Assembly: GCA_023205875.1 (NCBI GenBank) | Contig: CP060768.1 | Span: forward strand, 372,001 to 436,000 | Source: Chloropicon primus | Taxonomy: Eukaryota > Chlorophyta > Chloropicophyceae > Chloropicales > Chloropicaceae | Direction: 5' to 3' | Length of the DNA stretch: 64,000 nucleotides | Shown: positions 1 through 64,000 of the stretch, piece by piece | Numbering within the stretch: position 1 is the stretch's first letter | Layout of the letters: the number at the start of each line of letters is the position of its first letter | The notes under the pieces: model-generated | What the model saw: the letters and a program-made list of their open reading frames with translations, nothing else | Database searches by the model: none | Told to the model about the DNA's origin: nothing | Made by a program: the position numbers and the translations under genes

Positions 1-2621
1 TTCAAACGTGGGATCAGCTCAGAGGCATGTCAAGGCGCCACTCTGGAGTCTGCATCGCGTTTGCTGAGCTGGACGGCTTCACAGAGTTCTCTGCCCAGGT
101 GTCTCCCCCGCGGGTGATGGAGTACCTCTGCGACCTCTTTCTGACCTTCGATGGATTGTGCGATGACTATGACGTGTACAAGGTGGAGACTGTGGGAGAC
201 CAGTATGTGGCCGCCGTCGGTGTTGTCACGGGAAAAATGCACAACGAAGAAGTGCGCGAAGATGAGGATGGGGAAGGCTTCGGTGCGCTGAGAAGGTCTG
301 TGAACGTCTCTGTCAAGGACGCTTCCAAATTCAACACCGAGCAGATTCTTGGATTCTCAAAGGCCATTATCGACGGGTCACGACTAGTCAATGTTCCCGA
401 GGGAGCAGACACACACCCTCGTTTGCGCGTAAGTACCAACCTCTGAGGCGACGACCTGAGGCAACCTTGCGCTGACTCCTGTTTGCTTCATTTCCTTCAG
501 GTTGGCATCCACGTAGGCCCTTGCATGAGCGGGATCGTCGGCCAACGGAACTTTCGGTTCTGCCTGTTCGGCGACACAATGAACACAGCAGCGAGGATGG
601 AGCAGAAAGGCGAGCCTGATTGCATCCACGCGACGCAGGATGTAGTCGATCTCGTTCCTCACGCTTCTTGGGAGAAGCTACAAAGGATGGAAGTCAAGGG
701 CAAGGGCGTCATGCAAACGTATTTGCTTCGGTCGAACAAGGAAATCCTCACGGATAGCAGACCTCTTACGGCGCAAGATGCTTTCCTTGCAAGCCCCTTG
801 ATTCACAGGATTGCCTCGTTTGGAACAGGGACGAGTGCTTGGACCTCGACCAATACTGCCGAATCCTTTCGAGTTGGGTCTTACCAAGACATTCAGCCCG
901 TGACCAGCGAAGTGTATAGCGAGCACACCTTTTGCTTTGGTCTGTTCTTCCGTAAGGCTAGGGTAGAGAAATGCTTTTTGGACGCCCTTGCCAGATCGGA
1001 TAAGAACATGGTTTACGCCGGCTACCTCTTGTATGTTGTGGTGCTTCTGTCCAACTATATTTACGGGTATTTCCGTTTTTATGTGGTGTGCGATGACATA
1101 GGGACGCTGGATTCTATGGAATCTTTCAACGAAGGCTTGGATAGCTTGGCGTGCTTGTATTACTTGGGTAGTGACCCCTTCTTGTCCCAGAACAATAGTG
1201 CCAGCACGATGACATCGTATAAGAACATCGTGCGAGCCTCAGCATTCAATCTGACTCCAGGGAGCGCGGCTCTTCTCCTTGGACTCGTTGTGTTGGGCTG
1301 CGCATCTCACTTTTACATCCACAAATCGCGTAGGTTCGTTCACAAGTATTGGGCACTTCTCAACGTATGGGTGTTCTACCTGATGTTGTATGGGAGCATG
1401 CTGGGCACAACAATCCTTACCAAGAGGAAAGATTCGTCCACCTCCCAGTGGACAGAGGCTCTCTGGTTCATATCCGTGACAATGGATACTCTGCAAACTG
1501 TGTTCGCTCGATCTGGCTTCCCCATGCATTTCATTTTCCTCATGATTGGGAGCGGCATAACTCTGGGCTGGGGGATGACGGAGCTTGCGAAGGTGAAAGA
1601 GGCTAGTTTCAGCGACAAAAATGGCGATAATCAGTGGATTGGGAGCCTCGACATTCAGGCTGGGCTTGCTCCAACAAGGAGTACCTCCAGCGTCATTCAA
1701 CTTGCTTTCTTTCTTTTGTGCTTCAATGTCATTTTGGTCATTGGAGCTTACCAGGAGGACATCTCGAACAGAAAAAGGTTTTTGCAGAGCATGCTCTTAC
1801 TCAGGCAGCAGGACGAGATTATCGCTCAGAAGAGGAAGACGGAGAAGCTGCAGAAGAGCTTCCTGGAAAGCATCCTTCCTTCAAATCTTGTGGAGCAGCT
1901 GCAAGAGGAAGACAGGTCTGCCCTCTCCTTGTCCCAAAGGCACATAGGCGTCAGCATCCTTTACGCTGACCTCGTTGGGTTCACCGCATTCTGCAAGCAG
2001 GTCGACCCTTTTGAGGTTATGGTCTTCCTCAATAGCTTGTTCCGCGTCTTTGATGACTTCTGCGACCTCTTTGGTGTGTACAAGGTCGAGACTGTGGGCG
2101 ACTGTTACGTTGCAAGCGTTGGAGTCGCCACCGGAAGAATGATTTCCCAGAGGGTGGATGCCACAGACTCCACGCGAGAGTACTCCATCGATTTCGTGGA
2201 CAGTTACTCCAGAAGTTTCAGCACCAGCGCCAGCATCTCACTTGTCAAGGACGCGGCCCGCAGTAACACCAGGAGCCTCGTTGGCTTCGCCAAGGCCATG
2301 CTGCTGGGATCGAGGAAGGTCATGAAGCCTGTGGTGGGTCAGCCGGCCACTTTGAGAATCGGCTTGCACTCTGGCTCCTGCATCAGTGGGGTGGTGGGCA
2401 GTCGAAACATCAAGTACTGCCTCCTTGGGACGGATGTCGTGACCGCGGCCATGATGGAGCACGAGGGAGCTCCCGATCGTATCCACGCCTCTCAGGCCGT
2501 CGTTGACGACGTTCCGGAGGAAGAGTGGGAAATCTTCAAGCTCGTCGAGGACAGGGACGGAAATAAACTCCAGACTTACTTCCTCAAATCAATCCAGCCT
2601 GTGAGAGAAGACACTTGTTGA
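1..2621 (+). CDS. Two-domain membrane guanylyl/adenylyl cyclase, 5' partial
   Basis: Exons 1-428 and 501-2621 are joined by a 72-bp phase-0 GT-AG intron. The frame is open to the window edge, so the N-terminus lies outside. Order seen: class III cyclase domain 1, about six hydrophobic helices (around 1000-1760), a short coiled coil, class III domain 2, stop. Domain 1 keeps the Asn/Arg motif (GDTMNTAARME), but its first metal site reads FAELDGF instead of FADxxGF. Domain 2 has both metal aspartates (YADLVGF, VETVGD), but its Asn/Arg motif is altered to GTDVVTAAMME. Both domains have Glu in KVETVGD, and domain 1 has Cys before LFGDT, the purine-selecting pair usual in guanylyl cyclases; cGMP production is inferred. 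The domains look complementary, as in mammalian adenylyl cyclase C1/C2. An A/T-rich stretch with AATAAA-like sequence lies at about 2676-2690. Confidence 0.85.
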
Positions 2622-3067
2622 ACAACGAATGATAGGCTTTATCATCAGAAACTATTTAATCAAGCTAAATCAAGCGAATAAAATAAAAGCACTTTTCCTC
2701 ACTCACCGCTGAAGTTGCTGCCCCCACCTCCAAACTCAAACAAGTGGAACTCGCGTGGGGAACTCTCGTGCACCTCTCTTCTCATCTTCTCATCTCTCTC
2801 AGGACGTTGTGTTTGGTTTGCTGAAGCCAATGCCAATCCTCCTCCTTGGCCGTGGCAGATTTTGCTGATGAGGGAGGGGTGACTCGTAACTCGGAGGATG
2901 GGCATGACCGAGGGCGAGTCATGCATGCATTGGCAGCGTGACATAGGGGATCCATCCGGCTGCCAGAATCGAGACGACGCTGGCGACGACCGCTGCCCCA
3001 AACCACTAAGCAGTACCACACGAGCCCAAACGTTTTAGACAAGAATGAAGTCGAGCGCTGCGAAGCT
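2622..3067 (+). promoter_or_regulatory. Upstream region of beta-lactamase-like copy 1
   Basis: From about 2691 this is the repeat unit's 5' region, shared with copies 2 and 3. Its middle part (about 2845-2950) differs from the other copies: it has a GTGACTCGTAACTC-containing block and lacks the segment rich in CATGGGCATG that copies 2 and 3 carry. Core promoter elements were not identified. Confidence 0.5.
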
Positions 3068-4546
3068 ATGTCGCTCCTGGTCCTGGCCCTGGCCCTGTCG
3101 TTGTCGTGCCTTGGCTCGTCGGCTTTGGCCGCCAATGAGACCGACCCTTCATCCGCCGCGCTGCCTCCTGCGAGCGGGACCATGTCCCAGGAGGAACAGC
3201 TGGCGCAGCTCAGTTCGGTGTTTGCGTCTCTCGTCCAGCAAGGATCCGATGTTGTGATGGGAAGGAAGGCGAAAGTCGGCCAGGCGTGCACCGCGGAGTA
3301 CCCCCCGAGCTCCTTCCCCGCCACTGAGGACGGCCTCGTGGAGATGGTGGAGAACTACACGAGGTGCTTCTCTGATAAGCTCGGGTTCCCTATTGCCACC
3401 GGGTACCGAGGACCCCTCGCCGAGGAGGAGGCCATCTTCACCACCCACAAGCCCGCGTCCAACTGGACCGGGATCAGCGAGGGTCAGCTCGTGCCCTCCG
3501 GCTCCGTGATGAAGAGCTTCTTGGGCGTGGCGGCCTTCAACGTTCTCAACAGCACCGAGGGCGCCGTGACTTGGGACACCCCAATGTACCCCTTCGTGAA
3601 TCGCGTGCTCTCCCGGGACTTCAACACGAGCTTGGACGAGCTCTTTGATGACAAGCGCATCAAGGACGTGACCATTCAGCAGCTCCTGTCGATGGAATCC
3701 GGCCTCAAAGACTACAGCGAAGACATGGCGCCAGAGTTCATCGGTTATGGCCCGGGGAACACCCAGGAAGCAAGCTTCACTCCCATTGAGTACATTGACA
3801 ACATGATCCAGACCTGGGGGAACAAGCTGAGCTGCGATCCGGGAACCTGTTACTACTATTCAAGCAACGGTTTTGCGTTTGCAGGCATGATGCTGGTCGA
3901 CATCTTGGGTTTGGACTCGTGGAAGGATTTGGACATTCTGGAGCTCGCGTTTCAATCAAACCCGGGGCTCAAGTCGGAGTTCAACAACACGGTTGCTTCA
4001 ACCCCCAACAAGTTGTGCTCCGAGTACGGGCAGCTCCCCGATGGCAGCAACAGGGTTGTCAACCAGTGGAGTGAAAATGGCACAAATTTGTATGACTATG
4101 ACTGCTTGGATGGGTGGGCGTTCGGAAACCTCATGATCGACGCCCCAGACACCGCGAGCTGGTTCTGGCACCTCTACGGGTTGAGAGATATCCTGGGCAC
4201 GGAGGACGTGGACCTGATGCTCACCCCGACCAACACGTCTTCCACTTACGGTCTTGCTTCCGAAATCAATGCAATGCAGGGGCAGGGAAAATTGAACAAC
4301 CGGTACTCGTGGGCTGGACACCAGGGGACGGACTGGGGCTCCTCCAACAGTGGAGCTGGTCTCTTCATGCCGAATGCGAAGGACAACGGCAAAGAGAGGG
4401 CGTTTGCCCTGTCCTTGACGCAGAACGACCTTTCCATCCACGGACAAGACGATTTTGCTCAGACAACTTCGCTGACGAGGGCCTCCACCGTCTACTTGGC
4501 GAACGCGATCATACAGCTCCTGGAGAAGAACTTTGAGGACAGCTAA
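3068..4546 (+). CDS. Secreted beta-lactamase-like serine hydrolase, copy 1
   Basis: 492 aa, no intron. A signal peptide (SLLVLALALSLSCLGSSALA) is followed by a beta-lactamase/transpeptidase-like domain (PF00144 family). The catalytic SxxK is SVMK in PSGSVMKSF, the Tyr motif is in CYYYSSNGF, LLSMESGLKDY matches the family's LLSHTSGLPDY region, and HQG replaces the KTG box. Several N-x-S/T sites fit secretion. Compared with copy 2, one base is missing just before the start, so the upstream ATG at 3045 is out of frame and translation should begin at 3068; the signal peptide survives. Family members act as esterases, peptidases or lactamases, so the substrate cannot be told from sequence. Confidence 0.88.
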   Translation: MSLLVLALALSLSCLGSSALAANETDPSSAALPPASGTMSQEEQLAQLSSVFASLVQQGSDVVMGRKAKVGQACTAEYPPSSFPATEDGLVEMVENYTRCFSDKLGFPIATGYRGPLAEEEAIFTTHKPASNWTGISEGQLVPSGSVMKSFLGVAAFNVLNSTEGAVTWDTPMYPFVNRVLSRDFNTSLDELFDDKRIKDVTIQQLLSMESGLKDYSEDMAPEFIGYGPGNTQEASFTPIEYIDNMIQTWGNKLSCDPGTCYYYSSNGFAFAGMMLVDILGLDSWKDLDILELAFQSNPGLKSEFNNTVASTPNKLCSEYGQLPDGSNRVVNQWSENGTNLYDYDCLDGWAFGNLMIDAPDTASWFWHLYGLRDILGTEDVDLMLTPTNTSSTYGLASEINAMQGQGKLNNRYSWAGHQGTDWGSSNSGAGLFMPNAKDNGKERAFALSLTQNDLSIHGQDDFAQTTSLTRASTVYLANAIIQLLEKNFEDS

Positions 4547-5000
4547 TCGGAACTCCTGAGAGCAACGAGTGATTCCAATCATTATTGAGAACAATATTTA
4601 CTGAGATTAATTAGAAAACACTTTTCCTCACTCACCGCTGAAGTTGCTGCCCCCACCTCCAAACTCAAACAAGTGGAACTCGCGTGGGGAACTCTCGTGC
4701 ACCTCTCTTCTCATCTTCTCATCTCTCTCAGGACGTTGTGTTTGGTTTGCTGAAGCCAATGCCAATCCTCCTCCTCCTATGGGCATGACCGAGGGCGAGT
4801 CATGCATGCATTGGCAGCGTGACATCGACGGAGACCGGAGACCGATGGGGGACGAGCCCATCATGGGCATGGGGAGACATGTGCCCATGGTATGCGGAAT
4901 AGGGGATCCATCCGGCTGCCAGAATCGAGACGACGCTGGCGACGACCGCTGCCCCAAACCACTAAGCAGTACCACACGAGCCCAAACGTTTTAGACAAGA
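4547..5000 (+). promoter_or_regulatory. Intergenic/promoter unit of copy 2
   Basis: Nearly identical to 6504-6957 and partly to 2691-3067. It holds the 3' end of copy 1 (A/T-rich, about 4575-4620) and a C/T-rich upstream stretch. A CATGGGCATGGGG-rich segment (about 4855-4895) is present before copies 2 and 3 but not copy 1. No clear TATA box was seen. Confidence 0.5.
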
Positions 5001-6503
5001 ATGAAGTCGAGCGCTGCGAAGCACATGTCGCTCCTGGTCCTGGCCCTGGCCCTGTCGTTGTCGTGCCTTGGCTCGTCGGCTTTGGCCGCCAATGAGACCG
5101 ACCCTTCATCCGCCGCGCTGCCTCCTGCGAGCGGGACCATGTCCGAGGAGGAAGAGTTGGCGGAGCTCAGCTCGGTGTTTATGCCTATTGTAAAGGAAGG
5201 ATCCGATGTTGTGATGGGAAGGAAGGCGAAAGTCGGCCAGGCGTGCACCGCGGAGTACCCCCCGAGCTCCTTCCCCGCCACTGAGGACGGCCTCGTGGAG
5301 ATGGTGGAGAACTACACGAGGTGCTTCTCTGATAAGCTCGGGTTCCCTATTGCCACCGGGTACCGAGGACCCCTCGCCGAGGAGGAGGCCATCTTCACCA
5401 CCCACAAGCCCGCGTCCAACTGGACCGGGATCAGCGAGGGTCAGCTCGTGCCCTCCGGCTCCGTGATGAAGAGCTTCTTGGGCGTGGCGGCCTTCAACGT
5501 TCTCAACAGCACCGAGGGCGCCGTGACTTGGGACACCCCAATGTACCCCTTCGTGAATCGCGTGCTCTCCCGGGACTTCAACACGAGCTTGGACGAGCTC
5601 TTTGATGACAAGCGCATCAAGGACGTGACCATTCAGCAGCTCCTGTCGATGGAATCCGGCCTCAAAGACTACAGCGAAGACATGGCGCCAGAGTTCATCG
5701 GTTATGGCCCGGGGAACACCCAGGAAGCAAGCTTCACTCCCATTGAGTACATTGACAACATGATCCAGACCTGGGGGAACAAGCTGAGCTGCGATCCGGG
5801 AACCTGTTACTACTATTCAAGCAACGGTTTTGCGTTTGCAGGCATGATGCTGGTCGACATCTTGGGTTTGGACTCGTGGAAGGATTTGGACATTCTGGAG
5901 CTCGCGTTTCAATCAAACCCGGGGCTCAAGTCGGAGTTCAACAACACGGTTGCTTCAACCCCCAACAAGTTGTGCTCCGAGTACGGGCAGCTCCCCGATG
6001 GCAGCAACAGGGTTGTCAACCAGTGGAGTGAAAATGGCACAAATTTGTATGACTATGACTGCTTGGATGGGTGGGCGTTCGGAAACCTCATGATCGACGC
6101 CCCAGACACCGCGAGCTGGTTCTGGCACCTCTACGGGTTGAGAGATATCCTGGGCACGGAGGACGTGGACCTGATGCTCACCCCGACCAACACGTCTTCC
6201 ACTTACGGTCTTGCTTCCGAAATCAATTCAATGCAGTGGCAGGGAAATTTGAACAACCGGTACTCGTGGGCTGGACACATGGGGACGGACTGGGGCTCCT
6301 CCAACAATGGAGCTGGTCTCTTCATGCCGAATGCGAAGGACAACGGCAAAGAGAGGGCGTTTGCCCTGTCCTTGACGCAGAACGACCTTTCCATCCACGG
6401 AGAAGACGATTTTGCTCAGACAACTTCGCTGACGAGGGCCTCCACCGTCTACTTGGCGAACGCGATCATACAGCTCCTGGAGAAGAACTTTGAGGACAGC
6501 TAA
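5001..6503 (+). CDS. Secreted beta-lactamase-like serine hydrolase, copy 2
   Basis: 500 aa, intact; the only copy with both the full 5' end (MKSSAAKHMSLL) and an unbroken frame. Same catalytic motifs as copy 1 (SVMK, YSSNGF, with HMG for HQG). It is a mosaic: just after the signal peptide it matches copy 3 (SEEEELAELSSVFMPIVKEG), the next stretch (SDVVMGRKAKVGQ) matches copy 1, and the C-terminal part (SMQWQGNLNN, HMGTDW, GEDDF) matches copy 3. The rest is almost identical in all copies. This suggests gene conversion within the array. Confidence 0.9.
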   Translation: MKSSAAKHMSLLVLALALSLSCLGSSALAANETDPSSAALPPASGTMSEEEELAELSSVFMPIVKEGSDVVMGRKAKVGQACTAEYPPSSFPATEDGLVEMVENYTRCFSDKLGFPIATGYRGPLAEEEAIFTTHKPASNWTGISEGQLVPSGSVMKSFLGVAAFNVLNSTEGAVTWDTPMYPFVNRVLSRDFNTSLDELFDDKRIKDVTIQQLLSMESGLKDYSEDMAPEFIGYGPGNTQEASFTPIEYIDNMIQTWGNKLSCDPGTCYYYSSNGFAFAGMMLVDILGLDSWKDLDILELAFQSNPGLKSEFNNTVASTPNKLCSEYGQLPDGSNRVVNQWSENGTNLYDYDCLDGWAFGNLMIDAPDTASWFWHLYGLRDILGTEDVDLMLTPTNTSSTYGLASEINSMQWQGNLNNRYSWAGHMGTDWGSSNNGAGLFMPNAKDNGKERAFALSLTQNDLSIHGEDDFAQTTSLTRASTVYLANAIIQLLEKNFEDS

Positions 6504-6957
6504 TCGGAACTCCTGAGAGCAACGAGTGATTCCAATCATTATTGAGAACAATATTTAATGAGATTAATTAGAAAACACTTTTCCTCACTCACCGCTGAAG
6601 TTGCTGCCCCCACCTCCAAACTCAAACAAGTGGAACTCGCGTGGGGAACTCTCGTGCACCTCTCTTCTCATCTTCTCATCTCTCTCAGGACGTTGTGTTT
6701 GGTTTGCTGAAGCCAATGCCAATCCTCCTCCTCCTATGGGCATGACCGAGGGCGAGTCATGCATGCATTGGCAGCGTGACATCGACGGAGACCGGAGACC
6801 GATGGGGGACGAGCCCATCATGGGCATGGGGAGACATGTGCCCATGGTATGCGGAATAGGGGATCCATCCGGCTGCCAGAATCGAGACGACGCTGGCGAC
6901 GACCGCTGCCCCAAACCACTAAGCAGTACCACACGAGCCCAAACGTTTTAGACAAGA
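6504..6957 (+). promoter_or_regulatory. Intergenic/promoter unit of copy 3
   Basis: Almost identical to 4547-5000, including the CATGGGCATGGGG-rich segment. The 3' end of copy 2 is A/T-rich at about 6530-6575. Confidence 0.5.
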
Positions 6958-8459
6958 ATGAAGTCGAGCGCTGCGAAGCACATGTCGCTCCTGGTCCTGG
7001 CCCTGGCCCTGTCGTTGTCGTGCCTTGGCTCGTCGGCTTTGGCCGCCAATGAGACCGACCCTTCATCCGCCGCGCTGCCTCCTGCGAGCGGGACCATGTC
7101 CGAGGAGGAAGAGTTGGCGGAGCTCAGCTCGGTGTTCATGCCTATTGTAAAGGAAGGATCCAATGCTTTCAAGGCAATGAAGGATGAGGTCGGTAAGAAG
7201 TGCACCGCGGAGTACCCCCCGAGCTCCTTCCCCGCCACTGAGGACGGCCTCGTGGAGATGGTGGAGAACTACACGAGGTGCTTCTCTGATAAGCTCGGGT
7301 TCCCTATTGCCACCGGGTACCGAGGACCCCTCGCCGAGGAGGAGGCCATCTTCACCACCCGCAAGCCCGCGTCCAACTGGACCGGGATCAGCGAGGGTCA
7401 GCTCGTGCCCTCCGGCTCCGTGATGAAGAGCTTCTTGGGCGTGGCGGCCTTCAACGTTCTCAACAGCACCGAGGGCGCCGTGACTTGGGACACCCTAATG
7501 TACCCCTTCGTGAATCGCGTGCTCTCCCGGGACTTCAACACGAGCTTGGACGAGCTCTTTGATGACAAGCGCATCAAGGACGTGACCATTCAGCAGCTCC
7601 TGTCGATGACCTCCGGCCTCCAGGACTACGGCGAAGACATGGCGCCAGAGTTCATCGGTTATGGCCCGGGGAACACCCAGGAAGCAAGCTTCACTCCCAT
7701 TGAGTACATTGACAACATGATCCAGACCTGGGGAACAAGCTGAAATGTGATCCGGGAACCTGCCACTACTATTCAAGCAACGGTTTTGCGTTTGCAGGCA
7801 TGATGCTGGTCGACATCTTGGGTTTGGACTCGTGGAAGGATTTGGACATTCTGGAGCTCGCGTTTCAATCAAACCCGGGGCTCAAGTCGGAGTTCAACAA
7901 CACGGTTGCTTCAACCCCCAACAAGTTGTGCTCCGAGTACGGGCAGCTCCCCGATGGCAGCAACAGGGTTGTCAGCCAGTGGAGTGAAAATGGCACAAAT
8001 TTGTATGACTATGACTGTTTCGATGGGTGGGCGTTCGGAAACCTCATGATCGACGCCCCAGACACCGCGAGCTGGTTCTGGCACCTCTACGGGTTGAGAG
8101 ATATCCTGGGCACGGAGGACGTGGACCTGATGCTCACCCCGACCAACACGTCTTCCACTTACGGTCTTGCTTCCGAAATCAATTCAATGCAGTGGCAGGG
8201 AAATTTGAACAACCGGTACTCGTGGGCTGGACACATGGGGACGGACTGGGGCTCCTCCAACAATGGAGCTGGTCTCTTCATGCCGAATGCGAAGGACAAC
8301 GGCAAAGAGAGGGCGTTTGCCCTGTCCTTGACGCAGAACGACCTTTCCATCCACGGAGAAGACGATTTTGCTCAGACAACTTCGCTGACGAGGGCCTCCA
8401 CCGTCTACTTGGCGAACGCGATCATACAGCTCCTGGAGAAGAACTTTGAGGACAGCTAA
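6958..8459 (+). pseudogene. Beta-lactamase-like hydrolase copy 3, frame-broken
   Basis: The 5' half reads as in copy 2 to residue 261 (7743); the rest continues in another frame from about 7745 to 8459. The difference from copies 1 and 2 is a G-run of four at 7730-7733 where they have five. All catalytic motifs are present across the two parts, and the rest of the sequence shows no decay, so this is either a very young pseudogene or a consensus error at a homopolymer. The block after the signal peptide (NAFKAMKDEVGKK) is unique to this copy. Confidence 0.8.
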
Positions 8460-8568
8460 TCGGAACAACCCTTACCCAGGGCCCTCCCTGGCTGGGCAAC
8501 GAATGGTGCCTATCATTATTGAACATAAGAACATATTTAATGAACCCCTATTTAATCAAGCTAGCTAA

Positions 8569-8714
8569 TCAAGAAAACACTTCTCCTCACCGAGTGTTAT
8601 AACCTCCATCTCCAAACTCCAACTCGTGGAACTCTCGTGGACAATCTCGTGCACCTCTCTTGTCCTCTTCTCCTCGCTCGTGAGGTTTGCTTAAGCCAAT
8701 CCTCTCGTCGTCCT
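8569..8714 (+). repeat. Diverged remnant of the array's 5' region
   Basis: AAAACACTTCTCCTCACC, CCTCCATCTCCAAACTCCAA and TCTCGTGCACCTCTCTT follow the same order as in the unit's upstream region, with many substitutions. No fourth hydrolase follows. Just before it, at about 8474-8492, lies a perfect hairpin (CCAGGG-CCCT-CCCTGG) absent from the other units. Confidence 0.75.
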
Positions 8715-9279
8715 CCCTTTCTTGGTCTTCTGACTTCATAAGACAGAACACTCCGATCCAATCCACCCCAGCACTGTGGTTTCCACTCCAATGGTCTCTT
8801 GTCAAGTTTTCCAACCCTTCCCCAAGGGAATCGAACAACCCACCTCGTTGTCCTTCTCCTTCTCCTTCTCCTTCTCCTTCTCCTTCTCCTTCGTCTTATC
8901 CTTTCCCTTTGCCTTTGCCTTTCCCTTTTCAGTCGGCTGGACACGTCTCAAGCAGCTGGGAGTTCTCGAGGGCTCAGAACTCAAACCTGCAGGACATCTG
9001 GTGGGCGAACAACCGAGCCGAGGAGGTGAGTGGAGTCTGTCGTGCAGAGGGAAGAGAAGGGGCGAGGGTGAGGAAGCGGTCTGGGCTCGTCCACTCGTGC
9101 TCTTTTCGTTTGACCCTCACCCCACCCCACCTCCCTCTGTCGAAAGAAACAACCGGGCGAGGAATGGAGGAACTAACCCATGACTTATTTGTGTCTTTGG
9201 ACAGGACGGCGAACGAGAACGAGAACGAGAACGAGAACAAGAGAGAGAGAGGAGCAGACGAGGACGAGCTTGAACAGTC
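8715..9279. other. Low-complexity region upstream of dioxygenase gene
   Basis: Contains a CTCCTT/TTCTCC tract at about 8850-8892 and a GAGAAC tract at about 9210-9240. Open frames here are compositional and none looks like a protein. It presumably holds the promoter and 5' UTR of the gene at 9280. Confidence 0.5.
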
Positions 9280-10487
9280 ATGGGAGGCGGTGGATCTGAT
9301 GTTGCACAGATGCCTGTGTTCGACTTGGAACCCTTCTTGGAGAAGTGTATTCTCAAGGGCGAAGAGCCAGACGAGGCTCTCAAGAAGCAGTGCGAGGAGC
9401 TCGCACAGTGTCTGAAAGATACTTCTGCTCTCGTTGTGAAAGACCCTAGGTGCCCAAGCAACGACAACAACCAGTTCCTTGATATGATTGAGAGCTACTT
9501 CGCTCAAGAAGGTAGGAGCATCGGCAGTCGGTCCACTGCTGTGTGTCTCTGCATTTTTACTGACGACGACGACGACTTGCTTCTCGTTCTCGATGTTTTT
9601 TCTTCTTGAACTTGTTGCCAGACGACGAGAAGAAGAAGGATGAGAGGCCACACTTCCACTACCAAGTTGGGGTCACGCCGGAGGGAGTGGAAGTGCCTCG
9701 GTGCTCCATGGACCCAGCTTGTCTGAGTGACATCGCAAAGCAGCCTGAAGAGCACAGAGCCCATGTGCCCAAGGGAGCTGACCCAAAGTGGAGGTTCATG
9801 ACGAGGATTGGACCAAGGCCCACGGAGACAAAGTTCAAGGAGCTCAACGCTGAGCCTGTCTTGCCTGCCCACTTCCCTCAGTGGGAGGGCACTTGCAATA
9901 ACTGGGGCACAAAGATGCTTAACGCCCTCGAGGTCGTTGCGGAGATGTGCGCCGTTGGACTTGGCCTAGACAGGAAGGCTTTCGTCGAGAAGATGAAGAA
10001 CGCTCCTCACCTCCTCGCTCCAACGGGTTCCGACTTGGCAAAGTACCACGACATTGGAACCGTGTTTGCCGGGTACCACTACGACTTGAACTTCTTGACC
10101 ATCCACGGGAAGTCGAGGTTCCCTGGCCTCTACGTCTGGTTGAGAGACGGAAAGAGAATCCCGGTGAAGATGCCTGAAGGCTGCCTGTTGCTCCAGGCTG
10201 GAAAGCAGATCGAGTGGCTGACAGGTGGCGAGATCCTCGCGGGTATGCACGAGGTCGTGTTCTCGGATGCGACTAAGAATGCGGTAGCTAAGGCCAAGGA
10301 AGAAGGGAGGTCCATCTGGAGAGTGAGCAGCACGGTTTTCGGCCATATCGCCAGTGACGCTATCTTGGAGCCACTGGGCCGGTTTGCCACGGAGGAGGCC
10401 AACGCCAAGTACAAGCGCTGCTGTGCGGGAGACCAAGTTCAGGAGGAACTCGACACGATCAAGCTCAAGCCAAATGGTTTGGCGTAA
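9280..10487 (+). CDS. 2-oxoglutarate/Fe(II) dioxygenase, isopenicillin N synthase-like
   Basis: Exons 9280-9511 and 9622-10487, phase-1 intron of 110 bp; 365 aa. C-terminal double-stranded beta-helix features: HYD in GYHYDLNFLTIHG (HxD iron ligands), a distal His in AGMHEVV, and RVS in IWRVSST (the RxS that binds 2-oxoglutarate). The layout with a variable N-terminal half and LQAGKQIEWLTGG before the last His is typical of plant and fungal IPNS-like oxygenases. Substrate unknown. Tail-to-tail with the next gene. Confidence 0.85.
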
Positions 10488-10671
10488 ATAGGAGCGAGAT
10501 CGAATAACTTATCATCAGTATTTTTTCACTTATTTTTCAATACATATTTTCCTTTCAACAACAACGACGACGATGGGCGTTACGTGCGCCCCCCCCCCCC
10601 AAAAAAAAAAAAGAAGTACCTAAGAGGTAATAATACAGTTTATCAAAAACGCTTGTGAGTGCGCCCCTCAC
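10488..10671. other. Convergent 3' region with C-run/A-run junction
   Basis: About ten C followed by about twelve A around 10588-10612, a likely site of length error or slippage. The rest is A/T-rich 3' sequence for both flanking genes. Confidence 0.6.
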
Positions 10672-12465
10672 TTACAGGCCCATTGCGGCCGCCATGATGT
10701 CGAACTCGGGGTCCCCTGGCTTCGGGGGAGAAATCCTTCTTTCAACTGTGACCTTGGCACCGGTCTGGTCCTCGAGATGCCTCACGAGGGACCCGGTGCA
10801 TCTGAAGTTGTCCATCCTATTCCTTCCCAAACACTCGGCCTTTCTCTCGTCGAGCACGGCCTTGGGCAGGTAAGTTGACTTGACCCGATACTGCGGCTTT
10901 GCCGTGGAAGAGAATTCGCCGAAGATTTCAACCGTAGGTCCGAGCTCCGGACCCGTTGTCTCGTAAAGCAGGAAGAAGATGTTGTGCTGCATCATGTTGA
11001 AGAAGTCCGACTGATCGTGCGTCCAGTTGAATTGCGGGTCGATTCCATTCAGGCCCACGACCGTGTATCTGTCACCCTTTTTGAACTCCCAAGGTTTGCA
11101 ATGCACCTCGCCGGCCCTGTCGTAGTAGCTGGCCTTCCACATCTGCTGCCAGGGCTGGGGATACGCCCTGGAACTGTCCGTGCCATTGACATACTCCAGC
11201 AGCTTGTTCTCGTCGCTGTGCATCATCCAGCACCTCAGGGACTCCATTCCCTTATCGCTTTTGGCCAGCTTGTCACTCAGGGCTTGGATCGGATCCCCTT
11301 CGGGGGCCCAAACCCTGTCGTAGGCATCAAGCTTGCCGTTTTTGGTCACGTTGTTGTCGTCGACGTACTTGAGGAGGTTCTCCGTCAATCCGAGCTCCTC
11401 TGGAGCTGCCGCGAAGGCCCAGAACCCAGTGAAGTAAGACTTGTGGGCGTGGAACCAAGGCAGTTGGTCCTCCGGCGAAATGATGATCTTGCCGTCCACG
11501 GGCCAGGCCCCCGTGTTCCATTTCAAGCTCTGCCTCCTCGTGACGACGTTTACCGCTAGCTCGTGAGTCAACCCCTTCATGTGCAAGGCCGCTGCGCTGA
11601 CTGGCTTGAGGTCCCTCGCGCTCCACTTGAAGGACATCTCTCCGTAAAACACCAGAGGAGGAGGGTCGAAGATCATCGTATCGTCATTCCTCCTGACGTC
11701 GTTAAAGATCGTCGTGAGCGTGATGTAGTCCTGGATCTCCTCGTTGTTCACGTATGGCACGCCATAGCCTTCGGGATAGCTGATCAAGTAGCAACTCACG
11801 CCGCCGTAGGCATCGCTGCAAAGGGCGTCGCCGTGGGACTCGTACGCGTGCAAGATGCCAGAGAACCCTGCCATGATGTGGTGCGTGTGCAGTGGAGGGT
11901 AACTTGCCACCTCCCCGTTCTCGTACACCGGAGCTGCCATCTTCCCCGTGATGAACTTTGCCTTTTGCGGCGTGACCAGATTAAGAAAGTTGATCTCGTG
12001 ATGGTCGTAACCGCCGATACCGATCATGGGACCGAACCTGTAGATGATCCAGCCGTCCAGCCCACCCTCCTCCTCCACCTCGCAGACTTGCACCCCAACG
12101 TACCTGTTTTCTCTTTCGGTCAAGTTGAACTGACTCTCCGCGTAGTGGTACTGAGCTAGGGTGCCCTCCCTCTTCCTGTCAACGCTCCGCCACTTGCCTT
12201 GCTTGTCACACTGCAAGTTTCTGATGGCCTTGTAGTCCTCCATCTTGCGCTCGCGCACCTCCCTGATTGTACTCGTTTCTGGACGCCCCTCTGGTCTCAC
12301 AGCGTGGTCCATTATGCTCACAGGCTTGCTGAGCATTCCCTGGGACATGTAAACCAGACTTGCCAAGAGGATTCCTGCACAGATGACCACGGTCTGGCTC
12401 GTAGTCTTCACGCCAAACACCATCACGGAATCCCCCTTCCTCCTCTTCAAACTGTCCGAACCCAT
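10672..12465 (-). CDS. Unknown type II membrane protein with His-rich motif
   Basis: 597 aa from the first ATG at 12465; the ATG at 12423 is an alternative, since a TATA-like string lies at 12475-12490. No intron is needed. A single hydrophobic anchor (TVVICAGILLASLVYM) near the N-terminus and several N-x-S/T sites suggest a lumenal or extracellular body. PPLHTHHIMAGFSG and LPWFHAHKS could bind a metal, but I do not recognise the family. The last codons read CTG-TAAGTGAG, so the stop codon overlaps a perfect splice-donor match; an alternative 3' end is possible. Tail-to-tail with the dioxygenase. Confidence 0.7.
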   Translation of the reverse strand: MGSDSLKRRKGDSVMVFGVKTTSQTVVICAGILLASLVYMSQGMLSKPVSIMDHAVRPEGRPETSTIREVRERKMEDYKAIRNLQCDKQGKWRSVDRKREGTLAQYHYAESQFNLTERENRYVGVQVCEVEEEGGLDGWIIYRFGPMIGIGGYDHHEINFLNLVTPQKAKFITGKMAAPVYENGEVASYPPLHTHHIMAGFSGILHAYESHGDALCSDAYGGVSCYLISYPEGYGVPYVNNEEIQDYITLTTIFNDVRRNDDTMIFDPPPLVFYGEMSFKWSARDLKPVSAAALHMKGLTHELAVNVVTRRQSLKWNTGAWPVDGKIIISPEDQLPWFHAHKSYFTGFWAFAAAPEELGLTENLLKYVDDNNVTKNGKLDAYDRVWAPEGDPIQALSDKLAKSDKGMESLRCWMMHSDENKLLEYVNGTDSSRAYPQPWQQMWKASYYDRAGEVHCKPWEFKKGDRYTVVGLNGIDPQFNWTHDQSDFFNMMQHNIFFLLYETTGPELGPTVEIFGEFSSTAKPQYRVKSTYLPKAVLDERKAECLGRNRMDNFRCTGSLVRHLEDQTGAKVTVERRISPPKPGDPEFDIMAAAMGL

Positions 12466-12474
12466 CTTTTGGTC

Positions 12475-12490
12475 CTTAATATTATATATC
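12475..12490 (-). promoter_or_regulatory. TATA-like element
   Basis: ATATATAATATTA on the minus strand, about 10-20 bp before the ATG at 12465 and about 55 bp before the one at 12423. If it is a real TATA box, the spacing favours the downstream ATG. Confidence 0.35.
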
Positions 12491-13390
12491 CACCTCAAGG
12501 GTGGGTGGGCTCACGTGCTTGCCGAGTACGTGACCGGTGTCCACACCAATCCGAAGTCACTCCGTGATATGAGATGGGAGGGTGACCAACCTCCTTCAGA
12601 AGCCCCTCCCCTCCTCACCCACGTCACCAAGGCCTCCTCCTCCAGCAAAACCAGAGCCAAAGGCCAGAGCCAAAGGCCAAGTCTTCTTGTGGGACACACA
12701 GCACAACACAACACGACACAACTCGTCAGTACCTGAGAAGGAACTTGGAGTTGCACTGTGGACACTTTGCCAAGAAGGAGACGTATTCCTGCCACTTCTT
12801 CCTGGTCCAAGTGTACTTGCACTTCAAACACTTCATCCACCGCGGCACCTTCACTGTCAAAAAGTACCTTGTCTTTGCCTTTGCCTTGGATCGTAATACG
12901 ATCCTATTTCTATTTCCATCCCTTGCTCCTCTCTTCAAATTTGAAGTTGAAATTCAGAAAAGTTCGCCTACCGGAAAAGTCGAAGAGAGAAAGGCCTTCG
13001 CCTAGGCGGCGTGGGGGTTGGAACGAGGTGAGTTTTTAGGGCGATTTTGGCGACGAGGAGGTGTCTGGAGGCGAACGAGAGGTTGATGGATCGATTCTTC
13101 GTCTCTTCCTCTTTCGTTCGACACCTCGATTGAAGAGAACGACGTTCTGGTGAGGATTTGAGGAACTAAAATGTTTTGACTTTTCTCTTTGTTCTGCTGG
13201 GATCGATCCCAAGGTATACAGGTGACTTTGGCGCCCGTTTTGAAAGAGAGGGGGAACCTGCGAGCGGCGAGAGGTTGAGACGGAAAGAGTCTCTTGGTCT
13301 TTCCATCGACACCGGACTTGGCGCCTTGGACGGCCGGAGGACCTCTCAAGGACGAGGACGGGAGGCTGGTGGTGGCAGCGAGAGGCCAAC
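12491..13390. other. Divergent intergenic region before SF3B1
   Basis: About 0.9 kb between head-to-head genes. It holds one small possible zinc-ribbon frame (12726-12836, minus). The stretch 13000-13390 is likely the promoter and 5' UTR of SF3B1. No other gene was seen. Confidence 0.5.
12726..12836 (-). CDS. Possible tiny CxxC...CxxC zinc-ribbon protein or exon
   Basis: From the only ATG the frame gives 36 aa, with MKCLKCKYTW followed 18 residues later by CPQC and an aromatic/basic tail. The spacing CxxC-x18-CxxC is zinc-ribbon-like. The frame is open upstream to 12938 without an ATG, and AG-GTACTG at its end could be a donor, so it may be one exon of a longer gene. No family recognised. 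Confidence 0.3.
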   Translation of the reverse strand: MKCLKCKYTWTRKKWQEYVSFLAKCPQCNSKFLLRY

Positions 13391-16300
13391 ATGGTGCGCG
13401 AGGGTTTGCGCAAGAGAAACCGCTGGGACGATGCGGGTGCGGAGGGTGATCCTGTCGTCAAGGAAGTTGGTAAGGCCAAGGCAAAGGAAGAGCAGCCACC
13501 TGAGAGTCTCTTGAGCGAGCAGAGCGAGCAGACAGGTGTCCGCCCCCCTGGGGGGGGTTCGAACAGGTCGGACCGTGGATCGCCAGGGAAGAAGAAGTCG
13601 AGGTGGACGAGGAGCGAGGCGGCGGAGACTGGCAAGAAATCGGAGTGGGAGAGCGACGAGGAGGAGGACGCGACGGAGGTGAGGGTCTTCGACGACGGGA
13701 GAAAGGCGGCAAGCAAGGAGGCAGCAGAGCGGCCAAGGGCGAACCGCTGGGACGAAACGCCGGTTGTTGGAAGCAGGTGGGACTCAGGCGCAAGTGCAGC
13801 CACGCCGAAGCAGAGGTCAAGGTGGGATGAAACGCCACAAGTCTCGAGCGGGGCTTTTCCGGCTGCTTCGGGGGCGGAGACGCCCGTTGTCTACGGCGGG
13901 AACGGGTCCGTGATGGAAACACCCGTCGGTGGCAGCGGCATGGAGACGCCGGTCCATGTACCGGGGGGGCAGGCAGAGCAAGCGAGGCGGACGCTCGACC
14001 CATCGCTGATGACGCCGGAGCACTTGAGCTCTCTCCGTTGGGAGAAGGATATCGAAGCAAGAAACAGGCCTTGGACCGACGAGGAGCTTGACGCGATCAT
14101 TCCCGATGGATACAAGATCGTCCCGCCTCCGGCGAGTTACGTGCCGATCAGCACGCCATGGAGGAAGCTCACAGCGACTCCCACCCCAATGAGCGACGGC
14201 GGGGGCGGGGAACAAATGTACCAGATGCCCTCGAGCGGAGAGGGGAGTGTTGGTGGCGCGGGAACCGGTCTCACCTTGCCAGCGGGCATGAAGGACCTGC
14301 CGGAGCTGAAGCCCGAGGACTACCAGTTCTTCGCGCCGCTTCTCAAGGACGTGGACGCCGAAAATCTGACCATGGAGGAGGCCAAGGACAGGAAGATTGC
14401 CAAGCTCTTGCTCAAAGTCAAAAACGGGACGCCGCAGCAGAGGAAAGTGTCCTTGAGGTGGCTCACGGACAAGGCCAGGGACTTTGGGGCCGGGCCCTTG
14501 TTCAACCAAATCCTTCCGCTTCTGATGTCACCAACGCTCGAGGATCAGGAGAGGCATTTGCTCGTCAAGGTGATCGACAGAATTTTGTACAAGCTCGACG
14601 AACTGGTGCGACCTTACGTGCACAAGATCTTGGTGGTCATCGAGCCTCTTCTCATTGACGAGGACTACTACGCCAGGGTGGAGGGAAGGGAGATCATCAG
14701 CAACCTGAGCAAGGCTGCGGGCTTGGCCACGATGATTGCGGCGATGAGGCCTGACATTGACAACGTGGATGAGTACGTCCGGAACACCACTGCGAGGGCG
14801 TTCAGTGTGGTGGCTTCGGCACTGGGCATTCCTGCCCTTGTGCCCTTCCTCAAGGCCGTCTGCCAGAGCAAAAAGTCGTGGCAGGCCAGGCATACTGGCA
14901 TAAAAATCGTGCAGCAGATATCGATCCTCGTTGGCTGCGCGGTTCTCCCGCACTTGAAGGCTTTGGTGAACATCGTTCGGCCAGGCTTGCAGGATGAGAA
15001 CCAGAAGGTGAGGACGGTTTGCGCGCTGGCCTTGGCGGCCCTGGCGGAGGCATCTGCACCGTTTGGCATCGAGTCCTTCGACCCCGTGCTGAAGCCCTTG
15101 TGGAAGGGGGTGAGATCTCACCGGGGCAAGATTCTGGCGGCTTTCCTCAAAGCGATCGGTTACATCATCCCCTTGATGGACCCCATGCACGCCAATTACT
15201 ACACCAGGGAAGTCATGGTGATCCTGATCAGGGAGTTCGCCACCCCGGACGAGGAGATGAAGAAGATTGTGCTCAAAGTCGTCAAGCAGTGCGTGTCGAC
15301 TGACGGCGTTGAGGGCAGTTACATCAGGGAGGAGATCTTGCCTCCCTTCTTCAAGCACTTTTGGGTTCGTAGAATGGCCCTTGACCGGAGGAACTACAGG
15401 CAGCTGGTGGACACGACTGTGGAGGTCAGCTCCAAGGTGGGCTGCGTGGACGTAATCGAAAAGATTGTGGATGACTTGAAGGACGAGAGTGAAGCTTACC
15501 GCCGCATGGTCACGGAAGCCATTGGCCTCATCATCGAGAAGATGGGAATCAGCGAGCTCGATACAAGCTTGGAGGAGCGGCTTGTCGACGGCATGCTCTT
15601 TGCCTTCCAAGAGCAACTTTCTGATGACACCCAAGTCATGCTGACCGGCGTGGGCACCGTCGTGACTGCTCTGGGAGAGAGGGCGAAACCGTATCTCCCC
15701 CAAATCTGCGGCACGATCAAGTGGAGACTGAACAACAAGTCTGCCAAGGTGAGGCAGCAGGCCGCTGACCTGATCTCCCACGTTGCCCCGGTCCTGAGGA
15801 TATGCGAGGAAGATAAACTCATGAGCCACCTTGGCACTGTCCTCTACGAGTACTTGGGCGAGGAGTATCCTGAAGTTCTTGGCAGCATTCTTGGTGCTAT
15901 GAAGGCTGTCGTCAACGTCATTGGTATGGATAACATGACGCCGCCCATCAAGGACTTGCTTCCGAGGCTTACCCCAATCCTGAGGAACAGGCACGAGAAG
16001 GTCCAAGAGAATTCGATCGATTTGGTGGGCAGAATTGCGGACAGGGGCGCCGAGTACGTGCCGGCGAGGGAGTGGATGAGGATCTGCTTCGAGTTGCTTG
16101 AAATGCTCAAAGCTACTAAGAAGGGGATCAGGAGGGCGACCGTGAACACTTTTGGCTACATTGCGAAGGCCATTGGACCCAGCGATGTCCTCGCCACCCT
16201 TTTGAACAACCTTAAGGTTCAAGAGAGGCAGAACAGGGTTTGCACCACCGTGGCCATCGCCATCGTAGCAGAGAGTTGTGCCCCGTTCACGGTCATTCCA

Positions 16301-16846
16301 GCGGTGATGAACGAATACAAGGTGCCAGACATGAACGTTCAGAACGGTGTCTTGAAGAGTCTGTCCTTCATGTTCGAGTACATCGGGGAAATGGGGAAGG
16401 ATTACATCTATTCTGTTGTCCCCCTCTTGGAGGACGCATTGATGGATCGGGACCTTGTGCACCGGCAGACCGCGGCAAGCGCCGTCGGTCATCTGGCCCT
16501 CGGAGTTCCTGGAATGGGTTGCGAGGACGCTTTCATCCATTTGCTGAACTTCGTGTGGCCAAACATCTTCGAGAACAGCCCCCACGTGATCAATGCCATG
16601 TTCAATGCCATTGATGGAATCAGGGTCGCTGTGGGCCCAGGCATCCTCCTGCAGTACACGCTCCAGGGTCTCTTTCATCCTGCGAGGAAGGTGAGGGAGA
16701 AGTATTGGAGGGTCTACAACAACCTCTACACGTCTGGACAAGATGCTTTGGTGGCCTACTACCCCAGAAGTCTTTTGCAGGGATCCCCGGGGTCCTCGGA
16801 AAAGGAGAGCTTGCTCTCTTGTCCCGAGCTGAACATGATGATCTAG
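13391..16846 (+). CDS. SF3B1: Splicing factor 3B subunit 1 (U2 snRNP, SF3b155/Hsh155)
   Basis: 1151 aa, one exon. The N-terminal 200 residues are basic/disordered and hold several RWDETP-type motifs ([17 protein letters not shown]), the U2AF-ligand/TP repeats of SF3B1. From about residue 300 a HEAT-repeat array follows, very close to the human protein: [44 protein letters not shown] and [11 protein letters not shown] keep the positions equivalent to human K666, K700 and R1074. The human protein is about 1300 aa; the shortfall is N-terminal. The C-terminus departs from the conserved ELDYIL ending after YYPR, with a serine-rich tail ending CPELNMMI. It binds the branch-site helix in the U2 snRNP. 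Tail-to-tail with LRRC9, 62 bp apart. Confidence 0.97.
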
Positions 16847-16908
16847 TTTCGCGCGTCTTGGAAAATATATAATTCATGTATGTACAATATACTTAACAGG
16901 GTCAAAGC

Positions 16909-19900
16909 TCAGCTGCTGCTCGTGTAGAACTGCTTCAGAGACGTCCCCCTCTTGTGGTTCGCAGGAACGAAAGTCACGCTCGACACGTAGTTGTTCGTGT
17001 ACGTGTCGTGCAGGGTAAAGGAGGAGTGGTTCACGTTCGAGTGAATGTACTGCTTCTGCTGGTAGCTGCTCAATTGATCCCGACTGCTTCCAAAGGTAGC
17101 CGCGGCCGCCTTCCCTGCCCCGCTTTTCCTGCTCCTGGAATCGCTCTTGGAATCCTTTTCCTTGGGCTTGGGCTGGTCAAAATGGTAGCTCGAGGGCTCC
17201 GCAAACCCCAAGTTACCCCCCCCCTCATAAGAGTTGTTGGTCGTGTTGATCTGCAGGGAGCCTACGATTCCCTCAAAGCTCATGTTGGTCATTCGGACGG
17301 GTACTCTGCCCCCCACATTGGCGTGCTCCAGGCCCGAGTTGTCAAGGGACAGAGAACCGTTATCCGCGTACTCCGAGGGCACAAAGATCCCTGCCGCCTG
17401 CAAGCTCCCGATCGTGTACTGGGCCTCCGCCTGGGCTCTCTCCTCGCTTGATACGGGCCGGCCATCGAGCATCTGCAAGAGAGGGAATCTCATGACCGTG
17501 TAACTTCGGTAAACTCCTTTCCTCGCCACAGGGTTGCCGCTGAGGTTGAGCTCCGTCAGGGTATCCTTCAGCACGGCAAGGTGGTCGATGTCCACGATAT
17601 CAGAAATCCTGTTGTTTGCCGCGTGCAGCACGACGATGTTGGACGACACGCAGAGGTGCTGCAAGGACCTCAAACCATTGTCGTCTAGCCTCAATTCCCT
17701 CAGGCCTCGAATGTGCTGAAGCGAGGTGCTCTCCAAGTACTTGATGCGGTTGCCATCCAAGATGAGCTCCTGCAGGTTTGGCAGCTTGACGAGTCCATCG
17801 ATCTTAGAGATGCTGTTGTCCTGGACAAACAGAGTCTTGAGAGACCGCAAGCCAGCAAGCTGCAGCCCCTTGACAGAATGGATCTGGTTGCCCCCCAGCT
17901 GCAGCACCTCCAGCTGAGGGAAGCAGATGTCACACAGCTTCTTCTTGCTGTGGTGGCAATCGTGGTCATTGTGCTCGCAGAAGATGGCGGAGTCCAGCCT
18001 GTTGTTGTTGAGTCGGAGCACGTGGAGCTTTGGCAGCGTCCTCAGCCCGTCGACGTTCTGCAACAGGTTGTTGTCCAAATTCACTTCGCACAGATTCGCG
18101 AACGCGCCTCCACTGAAAGCATGGCAAACATCTCGCAGGCGCAAGTTGCTGATGTCCAGGTCCCGCAGGTGGTCAAAGAACCTGTGGCCCACCTGCTCCT
18201 CGAGAGTATCTACCGTCAACCTGCCCAAGTACTTTGACCTGGCAGCCGCTTGCTCACTCGATTCCACCATCTGGCCATCCAAAACTTTTAGTTTCTTGAG
18301 GTGATAGACCGTGTAACCCCTGTAATCGTAATCATCGCACAAGGGGTTCCCCAAGAGATCCAAGATGATGAGCTTGCTGAAGCTCTTTAGCAGCTGGACC
18401 TCCCTAAGCTCAACGATGCGGTTGTTCCCGATGTACAGCTCCAAGAGGTTCTTCAAGCAAGAGATCCCTTGCAACGATGTGATCTCGTTGTCCTCCAGAC
18501 TAAGCTGTGTCAAGCTTGAAGAGAGGAAGGCTTGGCTGAAGCCGCTGATGCACGAGATCTTGTTCCTGCCGAGGTCCAACTTCTTCAGGTTCCTTAGGGA
18601 CTCCAAGTTCTCGACAGTCTGCACCCGGTTATCCTCGAGGCAGAGCTCTTCCAGATTATAGCACTCCTCGAGCCCCTCGATCCTTGTTATCTCATTGTCG
18701 CACAGGCTAAGGCGCTTGAGGTTGGAAAGCTTCGAGAGGTTTTCTATCTTTCGAATTTTCTTGTGGTCGAGCTCCAGCTCCTCCACCTCGGACCAAAACT
18801 CGGTTTCGCTGAGACCAGAAACGGATGTGTCCACGCTCTTCGGCTTGATCTCGGTCGTGTCCGGGCGGAGCCACACGAGTCTCGCGTGGTTGTACGCGTT
18901 CTCCTTCACGAGCTGCAACGTTAACGAGCAGCTGGCGGCATGACTCAAGTTTTGCTTCATGAAAGACTTGACTGGGACGCCATCAAGGTGAACCAGGCTC
19001 TCCAGCCTCTTCAGCACTAGGCTCTGGTAGTTCTTGTTGTCGCAGATGGCATTGTTTCGGAGGCTCAAGTTTTCGAGCTTTGGCACATACTTTCGAATCA
19101 CGTTCACGTCCTCAAGCCTGAAGATCAGGTTGTTCTCGAGCTTCAAGTTCCGGAGCTCAACGAGTCCGTTCACCCCCTCGATTTTCCTGATCTGGTTGTA
19201 GCCCAAGTCTAACGTCTGGAGCGTCTTCCCGATCTCCTCGAGGCCTTCGATCCTGGTCAGCTGGTTGAAGCTCAAGATCAAGGTCGTGATGTTCGGAAGG
19301 TGCTTCAAGTTCTCGATCCTTCTGATCCTGTTGGCACTCAAATTCAGGTACGTCAGTTTGTTGAGGTCCCCCACCGGGGCTGCGACCCTTCGAAGGATCT
19401 CCACCGTCATGATGTACGCCTTGGGCTGCTCCGTGATCGTGGGAGGCATGTTGATGATGGACTGGTACTTGTCGCACTTGTGAACCTCGTCACCCAAGTC
19501 TCCCTCGAAGGAGGACTTCCTCCCCTCCTTTGCGGTGTCGCTGTACTTCTTCTCGATGAAGAATTGAAGTGGCCTCGCGATGGATCTCACCTCTGGTGAG
19601 CTCACGGCGTTCAAGCAGGACTCGGACTCTGCCGCCTGGTAGTCGTACATGAACGAGGGGTGGGCGAGCTTGGATGGCTCGACCTCAAACTCGAATTCTA
19701 CGACGTACTCCGGCAGCACCAAAGTGCTGTCGAACACAAACCAAGACCTCTGCTTTGGATTGTTGGACTTCACCTTGAACAAGGCGTCGAACCCAGGCAT
19801 GGTATGCCTCGAGATCTTGTTCGCATCGATCCCGTTACCCGCGGGTTGCTTGGTGGGGGACTGCGCTTGCGCCAGCATGGATTTATCTTTCGTGTACTGG

Positions 19901-21825
19901 GTGCACTTGCCCAGATACACTCTGGAAATGATGAGCTGGCACGTGGGCCTCTCGGACAGTCCCATTGGCGACCGCACCTGCAGCACGTCCTTGACCTCGT
20001 CATAGCAGGAAACAGAGACGGAGTTGCTCAGCTTCACCGCCCCGTCCAAGCCCATGGACGCGTATTCTGCCGAGGGCCTGAAGCCGTCCTCGATCACGTG
20101 CGACATCTCCCCTTCCACCCCACCGTCGTGCTCCCCGTAGAACAGGTACTCGATGGACCTCTCGTTCTTGTTGTTCGCGGAGTCACTCGAGGCGTCCGAT
20201 TTCTTGCTCATCTTGTGGACAGTCTCCTCAAACTTGTGCCTCAGGCACCTGTTGTGGATGCGCGTCACCCTGACGATGTTGACTCCCCTGACACCCAACT
20301 CCTTGAAGTCCTGAATGAACGATCGGCTTTTCACCAAGTCCACGCAGGACGCGTACCAGAGGTCGCTCATGTTGCCATCCTCGAGCCTGATGTTGCCCCC
20401 AGTCTCAAGCTCGATCACCATTCTCCTGACGTAAGTGTTGCAAATCCCGTACGCGATGTCCTTTGCGTTATCGTAGATGATCTCAGCAGTCGCAACCTGG
20501 TGGTACTCCCTGTCCAAAGCGCTCATCAAAGACTCCCTCTTCTTCTCAAGCTCTTCCAACGCGTTCCCCCCATTCTTTTCGTCTGATTCTTCAGAACCCC
20601 CATTGTTTCTTATCGTGTACATCTCCCTCTCCACCAGGGTCAGGGCGTAAGACAATGCACCCAACGCTTGGTTCGAGGATGACACCGTCTTTTGCTTCCC
20701 CTCGTTCGCAATGCGAATCACGTTCGAGGTGTTCCTCCGCAAAGTTTTGATTCTCATGTTGTAGTACATCTTCTTCTTCATGTAGGTCGCCTCGGCAAGC
20801 TGCTTCGCTTCTTCCGATATGAAAATCGAGTCAAGGCTCTCGATCTGTTGCAAAATGAAGAGAACGTAGGTCTGGTAGTTGCACAAGGAGGTCATGGGGC
20901 AGTGGCCCCACAACGGGTCCGCGAAGAACAGGCACTTGAGCTTTGGAAGCCTGTAAGGGGACAGGTTCGACACCTCCTTGAAGGAACCAATTCTGTTTCC
21001 AGCCAAATTCAACGTCTCGAGCTTGCAGAGCCCAGCAAGGGAGTCCCCGATCACCGAGATCACGTTGTTCGCCAAGTTCAAGTTCCTCAACTCCTTGAGA
21101 TGCTCCAGGTTCTCCATCAAGAAAATTCTGTTGTCGGCAAGAGAGAGGACCTCCAACTCGTGCAAGTGTGACAGGTTCTCGACCCTGCGGATTCTATTGC
21201 TGTACAGGTAAAGCTTCTTCAGCTTGGTGCAGTTCTCCAGAAACTCTATCCGGTCCACCGAGGATTCGACGACCCAGAGCTCCTCGAGCTGCGTGCATTC
21301 CCTCAGACCCTCCAGACTGGTGAGGTTCTGCTGAATTATCTGAAGCTTCTTCAGACAAGGAAAGAACTGCAGGCTTGCGATCCTGGTCGTGTTGTAGAAC
21401 ATCATGCTGATCATGTCAATCTTGCCGGGGTTGTTGATCAAGTCCTCCTCCTGGTCAAGGCCATTCACCGTGCATACCCTCGTTAGAGTCTCTTGGTCCC
21501 TCTCCGAGATGTTTCTCAGCTTTATGCGGACGTCGTTTCTTCTTTGCTGCTCCTCCGGACTCAGGGGCTTGGGCGGCTCGGCAGGTCTCGCGTCCTTGGA
21601 GCGCGCGCTCCTCGCCCTCGCTGACTTGACGGAAGCCCTCCGCCTCGCTGAGGACACTCTCCTTGTGCTGCTGTGGCTTGAGCTCCTCTCCTCCTCCTCC
21701 TGCTCTCCTGAGGGCGCCCGGTTCAACTGCATCGACCTCCGCCTAGCAGAAGCGAGCGTTGCCTTGCTCACCTTGCCCTGTGGCGAAGCAAGGACTGAGC
21801 TTCTTCTCTGGTTGTCCACCGGCAT
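16909..21825 (-). CDS. LRRC9: Leucine-rich repeat protein LRRC9 orthologue
   Basis: 1638 aa, one exon. A basic N-terminal tail is followed by several blocks of SDS22-type leucine-rich repeats (NRIRRVENLSHL-like units), separated by non-repeat spacers of about 450 residues (around residues 370-830), plus a disordered C-terminus. The stretch after the first LRR block, EATYMKKKMYYNMRIKTLRR, is nearly identical to the matching segment of vertebrate LRRC9, which fixes the orthology. LRRC9 is conserved among ciliated organisms, so a flagellum is likely; exact function is unknown. Longer than the human protein (about 1450 aa) because of the N- and C-terminal extensions. Confidence 0.9.
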   Translation of the reverse strand: MPVDNQRRSSVLASPQGKVSKATLASARRRSMQLNRAPSGEQEEEERSSSHSSTRRVSSARRRASVKSARARSARSKDARPAEPPKPLSPEEQQRRNDVRIKLRNISERDQETLTRVCTVNGLDQEEDLINNPGKIDMISMMFYNTTRIASLQFFPCLKKLQIIQQNLTSLEGLRECTQLEELWVVESSVDRIEFLENCTKLKKLYLYSNRIRRVENLSHLHELEVLSLADNRIFLMENLEHLKELRNLNLANNVISVIGDSLAGLCKLETLNLAGNRIGSFKEVSNLSPYRLPKLKCLFFADPLWGHCPMTSLCNYQTYVLFILQQIESLDSIFISEEAKQLAEATYMKKKMYYNMRIKTLRRNTSNVIRIANEGKQKTVSSSNQALGALSYALTLVEREMYTIRNNGGSEESDEKNGGNALEELEKKRESLMSALDREYHQVATAEIIYDNAKDIAYGICNTYVRRMVIELETGGNIRLEDGNMSDLWYASCVDLVKSRSFIQDFKELGVRGVNIVRVTRIHNRCLRHKFEETVHKMSKKSDASSDSANNKNERSIEYLFYGEHDGGVEGEMSHVIEDGFRPSAEYASMGLDGAVKLSNSVSVSCYDEVKDVLQVRSPMGLSERPTCQLIISRVYLGKCTQYTKDKSMLAQAQSPTKQPAGNGIDANKISRHTMPGFDALFKVKSNNPKQRSWFVFDSTLVLPEYVVEFEFEVEPSKLAHPSFMYDYQAAESESCLNAVSSPEVRSIARPLQFFIEKKYSDTAKEGRKSSFEGDLGDEVHKCDKYQSIINMPPTITEQPKAYIMTVEILRRVAAPVGDLNKLTYLNLSANRIRRIENLKHLPNITTLILSFNQLTRIEGLEEIGKTLQTLDLGYNQIRKIEGVNGLVELRNLKLENNLIFRLEDVNVIRKYVPKLENLSLRNNAICDNKNYQSLVLKRLESLVHLDGVPVKSFMKQNLSHAASCSLTLQLVKENAYNHARLVWLRPDTTEIKPKSVDTSVSGLSETEFWSEVEELELDHKKIRKIENLSKLSNLKRLSLCDNEITRIEGLEECYNLEELCLEDNRVQTVENLESLRNLKKLDLGRNKISCISGFSQAFLSSSLTQLSLEDNEITSLQGISCLKNLLELYIGNNRIVELREVQLLKSFSKLIILDLLGNPLCDDYDYRGYTVYHLKKLKVLDGQMVESSEQAAARSKYLGRLTVDTLEEQVGHRFFDHLRDLDISNLRLRDVCHAFSGGAFANLCEVNLDNNLLQNVDGLRTLPKLHVLRLNNNRLDSAIFCEHNDHDCHHSKKKLCDICFPQLEVLQLGGNQIHSVKGLQLAGLRSLKTLFVQDNSISKIDGLVKLPNLQELILDGNRIKYLESTSLQHIRGLRELRLDDNGLRSLQHLCVSSNIVVLHAANNRISDIVDIDHLAVLKDTLTELNLSGNPVARKGVYRSYTVMRFPLLQMLDGRPVSSEERAQAEAQYTIGSLQAAGIFVPSEYADNGSLSLDNSGLEHANVGGRVPVRMTNMSFEGIVGSLQINTTNNSYEGGGNLGFAEPSSYHFDQPKPKEKDSKSDSRSRKSGAGKAAAATFGSSRDQLSSYQQKQYIHSNVNHSSFTLHDTYTNNYVSSVTFVPANHKRGTSLKQFYTSSS

Positions 21826-22665
21826 GTCTAAACCTCCCCTCCTGGTATTCTATTTCCCGTTCTTCTCCTCGCAAGCTTCCCTTCTCTTCTGTCCCAAGCC
21901 AAGACAAGCCAACTACTCTTATACAAAGGGCATGCCTTCCTGTTGCTTGTCCCTTCGCTCCAAAACCCTTCCGTCGTAACCCAGGAGAGGCTGAACAACA
22001 CCTAGGCCAACCCGGCTCCACCCTTCACCCTTCCCAGGCTACTCCTTGACGGGAACACTTGAAAGATGAGGATCTTGGCCTCCCTCCTGGTCCCTCCTGG
22101 GTATCAGTATCAAGTCACCACCACCACAACGGAGCGGAGCGGAAGCAAACGAGCTCACAAAGGTAAGGGACCGGAGAGCCTGTGTGTGCTCCTTTGTCCA
22201 ATGGAAAGGAAAGGTCCTCGTCTTGTTGTTGTGGTTCAAGTCCAAGCATCCACAAAGACTGTGGGGCGCGATTGGATGGATTCTATTCTATTCTTGTGAC
22301 CGAATTTCCTCTCCCCTTCTGGGCTCAACGGAAAGATGAAGTTTTGAATAAGAATTAAATCGAACTCGGGGACAGGAGGAACAGGAGGAACAGGAGGGGA
22401 AAGTTCCCATCCCATCTACATCGCGCGTGAACGAGGCCCGTGTCTCTCCCAAGGAGGGGGTGGGAGTTGGATCAACTCTGATGGTCAGTAACCAGTGTAG
22501 AATGGATGGAATCTGAGACAAGACAAGCCAGGGGCCATCCAATGCAGTGGTGGTCTTCTTCTGTAGTGTTGGCCCTTTTTGTCTCAGAGCGGGACTAGTG
22601 CGACTCACGACGCGCACGAAAAGAGCAAGAGACAGAATAACAAAATAGCATGCTACCACATTGAA
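21826..22665. other. Intergenic, no gene recognised
   Basis: Upstream of LRRC9 and downstream of the coiled-coil gene. GGAACAGGAGGAACAGGAGG direct repeats at about 22376-22398. No convincing coding frame or RNA gene. Confidence 0.5.
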
Positions 22666-23993
22666 TTATACAGTTATGACCATGCTGCTTCCATAGTTCT
22701 CGTTTTCCTCATATTCGACATCGTGGACGTCCAGCTTGTTGGCGGTCCCGTCCTCTGCCTCGGCTTTCTCGGCGTTTTCCTTCTTCCCTTTCGAGTCGAA
22801 GAGGGCAATCTTAAATTGCCTTTCCAAGACCCCTTTCTTCTTCTTCCCGTCCAACTCCCGTTTTCCTCCTTTCATGATCAAGCTCGACTTGCCAGGAGAC
22901 ACTATGCACTCCCTGTCGCTCAACGCCGACCCTTCGGCATCGCAGGAAGGTTTGACACCAGCTCTCTCGTGCTTGGAAGTTGCCGCGGTGGGCAAAGACT
23001 TACGAGGCCTGGTCGTAAATTTTGAGACCGTGGAGGAAGACAACAACTGGAGTGCATGAGTGAGAAGATACTTTACGACTGTATGGCGTTCCGGAAATGA
23101 GAGAGGCGGTGTGTGGGGGGGTCGCAACGTACCTGAGGCTGAACCACCTGTTCCTGCTTGGAAAATAATGGAATTCTGAACCTAGCTCCACCAGCACTAT
23201 TGGTCGAGTCTTGGAAAACCTTGGTCCCCCTGTTTGATCCCAATTTGAACATCCTCGCCGGGGAAGCCATGGTGTTCTTGACGGTCACGTTGCCGTGCTC
23301 GGACACCGAGAGGGTGTTCTCGTCGGTGGCGCTCATCACCTTCTTCTCTCCGAAGAGGTCCTCCTCAAGGAGGTTGTGCATGATCTTCACGAGGACCTCC
23401 TTCTCCATGGTGTCCTGATTCGAGATGGCGTCCATAACGGACTTGACGCGGGCCTTGAGGGAGGCGACGAGCCTCTCGCGGGTCTCCTTCTCCTTGGCGG
23501 CCTCCTGACCCCTAGCGGCAGCGAACTTCTCCAGCTGCAGAGTCGGGCAGGAGAGGGAGGGGGACGGTTCGTGGATTCGAACGCCCGAGTCAGCAACACC
23601 ATTCAGTACTTTTTGCCCTCAGGATTGCAAACACGAGAAAGCGCGGCTGCGGTCGGACACTTTCTTCCGGAAAGAAAGAAAGTGCGTCCTCGGCGACGGC
23701 GACACCGCGCGTCGAAGAGGAGAAAGAGAAGGAGAGAAAGAAAAAAGAGAACGAATGAACCGTGGGACGACGCTCACCTCCGCGATTTTATCCTCGAGGG
23801 CAACCTTGGCCTTCTCCATGACCTCCGCGGCTTTCTCCTTGGTCTCCTTCTCCACCTTGAGGCTCTCCAAGTTCTCCTCGAGGTTTTTCAGCTCAGCCTC
23901 CCTCTGCTTCCTCTCCTCGCGGTTCCCGCGCCTCTGCGCCTCCGTCGCGAACGCCGCACCCAAAACGCAACCAATGATCGCACCCGCCGCCAT
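22666..23993 (-). CDS. Unknown coiled-coil protein
   Basis: Three exons, all phase 0: 23993-23778, 23534-23133, 23046-22666 (72+134+126 = 332 aa). Introns are 243 and 86 bp with consensus ends. The N-terminus MAAGAIIGCVLGAAFATEAQ is a short hydrophobic Gly/Ala segment (possible membrane contact), followed by a charged coiled coil rich in Glu/Lys through about residue 130. A polar basic middle and an acidic C-terminus (VHDVEYEENENYGSS) follow. No family recognised. Head-to-head with ETFA at 437 bp. Confidence 0.7.
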
Positions 23994-24430
23994 CTCTTCT
24001 CGCCGTCCTCGTCCCTCGTCCCTCGCGACAAACTCAACCGATCGATCGATCGTCTGCCAACTCGAACTGACGCTGCTCTCTCTCTCTCTCTCGAGGCGCG
24101 AAAATGTTTTCAAATCCCCCCCAAAAGAAGCGAAATCACTTGTAAATTTATTACACTCGTTTCGATACACAGGGCGAGGTTTGTTTTTCAGGGGAGGGGG
24201 TCGATCACCGTGAGGGGGAGGGTGAGTGTTTGTCGATGTCAGGAGGCTTTTTCGTGACAGGTTTGTGGCAGGGGAGGTTTACAGATCGATAGATTGTGGA
24301 GTACTCTTTCGAATGAGCCCTCGCTTGATCCGTTTGATGCTTTGGTTCGGGTCGAACTTTAGACTAAAACAAACTTGTGTTTTGTTGTGTGCTTCTTTTG
24401 TGTTTGGCTCATTCATTGGTAGGGAGCGTC
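23994..24430. promoter_or_regulatory. Shared divergent promoter region
   Basis: Lies between the coiled-coil gene (minus) and ETFA (plus). A (GATC)n patch lies at about 24033-24050 and a CT tract at about 24075-24093. No gene. Confidence 0.45.
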
Positions 24431-25749
24431 ATGTTTGGGATCGTGAGGCATCTCAATCGAAGGAATCATGCTTCAGGTACGACCCACGTCCGCGCACCCT
24501 TTCGCAAATTTGTTGCGCAGTCTTCATCAACATCATCATCGACATATGCGAGAGACGTGCTCACTCCTAGAGGAGGGCATTGCGTGCCATCGATGCCACG
24601 ACGACGACCTCCTGCCTTTCCCCTCTTGATCTCCGAGTGGATGGTTTCCTCCGCCCGCATCGCGGACCACCGAAAGGCGGACGGACTGACGACGATTTTC
24701 TTTTTTTTTTCCTCTCTGCAGCTTCCAACGCCAGGAGCTTGACCGACGCTTGGACCAGGGCCCTGGGGACCCTGTGCGTCGTGGAGGGCAGCGGGGCTGG
24801 CGAGCTCGATGCGGCCGCCAAGGCCACGATGGTGTGCGCCCAGAAGCACCTGCCGAAGCCAATATGGGCGGTCGTCGCCTCCAGAAGTGGAGCGGGAGGG
24901 GAGGACCTCGCCAAGAGCGTGGCAGGCCTGGAAGGCGTCGAGAAGGTTGTGGTGGCGGAAACGGAGGGAGGCTTTCTTGCCGAGCCCCTCTCCGCGGTGC
25001 TCCACTCTCTCGTCGGGAAGCAGGATCCCTCTCACGTCGTGACCGGATCCAGTACGTTTGGAAAGAACCTTGCGCCGAGGCTTGCTGCTCTGCTGGACTG
25101 CGCCCCGGTGACCGATGTCACCGAGGTCGTCGATGAGAAGACCTTCGTTCGTCCCATTTACGCTGGCAACGCGCTTTCGACCGTCAAGTTCGTGGGAAGC
25201 GGCCCGGTGGTGATGACGGTGAGAGCCACCGCTTTTGGATCCGAAAAGCTGGAGTCTTCTGGGGAGGCAGAGATCGAGCAGCTCGGAGAGGAGGAGAAGG
25301 CCTTGATGGGATCCAACCTCAGCGAGTGGGTTGGAGAGGAGAAGACGGAGAGCGAGAGGCCCTTGCTGGATGCTGCGAGGGTCGTGATCTCTGGCGGAAG
25401 GGCGCTCAAGTCGGAAGAGAACTTCAAGATGCTTGAGGAGCTCGCGGATCAGCTCGGGGGGGCCGTCGGCGCCTCGAGGGCGGCCGTGGACGCGGGCATG
25501 TGTCCCAACGACATGCAGGTCGGCCAAACGGGAAAAGTCGTGGCCCCGGAGCTCTACGTTGCCATCGGCATCTCAGGCGCAGTGCAGCATTTGGCTGGAA
25601 TGAAGGACAGCAAGACCATCGTTGCGATTAACAAGGACGCGGAAGCGCCCATCTTCAAGATCGCGGATTACGGTCTCGTGGGAGACCTTTTCACTGTCTT
25701 GCCCGAACTCTCCGCCAAGCTGGAGGCGCTGGGTTACGAGAAAAAGTAG
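24431..25749 (+). CDS. ETFA: Electron transfer flavoprotein alpha subunit
   Basis: Exon 1, 24431-24476, codes for a basic leader (MFGIVRHLNRRNHAS); a 245-bp phase-1 intron ends in CTCTCTGCAG; exon 2 runs 24722-25749. Total 357 aa. The C-terminal FAD-binding domain is textbook: VVISGGRALKSEENF, VGASRAAVDAG, NDMQVGQTGKVVAPELY, GISGAVQHLAGM and TIVAINKDAEAPIF. The leader fits mitochondrial import. With ETF-beta it passes electrons from acyl-CoA dehydrogenases to ETF-ubiquinone oxidoreductase. The joined start is preferred over an intronic start because it supplies the targeting peptide and good splice sites. Confidence 0.95.
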
Positions 25750-25824
25750 GAGCAAAGCAATATCTATCTAAAACAAATTTAAAGTTACACGCACCACCAC
25801 AGCCTGTGTGTCTCGGTGATCCCG

Positions 25825-26541
25825 TTACAAGGAGGAGGCGTGCTCGTTCGCCCAAAGCTTTTGAAACGCTGCCTCAAGCTCTCTCGCTGCGAACGCGCTC
25901 GTGCCCGCGACGGATATCTCCATGTTGCTGCCGCTGCAAGAGTTCTCGGACCAATTCGCGCTCCCCAAAACCACGAAGTCGTCGCAGATGACGAACTTGG
26001 CATGAAGCTTGTCAAAGCCAGAGTCTTTGATGTCCTTCCACAGCTTGATGTCCGCCCGGTCAGACTTGTTGAGGTGTTCCAGCCACTCCTTGCCGTCGTG
26101 ATCCAAGGTCTCGTCGTTCACGATCAAGGTCACGCCGAGCTCAGGGTTCATGTCCACAGCCGACTGAAGGGCTTCGTAGATGCTCTTGTCGGAGAACTTG
26201 TAAACGGAGGCAGTGATGTTTGTCTTGGCCACCGAGAAGCACTTCGCCAGGAGCCACTTTGGGCTCACCTCTGTGGAAAGCCAGTAACCCAGCCCGTCGT
26301 CGCCGTCCAACGAAGCGCTGCTGGGCAGCACACTGGCCTGCGCGTGAAGCCCTGGCAGGTCCACGCCTCCCTTTGCGGCGACTCGGACCGAGGCCACGAC
26401 ATTGGAGGTGCTCAGAGCTAGGACCGCACAAAACACTGCAAAGGTTTGAAACTTGCAGAAGCAGCGAGTTTCGGCCATCGTTATCCTCCAGTGATGGAAG
26501 TTTCGACCTGGTGAGGTGAGGTTGTTATGGTGTTCAGACAT
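25825..26541 (-). CDS. Single-HKD phospholipase D-family protein (PLD6/endonuclease-like)
   Basis: The frame runs from ATG 26541 (238 aa) or ATG 26478 (217 aa). The second is preferred because it opens with a signal-type hydrophobic segment (FQTFAVFCAVLALSTSNVVA). One HxKxxxxD motif is present, HAKFVICDD, followed by GSANWSENS, the usual GS/N signature. Proteins with a single HKD dimerise to form the active site, as in mitochondrial cardiolipin hydrolase (PLD6/Zucchini) and bacterial Nuc; substrate may be lipid or nucleic acid. A splice donor (CAG-GTAAGTTG) upstream at about 26697 suggests a 5' UTR exon. Tail-to-tail with ETFA. Confidence 0.82.
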   Translation of the reverse strand: MSEHHNNLTSPGRNFHHWRITMAETRCFCKFQTFAVFCAVLALSTSNVVASVRVAAKGGVDLPGLHAQASVLPSSASLDGDDGLGYWLSTEVSPKWLLAKCFSVAKTNITASVYKFSDKSIYEALQSAVDMNPELGVTLIVNDETLDHDGKEWLEHLNKSDRADIKLWKDIKDSGFDKLHAKFVICDDFVVLGSANWSENSCSGSNMEISVAGTSAFAARELEAAFQKLWANEHASSL

Positions 26542-26848
26542 CAGATCAAAAACAGCACACAGAAAAGTCACGAAAGGACGGTAGGGAAATCACAGTCAAT
26601 ACTGGAAGCACAAAGGCAAGTTCTCCTTTCCACTGAAAGAGAGAAACACGGAGAGAAACACGGAGAGAAACACGAGGAGACCGGCCACAACTTACCTGTT
26701 AGTTTTCTGCAAAGGTCGTTTCACCGAGTTTGTAAGTTTCTCGGCAGGGTAATTCAGCCCTACCACGACCATTCCACCGTACATGAACGAATACTTCCGC
26801 CCACGCACGGCAGCCCGTACTAACAAACGTATGTGCAACCCTGAGGAG
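26542..26848. other. Region between PLD gene and Fanzor frame
   Basis: Contains three copies of GAGAAACACG at about 26640-26675 and a minus-strand splice donor at about 26697. The part 26700-26848, next to the Fanzor stop, is where the element's 3' end and guide (omega) RNA would be expected by analogy with TnpB/Fanzor loci. The exact end cannot be set because the second copy's 3' end is outside the window. Confidence 0.45.
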
Positions 26849-29024
26849 TTACACACTTTTTGGTTGACGCAAGTGCTTCAGGAGGACGTTGCGTGCCCCG
26901 TTCACATCCCGACCGCACTTGAAGCCACACTTCTGGCACTTGTACACCTCTGCTCCACCCAGGTTGTCCTTGATGTGTCCGCACCTGCCACAGGTCTTGG
27001 AGGTGTACTCCTCCGTCACGATCGCCAGCTCACTGCCGTGCAAGAGCACCTTGGAAGCCAAGAACGTTCTGAACGCATAGTGCCTCAACGTCAAGAGCGT
27101 GCGAGCCGTCTTCTTCCTGATCACTCGGCGTCTCCCGTTGTTGTTCTTCTTCACCATGTCTTGGGACTTGAACTCCGGGAGGAGGATTGTGTCGAACCTC
27201 CTGCATAGATCGTTGGCTACCTTTTTGTGAAGCTCGTTCGTCAGACCTCGAAGTTTCTCCATGCAGGCGTATTGCTGTCTCTTCAAGTCGCGGCGGTCGA
27301 GGTAAGGGAGCTTCACCTTTGGGTCTTTGCGCTCGGAAATGATCTCATCAATCCTCCAGCAGAGGTTGAACAGCCTCGCGAAGCCTCGCTCGCCCGTGGC
27401 ATACTCCCCGACGCCTTCTTGCGGCGAGTACGACGTCTGAAAGGTCCTGACTCCCGGATCCAGGGCGACAACCTTCCGCTTGTTCTCAGGCTTCAGGGGT
27501 GGCAGGCGATCCCATGGCGTCGCGATGGGAATGTATGTGGAACTGCCCAAGGCGATTTCTTGTGATCTTCACGGCACCCTCGATCTTGCCCCCGGGGATC
27601 TCCTCCGTCAAGTACAGGGGCCCGCCGGCCATCTTCTTCTTGAACACCTCCAGCTTGGTCCACTTGCGTCGTTTGTTGTGCTTGGTGTCATCCTTGTGCC
27701 TCGTGTTTGGCCTTTCGATCGTCTCCACGTTCTTTAACTCTCTTGCATCAATTTCAATGGTCCAAGAGCTCGGTTGCTGACGTTGACGATACTTGAGAAC
27801 GAAGCGGTGCCCCTTCTCCTCGCCGCGCTCCTTCATCGCTTCCTGCTTCGCGATGTTCGAATCCCATGCCTTGATGAGACTTCGCACGGCAGCTTGTCTG
27901 ATGGCACAGGGGGTATCCTTCAGCCAAGGATGCTTCTGATTTACAAAGGCCCCGCTAACGTAGTCCCGGTCCTTGGCCACTTCGGCGCGAAATCGTCTGC
28001 CTCCAATTTGGCTCTCGAGTCTCTTCTCTCTGGCCGCGAAAAGCTCTGCCTCCTGTTTTGTCCATGGCCGTGGAGAGCATTGGATTTCTTTCAGCTCTTT
28101 CTCCAGCCCCTCAAAGACCTCAGGGCGTCGCGGTTTGGCCGTCACAAATCTGTCCAGCAGGACGGTCCAAACCAGCGGAAAACCCTCCTTCTTGACCGCC
28201 TCCAAACACTTGTTGTATGTGAAACGCGCAGCTCCCATCCAGTTGCAAAGGCACTTCGCCTGCTCAGGGTTCAAGCGCATCCTCAGCTTCCTCGTCCGTA
28301 TCACCGTTCGCTCCGACAATAGCTTGGAGGTCTTCAGTTTCTGCCCCCTCTTCCTTTTGGCGGGCGACTGCAATGTCTCGACGGATACCACAGAATCTTC
28401 TGGAAGGTTCAAGCACGACCTCCATCCCGTCTTCGGACACTTTACCTCTTCAAGTTCTCTCTTGATCGATGAGAACCAGGTCTTCTTCACGCTGTCGTCC
28501 GCCAAGCCACCCGGCTGCTTCCCTGCTTTCTTCCCCCTCTTGTTCTTCTTCTTCTTACCCTTCTTCTTGTTCTTCTTCTTGCCCTTCTTGCGAGGCTTCT
28601 TGCGAGGCTTGCCTGACGAGCTCGAACTCTCACCCGCAGAGGAAGCCGCCTCCGGCGGCTTCCCCTTCCGCTTCCGCTTCCCCCCCCGCTTCTTGCGAGG
28701 CGTGCTCGAACCCTCCTCGAAAGCAGAGGCGGGGTCGTCCAGCGGCTTCTCCTTCCGCTTCCGCCCCCGCTTCTTGCGAGGCGTGCTCGAACCCTCACCC
28801 GCAGAGGCGGGGTCGTCCGCGATAGGAAGCAGGCACAACGAGTAGAGCAACTGCAAGCCCTGATTCCAGAACCGACGTAACGGCCGCTCCGTCGTCGGAG
28901 ACTCCTGCCCCGACTTCGAAGCGCCCTGAGCATGACTCTCGCCAGAGTGCGACCTCCTTGTGGAACTCGTCGAGCCACTCCCCTGCTTCTCCTTTTTCTT
29001 ACGGCGCTTCCCTGATCGCGCCAT
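26849..29024 (-). pseudogene. Fanzor RNA-guided nuclease, copy 1, one frame break
   Basis: Two overlapping frames, 29024-27486 (512 aa) and 27550-26849, together cover a TnpB/Fanzor protein; the frame changes between 27550 and 27486. N-terminus: about 190 residues of Lys/Arg/Ser/Pro repeats (STPRKKRG-type), likely nuclear localisation. Then a TnpB-like helical/WED region (RTRKLRMRLNPEQAKCLCNW, GAARFTYNKCL). RuvC-I Asp is in VVALDPG (about 27460), the last RuvC Asp in CGRDVNGARNVLL (about 26908), and the zinc ribbon CGRCG...CQKCG lies between about 26990 and 26925. At the RuvC-II site the sequence is LLPEF, proline where TnpB has Glu, with Glu-Glu 55 residues on in TEEYTSKTCG, the rearranged site reported for Fanzors. 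It may be spliced or truly broken. Confidence 0.88.
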
Positions 29025-29185
29025 GACTGCTAGGGTTTCACTCGCTGCCCTCCTCGTAACTCCTCGTAACTATAGATTGGCCTTGTCCAGCAAGTGAGAA
29101 CGAGAAAACGTTTTGTGGGTTGTCCTTTGGGTGTGACCAAACTGGTATACACTGGAATCCCACCAACAGGGGAAAACCTCCAACA
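26849..29185 (-). mobile_element. Fanzor (eukaryotic TnpB-like) element, copy 1
   Basis: The 5' boundary is set by comparison with the copy at 63010: both begin TGTTGGAGGTTTTCCCCTG (here minus strand from 29185), and sequence beyond is unrelated. Homology covers the noncoding leader and the coding start. The 3' boundary is unknown but lies below 26849. No recombinase or transposase other than the Fanzor protein is encoded, so the unit is probably non-autonomous for movement. The flanking sequence 29186-29460 is the 5' region of NSE4. Confidence 0.85.
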
Positions 29186-29460
29186 TGAGGTGAGGTCACC
29201 ATCTCCTCTCCCGCCAAAAAAGGAGAAAAAAATAGGCGGGAGAGGAGGAGAGGAGAGGACGACGACGACGGGGGAGGGGTGCGAAGAGCTGAAGCGAACG
29301 AAAGATCGTCTCCCGATCTGGACAGGACGCCGCCTCACTCGACGCATTCGGAGGACGAGCTCGTGTCGAGAGGCACACCAGGATCAGATTTTGTTCCAAG
29401 GGGCAGGCCGATTGTGACTGACTTGACCCTCTCGGATTGATTGGAGCGAGGAAGAGCGCG

Positions 29461-30685
29461 ATGAAGGACCGGAGGAAGCTGAGGGAGAAGTACAGGGAGC
29501 TCATCGTGCTCTCTGAAGAGAACAGGGACTCGACTCAATGGGAAAAACCAGAAAAGGTGAGTTTTGAAACCATCTCGAACTCTTGTTGCTGATCTCATCC
29601 TCATCGTCAGCAACAACATCGTCACCACCGCCACCACCACTGATCTCACGAGGATCAAGTTGCGCGCTTCCCCTGCGACTGGTCTTCACCATCCTCCTGG
29701 ACGAGACTGACCGCCGACTTTGTTTGGACGAACCGGAATCGTTCGGTACCTTCTCTGTTCGACCCAACAGCTCAAGGAGATCCTCGCGACTGCAAACGAG
29801 CTTCACGGGCACGTGACGAAGCCGCGGGAGCACGCAGCGGACACGGAGCTGCTCAGCACGCTGGCTGCCTCCGGACTGTCTCACGCGAAGAAGAGCCTGG
29901 TGTGGGGCAAGAGGCTGAACACGGCGAAGGACCTCGTGAACGCTCTCAAGTGCGAGTACTTGCCAGGTTGGACGCCCAAGGAGGCCACGGCGGACCAGAA
30001 CTTGGAAGAATTCGATTGGGAGAAGGCGGGCGCCTTTGCCTCGAATTACTTGAACACGGTGGTCGGCGTGACGACCATGTTTGGACCCTTTCAGGACTTG
30101 ATGCCCAAGGAGGCGAGGCAGGCGAGCAGAAGGGGACCGAGGCAGAAGCTGGGAGAGCACGTGAACCCGGACGAGCTGGAGGATGCCCAGGCCTGCTGCA
30201 GTGAGCAGCAGAAGACCGATAAGAACATGGAGGAGATGTTGAACATCCTCCTGGACGCGGACAACTTGGACGCGGACGGCTCCGTGAAGATGGCCGAGCT
30301 GATCTTCAACCCCAAGAGCTTCTCGCAGACGGTGGAGAACATATTCACGCTCAGCTTCTTGGTGAAAGATGGGAGGGTCAAGGTGGTCGAGAACACCAAT
30401 GACGGGTGCATCATGGTGAGTGCGATGACGAGGAGCAGAGAGGGAGTGACGCAACAGATGGGACAGGTTCAGTTCATCTCCTCGTTCTCCATGAAGACGT
30501 GGCGGCTGATGAAGGAGAAGATTCGGGAATCCTCCTGCTTGATGAAGCACAGAACGGCAGAGGACCTCGGGCTGGAGGTACCGGAGTCCCCGGACGATGC
30601 GCCGCCGCCTCGGAGGAAGCGAGCTTCGCAGCAATCGCCCCCAAGGAGGAGGGCCGCCGCCCGCCGCATCATGTTGGACATGTAA
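29461..30685 (+). CDS. NSE4: SMC5-SMC6 complex kleisin NSE4
   Basis: Exons 29461-29556 and 29771-30685, phase-0 intron of 214 bp, 336 aa. Exon 1 encodes the N-terminal NSE4 signature (REKYRELIVLSEENR). Exon 2 continues with the helical neck region and the C-terminal winged-helix domain: FNPKSFSQTVENIFTLSFLV, KDGRVKVV and QFISSFSMKTWRLM match the conserved Nse4 C-terminal domain (compare plant TSFAQTVENLFALSFL). NSE4 bridges SMC5 and SMC6 heads with NSE1/NSE3 in DNA repair and restriction of extrachromosomal DNA. The C-terminal tail is basic. The Fanzor insertion lies about 275 bp upstream. Confidence 0.92.
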
Positions 30686-30970
30686 TAATGTATTCTTCAT
30701 TCTCGCACGTACGCCTCAATACCAATGCGTCAGAAAGCCTTCCGGCTCGAGCCCGTTCGATGCCCCAGGAGCAAGCATCACAAGCCGTACGGTGTTCAGC
30801 CATCGATGTCGACCGTCGATGCCGATGCGATGCACTCCTCCACTCACTCACCCCAAGCACGCGCTCCATGAGGGAGGATTTTGGAAAAATTTCGAGCTCG
30901 AGCTCGAGAGAGAGAGAGGGCGGGCGTTGAAGACGTTACGGGACTGGCGCGCCGAAGGGGAGGGTATGGT

Positions 30971-32752
30971 ATGGTGCTTCTAGACCTTCTGGACGTTGCC
31001 TTCAGGCGGTGCCTGCACAAGGAGGACTTCAAGTTCGAGAAGCACGACCTTGGCGGCTCGGGGTCGTGCTTGAACTCGGCGTCTCCTTCAAAGTATTTCG
31101 TTCTCGGCTTCAAGGACAGGAACCTGGAGGACGAATATCTTAGAGACCTGGCTCTTACAAACAGGAACAAGATCCTCGTTGGGTACGTGGTATCTATCCT
31201 CACGTACTTTTCGTCCTGGACGTCGGAGCTCTACTTTTTCATCCTGGGCGACAAGTATGGTTTCGTCGGGGCCAAGTTCAACAACACCGTGTTCTCCCTC
31301 AGCGTCTGCGCTCTCGCCGTGTTCGTTTTGGGGCTCGTCGCTTGCCTGCTCATTTACCGCAACAAGTCGTTGCCGAGCAAGAAGGTGGTGCTGCACGTTA
31401 CCATTGCGGTGTACTTTGCCTTCATGCTGTTCACGGGGGGCAAGTTGAGCAAAACGATTGCCGCCGCCCCGTTCGGGATGAACCAAGACCAGCCGATAGG
31501 TTGGGTGGTGAGGATAGTTTTCCTGGACGCCATACCTCTTCTGTCTGTCGTGTTCATGGGGTTGACTGCGCTGCACACCTTGGAGCTGGTCCTCGCTTTC
31601 TTCCTCATCTACCTCGTGATCGTTCCTGTTGTTGTCCACATCGGTGGCTTCGACGCATACGGGTTGCTTAGCAGCGAGAACATCATGGCTTACGCGGACG
31701 AGCACCTCAACGGGTTTATCTGCGACCGCATGTCCTCCGAACTTTGCGCCTTCTCGATCAGGTGGTTGATCGTAACGCCCCTCATCATGGTCTACATTGT
31801 GACGTTCACGGTCCTCATCGTCAGCGTAGTCGTGGAGCAGGGAAGCCGGGACTCTTTCATCAACAAAAAGATTATCGACGCTCTCACCAAGAGATCCGAG
31901 CTGGCGCTCCTGAAGCAAAAGGAGGAGCAAGAGGGGTTGATAAACTCGATATTCCCCCCCACCATAGCAAAGGATCTGATCGACAAGCAAATGGCGACGG
32001 AGCTCATGAATGAGGATTCCGTCGGACTCAAGAGGGTTGGTTCGTTGCAGAGCGTGGACGAGGATTTTGGGCGCCTCGTGGCTAGAATGCACGAGGATGT
32101 AACCATCGTGTTCACTGATATAGTGGGCTTCACCTCGATGTCGACGAACTGCTTGCCTTACGAGGTCATGAACTTCCTGCATCTTCTCTTCACGGGTCTC
32201 GATCATCTTGTGGACTCGGACACGCAACTGTGGAAGATAGAGACCATAGGCGATTCGATGATGGTCGTCGCAGGCCTGGATGTTCACGTCGAGAAGAGTG
32301 TGGACCTGGAGAGATCGAAGTCGCCGACTAAGTCCAGCAGTGGGATGGGCAGTGGGGCGAACAGCTACACCTTGCGGAGGGTTCTCACCTGCAAGCGCTC
32401 AAACAAATACACTTCTGCTACTTCTGCTGTAGATTTTGGCAGGGCCGCTTTGGGTGAAGCGGCCAAACACACGATGCCCAACGGCAAACCTTGCGCGATC
32501 CGAGTAGGGATCCACACGGGGGACGTCTGCTCCGGGGTGGTCGGAAGTAGGATGCCACGCTACTGCTTGTTCGGCGACACCGTGAACGTGGCCAGCCGGA
32601 TGGAAACGACAGGAGAAGCAGGAAGAGTCCACGTTTCGGAGGATACCTATGACTTGGTTTTCGGTGCTTTTGCGGATTGGGAGGAACGATCAGTCTCTGT
32701 GAAAGGAAAGGGCGAGATGAAGACTTATTTTTTGGTAGAGCAAGAACAGTAA
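30971..32752 (+). CDS. Membrane guanylyl cyclase-like protein, single catalytic domain
   Basis: 593 aa from ATG 30971; no intron. Six to seven hydrophobic helices (about residues 55-300: FVLGLVACLLIY, TIAVYFAFMLF, LVLAFFLIYLVIVPVVV, LIVTPLIMVYIVTFTVLIV and others) are followed by a coiled linker (LLKQKEEQEGLINSIFPP) and one class III cyclase domain. Both metal Asp are present (FTDIVGF, ETIGDSM), as are Asn/Arg (GDTVNVASRME). Glu in KIETIGD and Cys in RYCLFGD are the guanylyl-type purine selectors, so it should be a self-sufficient homodimer making cGMP (inference). About 70 residues are inserted in the catalytic domain (SKSPTKSSSG...). A second cyclase gene lies at the window start. Tail-to-tail with CDPK. 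Confidence 0.88.
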   Translation: MVLLDLLDVAFRRCLHKEDFKFEKHDLGGSGSCLNSASPSKYFVLGFKDRNLEDEYLRDLALTNRNKILVGYVVSILTYFSSWTSELYFFILGDKYGFVGAKFNNTVFSLSVCALAVFVLGLVACLLIYRNKSLPSKKVVLHVTIAVYFAFMLFTGGKLSKTIAAAPFGMNQDQPIGWVVRIVFLDAIPLLSVVFMGLTALHTLELVLAFFLIYLVIVPVVVHIGGFDAYGLLSSENIMAYADEHLNGFICDRMSSELCAFSIRWLIVTPLIMVYIVTFTVLIVSVVVEQGSRDSFINKKIIDALTKRSELALLKQKEEQEGLINSIFPPTIAKDLIDKQMATELMNEDSVGLKRVGSLQSVDEDFGRLVARMHEDVTIVFTDIVGFTSMSTNCLPYEVMNFLHLLFTGLDHLVDSDTQLWKIETIGDSMMVVAGLDVHVEKSVDLERSKSPTKSSSGMGSGANSYTLRRVLTCKRSNKYTSATSAVDFGRAALGEAAKHTMPNGKPCAIRVGIHTGDVCSGVVGSRMPRYCLFGDTVNVASRMETTGEAGRVHVSEDTYDLVFGAFADWEERSVSVKGKGEMKTYFLVEQEQ

Positions 32753-32826
32753 CTGAACTGAAGTTTTTGCTTTTTTTAATGGGAGCAGAAGTTCGTCATT
32801 TCAATACCACGGGCTGCTTACAAAAC

Positions 32827-34545
32827 TTAATACTTGGCCGATGCGTAGCGCTTGCGGAGTCTCTTGTCAAAAGTGTCCAAAGTCGTGGCTGTCTCATTGA
32901 TCATCTTTGTGAACTCAGTGAGCTCAATCTTGCCGTTATGATCCGTGTCAGCCTCCTCGATGATCTGCTCCACCTCGTCATCGATGTCTTCGAGGTACTC
33001 GCTGTAAGGAATCGCTTGCTTGATCTCCTCCGCAGATAGCTGGCCATCGCCATCCTTGTCGATCTCGTTGAAGAGGTCAGATACGATGTTCTGCCACTTC
33101 CTGTCCTTCTGCAAGGTCTTCAAATCCAACAGCGCGACGACGAATTCGTTTTGGTCCAGCTGCCCATTCCCGTCCACATCGATGTTCTCGATAATAACTT
33201 TCGAATCGTGGTCGCTCACCTTGTAGCCGTACTGTTTCAGACCCTCGACCATCTCTTTCTTGTCGATGAAACCGTCGTTGTCTATGTCCAGCTTGGAGAA
33301 GATCACACTCAATTCTTCCATTTCGTCCAACTCCAAGTACTTCAGGGCCTCTGTCAGGACTTTCCTCTTCAGCCTGTGGAAGCTGCCGATGGACTGAAAC
33401 TTTTGGATCATCGTGTCGTTCAGCGCAGCAGAGGGGGAGATGTCCGTGTCCAGCCACGGGTGCTTCACAATCTGCTCGTACGTAAGCCGCTTCGACGGAT
33501 TCCTCTCGAGCATCCTGGCGGCCAAGTCCTTCAACTGCGGGGAGATGTTTTTCCATATGGGTTTGTTGAAGCTCACCGGCTTGCTTGACACTTTCTGGCA
33601 CAAGTTCGCAAAAGTATCGCAAGGCTCAAAGGGGTTCTTCCCCTCTACGAGGAAGTAAAGCACGCAGCCCGCAGACCACACATCCGCGGGTTTGCCGTAC
33701 CCCTTCTTCATCAACACCTCGGGAGCCATGTAAAACGGAGTGCCCGTGGTGTCCTTCTTCGGCTTTCCCGTCCACATGCAGCTCAGGCCGAAATCGATCA
33801 TCTTCAGAGGCGCTTTCGGGCTCTTCTCCGACTTGAGGAAGTTCTCCGGCTTGATGTCGCGGTGCAAGATGTTCTGCTTGTGGCACTGCCCGACAAGCCT
33901 AGCGATGTCCTGGAAGTAAACCCTCACGTCAGACTCCCTGAAGTTCGAATTCGCGTTCACGTTGTAGATCAGGTCGCCCCCCGAGCAATGCTCCATGACC
34001 ATGTAGACCGCTCTCGCGTCCTCGTAAGCGTCCTCGAAATGCACGACGTTCAGGTTGTTCCTCAGCTTCATCATGATCTCTATCTCGAGCAGGAGGGCGT
34101 GGCCGTGCCTCTTGCTCCTGAGGAGGTCCTTCTTGATCCGCTTCACCGCGAAGACTTCCTTCTCCTCCGGGTCTGCTGGACGCCTCCTCTTCGCGAGGAA
34201 AACGGATCCAAAGGCCCCCCTCCCCAGCATGCGCATCGTCTTGAACTCGGCTTCGTACGACGTCTTGAAGTTGAAGTTGCCATCGTACCCGTCATCCACG
34301 CTCCTCTTGATCTTCTGCAAGCTCCTCATCGTCAGCCGGCTCCGCTGGGAGACGGACGAGAGCGACGAGGTCTCGGAGAAGTTCACCGAGGGTTCACTCT
34401 CGCTCCGTTCTGAGTCCGATTTCCCGGACGACGAGTCCCGCGTCGCGAGCAAGGACGACGAGCTCGCGCTCGCCTTCTTCTTCGACCAGCAGAACAGCCT
34501 CCTCCACCACGCCTTCTCGTCCTTGTTCCTCGGACGCTTCTCCAT
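32827..34545 (-). CDS. Calcium-dependent protein kinase (CDPK)
   Basis: 572 aa from ATG 34545. N-terminal variable domain, then a Ser/Thr kinase domain: GRGAFGSVF (P-loop), FAVKRIK (VAIK Lys), ILHRDIKPEN (catalytic loop), MIDFGLS (DFG) and GTPFYMAPE (activation). A junction helix and four EF-hands follow: DIDNDGFIDKKE, DVDGNGQLDQNE, DKDGDGQLSAEE and DTDHNGKIELTE, all with full calcium loops. This is the canonical CDPK of plants, green algae, alveolates and some other algae. No N-terminal Gly/Cys for myristoylation or palmitoylation. TTTCAG just before the start could be the acceptor of a 5' UTR intron. Head-to-head with the WD40 gene. Confidence 0.95.
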   Translation of the reverse strand: MEKRPRNKDEKAWWRRLFCWSKKKASASSSSLLATRDSSSGKSDSERSESEPSVNFSETSSLSSVSQRSRLTMRSLQKIKRSVDDGYDGNFNFKTSYEAEFKTMRMLGRGAFGSVFLAKRRRPADPEEKEVFAVKRIKKDLLRSKRHGHALLLEIEIMMKLRNNLNVVHFEDAYEDARAVYMVMEHCSGGDLIYNVNANSNFRESDVRVYFQDIARLVGQCHKQNILHRDIKPENFLKSEKSPKAPLKMIDFGLSCMWTGKPKKDTTGTPFYMAPEVLMKKGYGKPADVWSAGCVLYFLVEGKNPFEPCDTFANLCQKVSSKPVSFNKPIWKNISPQLKDLAARMLERNPSKRLTYEQIVKHPWLDTDISPSAALNDTMIQKFQSIGSFHRLKRKVLTEALKYLELDEMEELSVIFSKLDIDNDGFIDKKEMVEGLKQYGYKVSDHDSKVIIENIDVDGNGQLDQNEFVVALLDLKTLQKDRKWQNIVSDLFNEIDKDGDGQLSAEEIKQAIPYSEYLEDIDDEVEQIIEEADTDHNGKIELTEFTKMINETATTLDTFDKRLRKRYASAKY

Positions 34546-34931
34546 GCTGCTGCTGAAACACAACAAACAACAACAAACAACAACAACAACAAGAGACAGA
34601 GAGAGAGAGAGAGAGAGGAGAGGCCAGTCGACGCTCCGACGCAACGCGAGGGAACGAGCCAAGAGGCAGCGTAGTCTTGCAGACGCCTTCCTCCAACCTA
34701 ATCGACGACAAGCAGATCGTAGTGAAACCCTAGCCTAGCTGCTTCGTAACGTGCGATTGCGAGGAGGCGAGGCCGTAACGTCGTCACAGAAGAGGGAGGG
34801 GCTTCTCGTCGACGATTGGTTCGTTGTCGAGGGAAGCGAAGTGGCTGGGGGGGAGGCCTAGGTTCATCGGAGCAAGGGAGGAAGTCTTGCCGTCCTTTTT
34901 CTTCTTCTTCTTCTTCTTCTTCTTCTTCGAG

Positions 34932-34971
<40 letters not shown>

Positions 34972-35005
34972 CGTAGCAGAGAGAGCCAGAGAGAGAGGCA
35001 GGCAC
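34546..35005. promoter_or_regulatory. Divergent promoter region with microsatellites
   Basis: Contains CAA-rich and GA tracts at about 34555-34618, (TTC)n at 34901-34927 and (GTT)13 at 34931-34970, the last two just before the WD40 start. No gene. Confidence 0.5.
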
Positions 35006-36163
35006 ATGATGGCGGAGGCCGAAGGAAGGGTTTCGGAGGCGAGGGGCCGATCTGGGGAAGCTTCCTCCTCCTCCTCCTCCTCCTCGTATCGGTGTGTGTG
35101 GAGCTCCGAGGGGGAGGACAGGAGCAAGGGCATTGTCTGCTCGGTTTCGGCATCGGTCGACGGGAGGTACGTCTTCACCGGGGCATCGGACAAGACCCTG
35201 AGAGTCTGGCAGGTTTTGCCCGCGACGTGTGCCTCGAGGTTGAGGTGCCTTCAGACGATCCGCGATGCCCACCAGGACTGGATACGCTGCGTGGCGGTCT
35301 CCCCCGGCGGGGGGCACGTCTTCACCGGCTCGAGGGACGAGACGATTCGGGTCTGGCGCATCAATCCTGGCGGGGGAGGAGGCACGGCGGAGCCAATCCT
35401 GGAGCTCGCTGGGATCCTCAAGGGCCACAACGATTGGGTTCGGAGTCTCGTGACGGTGGACGCGGACGACTCCATCTTGTTCTCCGTCTCGGACGACTGC
35501 ACGATTCGAGAGTGGGACCTCACTCCGTTTTCCAAGGGGAGCAAAAGAGAGGACGACGATGGCGTGGTCTCCTCGTCCGCGCAGGGTAGCGATGGCGTGA
35601 TTCTAGTGGATCGGTGCATGATCAAGAGGACGAGTCCAAAAGGCATCAAGAGCCTCGCGATTTGCCCCCATCGAGAGTTCATTTACATCGGATTCACAGA
35701 TTACACCGTGAGATGCATGGACATCAATGGGAGCGACGTGAGAAAGGCGTTCAAGGGGCACACCGGAATCGTTACCTCCATGCAAATCAGCACCACAGTC
35801 GACTCTCCGGGGCACCACCTTCTCTTCACGGGATCGGACGACCACACTGTGAGACAGTGGTGCACAGGTTCAGCTGTGTGCCTGAAGGTTTTCTCTGGGC
35901 ACTCGGGTTGGATCCGGGACATCAAGGTCTGGTCACGGAAGCTCTTCTCCTGCTCGGAAGATAACAAAATCTTTGTGTGGTCTTTGGACCCCGCCGATGA
36001 CCACAGATCCGCGCCCCCTCCACACGAGCAATGGGTCACTTCTCACTTGACGCTTGAGGGTCACACCGCTGCGGTGTGGCAGCTGGCCATCACGCCAGAC
36101 TGTAGACTCTTGGTCAGCTCCTCAGCCGACGGTCGAATCAAAGCCTGGGGCATTGGGCCTTAG
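35006..36163 (+). CDS. WD40 repeat protein
   Basis: 385 aa, one exon. About seven WD repeats (YVFTGASDKTLRVWQV, HVFTGSRDETIRVWRI, ILFSVSDDCTIREWDL, FIYIGFTDYTVRCMDI, LLFTGSDDHTVRQW, LFSCSEDNKIFVWSL, LLVSSSADGRIKAWGI) forming one propeller. The N-terminal 30 residues are Ser-rich. No additional domain, so only a scaffold role can be suggested; similar proteins of chlorophytes and chromists are annotated generically. Two consecutive ATG codons; the first was chosen. Confidence 0.8.
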   Translation: MMAEAEGRVSEARGRSGEASSSSSSSSYRCVWSSEGEDRSKGIVCSVSASVDGRYVFTGASDKTLRVWQVLPATCASRLRCLQTIRDAHQDWIRCVAVSPGGGHVFTGSRDETIRVWRINPGGGGGTAEPILELAGILKGHNDWVRSLVTVDADDSILFSVSDDCTIREWDLTPFSKGSKREDDDGVVSSSAQGSDGVILVDRCMIKRTSPKGIKSLAICPHREFIYIGFTDYTVRCMDINGSDVRKAFKGHTGIVTSMQISTTVDSPGHHLLFTGSDDHTVRQWCTGSAVCLKVFSGHSGWIRDIKVWSRKLFSCSEDNKIFVWSLDPADDHRSAPPPHEQWVTSHLTLEGHTAAVWQLAITPDCRLLVSSSADGRIKAWGIGP

Positions 36164-36296
36164 CATCCATCCCCAGCCTCGTCCAGGGTCACCGGCTCTC
36201 GTGCGCCGGCCTTTGAAGAATGAGGGCTGGTAGTGCGACACGAGAGTGCGTACTATCGGTGGAGTGTTCTTCCAAGATTGATTGTTATGCCCCGTT

Positions 36297-37460
36297 TTAC
36301 AATTCTGATTTTATTTGGTCTGACCCTTCCCTCCTTTTTGCCGCCAGCCTCGGCGATGTTCTCACCGTTTTCTCCACGACCCTCCCCACCCTTGGCTTTG
36401 CTTGCTCAGCCTCGCCGGCCCCAGGCCGGGGAGGCTCTTCGGCTTCCTCGGGGACCGGTGGCTCCTCCTCCACGTCTTCAGGTTTGGGATGTTCTCCCGC
36501 CATCGCCTCGGGCCCCCGCCCTGCCTCCCTCTCTCTTGCCACCGTTTCGATCTCCACCGGGCTCGCAACTCCGCTCGGTTCATTCGTGCCCGGTCCGGGG
36601 CCCGGTCCCTGCAAAGATGGCGGGGGCGGTGCAGGAGGGGGTGGCGATGGCACCTCGATTGCCTTCCCGTCGTCCCCAACCTTCGCACCCTCTCTGCCAG
36701 GCACAAGTTTGTGGACCGGAGCAAAGTAAAAAACTCTCTTTCCGCCGACGTACACCACCGCAAGGAGGAACAAGCAGAAGCAAAAGTACAGCAGAAACCT
36801 CTCGAACTTCTCCTGGTTCTCCATGGAGGTCAAAAGGTGCTTTCCCCTCCCCAGCAAGCCCGTCTGCTCACTGTACTTCTCGTTCACCTTGGACAGAGTC
36901 TGTTCCGACTCGTCCATTAACCCCAGCGTCGAGCCCGTGTGGTCGAGCTGCCTTACCAAGAGCTGCCTCGTCTTCTGCAGAGAGCTAGTCACCTTCTCGG
37001 CCGCCTCGAGCTCCGTCCGACTCGGCCTGGCCGCCCCGACCTTCCCTGGCCCTACCCCTCGACCCAAGAGCTCCTCCCTCTCCCTCTTCGCTGCCTCGTG
37101 CTTCATGGCGAGGCTCGCGTTGTGCAACACGTCTTTTGCCTTGGAGCGGTTCATCTCCAGCCTTCTCTTATGATCGGAAACAACCTTGCACAACTCCTGG
37201 AACACATCCTCCTTCTCGGCCTCCTCCGAAAGGATCTGCAACTCCCTCAACTGCTGCCGAGCTTTCCCAAGCTTCCCATTCACCCTCGTCGCTGCTTCTT
37301 CGATGCCTCGGGCGTCAAACGACGGGGACGAGGGCGAGGACGTCGTCGGTTGCGTTGCGAGGAAAGCATCGAGATCCTCTTCCACCTCTCCCAGCACCTT
37401 GACGAGGTCGCGGTCTAAGCCTCTGGCCTCCTCGAGCAGATCGTCGTCCTCGATCGCCAT
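36297..37460 (-). CDS. SEC20: SEC20/BNIP1-type ER Q-SNARE
   Basis: 387 aa, one exon. N-terminal helical region, then the Sec20 SNARE motif (LLVRQLDHTGSTLGLMDESE, TLSKVNEKYSEQTGLLGRGK, LLTSME), directly followed by a transmembrane helix (FLLYFCFCLFLLAVVYVGG). A long proline/glutamate-rich tail of about 130 residues follows the membrane span and would be lumenal; it ends IKSEL. KSEL is a KDEL-like ER-retrieval signal, and yeast Sec20 likewise ends in HDEL, which supports the call. Role: Golgi-to-ER retrograde fusion with USE1 and SYP81/Ufe1-type SNAREs. Confidence 0.85.
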   Translation of the reverse strand: MAIEDDDLLEEARGLDRDLVKVLGEVEEDLDAFLATQPTTSSPSSPSFDARGIEEAATRVNGKLGKARQQLRELQILSEEAEKEDVFQELCKVVSDHKRRLEMNRSKAKDVLHNASLAMKHEAAKREREELLGRGVGPGKVGAARPSRTELEAAEKVTSSLQKTRQLLVRQLDHTGSTLGLMDESEQTLSKVNEKYSEQTGLLGRGKHLLTSMENQEKFERFLLYFCFCLFLLAVVYVGGKRVFYFAPVHKLVPGREGAKVGDDGKAIEVPSPPPPAPPPPSLQGPGPGPGTNEPSGVASPVEIETVAREREAGRGPEAMAGEHPKPEDVEEEPPVPEEAEEPPRPGAGEAEQAKPRVGRVVEKTVRTSPRLAAKRREGSDQIKSEL

Positions 37461-37468
37461 GGCGATCA

Positions 37469-37481
37469 GATCGACTCACGG

Positions 37482-37516
<35 letters not shown>

Positions 37517-37923
37517 TAACCGATCGATCACTTGCGCTGGCGATCAGACACTACGGCAGGCCGATCGATCAGGAGGGAGAGAGGGAGTCGAGGGAGAGCG
37601 AGAGAGAGTGTCGAGCCTTTCACTACAACAGACCGATCGACTCACGGAGGAGCAGGAGCAGGAGCAGGAGTAACCGATCGATCACTTGCGCTGGCGATCA
37701 GACACTACGGCAGGCCGATCGATCAGGAGGGAGAGAGGGAGCCGAGGGAGAGCGAGAGAGAGTGTCGAGCCTTTCACTACAACAGACCGATCGACTCACG
37801 GAGGAGCAGGAGCAGGAGCAGGAGTAACCGATCGATCACTTGCGCTGGCGATCAGACACTACGGCAGGCCGATCGATCAGGAGGGAGAGAGGGAGCCGAG
37901 GGAGAGCGAGAGCGAGTGTCGAG
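37469..37923. repeat. Three tandem 154-bp repeats
   Basis: The landmark TTGCGCTGGCGATCAGACAC occurs at 37532, 37686 and 37840, exactly 154 bp apart. Units contain a variable GGAGCA run, CCGATCGATC palindromic motifs and a GAGAGAGAGGGAG purine tract. It lies in the shared upstream region of SEC20 (minus) and the small secreted protein (plus). The third unit is shortened at its 3' end. The open frame across it is not coding, since 154 is not a multiple of three and each unit is read in a different frame. Confidence 0.92.
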
Positions 37924-37993
37924 CAGACCGATCCATCGAGGAGAGGCAAGGAAGAGCGGGGATCGGCGATCGGTGCATACGGCAAAGCGAAAC

Positions 37994-38419
37994 ATGATGG
38001 GGAGGGTCAAGGTGTGTCTTTTTGTGGGCGAGACACTTGTCGCGTTCACACTGGTGCTTGCTGCGATCGCGGTCACTGCTTCCGAAGCTCAAGGAGATGC
38101 AGGTGGCCTCGGCAGCGGTGGTGCAGCGGGGAACAACACGTTCCTCTCGGTCCTGAGGGCCCACCTCGGCTCTGTGAATTTGACTAGCCTTCGCGAAGCT
38201 TTCGACGATACCGGCTCGAGCGATATGGATGTAATCCCCCTCGTCCTCACCAAGTTCGCAAGCAACTGGCTGAACTCCACGTACGCGACGATGTTCCAGT
38301 ATTACTCGGTGAGCAAGCAGCAGGATAACCAGACGGTCACGAACTTCATCGCCGAGATCGCGGCCAATGCGATCCAAGATATTGTCGTTCCCGGAGCAAA
38401 CTTGTGCCTGACATCCTAG
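37994..38419 (+). CDS. Small secreted glycoprotein, unknown
   Basis: 141 aa from ATG 37994, one exon. A signal peptide (VAFTLVLAAIAVTASEA) is followed by a Gly-rich stretch and a helical body with N-x-T sites (NNTF, NLTS, NSTY, NQTV), ending LCLTS. No family recognised. The start follows the 154-bp repeats. Tail-to-tail with the PLP enzyme. Confidence 0.65.
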   Translation: MMGRVKVCLFVGETLVAFTLVLAAIAVTASEAQGDAGGLGSGGAAGNNTFLSVLRAHLGSVNLTSLREAFDDTGSSDMDVIPLVLTKFASNWLNSTYATMFQYYSVSKQQDNQTVTNFIAEIAANAIQDIVVPGANLCLTS

Positions 38420-38548
38420 GGCGCGCCGACACTCGAGGCTTGACAACCCAAAGCGCAAGCAAGCACAACTAATTTTCTTTCCTTTAAATGAGCCATTATT
38501 ATTTCCCGCAAGTTCGTTATTGGTACATCCCTCCTCCTCGATAAACCA

Positions 38549-40029
38549 TCACTTTGCTTGCCCCGAGCTTGCCCCTACGGCAGCCTCCGCACCGGCAAAG
38601 GCCTCCTTCAGATCGCCGATCAGATCGTCAATGTTCTCTATCCCTGCGGAGATCCTCACCAGGTCGTCCACCAGGCCCCTCTCCTTCCTGATCTCCGCGG
38701 GCACCGAGGCGTGAGACATGTAGCACGGCATGCTGATCAAGGAGGTGACCGAGCCAAAGCTCACCGTGATCTTGAAGAGCTTGGTGTCCTCGACAATTCT
38801 TCTGCTTGCTTCCACGCTCCCCGTCTCAAAACTGATGATGGATCCTCCCGAGGAGGCCTGCGAGGCGTGAATACCGCTGTTTGGATGCCCAGGGAGCCCG
38901 GCGTAGTTCACCTTCTTGACCAGGGGGTGGCCCGCCAGGAATATGGCGATCTTCTCTGCGTTCTGGGCCTGCTTCTCCATCCTGAGAGCCATGGTCTTCA
39001 GCCCCCTCAGGGACAGCCAGCACTCGAACGGAGACATCATGTTGCCCTCCGCGTTCTGGTGGAAGTAAATCTCCTCGCAGAGCTCCTTGCCGACGACAGA
39101 GAGGATCCCTCCGGTCACGTCCGAGTGCCCCGCGATGAACTTTGTCGCCGACGTCATCGAGATGTCCGCTCCCAGATCAATCGGCCTCTGAAAGATGGGC
39201 GCCATGATGGAGTTATCCACGCAGACCACGGCTCCATACTCCTTGGCCACCTTGCAGATGGCAGAGATGTCGCAAACCTCGAGCCTTGGGTTCGTGGGCG
39301 ACTCGATCAGTACCAACTTCACCGGAGGCTGGCCATTCCCCTGAAGGTAGGACGCGATCCAGTCAGTCAGTCAGTCAGTCAGTCAGCCTCCAGGGCCGAG
39401 AGGCTCTTGATCTACGGCATTCGCCTTACCTTGGTTCCCTCCTCCAGGGCGGCCTTCACCTCCTCCACCTGCGTCATGTCGACGTGCTTCACCGTCAGTC
39501 CTTGCTTCGCGGGAGCTATCTTTCCCAAGAACCTCTGGGTTCCGCCATAGATGTCGTTCCCCGCCAGGACGCACTCCCCTGGCTTCACAAGCCTCATCAC
39601 CGTCGCGATGGCCGCCATGCCGCTCGCGAAAGCAAACGCTCCATCAGCGTTCTCGATGTCTGCCATCTGATTCTCTAGCAACGTCCTCGTCGGGTTCCCG
39701 CTCCTCGAGTAGTCATAAGCCCCGAAATCCGTTGCTCCGGGTTGGTTGAATGTCGCCGTCTGGTACAGCGGAGGCGCAACCGAGTCGAATGGGTCCTCGA
39801 GCTTTCCAGCAAGGTGAACGAGCCTCGTCTCGATCGTGGGCCTCTTGCTCGCACTTGCCGTCGTCCTTCCGTTCTTCTTCTTCTTCATCATCATCATCTT
39901 CGTCGTCGTCGTCGCGCTTCTAGCCAGGCCAGGTGATGTTGCGGTCGCGCTCGTTCGGCGCCTCCGTCCTGGCCCCGTCCTCGTCGTCGCTCCCGTCGTT
40001 CGCGCACTAGCGGCGGCCATCGTCCTCAT
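38549..40029 (-). CDS. Cystathionine gamma-synthase/lyase-family PLP enzyme
   Basis: Exons 40029-39430 and 39340-38549, phase-0 intron of 89 bp containing (CAGT)n; 463 aa. The N-terminal 65 residues are Ala/Thr/Arg-rich with MMMMKKKK and look like an organelle-targeting peptide. The Cys/Met-metabolism PLP fold then follows: PPLYQTATF, YDYSRSGNPTR (phosphate and PLP contacts), ASGMAAI, VLIESPTNP, VVCVDNS, SATKFIAGHSDVTGG (Lys Schiff base) and VRISAGIENIDDLI. It acts in trans-sulfuration; synthase, lyase and methionine gamma-lyase cannot be told apart by eye. The proposed join supplies GNGQPPVK before LVLIES, as family spacing demands. Confidence 0.93.
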
Positions 40030-40385
40030 TCTATTCTATCCACAGAGAGAGAGAGATCCCAGCAAGCGCCCGAAGATGGATGATGATGATGGATGCTTGG
40101 TGGTGGTGATGGTGGCGGCACAAGGCCAAGGAGAGGATAGGGTTGGTGGTGACAGTCATTGTGGCGGTCTCTTGCTCTCTTGCTCTTTCCAGGAAGCCCT
40201 CACTTGATAAGATTGAGGAGGAGGAAGGTGTTGGATGGATGATGGATGGTTGTGGTGCCAGTGACGGGGGCAGCAACGGACGGACTTGATGGCAAACAAA
40301 GTGAATAGATGAAAGCGATCTCAAATGCCGCAACAACAACAACTTGTGGTCGGCCTTTGTGCACCTCGAGTCGAACAGAACGGCG
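40030..40385. other. Intergenic, no gene
   Basis: Upstream of the PLP enzyme and downstream of the methyltransferase. GATGGATGATGATGG-type repeats at about 40073-40100 and 40235-40255. Nothing else seen. Confidence 0.5.
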
Positions 40386-41570
40386 CTACGAAACATCGGC
40401 GACGTACACGGAGTGACTCAGGGCATCCCTTGGCCTCACCCAATCCTTCTTCCACACTTGGTCGTACTCAAAGTCAGCGGGTATGAGGTCCGTCTTGTAC
40501 CTCCCCATTGAGGTATCCACCCACTCGAGAAAGTCCGGAGCGCCCGGGTAGAGCACATTGTCGGCGACGACTGTGGTGCCCGTGCCAATCAATCCCGCGT
40601 CTTCCATCGCTTGGAGATCTGGGAGGTAACACGGCTTGCAGTGGTCGAAGAAGACGAACGAGGCCACCTCGCCCGGAGCCATTCTCTCCTTGAGGTCGGG
40701 AATCCTGCAGGAAGCACACCACAAAAAAGGAGAGACAGAGAGAGATGGACAAGTCAGACCAAGGGGCAGCAGGAACAGAGAGAGACAGAGACAGAGAGAG
40801 ATGGACAAGTCAGATCAAGGGGCAGCAGGAACGACGAGTCGGCGTGACTGCCATTACCTTTGGGCCCCCTCCCCCTCCAGGATCTCCACGACTTCGCCAA
40901 ACCCCGCATAACGCACGAGCTCCCGGGCAACGGCCGCGTGTTTGGGCTCGAACTCCACGCAAGTCAACGTGCCCTGAAGCGGCAAACTCATTGCCGTCCA
41001 AATCGCAGAGTACCCGAGGAACGTTCCCAATTCCACAGCCCTCGTCGGCTTCGCCTCTTTCACAAGCCTCGCCAGGATCTTGGCTTTCTCTTCGTGCAGA
41101 AAGTAGGTTGGATAGTAGTCCCCAAACGTCTGCATCGCTGCAAGGACCGCCATGGCGTCCCCCTCTCGGGCCTGAGACTTAATGAATGGAAGGATGTCCG
41201 AGGGCTGAGCGTACGGCCACTGGCTATAGAATGCCGGGTCCTTGACGAGCGTCGCCGCCACCGCCGTCCCTCCCCGGAGCACGTGGCCCACAACGAACCC
41301 CCTTCTCGAGATCCCCCCAAGACAACGACATCTTTGCGACGTTCGTTGCGTTCCACTCGATGATGATGTCGACGCCGGCGTCGTCGAGCATCTCGACCTC
41401 TCCGTGGTGGTCCCTCCGCTTCCTCCCTTCACTCGCGTCGCCATTCCTCGTGAGGAAGAGGAAGAGGAAGAGGAAGAGGAGCGCCAGGGCCAAGGGCCTT
41501 TGTGGATAACGAGCACGTGCCGAGGGCGAGGGGAGGGAGGGGAGGGAGTGATGGATGACTCCGTGTTCAT
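40386..41570 (-). CDS. Catechol-type O-methyltransferase, 5' end unresolved
   Basis: Exon 3' parts: 41570-40858 and 40704-40386, phase-2 intron of 153 bp. The reliable region begins at about 41295: PSDILPFIKSQ, AVELGTFLGYSAIW (SAM motif), CVEFEPKHAAVA, FFDHCKPCYLPD (metal Asp and catalytic Lys), VADNVLYPGAPDFLEWV. This order is that of COMT. Upstream of about 41300 the in-frame translation is poly-Ser and unlike protein, while another frame (41493-41304) reads a hydrophobic anchor (LALALLFLFLFLFL) and IIIEWNATNVAKMSL, as in membrane COMT. The two would be linked near a C/G-run at 41298-41302. A missing intron or a homopolymer error is likely. Confidence 0.82.
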
Positions 41571-41721
41571 CGAGATGGAGATGGAGGGAGCGGGTATGGG
41601 ATCTCTTGCCAGGGCTATCTTGCCCACCTCTGCAAAGGGTTCGTTCTGGAGGGAGGAAGGGAAGAGAAGAAGACTCTTAAGGCGTTGTGACCAATGGATT
41701 TCAACATGATATAGTGTTGCT

Positions 41722-42482
41722 TTACTCGGTTATTGACGCTGGAGTCTTGTCGACCTGGCCAAGGTAGCACTTGGCCAGGAGAAAGTCGATGTTCACCCAC
41801 TTGTGATACTTGTTAAATAATCTCGTGGCGTCCTTTCCCGCGCCTTGCATGAGGTAGTCCACGCCCCCTGGGTGAAACTTGATGTACCTCGTGACGTTGT
41901 AGACCTTGCCAGCGAGGACCATCCAACAGTCGTCCACGGTCTTGTGCTCCCCCACCTCCTTGAGGGTGATCTTCCTGGCCAGGGGCCTCCCCCGATTCCC
42001 ATTGAGGTCCTCCGTCGGGCTCCGCGTCAGTCGGACCCAATCCACTTGACTGTACCCCTTCTCGAACGGCACCTTCTTGCGCCTCGTTGGCGCTGGTGCT
42101 GCAGCACCTATCGGTCGTGGCTCCCCCTTGGACGACGACGATCTGTGACGAAGCAGAGAGAGAGAGAGAGAGGGAGACGCATCGAAAAGTACTCCTCGGG
42201 TCAGTTACTTCCTCGGCGCGCAAGGGTCGAAACCATTTCCTGCGCCAACGAAGAGCAGCAACGCTGTTGTTGTCGCCGTCGTTTAGGTTTAGCTCGATCT
42301 CGATCTCAAGAAGAACAAGAAGAACAGGAAGAGAGAAGGGGATCGACGTACCCTTTCGTTTGTGTCGGAAATCCTGGGAAGGAGACCGAAGAAGCCGCCC
42401 CTTCCTGGTCGACACGCCCCTTCTCCTCCTGGGTCCTGTCTGTCACCGTCGCGAAGGCTGTCAGCGGCACCTTCCCTTCCAT
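41722..42482 (-). CDS. Cytochrome b5-domain protein (CYB5R4 N-terminus-like)
   Basis: Exons 42482-42352 and 42142-41722, phase-2 intron of 209 bp with a CT-rich acceptor; 183 aa. The N-terminal 75 residues are Pro/Ser/Arg-rich. Then GYSQVDWVRLT, conserved before the b5 domain in NCB5OR, and the heme domain: DDCWMVLAGKVYNVTRYIKF, HPGG (first His ligand), AGKDATRLFNKYHKWVN (second His). It lacks the flavin reductase part of CYB5R4, so it is a stand-alone soluble electron carrier. The joined model replaces a non-ATG start and gives an ATG and a clean codon across the junction. Confidence 0.88.
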
Positions 42483-43031
42483 CGGTCAACCAAGGTATGA
42501 AAAACTCGCGACACCCGGCTACTCAACCTCCAAGCGCGGCCACGCCCCTCACCACGGCATCCAAGTCCCCACCCTCCTCTTCTCGAGCGAAGAGCAAACT
42601 CCGAAGAAGACACTTGATCCGCGTCAACGCCGGTACCAAACGAAAGCTCTCGAGACGACGCTCCTTGCTCACCAGGTCCCCGTCCCTCTGACCCGACCCC
42701 GCCGCCGCCAAAGTGAATGTAAAGGTAAAGGTAAAGGTCTCCCTCCCTCCACTATATGAATCCAATCAATCAATCGATCAATCGAACAATCGAACAATCG
42801 AACAATCGAACAATCGATCCTTTCCTCGTGCCGGTTCCGCACGCCAACGAGGCCGGTACCGTTCGAAAGCTCTCGAGTCGACGGTTGTTCCTCGTCAGGA
42901 CATGTTCCCTCCCCCGTTCCCTTCCGCGCTCTGCCTCGTCTTCGCCAAGGAGCGCTCCTCTCCTCTCCTCTCCTCTGTCGTCGTCGTCGTCGTCAGAGGT
43001 GGTGGGTGGTCTGGCGCGTCGGCGCTGCGTC
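42483..43031. promoter_or_regulatory. Divergent region with AATCGAAC repeats
   Basis: Between the b5 gene (minus) and the F-box gene (plus). AATCAATC/AATCGAACAATCG repeats lie at about 42762-42820, AAAGGT repeats at about 42717-42740. ATG 42756 is in frame with the downstream gene, but the translation there is repeat-derived, so it is treated as 5' UTR. Confidence 0.5.
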
Positions 43032-43955
43032 ATGGAGGAGGAGAGACGGAGGAAGCGGTCGAGGAAGGAGGAGAGGATGTCTGGTGACCTCGGTGGACTG
43101 ACCAAGGACACGTGGTCCGTCATCGCGGACCACCTCGATGCCTACGACAGGATAGCTTTCGCCTCGACGTGCAAGACCTTTGCAGAGGTGGCGATGGAGA
43201 GGTGGAGGTTGGGGATGGGGTGGTCCTTGCCGGAGGGGAGGGGGATGAGGTTGGTGACGGACCTGACGGAGGACAGGCTGTTCGACAGGGTGCCTCGCTT
43301 CACGTTTGGTTGGTTCGTTTGGGTCTTCGAGTCCTTCCGAAGGAGGGAGGGGAGTCCGAGCTACGTCAGGTTCAGCAAGCCTGAGGTCTGGTTGTTCGAC
43401 AGTGACCTCTTGTTTGTCGCTGCATTCCAGGGGAACTTGAGGGCGCTCAAGTGGCTGGTCGGGCAAGGCATCCGGTGCGATTCGGGCTCGTGGGCCTGCA
43501 GCCGTGCCGCAGCGGGCGGGGGCCACCTCGAGGTGCTGGAGTGGCTGAGCGGCCAGGGGTGCGAGTGGAGGCCGGTGCACTGCGCGTACGCCGCGGAGGG
43601 CAACAACCTGAGGGCCCTGCAGTGGCTTCGGGGCCAAGACCAGCCCTGCCCTTGGGATGCCAGGACGTGCTCCCGCGCGGCCTTGAGGGGCCACCTCAGC
43701 GTCCTGCGCTGGGCCAGGGGCCAGGCCCCGGCGTGCCCCTGGAGCGAGGACACCTGCGCCCGCGCCGGCCGCGGGGGCCACCTCGAGGTCTTGAAGTGGG
43801 CCAGGGCCCAGGGCTGCCCGTGGGACGATAGGACTTGCGCGTACGCCGCGGACGAGGGCCACCTTGATATCCTGAAGTGGGCCCGAAGCCAGAAGCCCCC
43901 TTGCCCTTGGGACGACGACCTTGTAGAGAGGAGGCAGCGGCAGCAGCAAGGATGA
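43032..43955 (+). CDS. F-box protein with CPWD-type ankyrin-like repeats
   Basis: 307 aa from ATG 43032 (ATG 43077 also possible). F-box-like N-terminus (LTKDTWSVIADHLDAYDRIAFASTCKTFAEV), a linker with FVAAFQGNLRALKWLVGQG, then about five degenerate ankyrin-like repeats of the type CPWDxxTCxxAAxxGHLxxLKWARxQ. Such repeats are common in brown algae, cryptophytes and giant viruses. Likely a substrate adaptor of an SCF ubiquitin ligase (inference from the F-box). Its 3' UTR runs into the left arm of the large inverted repeat at 44071. Confidence 0.8.
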   Translation: MEEERRRKRSRKEERMSGDLGGLTKDTWSVIADHLDAYDRIAFASTCKTFAEVAMERWRLGMGWSLPEGRGMRLVTDLTEDRLFDRVPRFTFGWFVWVFESFRRREGSPSYVRFSKPEVWLFDSDLLFVAAFQGNLRALKWLVGQGIRCDSGSWACSRAAAGGGHLEVLEWLSGQGCEWRPVHCAYAAEGNNLRALQWLRGQDQPCPWDARTCSRAALRGHLSVLRWARGQAPACPWSEDTCARAGRGGHLEVLKWARAQGCPWDDRTCAYAADEGHLDILKWARSQKPPCPWDDDLVERRQRQQQG

Positions 43956-44070
43956 CGATGAGGAGAGTTTTGGAGGAGAGTATGGGTGGGTGCGTGCGTG
44001 CGTGCGTGACGGCGGCGACGACGACGACCGTGGTGTCGTTGCACGCACAACACACACGCACACACAAAGG

Positions 44071-44434
44071 ATTTTTTTTGACAGTTTTGACCAAGCCAGT
44101 TTTGAGGAGTTGAGGCAAAGGGAGCCACGCCTTTGTGGCGCGGCGTGTTGCTGCGTTTATTTGTCTTTTGGGTTTCGGTTTCGGCGTGCGCACGGATGCA
44201 CGGATGCCTTTTCGTGTCTCAACAGCAGCAACACACACAGTGGGTCCAAAGAATGATGGGTCCTATCCTATTCTGTCCTATCTTGGACGACAGGAGGACA
44301 GGAGGACAGGAGTGGTTGTTGCTGGATTGGTTCGCTCGCGCCCCTAAATAAACCTCACACCCGAGACAGCGGCGTTTTTGTTGTTTTGTGTTTCACATTT
44401 CATGTATTCATCCTAGTTTTTGCTTTTGGTTTGC
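44071..44434 (+). repeat. Left arm of 365-bp inverted repeat
   Basis: From ATTTTTTTTGACAG to GCTTTTGGTTTGC. By eye it matches the reverse complement of 45376-45740 throughout, except one base in the T-run. It starts about 115 bp after the F-box stop and contains TAAATAAACC (possible polyadenylation signal) and a GGACAGGA triplication. The identity implies a recent event or ongoing conversion. Confidence 0.95.
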
Positions 44435-45375
44435 TTCCTGGCCTGGCTCAGAGAAGGAAGGAGCGAGGAGTATAGACAATCAGTGCGTTCTTATGCACTA
44501 TGCCGCGAGATGTAGTGAGATGCGCGATTACTGGTTGTTTCCGGTTGAGCAAGCCCTGTCGGACTTGGGCGGGGAGACGGCACGAGAGGAAGAGGAATGA
44601 CGAGTCAAGCGAGGTGTTCGAGCTTCCAGAAGTCCCTACGACAGGAGGAGGCTGTCCTCATGGGCGGTTGAGGTGCACCTGCATTGTTGATGGCCATCCA
44701 GAGTGTGTTGTGGCAAGGGCAGGCGGTCTCACGCCATCGACCAAGAAAGATGGACGGAAACGTGTTGGGCAAGTACGTGTCCTGCTCACTGAGTCGTTTC
44801 GTGTGGGGCCATCCTCAGCATACCCCACAAGCACACTGTACCTTTCCAAGAAATGCGGCCTCATCACAGGAGACGGGGCAGCAAGGTTGGAGCCAGCAGA
44901 GCCAGTCACAAGGGCTGAGTCCTCCGCAGCGTGTTCCTGAACTTGCGCTGGAACGCCTTCACCCGGTCTCGATATTCCTCCTGGTCGAACCTCGGCAAAT
45001 AAGCTTGTCCTTTCCCGACACCATTCTCCTCCCATCGCTGGTGTCTCTCCTCGTCCACCAGTGTAGGGTCGCCACTTCTCCCGTGGGATAACGCGATTTC
45101 CTTCTCCCCTTCGCTCCATTCGGGAGCCCTCTTCTTCGTCGCCCTCCCCTTCTTCTTCGGGTGGTGCTTGACCCAGACCATGGTCCCCTCTCCAGCTCCC
45201 GCCAGGTCACACACCTCCTCGCCGTCCTCAGCCGTTACGATCAACGATCTCGTTGTCCTTGTGCAATTAACTGTCTATCACCGAATCCTTCTCTCACGGA
45301 GCAAGAGGAGAGGCGGCTGTTGTTTCGCCGCCTCCTCGGTTTGGAGGGTGGTGGTTTGACCCACCATACTTGTGT
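44435..45375. other. 941-bp spacer inside the inverted repeat
   Basis: No recognised gene. A minus frame at 45181-44906 starts from an ATG (MVWVKHHPKKK) and has protein-like composition (EWSEGEKEIALSHGR, FDQEEYRDRVKAFQRKFRN); it could be a small gene or a gene fragment. The plus frame 44500-44940 begins from an ATG but looks compositional. The spacer ends with one copy of a 37-bp direct repeat. Confidence 0.5.
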
Positions 45376-45378
45376 GCA
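45342..45378 (+). repeat. 37-bp direct repeat, copy 1 (inner side of right arm)
   Basis: TGGAGGGTGGTGGTTTGAC followed by CCACCATACTTGTGTGCA. It recurs at 45740-45776 with one mismatch (C to G), so the right inverted arm sits between two direct copies, like an insertion with a long target duplication. Confidence 0.9.
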
Positions 45379-45740
45379 AACCAAAAGCAAAAACTAGGAT
45401 GAATACATGAAATGTGAAACACAAAACAACAAAAACGCCGCTGTCTCGGGTGTGAGGTTTATTTAGGGGCGCGAGCGAACCAATCCAGCAACAACCACTC
45501 CTGTCCTCCTGTCCTCCTGTCGTCCAAGATAGGACAGAATAGGATAGGACCCATCATTCTTTGGACCCACTGTGTGTGTTGCTGCTGTTGAGACACGAAA
45601 AGGCATCCGTGCATCCGTGCGCACGCCGAAACCGAAACCCAAAAGACAAATAAACGCAGCAACACGCCGCGCCACAAAGGCGTGGCTCCCTTTGCCTCAA
45701 CTCCTCAAAACTGGCTTGGTCAAAACTGTCAAAAAAAAAT
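45376..45740 (-). repeat. Right arm of 365-bp inverted repeat
   Basis: Reverse complement of 44071-44434. It ends in a nine-base A-run (plus strand) before the second 37-bp direct repeat. On the minus strand this A-run is a T9 stretch about 92 bp after the tRNA. Confidence 0.95.
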
Positions 45741-45776
45741 GGAGGGTGGTGGTTTGACGCACCATACTTGTGTGCA
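45740..45776 (+). repeat. 37-bp direct repeat, copy 2 (outer side of right arm)
   Basis: Same sequence as 45342-45378 with one substitution; it continues into the tRNA 3' flank. Confidence 0.9.
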
Positions 45777-45832
45777 GACGTTTTCGTTTTGGTGTCGAGG
45801 TGGTGCCGAGTAGTTCCCGACTATAACGTATA

Positions 45833-45914
45833 GCTCCCGACGTGATTTGAACACATGACCTATGGATACTAACTCTATCTGCAATCCATTGCTCTACCCC
45901 TGAGCTACAAGAGC
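45833..45914 (-). tRNA. tRNA-Cys (GCA) with a short intron
   Basis: 82 nt on the minus strand. Acceptor stem GCTCTTG pairs with CGGGAGC (two G-U pairs). D-stem GCTC/GAGC with loop AGGGGTA. Anticodon stem ATGGA/TCCAT with loop T-T-GCA-G...A. T-arm ATGTG-TTCAAAT-CACGT. About 11 nt (ATAGAGTTAGT) lie between position 37 and 38, the standard tRNA intron site, leaving a 71-nt body. The next base is T, matching U73, the main identity base of tRNA-Cys. The B box GTTCAAATC is good. A weak hairpin CTATA-CGT-TATAG follows the 3' end. Confidence 0.9.
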
Positions 45915-46045
45915 GGTGTTTTCTACACGACATTTTAGGCTATTTATGGTGTCCGGTGGGTCCCCCAGAGCCCCCCGAGAACCCGCGCAGCAGCCATCGA
46001 GTCCTCCAACTCGCAGGCGTCGTCGGCGTCGTCGTTCTCTTGAAA

Positions 46046-46885
46046 ATGTCGAAGGCCCCCGCCCCCGGGACCAAGCAGAAGGATAGGGATGGCCCCTCCG
46101 AGGCTGGCCGCGCGAAGCGGTCCAAGTACAACCCTGCGGCGAAGACCGCGGACCAGATTCGGGGTTGCCCGGGGTTGCTGATCACGAGCTACCCGGGGAA
46201 GGAGAGGCACTGCGCGAGGGAGGTGCTGTCGCTGCTGGACGAGTGCAAGCCGAGCTCGTCCCCCGAGAGCATCAAGGCCTCGGGCACCGAGAAGTCGATC
46301 TCGGAGCGCCTGAAGAGCGAGCTGGAGGAGCTCAGGGACCCGAGGAAGAAGGCTTACAGGTACCACATGATGAAAGGCGTGAACGGGGTCATCTTTCTGG
46401 AGTTCACGGAGGAGGCGAGGGGGGTTTGGACGCCCGCGGAGGCGGCGGCGGCGATCGCGGACGACGCGGTGAGGACGAGGAAGTGCAAGAGCAAGTGGAT
46501 AGGGAGGATGATTCCCGTGGAGACGAGCTGCTTCGCTTCCCTGGACGACATCGGGAAGCTGGCGGAGAGCGTGGCCGAGAAGCACTTTCCCAAGGACAAG
46601 GGCGAGGGCCTCACCTTCGCGGTGGAGTACGAGAGCAGGTCGTGCAAGCAGTTCAACCGCATGGACGTCATCGACAAGTTCGCGCACGCGGTCAGCCAGC
46701 CCCCCTACGTGGTGAAGCTGAGGGGCGCGGACAGGAGCATCCTCGTGCAGCTGATCACGAACAAGTGCTTCGTCTCGGTGGTCCCCGGGTACAAGGAAAA
46801 GTACTGCAAGTTCAACCTGCAGAGGCTCGTGGAGAGGGAGGAGGAGCAGGGGGAGGACGACGAGGCCAAAAAGGACGACGAGTAA
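46046..46885 (+). CDS. THUMPD1: THUMP-domain protein THUMPD1/TAN1, tRNA acetylation adaptor
   Basis: 279 aa, one exon. Basic N-terminus, then SYPGKERHCAREVLSLLDE (the Tan1 opening), a middle segment with RMIPVETSCFASLDDI, and a THUMP domain: LTFAVEYESRSCKQFNRMDVIDKFA, YVVKLRGADRSILVQLI, VSVVPGYKEKYCKFNLQRL. An acidic tail follows. In yeast and human it delivers tRNAs to Kre33/NAT10 for N4-acetylation of C12 in tRNA-Ser/Leu. It lies 132 bp from the tRNA-Cys gene, divergently; this is probably chance. Confidence 0.88.
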   Translation: MSKAPAPGTKQKDRDGPSEAGRAKRSKYNPAAKTADQIRGCPGLLITSYPGKERHCAREVLSLLDECKPSSSPESIKASGTEKSISERLKSELEELRDPRKKAYRYHMMKGVNGVIFLEFTEEARGVWTPAEAAAAIADDAVRTRKCKSKWIGRMIPVETSCFASLDDIGKLAESVAEKHFPKDKGEGLTFAVEYESRSCKQFNRMDVIDKFAHAVSQPPYVVKLRGADRSILVQLITNKCFVSVVPGYKEKYCKFNLQRLVEREEEQGEDDEAKKDDE

Positions 46886-46982
46886 GGGCGCAAGGAGGAG
46901 GAGTCCGTTGGTGGGCCGAGCAGTCGAGCAAGTTCGGTGGTAACTCTGTGCTCGCTCGCAAAGGGAGGTCAGGACCAAGAGG

Positions 46983-47067
46983 ACAGCCTGGTCCATGGCG
47001 ACAGCGATCCTCCACCACCCCTCCTCCCTCGCGCGCAAAGGGAAGCCAGGAGGTCAACGAACGATCC
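46983..47067 (+). repeat. 85-bp direct repeat, copy 1
   Basis: Begins ACAGCCTGGTCCATGGCGAC and ends AACGAACGATCC. The second copy is at 47195-47282 with a 3-base insertion (CTC) and a T to A change. Confidence 0.92.
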
Positions 47068-47194
47068 ATCATGATCAGGCTTGGCAACTTGTATTTACAC
47101 AGAGTTACACTTTTGCTCCGTCGTGGTAAATAGGATGATGTGTAAATGAATCATGTGCATTTACCCACCCATACCCAAGTGCAAACACCCAGCC

Positions 47195-47282
47195 ACAGCC
47201 TGGTCCATGGCGACAGCGATCCTCCACCACCCCTCCTCCTCCCTCGCGCGCAAAGGGAAGCCAGGAGGACAACGAACGATCC
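47195..47282 (+). repeat. 85-bp direct repeat, copy 2
   Basis: See 46983-47067. The 127-bp sequence between the copies contains AGAGTTACAC and A/T-rich stretches and may carry the THUMPD1 3' end. Confidence 0.92.
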
Positions 47283-48051
47283 TAACCCCTCCATCATACA
47301 ATACGATCCGTTCCACTTCATGCCCATCGCCAATCCATCCATCAATCGTCCTCTTGCTTGTATCCATCCATCCATTGTGGTCTCTAGGGAAAGGGAAAGA
47401 TTTCGTGGAGGAAGGGACCTTGGCACCACCTGTCACAACCCCTCCCCACCCTCCTCCTCCTCCTCATCATCATCATCACCTGGTCCCTCCTCCCTCCCTC
47501 CATCCCCCTCGTCTCGTCCCCCTCGTCCTCGTCCAACTTTTCCATACGGGAATATTCATTTTTTTTCTTTTTTGGCGGCGGCGGCGCTGTAGAAATCCCC
47601 GTGTGCCGGATTTCGCCTATTTCCTTAATGAAAGGCGAAGAGAAAGAGAACGAGAACGAACTGCGATCGATCGCGATCGATCAGAACCCCAAAAACACGA
47701 CGGACGACGCGACGACGCAGAAACGACACAAACCTTTGACGGTCGGACGTGCATGGTAAGGACGACGCTTACGCTTACGCTTACGGAATGGAAAGACGAC
47801 GACGGAAGGGGAAGGAGAACGGGACGGGAAGGAGGCGACGACGAGACCTTTCCAGGGACACCTCTCTCGTGACGAGGCGTGCCCTGGTTGGGGAGATGCC
47901 TCCCACCATCTCTCTCTGTCTCTCTCTCTGTCTCTGTCTCTGTGTCTCTCTATTGGGTGGTTGTTCTGCCTCGAGAGATGCGACGGGGAGAGGGAGCGGG
48001 ACTCGCTTGCGCGTCTTTCGTCGTACCTTTTCTTCCGTGTCTTGCTCTCCC

Positions 48052-48091
<40 letters not shown>

Positions 48092-48456
48092 ACGTTTGGT
48101 TTAGGTTTTCTTTGCTTGGACCCTCGAGGACGGAGTGATTGTGCGCGTGGTTGGCTTGGGGGTCGGCTCCGTTGCCCCTCTTTGTCCACTCCTCCGCCTT
48201 CTTCTCCTTTCTCCTTGACGTACGTACGTTCGTTCGCTGACTTGCTTGCTTGCTGCTCTTCTTCATCTTCATCTTCATCTTCTTCTTCTTCTTCTTCAGA
48301 ACTTGGACGCGCAGTCGCTTGGAATTTTTGTGAACGTAACAGGAGTACTCGTCTTCTTCCTAATCGTCGTCTACCACTACGTAGTGACGGAGCCCAAAGA
48401 AGAAAGCCACCAGGAATAGAGAGAGAGAGAGAGAATAGCAAAGCAAACAAGCAACC

Positions 48457-48912
48457 ATGGGACGTATGCACAGTAAAGGAAAGGGTATGAGCAAGAGCGC
48501 TCTGCCTTACAAGAGGTCTCCACCAACCTGGCTCAAGGTCACCGCCCAGGAGGTCACCGAGAACATCTGCAAGTTGGCCAAGAAGGGACACACCCCCTCC
48601 CAGATTGGTGTCATCCTTCGTGACTCTCACGGTATCCCTCAGATCGGATCCGTCACCTCGAGCAAGGTTCTCAGAATCTTGAAGGGACACGGGTTGGCCC
48701 CAGAGCTGCCAGAGGACCTCTACTTCTTGATCAAGAAGGCTGTGAACGTCAGAAAGCACCTTGAGAAGAACAGGGGAGACAAGGACTCCAAGTTCAGGCT
48801 CATTCTCATCGAGTCCAGGATCCACAGGTTGGCTAGATACTACAAGACCACCAAGAAGGTCGCCCCTAACTTTAAGTACGAGAGTGCCACTGCTTCCACC
48901 TTGGTCGCTTAA
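48457..48912 (+). CDS. RPS13: 40S ribosomal protein uS15 (RPS13)
   Basis: 151 aa, exactly the eukaryotic length; one exon. [20 protein letters not shown], then [17 protein letters not shown] and [16 protein letters not shown], all hallmark segments. Binds 18S rRNA near the subunit platform. The 5' region is pyrimidine-rich. Confidence 0.98.
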
Positions 48913-49110
48913 GGCTCGTGGTGATTCAGTAGTTAGTACACCAACCTTGTAATGCAAAACCAACTATAGTTTATAAAGACCAAACCGCCTCGTCGCCCTC
49001 GCCCTCGCCCCGAGCCAAACCGATCACCCAAGGGTGGAGCGGAGTGAGAAACTCCCGTCCCGTCCTCCTCCTCCTCCGAGCCTCTCTCTCCTATTCCTAC
49101 CATTCAAGCG

Positions 49111-49284
49111 ATGCAGGCTGCTGCTGCGCCGAGCGCGGTGGACGTGGCGGAGGTTGTTCTCAAGCACTACGAGGACGAGCTTCCTCGGACGGGGAAGCCA
49201 CAACCTCACGAGACAACTGTCCTCGCCGCCTTCGTCCTGTCCACCGCGAAGACCGTCGAGGAGGACGCTGCTGCGGTTGAACAA

Positions 49285-49321
<37 letters not shown>

Positions 49322-50436
49322 TTCAAGTGGTGGCTCTGGGCACTGGAACCAAGTGCTTGAGCGGCAGCAAGCGTTCCAAGATAGGGGATGCGATCCACGA
49401 CTCGCACGCGGAGGTTGTGGCGAGGAGGGCGCTCGTGAGATGGATGCTGGCTCACGCCCGCCTCGCCCTTCTCGGAGTGGAGTCCGCGGTGGTGGTTGGG
49501 GGATGCATCTTCGTCGACACGTCCGAAGGGGGAGGCGAGAGGAGGCTGAGGCTGAGGGAGGGTTTGGGGTTGCACTTCTTCGCATCGGAGATGCCTTGTG
49601 GGGATGCCTGCGTCTCGGCATCATCTGGAAGGAGGACGGGAGCAAAGGAGGTCACCACGACGGAGGCGCCACCGGAGGCCAGCGAAGTGGAGTCTGGGGA
49701 GCAAGCGACCCACCGCGCTCGGAGGAAGCCCGGGAGGGGGGAGGCGACCCTGAGCATGAGCTGCAGCGACAAGATCGCAAAGTGGCTTATCCTTGGCGTG
49801 CAGGGCTGCCTCCTGTCCAGGTGGGTCGACGCGGTACCGATACGGACGTTGACAATCCTGTTGGCGGAGTCCTCAGGGTGCCGGGAGACCTTGAGGGGCG
49901 CGCAGGAGTCCGCCCAGAGGGCGTTCTGGGGGAGAACGCGGGGCTTCGACCGCGGATCATCACCACCTCGCGCTTGCACCCCCCCCGCCATTCGAGTGAT
50001 CTCCCACCGAGATGCTGCCGGCGGCATCGCAGAGAAGCTGGGTTTAATCATCGGGGCGGGGTCCTCCTCCCCCTCGCGGGCCTCAAAGTCGGGCGTGTCT
50101 ATCAACTGGTCAGCCCTGCACTACTTTGAAGCAAATCGGACCTTCGGCCCGATCCACGAGGTTACTCTCTCTGCATCTGGAAGGAAAGCGGGAGCGAGCA
50201 AGAGGCTCCGAACCGGAGAAATCTTCAACAGCAAGGTCGTGTCCACCATCTCCAGGTACCACACCTTGCGATCTTTCCTCGACCTCCTCGAGGAGGAGCA
50301 CGGCAGCGCGCTGGGGAGTATGGCGTACGACGATCTCAAGGCGGGCCTGGGGACGGACTACTACGAGACTTGGAAGAGAATGAAGGAGGACAAGGGGTCC
50401 ATCTTCTCCTTCTGGATCGCGAAACGGGATGGTTGA
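49111..50436 (+). CDS. ADAT1: tRNA-specific adenosine deaminase ADAT1-like
   Basis: 441 aa, one exon. The ADAR/ADAT1 deaminase domain spans the protein: KIGDAIHDSHAEVVARRAL (HAE, zinc His and proton-shuttle Glu), FFASEMPCGDACVS (first zinc Cys), KPGRGEATLSMSCSDKIAKW (second Cys in the strongly conserved loop), LGVQGCLLS. No double-stranded RNA-binding domain, as in ADAT1, which makes inosine at position 37 of tRNA-Ala. A run of 12 His (49285-49320) interrupts the N-terminal region, and about 60 residues are inserted between the first Cys and KPGRG. Confidence 0.9.
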
Positions 50437-50548
50437 CCGTGCATCCATCTTAATTCTGTAACAATACTTGGTTGCCTACTTTTACACCCACACCCATACC
50501 CCTTGTGCATACAGCAGTCCCGCCACTTCAGGGCCAGTCCCGCCAGTT

Positions 50549-51073
50549 TTAAGGTTCCCCTCGAGGCCCCCATCCGGGGTCTTCCGCAGGCTGGAACAGC
50601 CAGTTGTTCCTGATCCCCGTGGCTTTGCACTCGCCACAATCGACACAGCCGTCTCCCTCGCACCGGGGACACCGGGTTCCTTTCCCTCCCTCCAGAAGTC
50701 CTCCGACCTTTCCCCTGCCTTGGCAGCACTCGCACACGACCAACCCGCTGCCCACGCACTCCTAACCGAAACACAAAACCGCGGGACGTCAGTCAACCTT
50801 CCAGCCTCGCCTGGCCACGCCCACGCGCGCACTTACCATGCACCTCTGAGGTATGAACGCGCCCCTCACGTTCTTGGAGATAAAGCTCTGCATCCAAGCA
50901 TCCAAGGGACTTGCTGCAGATTGCCTCCTCGCGGACTCCCCTCTCGGCTCGAGATCCCCTCCACCGGCCACGGACGGCACAACACGTCGTCTCTTGCCAC
51001 GCGACCCGACTCTGCGAACGCTCACCAGCCCACCGCCTCGCCCAACTGCCATGTTCATGTCCACCATCTGCAT
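50549..51073 (-). CDS. DnaJ-type zinc-finger (BSD2-like) small protein
   Basis: Exons 51073-50837 and 50761-50549, phase-0 intron of 75 bp; 149 aa. Exon 1 is Arg/Ser/Val-rich and reads like an organelle transit peptide. Exon 2 holds a cysteine-rich domain: CECCQGRGK, CPRCEGDGCVDCGECKATG, the CxxCxGxG pattern of the DnaJ central domain without a J domain. Such stand-alone domains (BSD2, PSA2-type) are plastid chaperones/oxidoreductases, so plastid location is inferred. The first in-frame ATG was used; M at 51067 and 51052 are alternatives. Confidence 0.75.
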
Positions 51074-51718
51074 CACGACTCGAGAACCAGCGTCAATCCT
51101 CCTCGTTCTTCCTCCAACCCTCACCAAATCTTGCAACGAAGGCGTCGAACGAAAGAGAGAGACGCGAGGATTCCATCGGTGCGTCCCACTTTCGTGCCAC
51201 AGCAACCGTCGTCCCCCCTCTGTCGAGGAGAAAGAAGCGAAGCGTCCTCCCTGGTGACTGACAGCTCGCGGTCTGTTGATCCCAAGGACAAGACGCGGCC
51301 TCTGGGCGGGAGTGAACCAGGAGGAACAGGTGAGGTAGACCTTGGTTTGACAATGTTGCGGAGGTCCAGGAGGAGCGTTAGGGTGATGGATCGACCAAGA
51401 CTAGTCTCCTCCTGCTTTATTCGAGCTCTCACTCGAAAGGTTTGACGTAATGGGGAGGATATGGAGAGACTGACAAGAGTTTTGTGTTGTGTTGCTCCCA
51501 CTCTCAAGCCCAGAGGTGAGTTTGGTCGCTGATTAGGGAAACTGGGGGAGAGAAGCGCGGAAAGGTAGGGCTACGATCGCAAAGATCGTGTCACGAACTT
51601 TCGTTTGCCCTTTCGTTCGAAAGGTTTGACGCACTGGTGAGGATTGAACTGGAACTTACCCAACAAGGCGGGCTGCTGTTTGGTGTTGTCGGGAAGGAGT
51701 GGAGCGGAGCGGGCGGGG
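51074..51718. promoter_or_regulatory. Divergent region before thioredoxin-like gene
   Basis: No convincing gene. TCGAAAGGTTTGACG occurs twice (51432-51446, 51618-51632), each followed by a similar context; a possible shared regulatory repeat. Confidence 0.4.
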
Positions 51719-52496
51719 ATGAGGGGGGGCACCATCTTGTGCGCCCTGACCTTCTGGGCAGCGTTGTCTTACTTGACCTCAGGGGCCTTGGCCTTTTCTC
51801 GAGTGATGGAGATGACGTACGAGGACTTTGACGAGGAGACCAAAGTTCCCGTGTACGATGGCCCTGGGGATTTCATATCTCTGGCCTTCTACTCGAGCTG
51901 GGACTTGAGGGTAAGAAACACGGAGCGAGTCGAGGGAGAGGCCTGTGCCAGACTCAAAGATCAAGCACCCTGCCCCACACGGCTTCCTTCCTTCTCTCTC
52001 TGAGCTCTGCACATGTGTATGTCAAAGCTGTCTGCTGACAGGAACCTCCTCCTTTTGTTGTGTGTGTGTGTGCTGGGACCAAAGTCCCAGAAGTTTATGG
52101 TCGAGTACGACAAGATGGCTGACATGCTTCACGAGGAGAGCGTCACGAACTTCACACTTGCGCGGGTGAACTCGGCAAACCAACAGAACCAGGGCATCAC
52201 GGCGCACTACAAGGTCAAATCCTTTCCTCACCTCTTTTACTTCCACAAGCTGGTAAGATAGAATGTCTCGCTGGAGCGAAAGGTCGGCCACCGCCTCGAA
52301 CCACTAACACACACCGCGCTTGCCCACTTTTGCTCTCCAGGAGAAGCACCCTTACGCGAAGACAGACGCCCAGGAGATGAGCAAGGTCCTCGATTCTGGT
52401 TCTCTGGACGCTGCGGCGATGCTCCGGTGGCTGCAGCGGATCACCAAGGAAACGTTCGACGAGGAGCCCATCGGCGTCATCCACGATGAAATATAG
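51719..52496 (+). CDS. Secreted/ER thioredoxin-like protein lacking CxxC
   Basis: Three exons, all phase 0: 51719-51910, 52085-52252, 52341-52496; 171 aa. Introns are 174 and 88 bp. Signal peptide ILCALTFWAALSYLTSGALA. Thioredoxin-fold features: FISLAFYSSWDLR-SQKFMVEYDKMADML occupies the place of the active-site helix (normally WCxxC...F.PEYEKLA), and KSFPHLFYF supplies the cis-proline. With no cysteines at the active site it cannot be a dithiol oxidoreductase; a chaperone or scaffold role is possible. The acceptor of exon 2 could also be 6 bp downstream. Confidence 0.72.
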
Positions 52497-52780
52497 ATAG
52501 AGCACTATGATAGGAAGTCATGGCAAGAGAGCAGCAGCAGCAGCAGTCTCGATCCCAGCTTTCTCTTGTTCGAGCGAGACGGAGTGGAAAGTATCCTTGC
52601 CAGAGAGGGAGGGACTGGAAGGAGAGAGGAGGGAGGAGGGAGGGGAGGAGTGACTTGGTCATCCTACATTCGTGTACACAAAAAAATATCCATTCACTCT
52701 ACAAAACATCAGGTCTACAGAGGAACTCGCGGCGTGACTTCAAACCCGTCGTCGTTGTCGTTGCCCCGTCGTTGTCTCAC
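52497..52780. other. Convergent 3' region
   Basis: Purine-rich GGAGAGAGGAGGGAGG stretch at about 52620-52650. No gene. Confidence 0.4.
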
Positions 52781-53557
52781 TCAAGCGGTCAAGCGTCGCC
52801 AGAGATCCAAAAGGCAAAGAATTTGGTTTCTCGTGAACGTCTTCTTCGTAATGGGGTCGAAGTTCTTCGCTTCATCGTACTCCTGTCCAGCTCCATCGAC
52901 CTTCTTTTGCATAAACCATCCGCAAATATTCTCAAGCAAGTAACACTGTGCAGTCTTCCAAGCATCTGTCGCCAGCGCTGCACCTCGTCCACTCCCCTTG
53001 TCGCAGGATATGACAACCACTTTGCCCTGGTCCAGCGCATCGCCCATGTCGTCGAAAAGTACGAAGTCTTCCTTCCCCTTCACCACGCCGCGTGCTGTCG
53101 AGGCATCCAAGTAAGACACGCCTTCCTCTCCCTTGGACCGACGGGTCAAGATCCTCGAGATCGCGTCCTTGTTCGAGGGATCCTTCGTCGTCACGTAGAC
53201 GTCCAGTTCCTGCTCCGCCTCTGGCACGGTCCCCTCCGCTTCACACCAAGCGTCCAGCGAGGCAGAGGTCCCACCTTGTGGAGAGCCAAGGACACGCCTT
53301 TGAGTTTGTGCAGGCAAAGACGAGGAGGTCGTTTGCGTTCCCTGGGCGTTATGAACGTAACTTCTCAAGGCATCGAAGGGTATCGACAAGGCATCGTTCA
53401 TGCTCAAGAAGGGTTCACCCCTTCCGGTCATCGCAACGACGAGGCCTCTCCTCTCCCTCTCCTGGTGGTCCTTGGTCGACGACAGCCACCAGCAAGTGAT
53501 GAGGGCAAGGGAGGACAAAGGTTCTGAGGAAGAAGCAAGCAAAAGAAAGGAACACAT
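52781..53557 (-). CDS. Unknown protein, 258 aa
   Basis: One exon from ATG 53557. A moderately hydrophobic N-terminus (CSFLLLASSSEPLSSLALIT) could be a signal or transit peptide. The C-terminal half looks folded (FVLFDDMGDALDQGKVVVIS, DAWKTAQCYLLENICGWFM). I do not recognise a family. Downstream of the thioredoxin-like gene in tail-to-tail orientation. Confidence 0.6.
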   Translation of the reverse strand: MCSFLLLASSSEPLSSLALITCWWLSSTKDHQERERRGLVVAMTGRGEPFLSMNDALSIPFDALRSYVHNAQGTQTTSSSLPAQTQRRVLGSPQGGTSASLDAWCEAEGTVPEAEQELDVYVTTKDPSNKDAISRILTRRSKGEEGVSYLDASTARGVVKGKEDFVLFDDMGDALDQGKVVVISCDKGSGRGAALATDAWKTAQCYLLENICGWFMQKKVDGAGQEYDEAKNFDPITKKTFTRNQILCLLDLWRRLTA

Positions 53558-53665
53558 GATTGTTTTATTTCGTTCACAACCACAGGGGATCGTGCCACGT
53601 ATTCATTTTAGTCCACTGCAGTGTCGTTCGTACACAACAGGCGACAACCTCCTGTCCTTTTGTTG

Positions 53666-54388
53666 TTAGAAAGAACCTCCCTTGTGCTTGAGGGTAATGA
53701 GAAGGGTCTTCATGGCGGTAAGGTCGTGCCTGCCTTCGTTCTTGCTGTCATCCAACTCGATCAGCTCAACAACGCCTTCCCAGCCCGAGGCAACCGTTGC
53801 CTCCGTCACCATGCCCTGCTCCTCACTACAAGGGAGAGTTGGCAAGAAGAAACACACAAAGAGCAAACAAGGAGAAGATAAAGGAGGAGGGGAGTCAGTG
53901 CACGAAACGATGGGACAACGCGGTTGAGAGGTCACGTACATAGCCTGCTTCTTCTTCGCCTCGATCTTCTTCTCTCTCTCAGCGTAAAACTGATCCTTCT
54001 CCTTGGTTGCTTTCTCCCTCAGTTCGGTCACCAGCTTCTGGGACTCGGCACTCGACTTGCCAATGTCCACAGCACCATTACTGGACGAAGAAAAGCCTAG
54101 CGGAAGCAGAGCAAAGGAACGAAACGGAATTAGATCTCGATCTCGTCAGTATTCTGTCTCTCCTTCCCCCGAGAACCTCACAAAGGCCACATCTTTATTA
54201 GCAGTGAAGCGTGCCAAGTGTTTCTTCCTTCTTGTTCCCAAGCTCTTTCACCTTTGAAGGAGTAAACAGGGTCACTTACCCAAGTCAAGTGGCTGGCTCT
54301 CGGTGGTCTCGGTAGTCTCCATGGTCTCGGTAGCTCCGTTCTCGCCCTCGGTAGCTTCCATCACCTGTTCGTTCGCCAAGTCTTCCAT
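53666..54388 (-). CDS. Clathrin light chain
   Basis: Exons 54388-54280, 54096-53940 and 53825-53666 (phases 1 and 2); introns 183 and 114 bp; 141 aa. Acidic/Thr-rich N-terminus, a central charged coiled coil (KEKDQFYAEREKKIEAKKKQ) that would bind the heavy chain, and a C-terminal segment SGWEGVVELIELDD...LTAMKTLLITLK that matches the light-chain ending (W-E-x-V, then MRSVLISLK). Shorter than animal light chains (about 220-250 aa). The assignment rests on the coiled coil plus C-terminal Trp motif and on clean codon joins. Confidence 0.75.
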
Positions 54389-54395
54389 CGATCGT

Positions 54396-54427
<32 letters not shown>

Positions 54428-55009
54428 GCAGCCAACAAGTGACAACAAGTGACAGTGACCCTAATTGGTTCACCTTCTCGCTCTCTTCCTCGAGCTTCAT
54501 ACATCGAAGTTCCCCTGAAGAGGAAGGAGGAAGGAAGGACACGTGGAACACCCATCGGCAACGAACTCCACGCGCAACTCTTGGGTTCCGTCCATCCGGT
54601 GATCACTCAGCTCTTGCATTGGCCGCTGCTTCCACCTTGGCTCGATTCTTGGCCATCCCTTGGTTGGAGTGGAGTCCGAAAACGAACCCAAGGTCAAGTC
54701 CTACGCAACTCAAACTTGGTCTCTTGGATTCGGATTGAGGGACACACACACACACACACGCACGCACGCTTGTGTTTCGTGTACCCTTTCGTGTCCCGTT
54801 GCTTGACTCCGACGACAGGACCACATCGATTGTACCATCCAAGCCGGCGCCTTGGACGGGAGGAGAGGACGAACTGAACTCCAAGGGCTGCTCCAAGGGC
54901 TTGGCTCAACCCTTCATCTTCATCTTCATCTTCATCTTCATCTTGCTTGAGGATTGTCTGACTTGAAGCTGGAAGGGGATTGGTTTTGGTTGTCGTCTGT
55001 TGTGGCGTG
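54389..55009. promoter_or_regulatory. Divergent region with microsatellites
   Basis: (CT)n at about 54394-54426, (AC)n/(GCAC)n at about 54741-54768 and (CATCTT)n at about 54913-54943. No gene found. Confidence 0.5.
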
Positions 55010-56071
55010 ATGGTGGGAAGTGATGGGGGTCAGCAGATGTGGGGTGTGGGCATGGCGGTCGCTGCTGTGGCAGCGAGCGCTGTCTATGCCTTCCTCGCCA
55101 AGAGGAAGGAGGAGGAACCGACGACGGCCAAGGTCCCGAGGAAGAAGTCGTGGAGGCGGGACAGTGAAGGAAAGGTCGAATTCACCAAGCTTCAAGTCCT
55201 TTACGATCGAAAGTGCTTCGGGGGGAGACAGATTCGATACCTCCACGAGAGCAAAGCTTGCAAGAACAAGATGGTCTTCTCGGTCTACCTCCCCGCCTGC
55301 TACGACGAGGAGGACACGACGAAGGTTCCGTTCATCTATTGCCTGACTGGCCTGACGACTTCTGATGAATACTTTCCGACTTCCACCGGAATCCAACAGT
55401 TCGCGAGCAAGCATCGGATCGCCTTGGTTTGTCCTGACACTTCCCCGAGGAACACCGGGGTCGAGGGCGAGAGCGAGTCCTTCGAAGTTGGGATCGCCGC
55501 TGGCCTGTATTGCGACGCCACTGAGAAGAAGTGGTCCAAGTGGCAGATGTACTCTTACGTTGTGAAGGAGCTGCCCAAAGTCCTGGCCCACAACTTTCCA
55601 AAGCTGGATCAACAGAACTGCACGCTGCTCGGCCACAGCATGGGCGGCTGTGGGAGCCTGCAGATCTATCTGAAAAACAGCACCAAGTACAAAGGCTGCT
55701 CGTGCATCAACGCGGTCACCAACCCGTCCAATGGCGTTTGGGGCCCAAAACCGCTGACGGCGTACCTTGGTGACAACCCCGAGGCGTGGAAGAAGTATGA
55801 TCCCACCGAAGTGGTCGCAAAGTACTCGGGGCAGCCTCTCAAAATATGGATTGAACAAGGGAGCGAGGATCCTTACCTCAATTTCGATCTCTTGCCGTAC
55901 AACTTCAAGGAAGCTGCTGACAAGAACAAGCGGGTGGACGTGAAGTTGACTTACCGCGCGGGTTATGACCACGGCTTTGCTTGTGTGACGTCCCTCATCG
56001 AGGGGCACCTCTACTACCACGCGAAAATTTTGGGCCGAGTGGTCGAGAAGAAGAAGTCGAGTTTTTTCTGA
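55010..56071 (+). CDS. FGH: S-formylglutathione hydrolase with N-terminal membrane anchor
   Basis: 353 aa from ATG 55010. Esterase D family: IYCLTGLTTSDEYF, VCPDTSPRN, GHSMGGCGS (nucleophile Ser), EQGSEDPYL (Asp), GYDHGF (His). The known enzyme (about 280 aa, cytosolic) completes glutathione-dependent formaldehyde oxidation. Here about 70 extra residues precede the domain, including a hydrophobic stretch (GVGMAVAAVAASAVYAFLA) followed by KRKEEE, so it is probably membrane-anchored or organelle-targeted. One exon. Head-to-head with clathrin light chain, tail-to-tail with GET3. Confidence 0.92.
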   Translation: MVGSDGGQQMWGVGMAVAAVAASAVYAFLAKRKEEEPTTAKVPRKKSWRRDSEGKVEFTKLQVLYDRKCFGGRQIRYLHESKACKNKMVFSVYLPACYDEEDTTKVPFIYCLTGLTTSDEYFPTSTGIQQFASKHRIALVCPDTSPRNTGVEGESESFEVGIAAGLYCDATEKKWSKWQMYSYVVKELPKVLAHNFPKLDQQNCTLLGHSMGGCGSLQIYLKNSTKYKGCSCINAVTNPSNGVWGPKPLTAYLGDNPEAWKKYDPTEVVAKYSGQPLKIWIEQGSEDPYLNFDLLPYNFKEAADKNKRVDVKLTYRAGYDHGFACVTSLIEGHLYYHAKILGRVVEKKKSSFF

Positions 56072-56174
56072 GTAGCTGCCCGACGACGACGACGACAACA
56101 CACGAGAAGGAGCGAGCGCGTCCTTGCATTGTTTATTAGATTTTAATCCATTGACCTGCCGTTTTTTTGTGCTT

Positions 56175-57194
56175 TCAGGAAGGCCGATAAGGCTTTGTGA
56201 GATTTTTGGCGAAGGCCTTGAGTTTCTCGATCCCCCGGACTTCCTCCGCGAGCAGCGGCGTCTTCACCAAATGAAAGTCCTCGTAAAGATCCTCGTACTG
56301 GCTGATGTATTTCTCTTGCATCTTGACCCTGGCATGGAGCAAGCACGTGGACTGGCAGCAGTGCTCACCAAACAACACTTGGTTGATCACGATGTTGTGG
56401 GAATCGATCTCGTACTCGGCGAGATCCTGAATCAGCCTTTCCGTCTCGTAAAGAGAAAGAAACTCTGGAATGCACACGCACACAAACGTCGTGAGATCGG
56501 GATCGCTGAACTGCTCCTTGACTCGGTGAACCATCCTTCGGAGTTCCTCGACCTTGGCAAGGAGCCCGTCTTGCTGGTCACCGCCGCCTCCCATGAACAT
56601 GCTGAGCGGACCCATCAAATTACCCAATATCCCATTTGCCCCGGCAAACTTGTCCAACGCCTTGTCGAAGACCTGCGGCAGCTGCAGCAACCGCAGCGTG
56701 TGCCCCGTCGGCGCGGTGTCGAACACCACGACGGAATAATCCATCTGCTCCACCTCCTTCATGACCTCGCCGAAGCTCATGGCCTCATCTATTCCCGGTA
56801 TCGAGCTCGCCATGTCGTTCAGAAAATCCAAGCTCTCGCCCATCCCAAGAGGGTCTCCTCCGGAGGTCGGACCTCCCAGTGAGCTGTTGCCGCTCGCGTC
56901 CACCTCCATCGCGTACAAGTTGTCGAAACCATTCACTTGTTCTGGTTCCCCGCTGAACTTCTGCTGGAAGGCGTCGCTCAAGTTATGCGCTGGATCTGTC
57001 GATATCAGCAGCACTTTCTCTCTGACGCTCGCAAGAAGTATCGCGAGACAGCACGACGTCGTGGTCTTCCCCACGCCACCCTTCCCTCCCACAAATATCC
57101 ACTTCAAGGCCGTCTGATCCAAAACGTTCTCCAGGGTTGGATCCAAGGGCTCCTCCAAGGATGCGAACGACTCCTCACTGTCACTTCCTTCCAT
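56175..57194 (-). CDS. GET3: GET3/ASNA1 tail-anchored protein targeting ATPase
   Basis: 339 aa from ATG 57194, one exon. Deviant P-loop [10 protein letters not shown], switch [14 protein letters not shown]-loop [41 protein letters not shown] and EEVRG. A Gly/Met-rich central insert ([14 protein letters not shown]) is the client-binding region. The zinc-dimer CxxC is altered: the site reads [11 protein letters not shown], so cysteines are spaced CxxxC. Function: ATP-driven delivery of tail-anchored membrane proteins to the ER. Confidence 0.96.
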
Positions 57195-57737
57195 GACGAC
57201 CGACGGCGATGCTGACAATCAATCACACGGCGGAAGCTGATGAGCGTTGCACTCCACTCCACTACCACACCCAAGCACGACACCTTCCTCGCCGCAACGC
57301 AACCTCCTCAATTCAATCCCTCTCTCAATCCCTCTCTCTCTCTGTGTCTTCGTTGAGAACGAGAGAGAGGAGCAAAGCGCCGTCGCTCTTGGCGATCACG
57401 CGAAGCAGGTCTCGAGGACGGAGCCTCTCCGCAATCACTGCGCCGCACGGCCTTCGCTTCCACACGCAGCGCAACTCCTCCTCCTCGTCGTCGTCGTCGT
57501 CGATCTGTTCGATCAGTTTTGCTGCTTGAGCTCGACAGAGAGAGAGAGGAGTTGGACTTCCTCCGTGTCGTGGTGCTGCCGACGAGGAGAGGGGAGAGAA
57601 GGGGAGGAGGTGTCGAGCAAACGGAAGGGCGTCTCACGAGCTTTCGATTGATACCTCGGTTGAAGGATGATGGCACCGCCAAACGATCGTCGCGCGCGTT
57701 GTCAACGGGTGAAGTGAAGAGGTTGAGTGGTTGGTGG
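57195..57737. promoter_or_regulatory. Divergent region
   Basis: Between GET3 and the phytase-esterase-like gene. TCAATCCCTCTC repeats at about 57310-57340 and (CGT)n at about 57485-57502. No gene. Confidence 0.45.
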
Positions 57738-59060
57738 ATGATGAGGATGAGGATGAGGATGAGGCGGGGCGTTGTCATGGTATCTCTCTTCTTCTTCGCA
57801 GCGTCGTGCGTCTTCATCGAGGCCGCAGCGAAGAAGGTCAAGGTGAAGGAGGAGAGGATCCAGCAGCTGGACCTCGAGCCGGGCCACTTTGCTGGGCTGG
57901 AATTCATGGGAGGCCTCATCCTTCACGCCAAGGACGACCACTTCGGTGGGTGGAGCGGCATCGTGACCAAGAGGGAGGGGAGAGAGGTGGTGGCTGTGAG
58001 CGACAAGGGGTACTGGTTGAACATGACGCTCTCTTACGCGGAGGGTGGGAGGGCACCTATGGAGGTCACTGGCGCGTGGACGTACCCGCTCCTCGACCCA
58101 GAAGGGAACCCGCTGAAGAAGAAGGCTTGGGCTGACGCAGAGTCTGTGGTGTTCGGCAGTCGTGGAGACCTCTTGGTGTCCTTCGAAAGGAACCACAGAA
58201 TTGTGAGGTACGACAACGTGACAGCGCCCGCGACTACTGACTCGGCCCTTACGCTCGCTTCCGAGATTCTCAGCAAGCACTGCAACTATAACGGTGGCCC
58301 AGAAGCCATCGAAACTTATGAAGACCACCTCATCATGTTCTGCGAGGATGCTATAGACGGGTACGACACTTCCTTCCAGGGCTGGCTCGTCCCGCTTCAG
58401 CCAGCGCCCGGGGCTCGAGAGAAGAGCGAGCTCGGCTACTCCAGGCGCTTGTTCATGAAGATAACGGACGGGTTTCGGCCAACGGACTTTGCCATGCTCG
58501 ACTCGGGTGATCTGCTGATCTTGGAAAGAATGCACGACGGCCATCGGACCGGCTTCAGGCTGGAGGTCATACCGAGAAAGTACTTGGCAGCGACAGGGGA
58601 AGAGGCCCTAGTCGTTCCCGCGAGAGCAGCCGAGGCGTGGCAAAGCCCTTCCAACCCCGTCGATAACATGGAGTGCCTCTCCGTGGATCAGCTTGAGGGT
58701 GGTAAGGTGCGAGTTAACCTCATGTCCGACGACAACTTTTCGTCCAAGCAACAGACGGTCTTCTTCGTCTTCGAGGTCCACGCCGAGGACTTGGTTGAGT
58801 ACGCGTATGAAATGGCACGAGTGGAGGACTTTCCACCATCCAATCCTCAGGTGCTTTCCAACGGCACGAGAGAGAAAACAATTCAGGTGGTCGTGGGCGT
58901 TTCTCTTTTCCTCGGTGGCCTCTTGACGGGCGCGGGTGTGGTGATGATTGTGAACTATGTACGGTCAAAGAATTCGAACAAAAGGAAGTACGAGAGCTTT
59001 GTCGCGATGACGAGGCAGGACTTCAACGACTTTTCCTTGCCTTCTGACGACCAAATGTAA
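57738..59060 (+). CDS. Phytase-esterase-like (PF13449) type I membrane protein
   Basis: 440 aa from ATG 57738, one exon. Signal peptide (GVVMVSLFFFAASCVFIEAA), then a lumenal propeller-like domain matching the esterase-like activity of phytase family: GWSGIVTKREGREVVAVSDKG, ADAESVVFGSRGDLLVSFER, NHRIVRYD, NGGPEAIE, DGFRPTDFAMLDSGDLLILER. A C-terminal transmembrane helix (VVGVSLFLGGLLTGAGVVMI) and a short basic tail follow. Family members are secreted phosphatase/esterase-like proteins of uncertain substrate. Confidence 0.83.
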   Translation: MMRMRMRMRRGVVMVSLFFFAASCVFIEAAAKKVKVKEERIQQLDLEPGHFAGLEFMGGLILHAKDDHFGGWSGIVTKREGREVVAVSDKGYWLNMTLSYAEGGRAPMEVTGAWTYPLLDPEGNPLKKKAWADAESVVFGSRGDLLVSFERNHRIVRYDNVTAPATTDSALTLASEILSKHCNYNGGPEAIETYEDHLIMFCEDAIDGYDTSFQGWLVPLQPAPGAREKSELGYSRRLFMKITDGFRPTDFAMLDSGDLLILERMHDGHRTGFRLEVIPRKYLAATGEEALVVPARAAEAWQSPSNPVDNMECLSVDQLEGGKVRVNLMSDDNFSSKQQTVFFVFEVHAEDLVEYAYEMARVEDFPPSNPQVLSNGTREKTIQVVVGVSLFLGGLLTGAGVVMIVNYVRSKNSNKRKYESFVAMTRQDFNDFSLPSDDQM

Positions 59061-59097
59061 ACGTGTGTGGTAGATTACATATATATCTTGTTTTTTC

Positions 59098-61416
59098 CTA
59101 CTCCTGCTGCCTCCAGAACTTCAAGATTGCACCAACACAGAGAGTGACGAACCCGTCCCCAACTTTGAGCACGGACAGCAAGGGCTCCCCATGAGCCTCC
59201 TGCTGGGCTACGGACGGGATCATCTCCATCTGGGCGCGCGGGACGGAGCCCGCTATGAGAGACTGGGAAGCGGAGGTCGTCCTCGAGGGCTCCCCGACAC
59301 TCGTTGGCGTTACCTCCAGGTCTGGATCTTGCTGGTCCGCTCCCGGAGAATTCGGAATAGCGATGGCGGCCGTGCCCGCGGGAATGCCATCGAAGCTCAG
59401 CTTCATTGGCGTGGAGTTCGTGCCGCCCGTGGAGACCCACCTCCTGTGGCGAGGGCGGGTGGTTGTCTTGTCGGCAGCAAGGTCATCAATGTCATCCGGA
59501 GCCTCAAACTCCCACAAGGCCACTTGGGTGTCCTGACCCACAGAGAGGAACTTGTACATCCTCGTCTGAAGCCGCTCACTGCTGATGTCAGTGTCACCCT
59601 CCGCCTCGTCCTCTTCCCCGCTACCGGCCTTGTTTGCCTCACCGTGGCTCTGCTCCGTGACCGACAGGAAGGCCAAGTCGCTGACCCAGCTCCTGTGGCC
59701 CTCCCCGAAAGCAACGAGGCAGTTGTCCGCGATCGAGAATATTTCTACGAGGTCATCCTCGCCCCCACACACGACAAACCTGCTATCTTGGGACCAAGAG
59801 ACGCACAGGTAGCCACCAAAGTAGGATCTGCAGCCGGCCCGGAGGGTCCCAGAACCCACATCGAAGATCCTCAAAACCCCGTCACACGAAACGCAGGCCA
59901 ACTGGTAGCCGTCGTTGGAGAAAGCCACCGAGTTGATCGCTACCCCGTTGCAGACATTCCACTGCACAACGAGACAGGCATCCGAGCTGTCATCCGATCC
60001 TTTCGCCTTGCTCACCTGGGGTGTGCCAGGCTGAGATGGAACCACACCAAGGCCATCTTTGGAATCGCTGCTGGCGCTCGAGGCGTTCGTGTTGTTGTTC
60101 CCGTTGCTATCCGACTTGTTACGCCTCAGCGAGGAGAAGAAGGAAGAGCCGCCAGAGCTGCTCAAGCTGAGCTCCTTCCCTCCCTTGTCCCCGGAGCCTC
60201 CCGTCTCCGCAGACCCTTTGCTTGGCGTCGTCGGAATCTTCTCAGGGGAGCTCGCTGTGTGCGACGACAGAACACCACCATTCGGGGAGTAGACGTGCAG
60301 AGACCCATCGACGAATGCCGCGACAAGGACCCTCGCCGAATTTGATTCGTTCGCATCGTTCTTGTTTGAGACCGACCGGGGGCTCCAAGATATCGCCGTG
60401 CACCTCCCAGTCTCCGCGGCGCGGTCTCTGTTATAGTACTTGACAGCCGTGATCTTCACTTTGCTCGTTCCCCCTCCGCCCTTGGACTGGCTTGAGAAGA
60501 CTCCGCCGACTTTGGACGACACGGTATCCTTTCCCGGGCTTCCCTTTGCGCTGTCCGCTCCCCCACCCACTCTCGTTATGTTCTGTCTGATATGGTGCCT
60601 CATGCTGAAGGAGAGGAGCTCCCCAGTCGCCAAACCGACGGCGTAGTCGTGGTCACCAGCAATGGGCGGCAGCATCGTGAAGTTGACCTACGGAGCGGAA
60701 CGAGAGAAGGACAGAGACCTCGTGTCAATAAGCAAGGAAGAGACCCCGTGTTTTTGAGCAAGGGGAGCGGGAGGGGGAACACAAGATCGCGGCGATGGAA
60801 TTGAACCTCGGCCTTCGTTCTCACCTGCTGTCCTGCGTGACAGGTGGGGCAGATGCCTCCGAAGCTGATCGTGTGCACCGGGGAGGCCTCAGGGTCCACC
60901 TTGTCGACAATATGAAGAACGTCATACCAGTTCAGCACCACAAAGTTCTTTCCGGTGACCTGGTCGTTCTCCCCTCCTTCGATCGGCAAGCAGCAGAGGA
61001 GAAGAAGCAAAGCGGCGCAGAGAGAGCGGCGGCCTGTCAGCGCTCGAATGCCCAACCAACAAGCAAGGAGGGACAGAAAAGAAAACAAGGAAAGGAGTTG
61101 ATGGCGCTTCCCTCGTGAAGTCGGGTCACTCACCTCGCTCCGTCTCGACCAAAGTAAGAGAAGGGTTCGAGTACCCTGCTCCGAAGACTCCGCTCGATCC
61201 GTTCTGCGATACTCGGACACCCGGTGGCAACGACGTTTGTATCGTAGCAGTCACCTTTTTCCCTTGGCAAACGCTCCCGGTCCCTCCAACCCTTTTCGGC
61301 GAGCTCGACGGCGAGCTCGAGGTCCCGCGGTCCGTCCTCAGGGGGAAGAACTCCCAGTTCAGTCCGTAAGACGCATCCGTCGCGCTCAACCCCGTCTTCA
61401 GCTCCTTCCCGCCCAT
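59098..61416 (-). CDS. WDR20: WDR20/CreC-family WD40 protein
   Basis: Exons 61416-61134, 60976-60825 and 60687-59098 (phases 1 and 0); introns 157 and 137 bp; about 674 aa. The N-terminal segment NFVVLNWYDVLHIVD leads into the WD repeats, and YAVGLATGELLSFSMRH, GRCTAISWSPRS, VAAFVDGSLHVYSPNG, INSVAFSNDGYQLACVSCDG and YFGGYLCVSWSQDSRFVVCGGEDDLVEIFSI follow the order of WDR20, DMWD and fungal CreC. The acidic inserts between repeats are typical. In animals WDR20 activates USP12/USP46 deubiquitinases, in fungi CreC pairs with CreB. Tail-to-tail with the phytase-like gene, 37 bp apart. The acceptor of exon 2 is weaker (CGATCGAAG). Confidence 0.85.
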
Positions 61417-61429
61417 CCTCCTCTCCTCT

Positions 61430-61468
<39 letters not shown>

Positions 61469-61798
61469 TTTTCAAGCTAGCGAAGCGGATGAAGGGAGGA
61501 GGGTACAGCTTCATCGCACTGGGGTTCATCACTCGCGGCAAGTGTTTCTGCTGCACTGCACTGCACTGCACTGCCCCGCGAGGCTCGGAAGAACGAGACC
61601 AAGGAGAAGACGAGGAGGAGGGGGACCGAAGAAGAAGAAGAAGAAGAAGAAGAAGAAGAAGAAGAGAATTTGTTGAGAACGTTTGTGACTTGTGTTGAGT
61701 CGATTGCACACAAAAATGTTTTTGATTTTGCTTTTATCTTTCTTTCTGCCGTTCTTGGTTCTTGTGGTCCGGTGCTCGTTGCGTGGCTTGCAAGCGAT
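61417..61798. other. Intergenic with CT and GAA microsatellites
   Basis: (CT)n at about 61432-61464, CTGCACTGCACTGCACTG at about 61551-61571 and (GAA)n at about 61628-61664. No gene. Confidence 0.5.
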
Positions 61799-62326
61799 TC
61801 AGAGCAAGTTCTCGAGTGCACGCTGCTGAAGGACCTTCTTTACTCCCGACACGGGTTTGCCAGCCTTTTTGAGGGCAACCTTGAGCTCCTTCACCTTCCA
61901 GCTCATGATCTCCTCCTCCGTGTACGTCTCGCTCTCTGCCTCAGCTTGGGAAACAGCCTCCTCCTCCTCCTCCTCCTCCTCCTTGATCTCCGTCTCAGTC
62001 GTCGTCGTCGTCGTCGCTGGGGGTGGCGCCACCATTTCATCAACGACCTCCTCCCCGTGGGGTGCCCACGACGGCTCTCCCGCCTCGAGGTCCTCGCCCA
62101 ATGCCTCCTCGACCGTGTCAACGTCTTTCTCCGGCGCCTCCGCGACACCGCTCACAACTGGCGCCTCCTCGGCCCCCTCCAGCTCCGGCAACGAGGGTCC
62201 CAGGCCCAGGCCGTTCAATTCCTCCGACGACTCCAGCATCTGCTCACGTGAGGGGAAACAACATTTTGCGAGGAGGAGAAAAAAAACGTTCGTTCAGTCG
62301 CCGACACACACACACACACACACACA

Positions 62327-62376
<50 letters not shown>

Positions 62377-62729
62377 TCTCCAGCTCCAAGTCGCCTCTCG
62401 CTTACCTCAAAGTCAATATCAAGCTCCGCCTCAAGCTCGTCTATCATCCTCTTCAGTTCTGCATTCTCCCTCTCCGCGATGCGAAGCCTCTCCAGCTGAG
62501 CTTCCAGCTGTTCGTCCATCGTCGCCTGCACGTCCTTCTTCCCCGTCTCGCGGTCCATCCCCGTCGCCCTGAGTCGCATGCTTCGGCACAGCTTCCTCAA
62601 GCAGACGGAAGAGAACGGAAGACCTCCTCGCTCCTGCTTCATTAAACTCCGCCTGGAGGAAGTGCTCCCCCTCGCCGACGCCGTGACGCATCGAGGCGTA
62701 CCTCTCTTCCACAACACCTGCTTGCTCAT
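61799..62729 (-). CDS. Coiled-coil and SAP-domain protein
   Basis: Exons 62729-62406 and 62239-61799, phase-0 intron of 166 bp; 254 aa from the first ATG (downstream Met codons are possible starts). A coiled coil (MDEQLEAQLERLRIAERENA) ends exon 1; exon 2 has an acidic, Pro/Thr-rich stretch with EEEEEEEE and a C-terminal SAP motif (SWKVKELKVALKKAGKPVSG, VKKVLQQRALENLL). SAP domains bind AT-rich DNA or RNA. No closer assignment. Confidence 0.7.
62303..62376. repeat. Compound (AC)n-(CT)n-(CG)n microsatellite in an intron
   Basis: About 26 nt of AC, 31 nt of CT, then 16 nt of CG, inside the SAP-gene intron. Alternating purine-pyrimidine AC and CG tracts can form Z-DNA; the CT tract can form triplex. 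Confidence 0.95.
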
Positions 62730-63009
62730 CTCCTTCACAGCAACCAGCCACGTGATCCCATCATCATCATCATCACAGACCCACCCCCCCAAAAAAAAAC
62801 AAAAAACGCAAAGTCTCAGGGTCTCCCATCCTCCTCACGACGCCATTCCCTCCGAGTGAGGTGTCATTCGAAAGAGGATGAGACAAATCATGCGATGGTG
62901 ACGCCTTCCTTCCCCCCTATCGTCCCCCTCGTCGCTGAGAACGACCTCGAACGTACCTCGTGCGCGCTCCTTTCGCTTCCCGCCACACAAGATCTCTAGA
63001 CCACAGGAT

Positions 63010-64000
63010 TGTTGGAGGTTTTCCCCTGTTGGTGGGATTCCAGTGTATACCAGTTTGGTCACACCCAAAGGACAACCCACAAAACGTTTTCTCGTTCTCA
63101 CTTGCTGGACAAGGCACTGGTAAAAAAACTAGCCTCGCGAGAGGAAGGGAGGAGGACGCCGAGTGAAACCCTAGCAGTCATGGCGCGATCAGGGAAGCGC
63201 CGTAAGAAAAAGGAGAAGCAGGGGAGTGGCTCGACGAGTTCCACAAGGAGGTCGCACTCTGGCGAGAGTCATGCTCAGGGCGCTTCGAAGTCGGGGCAGG
63301 AGTCTCCGACGACGGAGCCGTTACGTCGGTTCTGGAATCAGGGCTTGCAGTTGCTCTACTCGTTGTGCCTGCTTCCTATCGCGGACGACCCCGCCTCTGC
63401 GGGTGAGGGTTCGAGCACGCCTCGCAAGAAGCGGGGGCGGAAGCGGAAGGAGAAGCCGCTGGACGACCCCGCCTCTGCTTTCGAGGAGGGTTCGAGCACG
63501 CCTCGCAAGAAGCGGGGGGGGAAGCGGAAGGGGAAGCCGCCGGAGGCGGCTTCCTCTGCGGGTGAGAGTTCGAGCTCGTCAGGCAAGCCTCGCAAGAAGC
63601 CTCGCAAGAAGGGCAAGAAGAAGAACAAGAAGAAGGGTAAGAAGAAGAAGAACAAGAGGGGGAAGAAAGCAGGGAAGCAGCCGGGTGGCTTGGCGGACGA
63701 CAGCGTGAAGAAGACCTGGTTCTCATCGATCAAGAGAGAACTTGAAGAGGTAAAGTGTCCGAAGACGGGATGGAGGTCGTGCTTGAACCTTCCAGAAGAT
63801 TCTGTGGTATCCGTCGAGACATTGCAGTCGCCCGCCAAAAGGAAGAGGGGCAGAAACTGAAGACCTCCAAGCTATTGTCGGAGCGAACGGTGATACGGAC
63901 GAGGAAGCTGAGGATGCGCTTGAACCCTGAGCAGGCGAAGTGCCTTTGCAACTGGATGGGAGCTGCGCGTTTCACATACAACAAGTGTTTGGAGGCGGTC
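63010..64000 (+). mobile_element. Fanzor element, copy 2, cut by window end
   Basis: Starts TGTTGGAGGTTTTCCCCTG and matches copy 1 (29185 downward) through CTCACTTGCTGGACAAGGC. A 35-45 bp block then differs between the copies, and similarity resumes at GAGTGAAACCCTAGCAGTCATG and continues to the window end. The flank upstream (62730-63009) is the 5' region of the SAP gene. Orientation is opposite to copy 1, 34 kb apart. Confidence 0.9.
63180..64000 (+). pseudogene. Fanzor RNA-guided nuclease, copy 2, 3' partial with one frame break
   Basis: ATG 63180. The N-terminal basic, disordered region is the same as in copy 1 apart from two small indels within repeats (one Arg fewer after SPTTE, and KRKGK for KRKRKGK). 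The frame breaks at a G-run of four (63847-63850) where copy 1 has five; beyond it the DNA continues to match copy 1 (RTRKLRMRLNPEQ region) to the window end. All later domains lie outside. As other G-run breaks occur in this window, a consensus error is possible and the gene may be intact. Confidence 0.85.

Follow-up and report, generated by a model that had tools for sequence, protein, structure and literature searches.

A Fanzor transposon present twice in the window

The 64,000-nt stretch of the Chloropicon primus genome considered here, termed the window, carries one complete copy and the 5′ part of a second copy of a Fanzor transposon, in opposite orientation. Its features are as follows:

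26523..29185, minus strand: Fanzor transposon copy 1, complete (2,663 bp), with ends taken from a comparison of 30 copies
29070..29185, minus strand: 5′ transposon module, first ~116 bp, common to the short elements L033-L035 (L036: first 73)
27486..29024, minus strand: 5′ part of the Fanzor2-type ORF, 512 codons, with a frame break that intact members lack
26849..27550, minus strand: 3′ part of the Fanzor2-type ORF, 233 codons, including the final RuvC motif and the zinc ribbon (domain placed on the intact copy L002)
26695..26854, minus strand: predicted reRNA (omega RNA) scaffold, with a 5′ hairpin and a long-range helix, UUGUUAGU/ACUAACAG, that closes where the scaffold ends
26681..26694, minus strand: internal guide, first 14 nt, TAAGTTGTGGCCGG in copy 1
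26640..26680, minus strand: hypervariable site, copy-specific junction TCTCCT followed by a pyrimidine-rich 12-nt repeat tract
26633..26695, minus strand: possible GT-AG intron, GTAAGT...CTTTCAG, spanning guide and junction (from sequence only)
26523..26639, minus strand: 3′ transposon module, common to the short Fanzor-less elements L033-L036
63005..63009, plus strand: left target-site duplication of copy 2, AGGAT, the right one lying beyond the window
63010..64000, plus strand: Fanzor transposon copy 2, 5′ part (locus L003), with 1,642 bases more beyond the window
63180..63860, plus strand: first 226 codons of the copy 2 Fanzor ORF, up to the frame break

The original prediction had placed Fanzor loci with a sharp 5′ boundary at both sites, and the two starts are exact (29185 for copy 1 and 63010 for copy 2), homology ending at precisely these positions. 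The limits given for copy 1 (26849 / 27486) have to be replaced by an end at 26523, while for copy 2, described as 63010-64000, the start stands but the element runs past the window. The near identity of the pair is borne out by matched arms at 98-100% and, outside the guide junction, by a single substitution and four gaps over 2,352 aligned columns, supporting the recent mobilization that had been put forward. The differences had been described as a few small indels; these do exist, but a leader block of ~45 columns and the guide junction differ as well, and the guide junctions of the two copies are unrelated despite the one base difference in 2,352 columns elsewhere. This hypervariable junction, located close to the element's 3′ terminus, had been overlooked, and that of copy 2 lies outside the window.

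Copy 2 is flanked on both sides by the 5-bp duplication AGGAT, and the flanks of copy 1 show a 6-bp match, ACCTCA, within an 11-bp CCTCA repeat. Since target duplications are present, the data support the insertion of a discrete element. Neither the flanks nor the target-site repeats are common to the two copies, and two other origins of the pair were rejected on these grounds: 1) a segmental duplication, as homology stops at the element edge and the flanks differ, and 2) the misassembly of a single locus, which these sequences make implausible. The reading frames are broken in both copies (512+233 codons in copy 1 and 226+525 codons in copy 2). Within its family the pair is not special, being two among at least 30 copies.

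A transposase-less family encoding a Fanzor2-type nuclease

The assembly-wide copy search and alignment that the original prediction had suggested recovered at least 30 full or nearly full copies of a 2.6-kb transposon, a lower bound as 40 of the 49 candidates were scored, and defined both ends and the target duplications. The termini read TGTTGG...CATAACA, exact sharing between left and right being confined to TGTT/AACA. Exact 5-bp target duplications were found in 16 of the 19 copies with both ends recognized (11/30 copies being left out of this score), against 5/342 agreements among mismatched flank pairs used as a control. The family is a recently amplified, transposase-less transposon carrying a Fanzor2-type gene followed by a reRNA scaffold.

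No long ORF besides the Fanzor gene is present in the element, and searches for a transposase in the element or the genome through rve, MULE and DDE_Tnp_1 returned no match. As the element has no serine recombinase gene, lacking any second ORF, and is flanked by 5-bp duplications, while IS607 elements make none, its present vehicle is not IS607. An LTR-integrase vehicle, which TG...CA ends and a 5-bp duplication could suggest, was rejected (no rve match and no long terminal repeat seen), as were the Fanzor-like relics L038-L046 as the absent autonomous partner, these being fragments without transposon ends.

The sole long ORF is intact in 20/30 copies, with a pN/pS of 0.54. Its identity as a Fanzor, already proposed, is confirmed by matches to PF07282 (E 9e-18) and HTH_OrfB_IS605 (E 2e-6), placed on the intact copy L002, and by its closest solved relative, the TnpB-like protein L79 (9b0l, E 2e-19), which we take to be a mimivirus Fanzor2. 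The ALDPG motif aligns with IDPG of L79, and the protein combines a RuvC-type nuclease, a C-terminal zinc ribbon and the DPG motif. None of the 19 matching chains up to E 10 bears a Fanzor label, and the assignment to Fanzor2 rather than Fanzor1 is tentative. A search for viral relatives gave 129 pattern stretches, none of which was confirmed.

A reRNA scaffold ending inside the element

The reRNA scaffold, whose structure derives from prediction and comparison, overlaps or follows the 3′ end of the gene and ends 172 nt inside copy 1 and about 0.15-0.2 kb inside the elements generally. Because the scaffold ends inside the element, the guide is internal, and because of this position it necessarily matches the locus that encodes it: the DNA in guide position is the element's own, TAAGT...GGCCGG. 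Eight stand-alone scaffold loci stop at the same point, ACTAAC(A)GG or ACTAGCGG, with different DNA beyond, and the predicted long-range helix shows changes on both sides. The scaffold ends in CAGG in the transposon family and in CGG in 8/9 stand-alone scaffold places. With an internal guide, the reRNA would end ~14-21 nt after ACTAACAGG.

Guide-like 13-mers gave 42 matches, 28 of which are in copies and correspond to three family guide 13-mers confined to copies. The other 14, outside copies, carry other central triplets, and the seven inspected look unrelated. A candidate spliceosomal GT-AG intron of ~28-80 nt overlaps the guide and the junction. A spliced guide, with exon 2 (TGGAAAGG...) as guide, was considered and rejected: comparable scars are absent there, and junction scars reach that stretch in one copy of 30 only (L020).

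A hypervariable junction after guide position 14

Variation is low in guide nucleotides 1-14, and the junction after them differs in 28/30 copies. It consists of a short copy-specific piece, 5-6 nt in 22/30 copies, a length that depends on how the tract is aligned, followed by a repeat tract that has been shortened to varying extents. The left edge is kept at 14 nt in 28/30 copies and at 15 in the remaining two, with 18 different right endpoints. When haplotypes were counted in 119 intervals, each 40 columns wide and starting from the ATG, the two junction intervals reached 28 in 30 copies, compared with a median of 3 and a next highest value of 13. Similarly, 23 distinct gap runs fall in the 85 junction columns versus 25 in the other 2,451. 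Among the 435 pairs of copies, 34 show no difference in the 450 columns left of the junction, and one of these 34 has a common junction. Repair-like features include a 17-nt filler in L026 and, in L020, a deletion reaching 17 nt past the tract. In a control limited to three elements, the tract is identical in 3/3 Fanzor-less elements, which differ at 13/479 to 72/517 positions.

The scars occupy guide positions 15-20, close to where Fanzors have been reported to cut, a ruler that was spotted post hoc. Of 121 pairs with a common 14-mer, 67 already diverge at 14 and only eight at 19 and three at 20, which speaks against such a ruler. Published cuts occur after base 19 on both strands for NlovFz2, after 16-17 and 20-21 for SpuFz1, and after 14-17 and 14-16 for GtFz1; MmeFz2 cuts the target strand after 9-14, and the published cut positions are therefore broad.

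Possible self-cutting of the guide locus and alternative explanations

The 28 distinct junctions in 30 copies are the recurrent scars that a self-targeting guide RNA would be expected to leave. On sequence grounds, we propose, with about an even chance of being correct, that the reRNA locus is cut again and again by the Fanzor it serves, and is then scarred by end joining as in engineered homing guide RNAs. Presumably expressed from any intact copy, the Fanzor-reRNA complex would recognize its own site because the scaffold end CAGG may serve as a TAM. The cut would fall ~14-20 nt downstream, and its error-prone repair by end joining would leave the TAM-side 14 nt and a scar. As this DNA is also the template of the guide, the locus would after repair still match its own guide and could be recut. 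This system may have arisen when an IS607-like Fanzor2 inserted into GG, perhaps within a host transposon at its splice donor AG|GTAAGT, so that host-transposon sequence would have become the guide; the complex may at first have cut Fanzor-free copies of the host transposon. More tentatively, and with chances slightly short of even, the locus would be a natural self-targeting guide RNA, in which the RNA-guided nuclease of a eukaryotic transposon recurrently cuts its own guide locus and marks each copy with a scar resembling a barcode. Such cutting would either accompany homing into Fanzor-free host-transposon copies or serve to bring it about.

Several observations count against self-cutting. 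No copy (0/30) has lost bases before position 14; the donor GTAAGT is kept in 30/30 copies and the acceptor CAG in 29/30, the conservation expected of a genuine intron; variability is likewise seen in the leader, with 13 and 15 haplotypes of 27; and the assembly is a Nanopore one polished with short reads, according to the article text (PMC12301720). The same article describes the genomes of C. primus CCMP1205 and RCC138 as collinear. The main rival, which we regard as rather unlikely, is that 12-nt pyrimidine-rich repeats in a short intron slip or misalign during replication or gene conversion without any nuclease, the fixed 14 nt marking the edge of unique sequence. The conserved splice motifs, the varying number of tract units and the frequent short exchanges among the mosaic copies (four-gamete fraction 0.34 under 50 bp) would fit such instability, as would the 7/27 junction pieces of at least 4 nt that are pieces of the tract. 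However, the other 20/27, including the 17 nt of L026, are absent from the tract, the variation sits at the tract's left edge, L020 is devoid of 17 nt of non-repeat sequence, and the same tract is unchanged in the Fanzor-less elements.

The junctions could also reflect transposition rather than Fanzor cutting if, after each excision, copying from another copy halted here from both sides and the ends were joined. The roughly one junction difference per copy even among otherwise almost identical copies, the mosaicism, and the filler and deletions typical of end joining agree with interrupted gap repair; yet breakpoints would then be expected along the whole element, where few indels occur outside the basic repeat region, and a left edge fixed in 30/30 copies needs a strong block, none being evident, which makes this scenario improbable. 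Very improbable, finally, is a functional reRNA extending to the outer right end, with a scaffold that includes the terminal repeat and the target duplication and a guide in the flank, the internal junction being irrelevant to guiding. The article text proposes this for Fanzor2*s from folding (PMC10711439), but the stand-alone loci stop at the internal point, where the long-range helix is also predicted to close, and the outer 3′ module is common to elements without scaffold.

The scars bear on what Fanzors do for their carrier transposons, and the genome may hold a record of a nuclease at work, with about thirty natural target sites whose scars lie as far from the guide boundary as a cut would. 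If the Fanzor does cut its own locus, the junctions would attest to native Fanzor activity in vivo and to a naturally occurring equivalent of homing guide RNAs, and would offer a testable route for an IS607-type Fanzor2 into a eukaryotic cut-and-paste transposon. If not, the junction nevertheless stands out for its instability and is well suited to tracing family history.

Comparison with known systems

A Fanzor2 in a cut-and-paste transposon of C. primus has already been reported (Yoon et al., 2023; PMC10711439). This Fanzor2* transposon likewise has target duplications and degenerate terminal repeats, and the transposon described here very likely belongs to the same family; the sections of that article on this transposon mention neither an internal guide nor a hypervariable junction, nor scars that differ between copies. 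As here, the scaffold described there for the IS607 transposon and TnpB ISXfa1 ends in GG, and its 3′ end pairs ~130 nt upstream (U-130/A-3; PMC10711439). In L002 of the present family, GTTAGT starts 130 nt before the end. Similarly, the Spu-1 Fanzor and its ghost elements are multicopy and transposase-less, with Fanzor-less relatives and stand-alone guide-RNA loci (Saito et al., 2023; PMC10432273). In contrast, Spu-1 encodes a Fanzor1 and takes its guide from the flank, and the article text describes no self-cut scars (PMC10432273). In the Fanzor and TnpB literature searched, no description of an internal guide with a scarred junction was found.

IStrons associate TnpB with a group I intron, and in these elements splicing would compete with guide-RNA formation. 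The same competition would apply here, with a candidate spliceosomal GT-AG intron instead of group I. In homing guide RNAs, which are synthetic Cas9 tools, the guide locus is its own target and gathers end-joining scars. Whereas these engineered self-targeting guide RNAs (PMC6154929) are synthetic, the locus described here is a natural Fanzor locus, at which recurrent cutting would produce a similar record.

Genome context and transposon family

The assembly searched comprises 20 contigs and 17,584,162 bases in all (C1, 1,855,637 bases; C20, 417,210 bases), and contig C15, which carries the window at 372001-436000, has CCTAAAA(A) as its telomere sequence. For strain CCMP1205, 25 proteins similar to IS605-family transposases have been listed (Lemieux et al., 2019, PMC6731263). 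Fanzor, IS605 and TnpB are not mentioned in the main text of the C. primus genome paper (PMC12301720).

Other features of the window and genome
Window 2686-8029: 1.96-kb unit repeated in tandem (three copies), with ORFs of 492 and 500 aa matching Pfam Beta-lactamase (PF00144)
Window 37494-37955: 154-bp unit in three tandem copies (identity with the first copy, 99% and 85%)
Window 44072-44434 / 45376-45738: perfect inverted repeat of 363 nt, arms 941 nt apart
C14:513915-514514 (in L047): divergent Fanzor relic with stop codons, ~58% identity over 204 residues

The original prediction, built on two near-identical Fanzor copies in the window, had suggested searching the assembly and aligning all copies to define both ends. 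With copy 1 as query, the search yielded 46 matches and at least 30 loci (L001-L030), a lower bound because 40 of 49 candidates were scored. Comparison of the copies gave an element of ~2.64 kb with the termini TGTTGGAGGTTTTCCCC...CTGAACACCATAACA. The 5' end has 31 matches, 27 within these loci and four in short elements, and the 3' end 39 matches at 35 places, namely the 30 loci, the four short elements and one solitary 3' end. For 19 of 30 copies the two ends could be identified, and 16 of these 19 are flanked by an exact 5-bp target duplication (the exceptions being L001, with 6 bp, and L017 and L028, with none). Among mismatched flank pairs, 5 of 342 are in agreement, through chance or a shared motif. 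L010, L019 and L033 have in common a variant, GTGACTTATCTG, in which the right end comes early; as CCAGA lies near both sides of L010, use of an alternative right end is possible.

From the ATG onward and without the junction described below, copies differ pairwise by a median of 1.7% (maximum 3.1%). An ORF of >650 codons is retained in 20 of 30 copies, and pN/pS in the nuclease part is 0.54 for 19 of these 20. The reading frame is broken in both window copies; as the assembly is Nanopore-based, some frame breaks may be assembly errors.

This transposon is of a known kind and probably corresponds to the published C. primus Fanzor2* cut-and-paste transposon (PMC10711439); what is new is the internal position of the guide, together with a hypervariable junction that resembles a cut.

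An internal guide position

Eight further loci carry stand-alone fragments of the Fanzor 3' part, and all eight have the same type of reRNA scaffold 3' end (ACTAACGG, ACTAACAGG or ACTAGCGG), followed by DNA which differs from locus to locus and is unlike the element 3' module.

Scaffolds and modules outside complete elements
L038-L042 and L044-L046, contigs C13, C16, C15, C19, C1 and C2: stand-alone scaffolds with 5'-truncated Fanzor ORF ends (two copies in L039)
L037, C1:71412-71562: solitary 3' module, left side lost at the tract
L043, C9:68744-68924: scaffold end plus TAAGTAGTGGC, then unrelated DNA

L042 and L046 have in common a 93-bp 5' end (98% identity). The predicted fold of 13 aligned scaffolds contains a 5' hairpin and, closing at the scaffold end, the long-range helix UUGUUAGU/ACUAACAG; changes on both sides of a predicted pair occur in at least one sequence for 5 of 34 pairs, with a small covariation term (-0.1). 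The 5' strand of this helix is missing from L038. Transposon copies, with just five scaffold versions among 30, have the same scaffold end as the stand-alone loci. In copy 1 it lies 172 nt inside the right end, so that the element's own DNA occupies the guide position.

A hypervariable junction within the predicted guide

After AACAGG, the predicted guide starts with TAAGT(AGT, AGG or TGT)GGCCGG, 14 nt in 28 of 30 copies and with an extra T in two, followed by a copy-specific piece and then by a pyrimidine-rich tract, (CGTGTTTCTCTC)n TTTCAG, truncated at one of 18 points. The piece measures 5 nt in 10 copies, 6 nt in 12 and other lengths (0-17) in eight. There are 28 distinct junctions among 30 copies. 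In a scan of 119 windows from the ATG onward, thus outside the leader, the median was three haplotypes, the two junction windows reached 28 and the next highest 13. The junction differs in 33 of the 34 pairs identical over the 450 columns to its left, and in 29 of 30 copies it is unlike that of the nearest relative.

Such divergence between near-identical copies is clearest in the window pair: L001 and L003 differ by one substitution and four gaps over 2,352 aligned columns, yet in one of them TAAGTTGTGGCCGG is followed by TCTCCT and a long tract, in the other TAAGTAGGGGCCGG by ACGG and a short tract. A leader block, small indels and one base right of the junction set the two apart as well. 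The leader is variable too (13 and 15 haplotypes of 27), with several unlike block versions at window 29025-29080 shuffled among copies, and the family shows short-range exchange, which may partly be a polishing artefact.

Origin of the junctions

How these junctions arise is most readily explained by Fanzor cutting at its own guide locus, to which we give even weight for and against. Their positions fit the cut sites reported for other Fanzors (PMC10432273): after guide position 19 on both strands for NlovFz2, after 16-17 and 20-21 for SpuFz1, after 14-17 and 14-16 for GtFz1, and after 17-18 for MmeFz2, but at 9-14 on its target strand. On the other hand, of the 121 pairs that share their 14-mer, 67 diverge at 14, eight at 19 and three at 20, so that the main grounds for a second step at 19-20 are the length of the pieces and those pieces that copies share. 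L026 has a filler of 17 nt, L020 has lost the entire tract and 17 nt beyond, and L037 and L043 may be large deletions that go back to the same break.

Instability of the tract itself is a less likely source of the junctions: of the 27 pieces that are 4 nt or longer, 20 do not occur in the tract, and in three elements that lack Fanzor, with differences at 13/479, 72/517 and 66/415 positions, the tract is identical. Interrupted gap repair, into which fillers and tract losses could also be read, appears improbable. An outer guide, with a junction unrelated to guiding, is slightly less probable still.

The triplet before the guide is AGG in 30/30 transposon copies and, counting both L039 places, CGG in 8/9 and AGG in 1/9 stand-alone scaffold places; judged from sequence, AGG, not CGG, would permit self-cutting. 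CCG, TAG and GGG are the TAMs reported for Fanzor2 and IS607. The same base change also yields a good candidate splice donor, CAG/GTAAGT.

Host transposon and comparison with known systems

The Fanzor ORF stands alone in the element, with no second long ORF, and searches of the genome for rve, MULE and DDE_Tnp_1, the three families this negative covers, found none of them (the hAT search, whose control was silent, carries no weight). In the four short elements L033-L036 (~350-640 bp; by eye, L034 has the target duplication AGTGG), the element ends enclose unrelated middles; Fanzor is thus a cassette flanked by a host transposon's end modules. IS607 elements are reported to insert at GG (PMC10711439), and an IS607-like Fanzor2 could have inserted into AG/GTAAGT of the host transposon, an event that would produce the right junction seen today and turn host intron sequence into the guide. 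The scaffold itself recalls that of ISXfa1, in which U-130 pairs with A-3 (as reported in PMC10711439): in L002, the start of GTTAGT likewise lies 130 nt upstream of the scaffold end.
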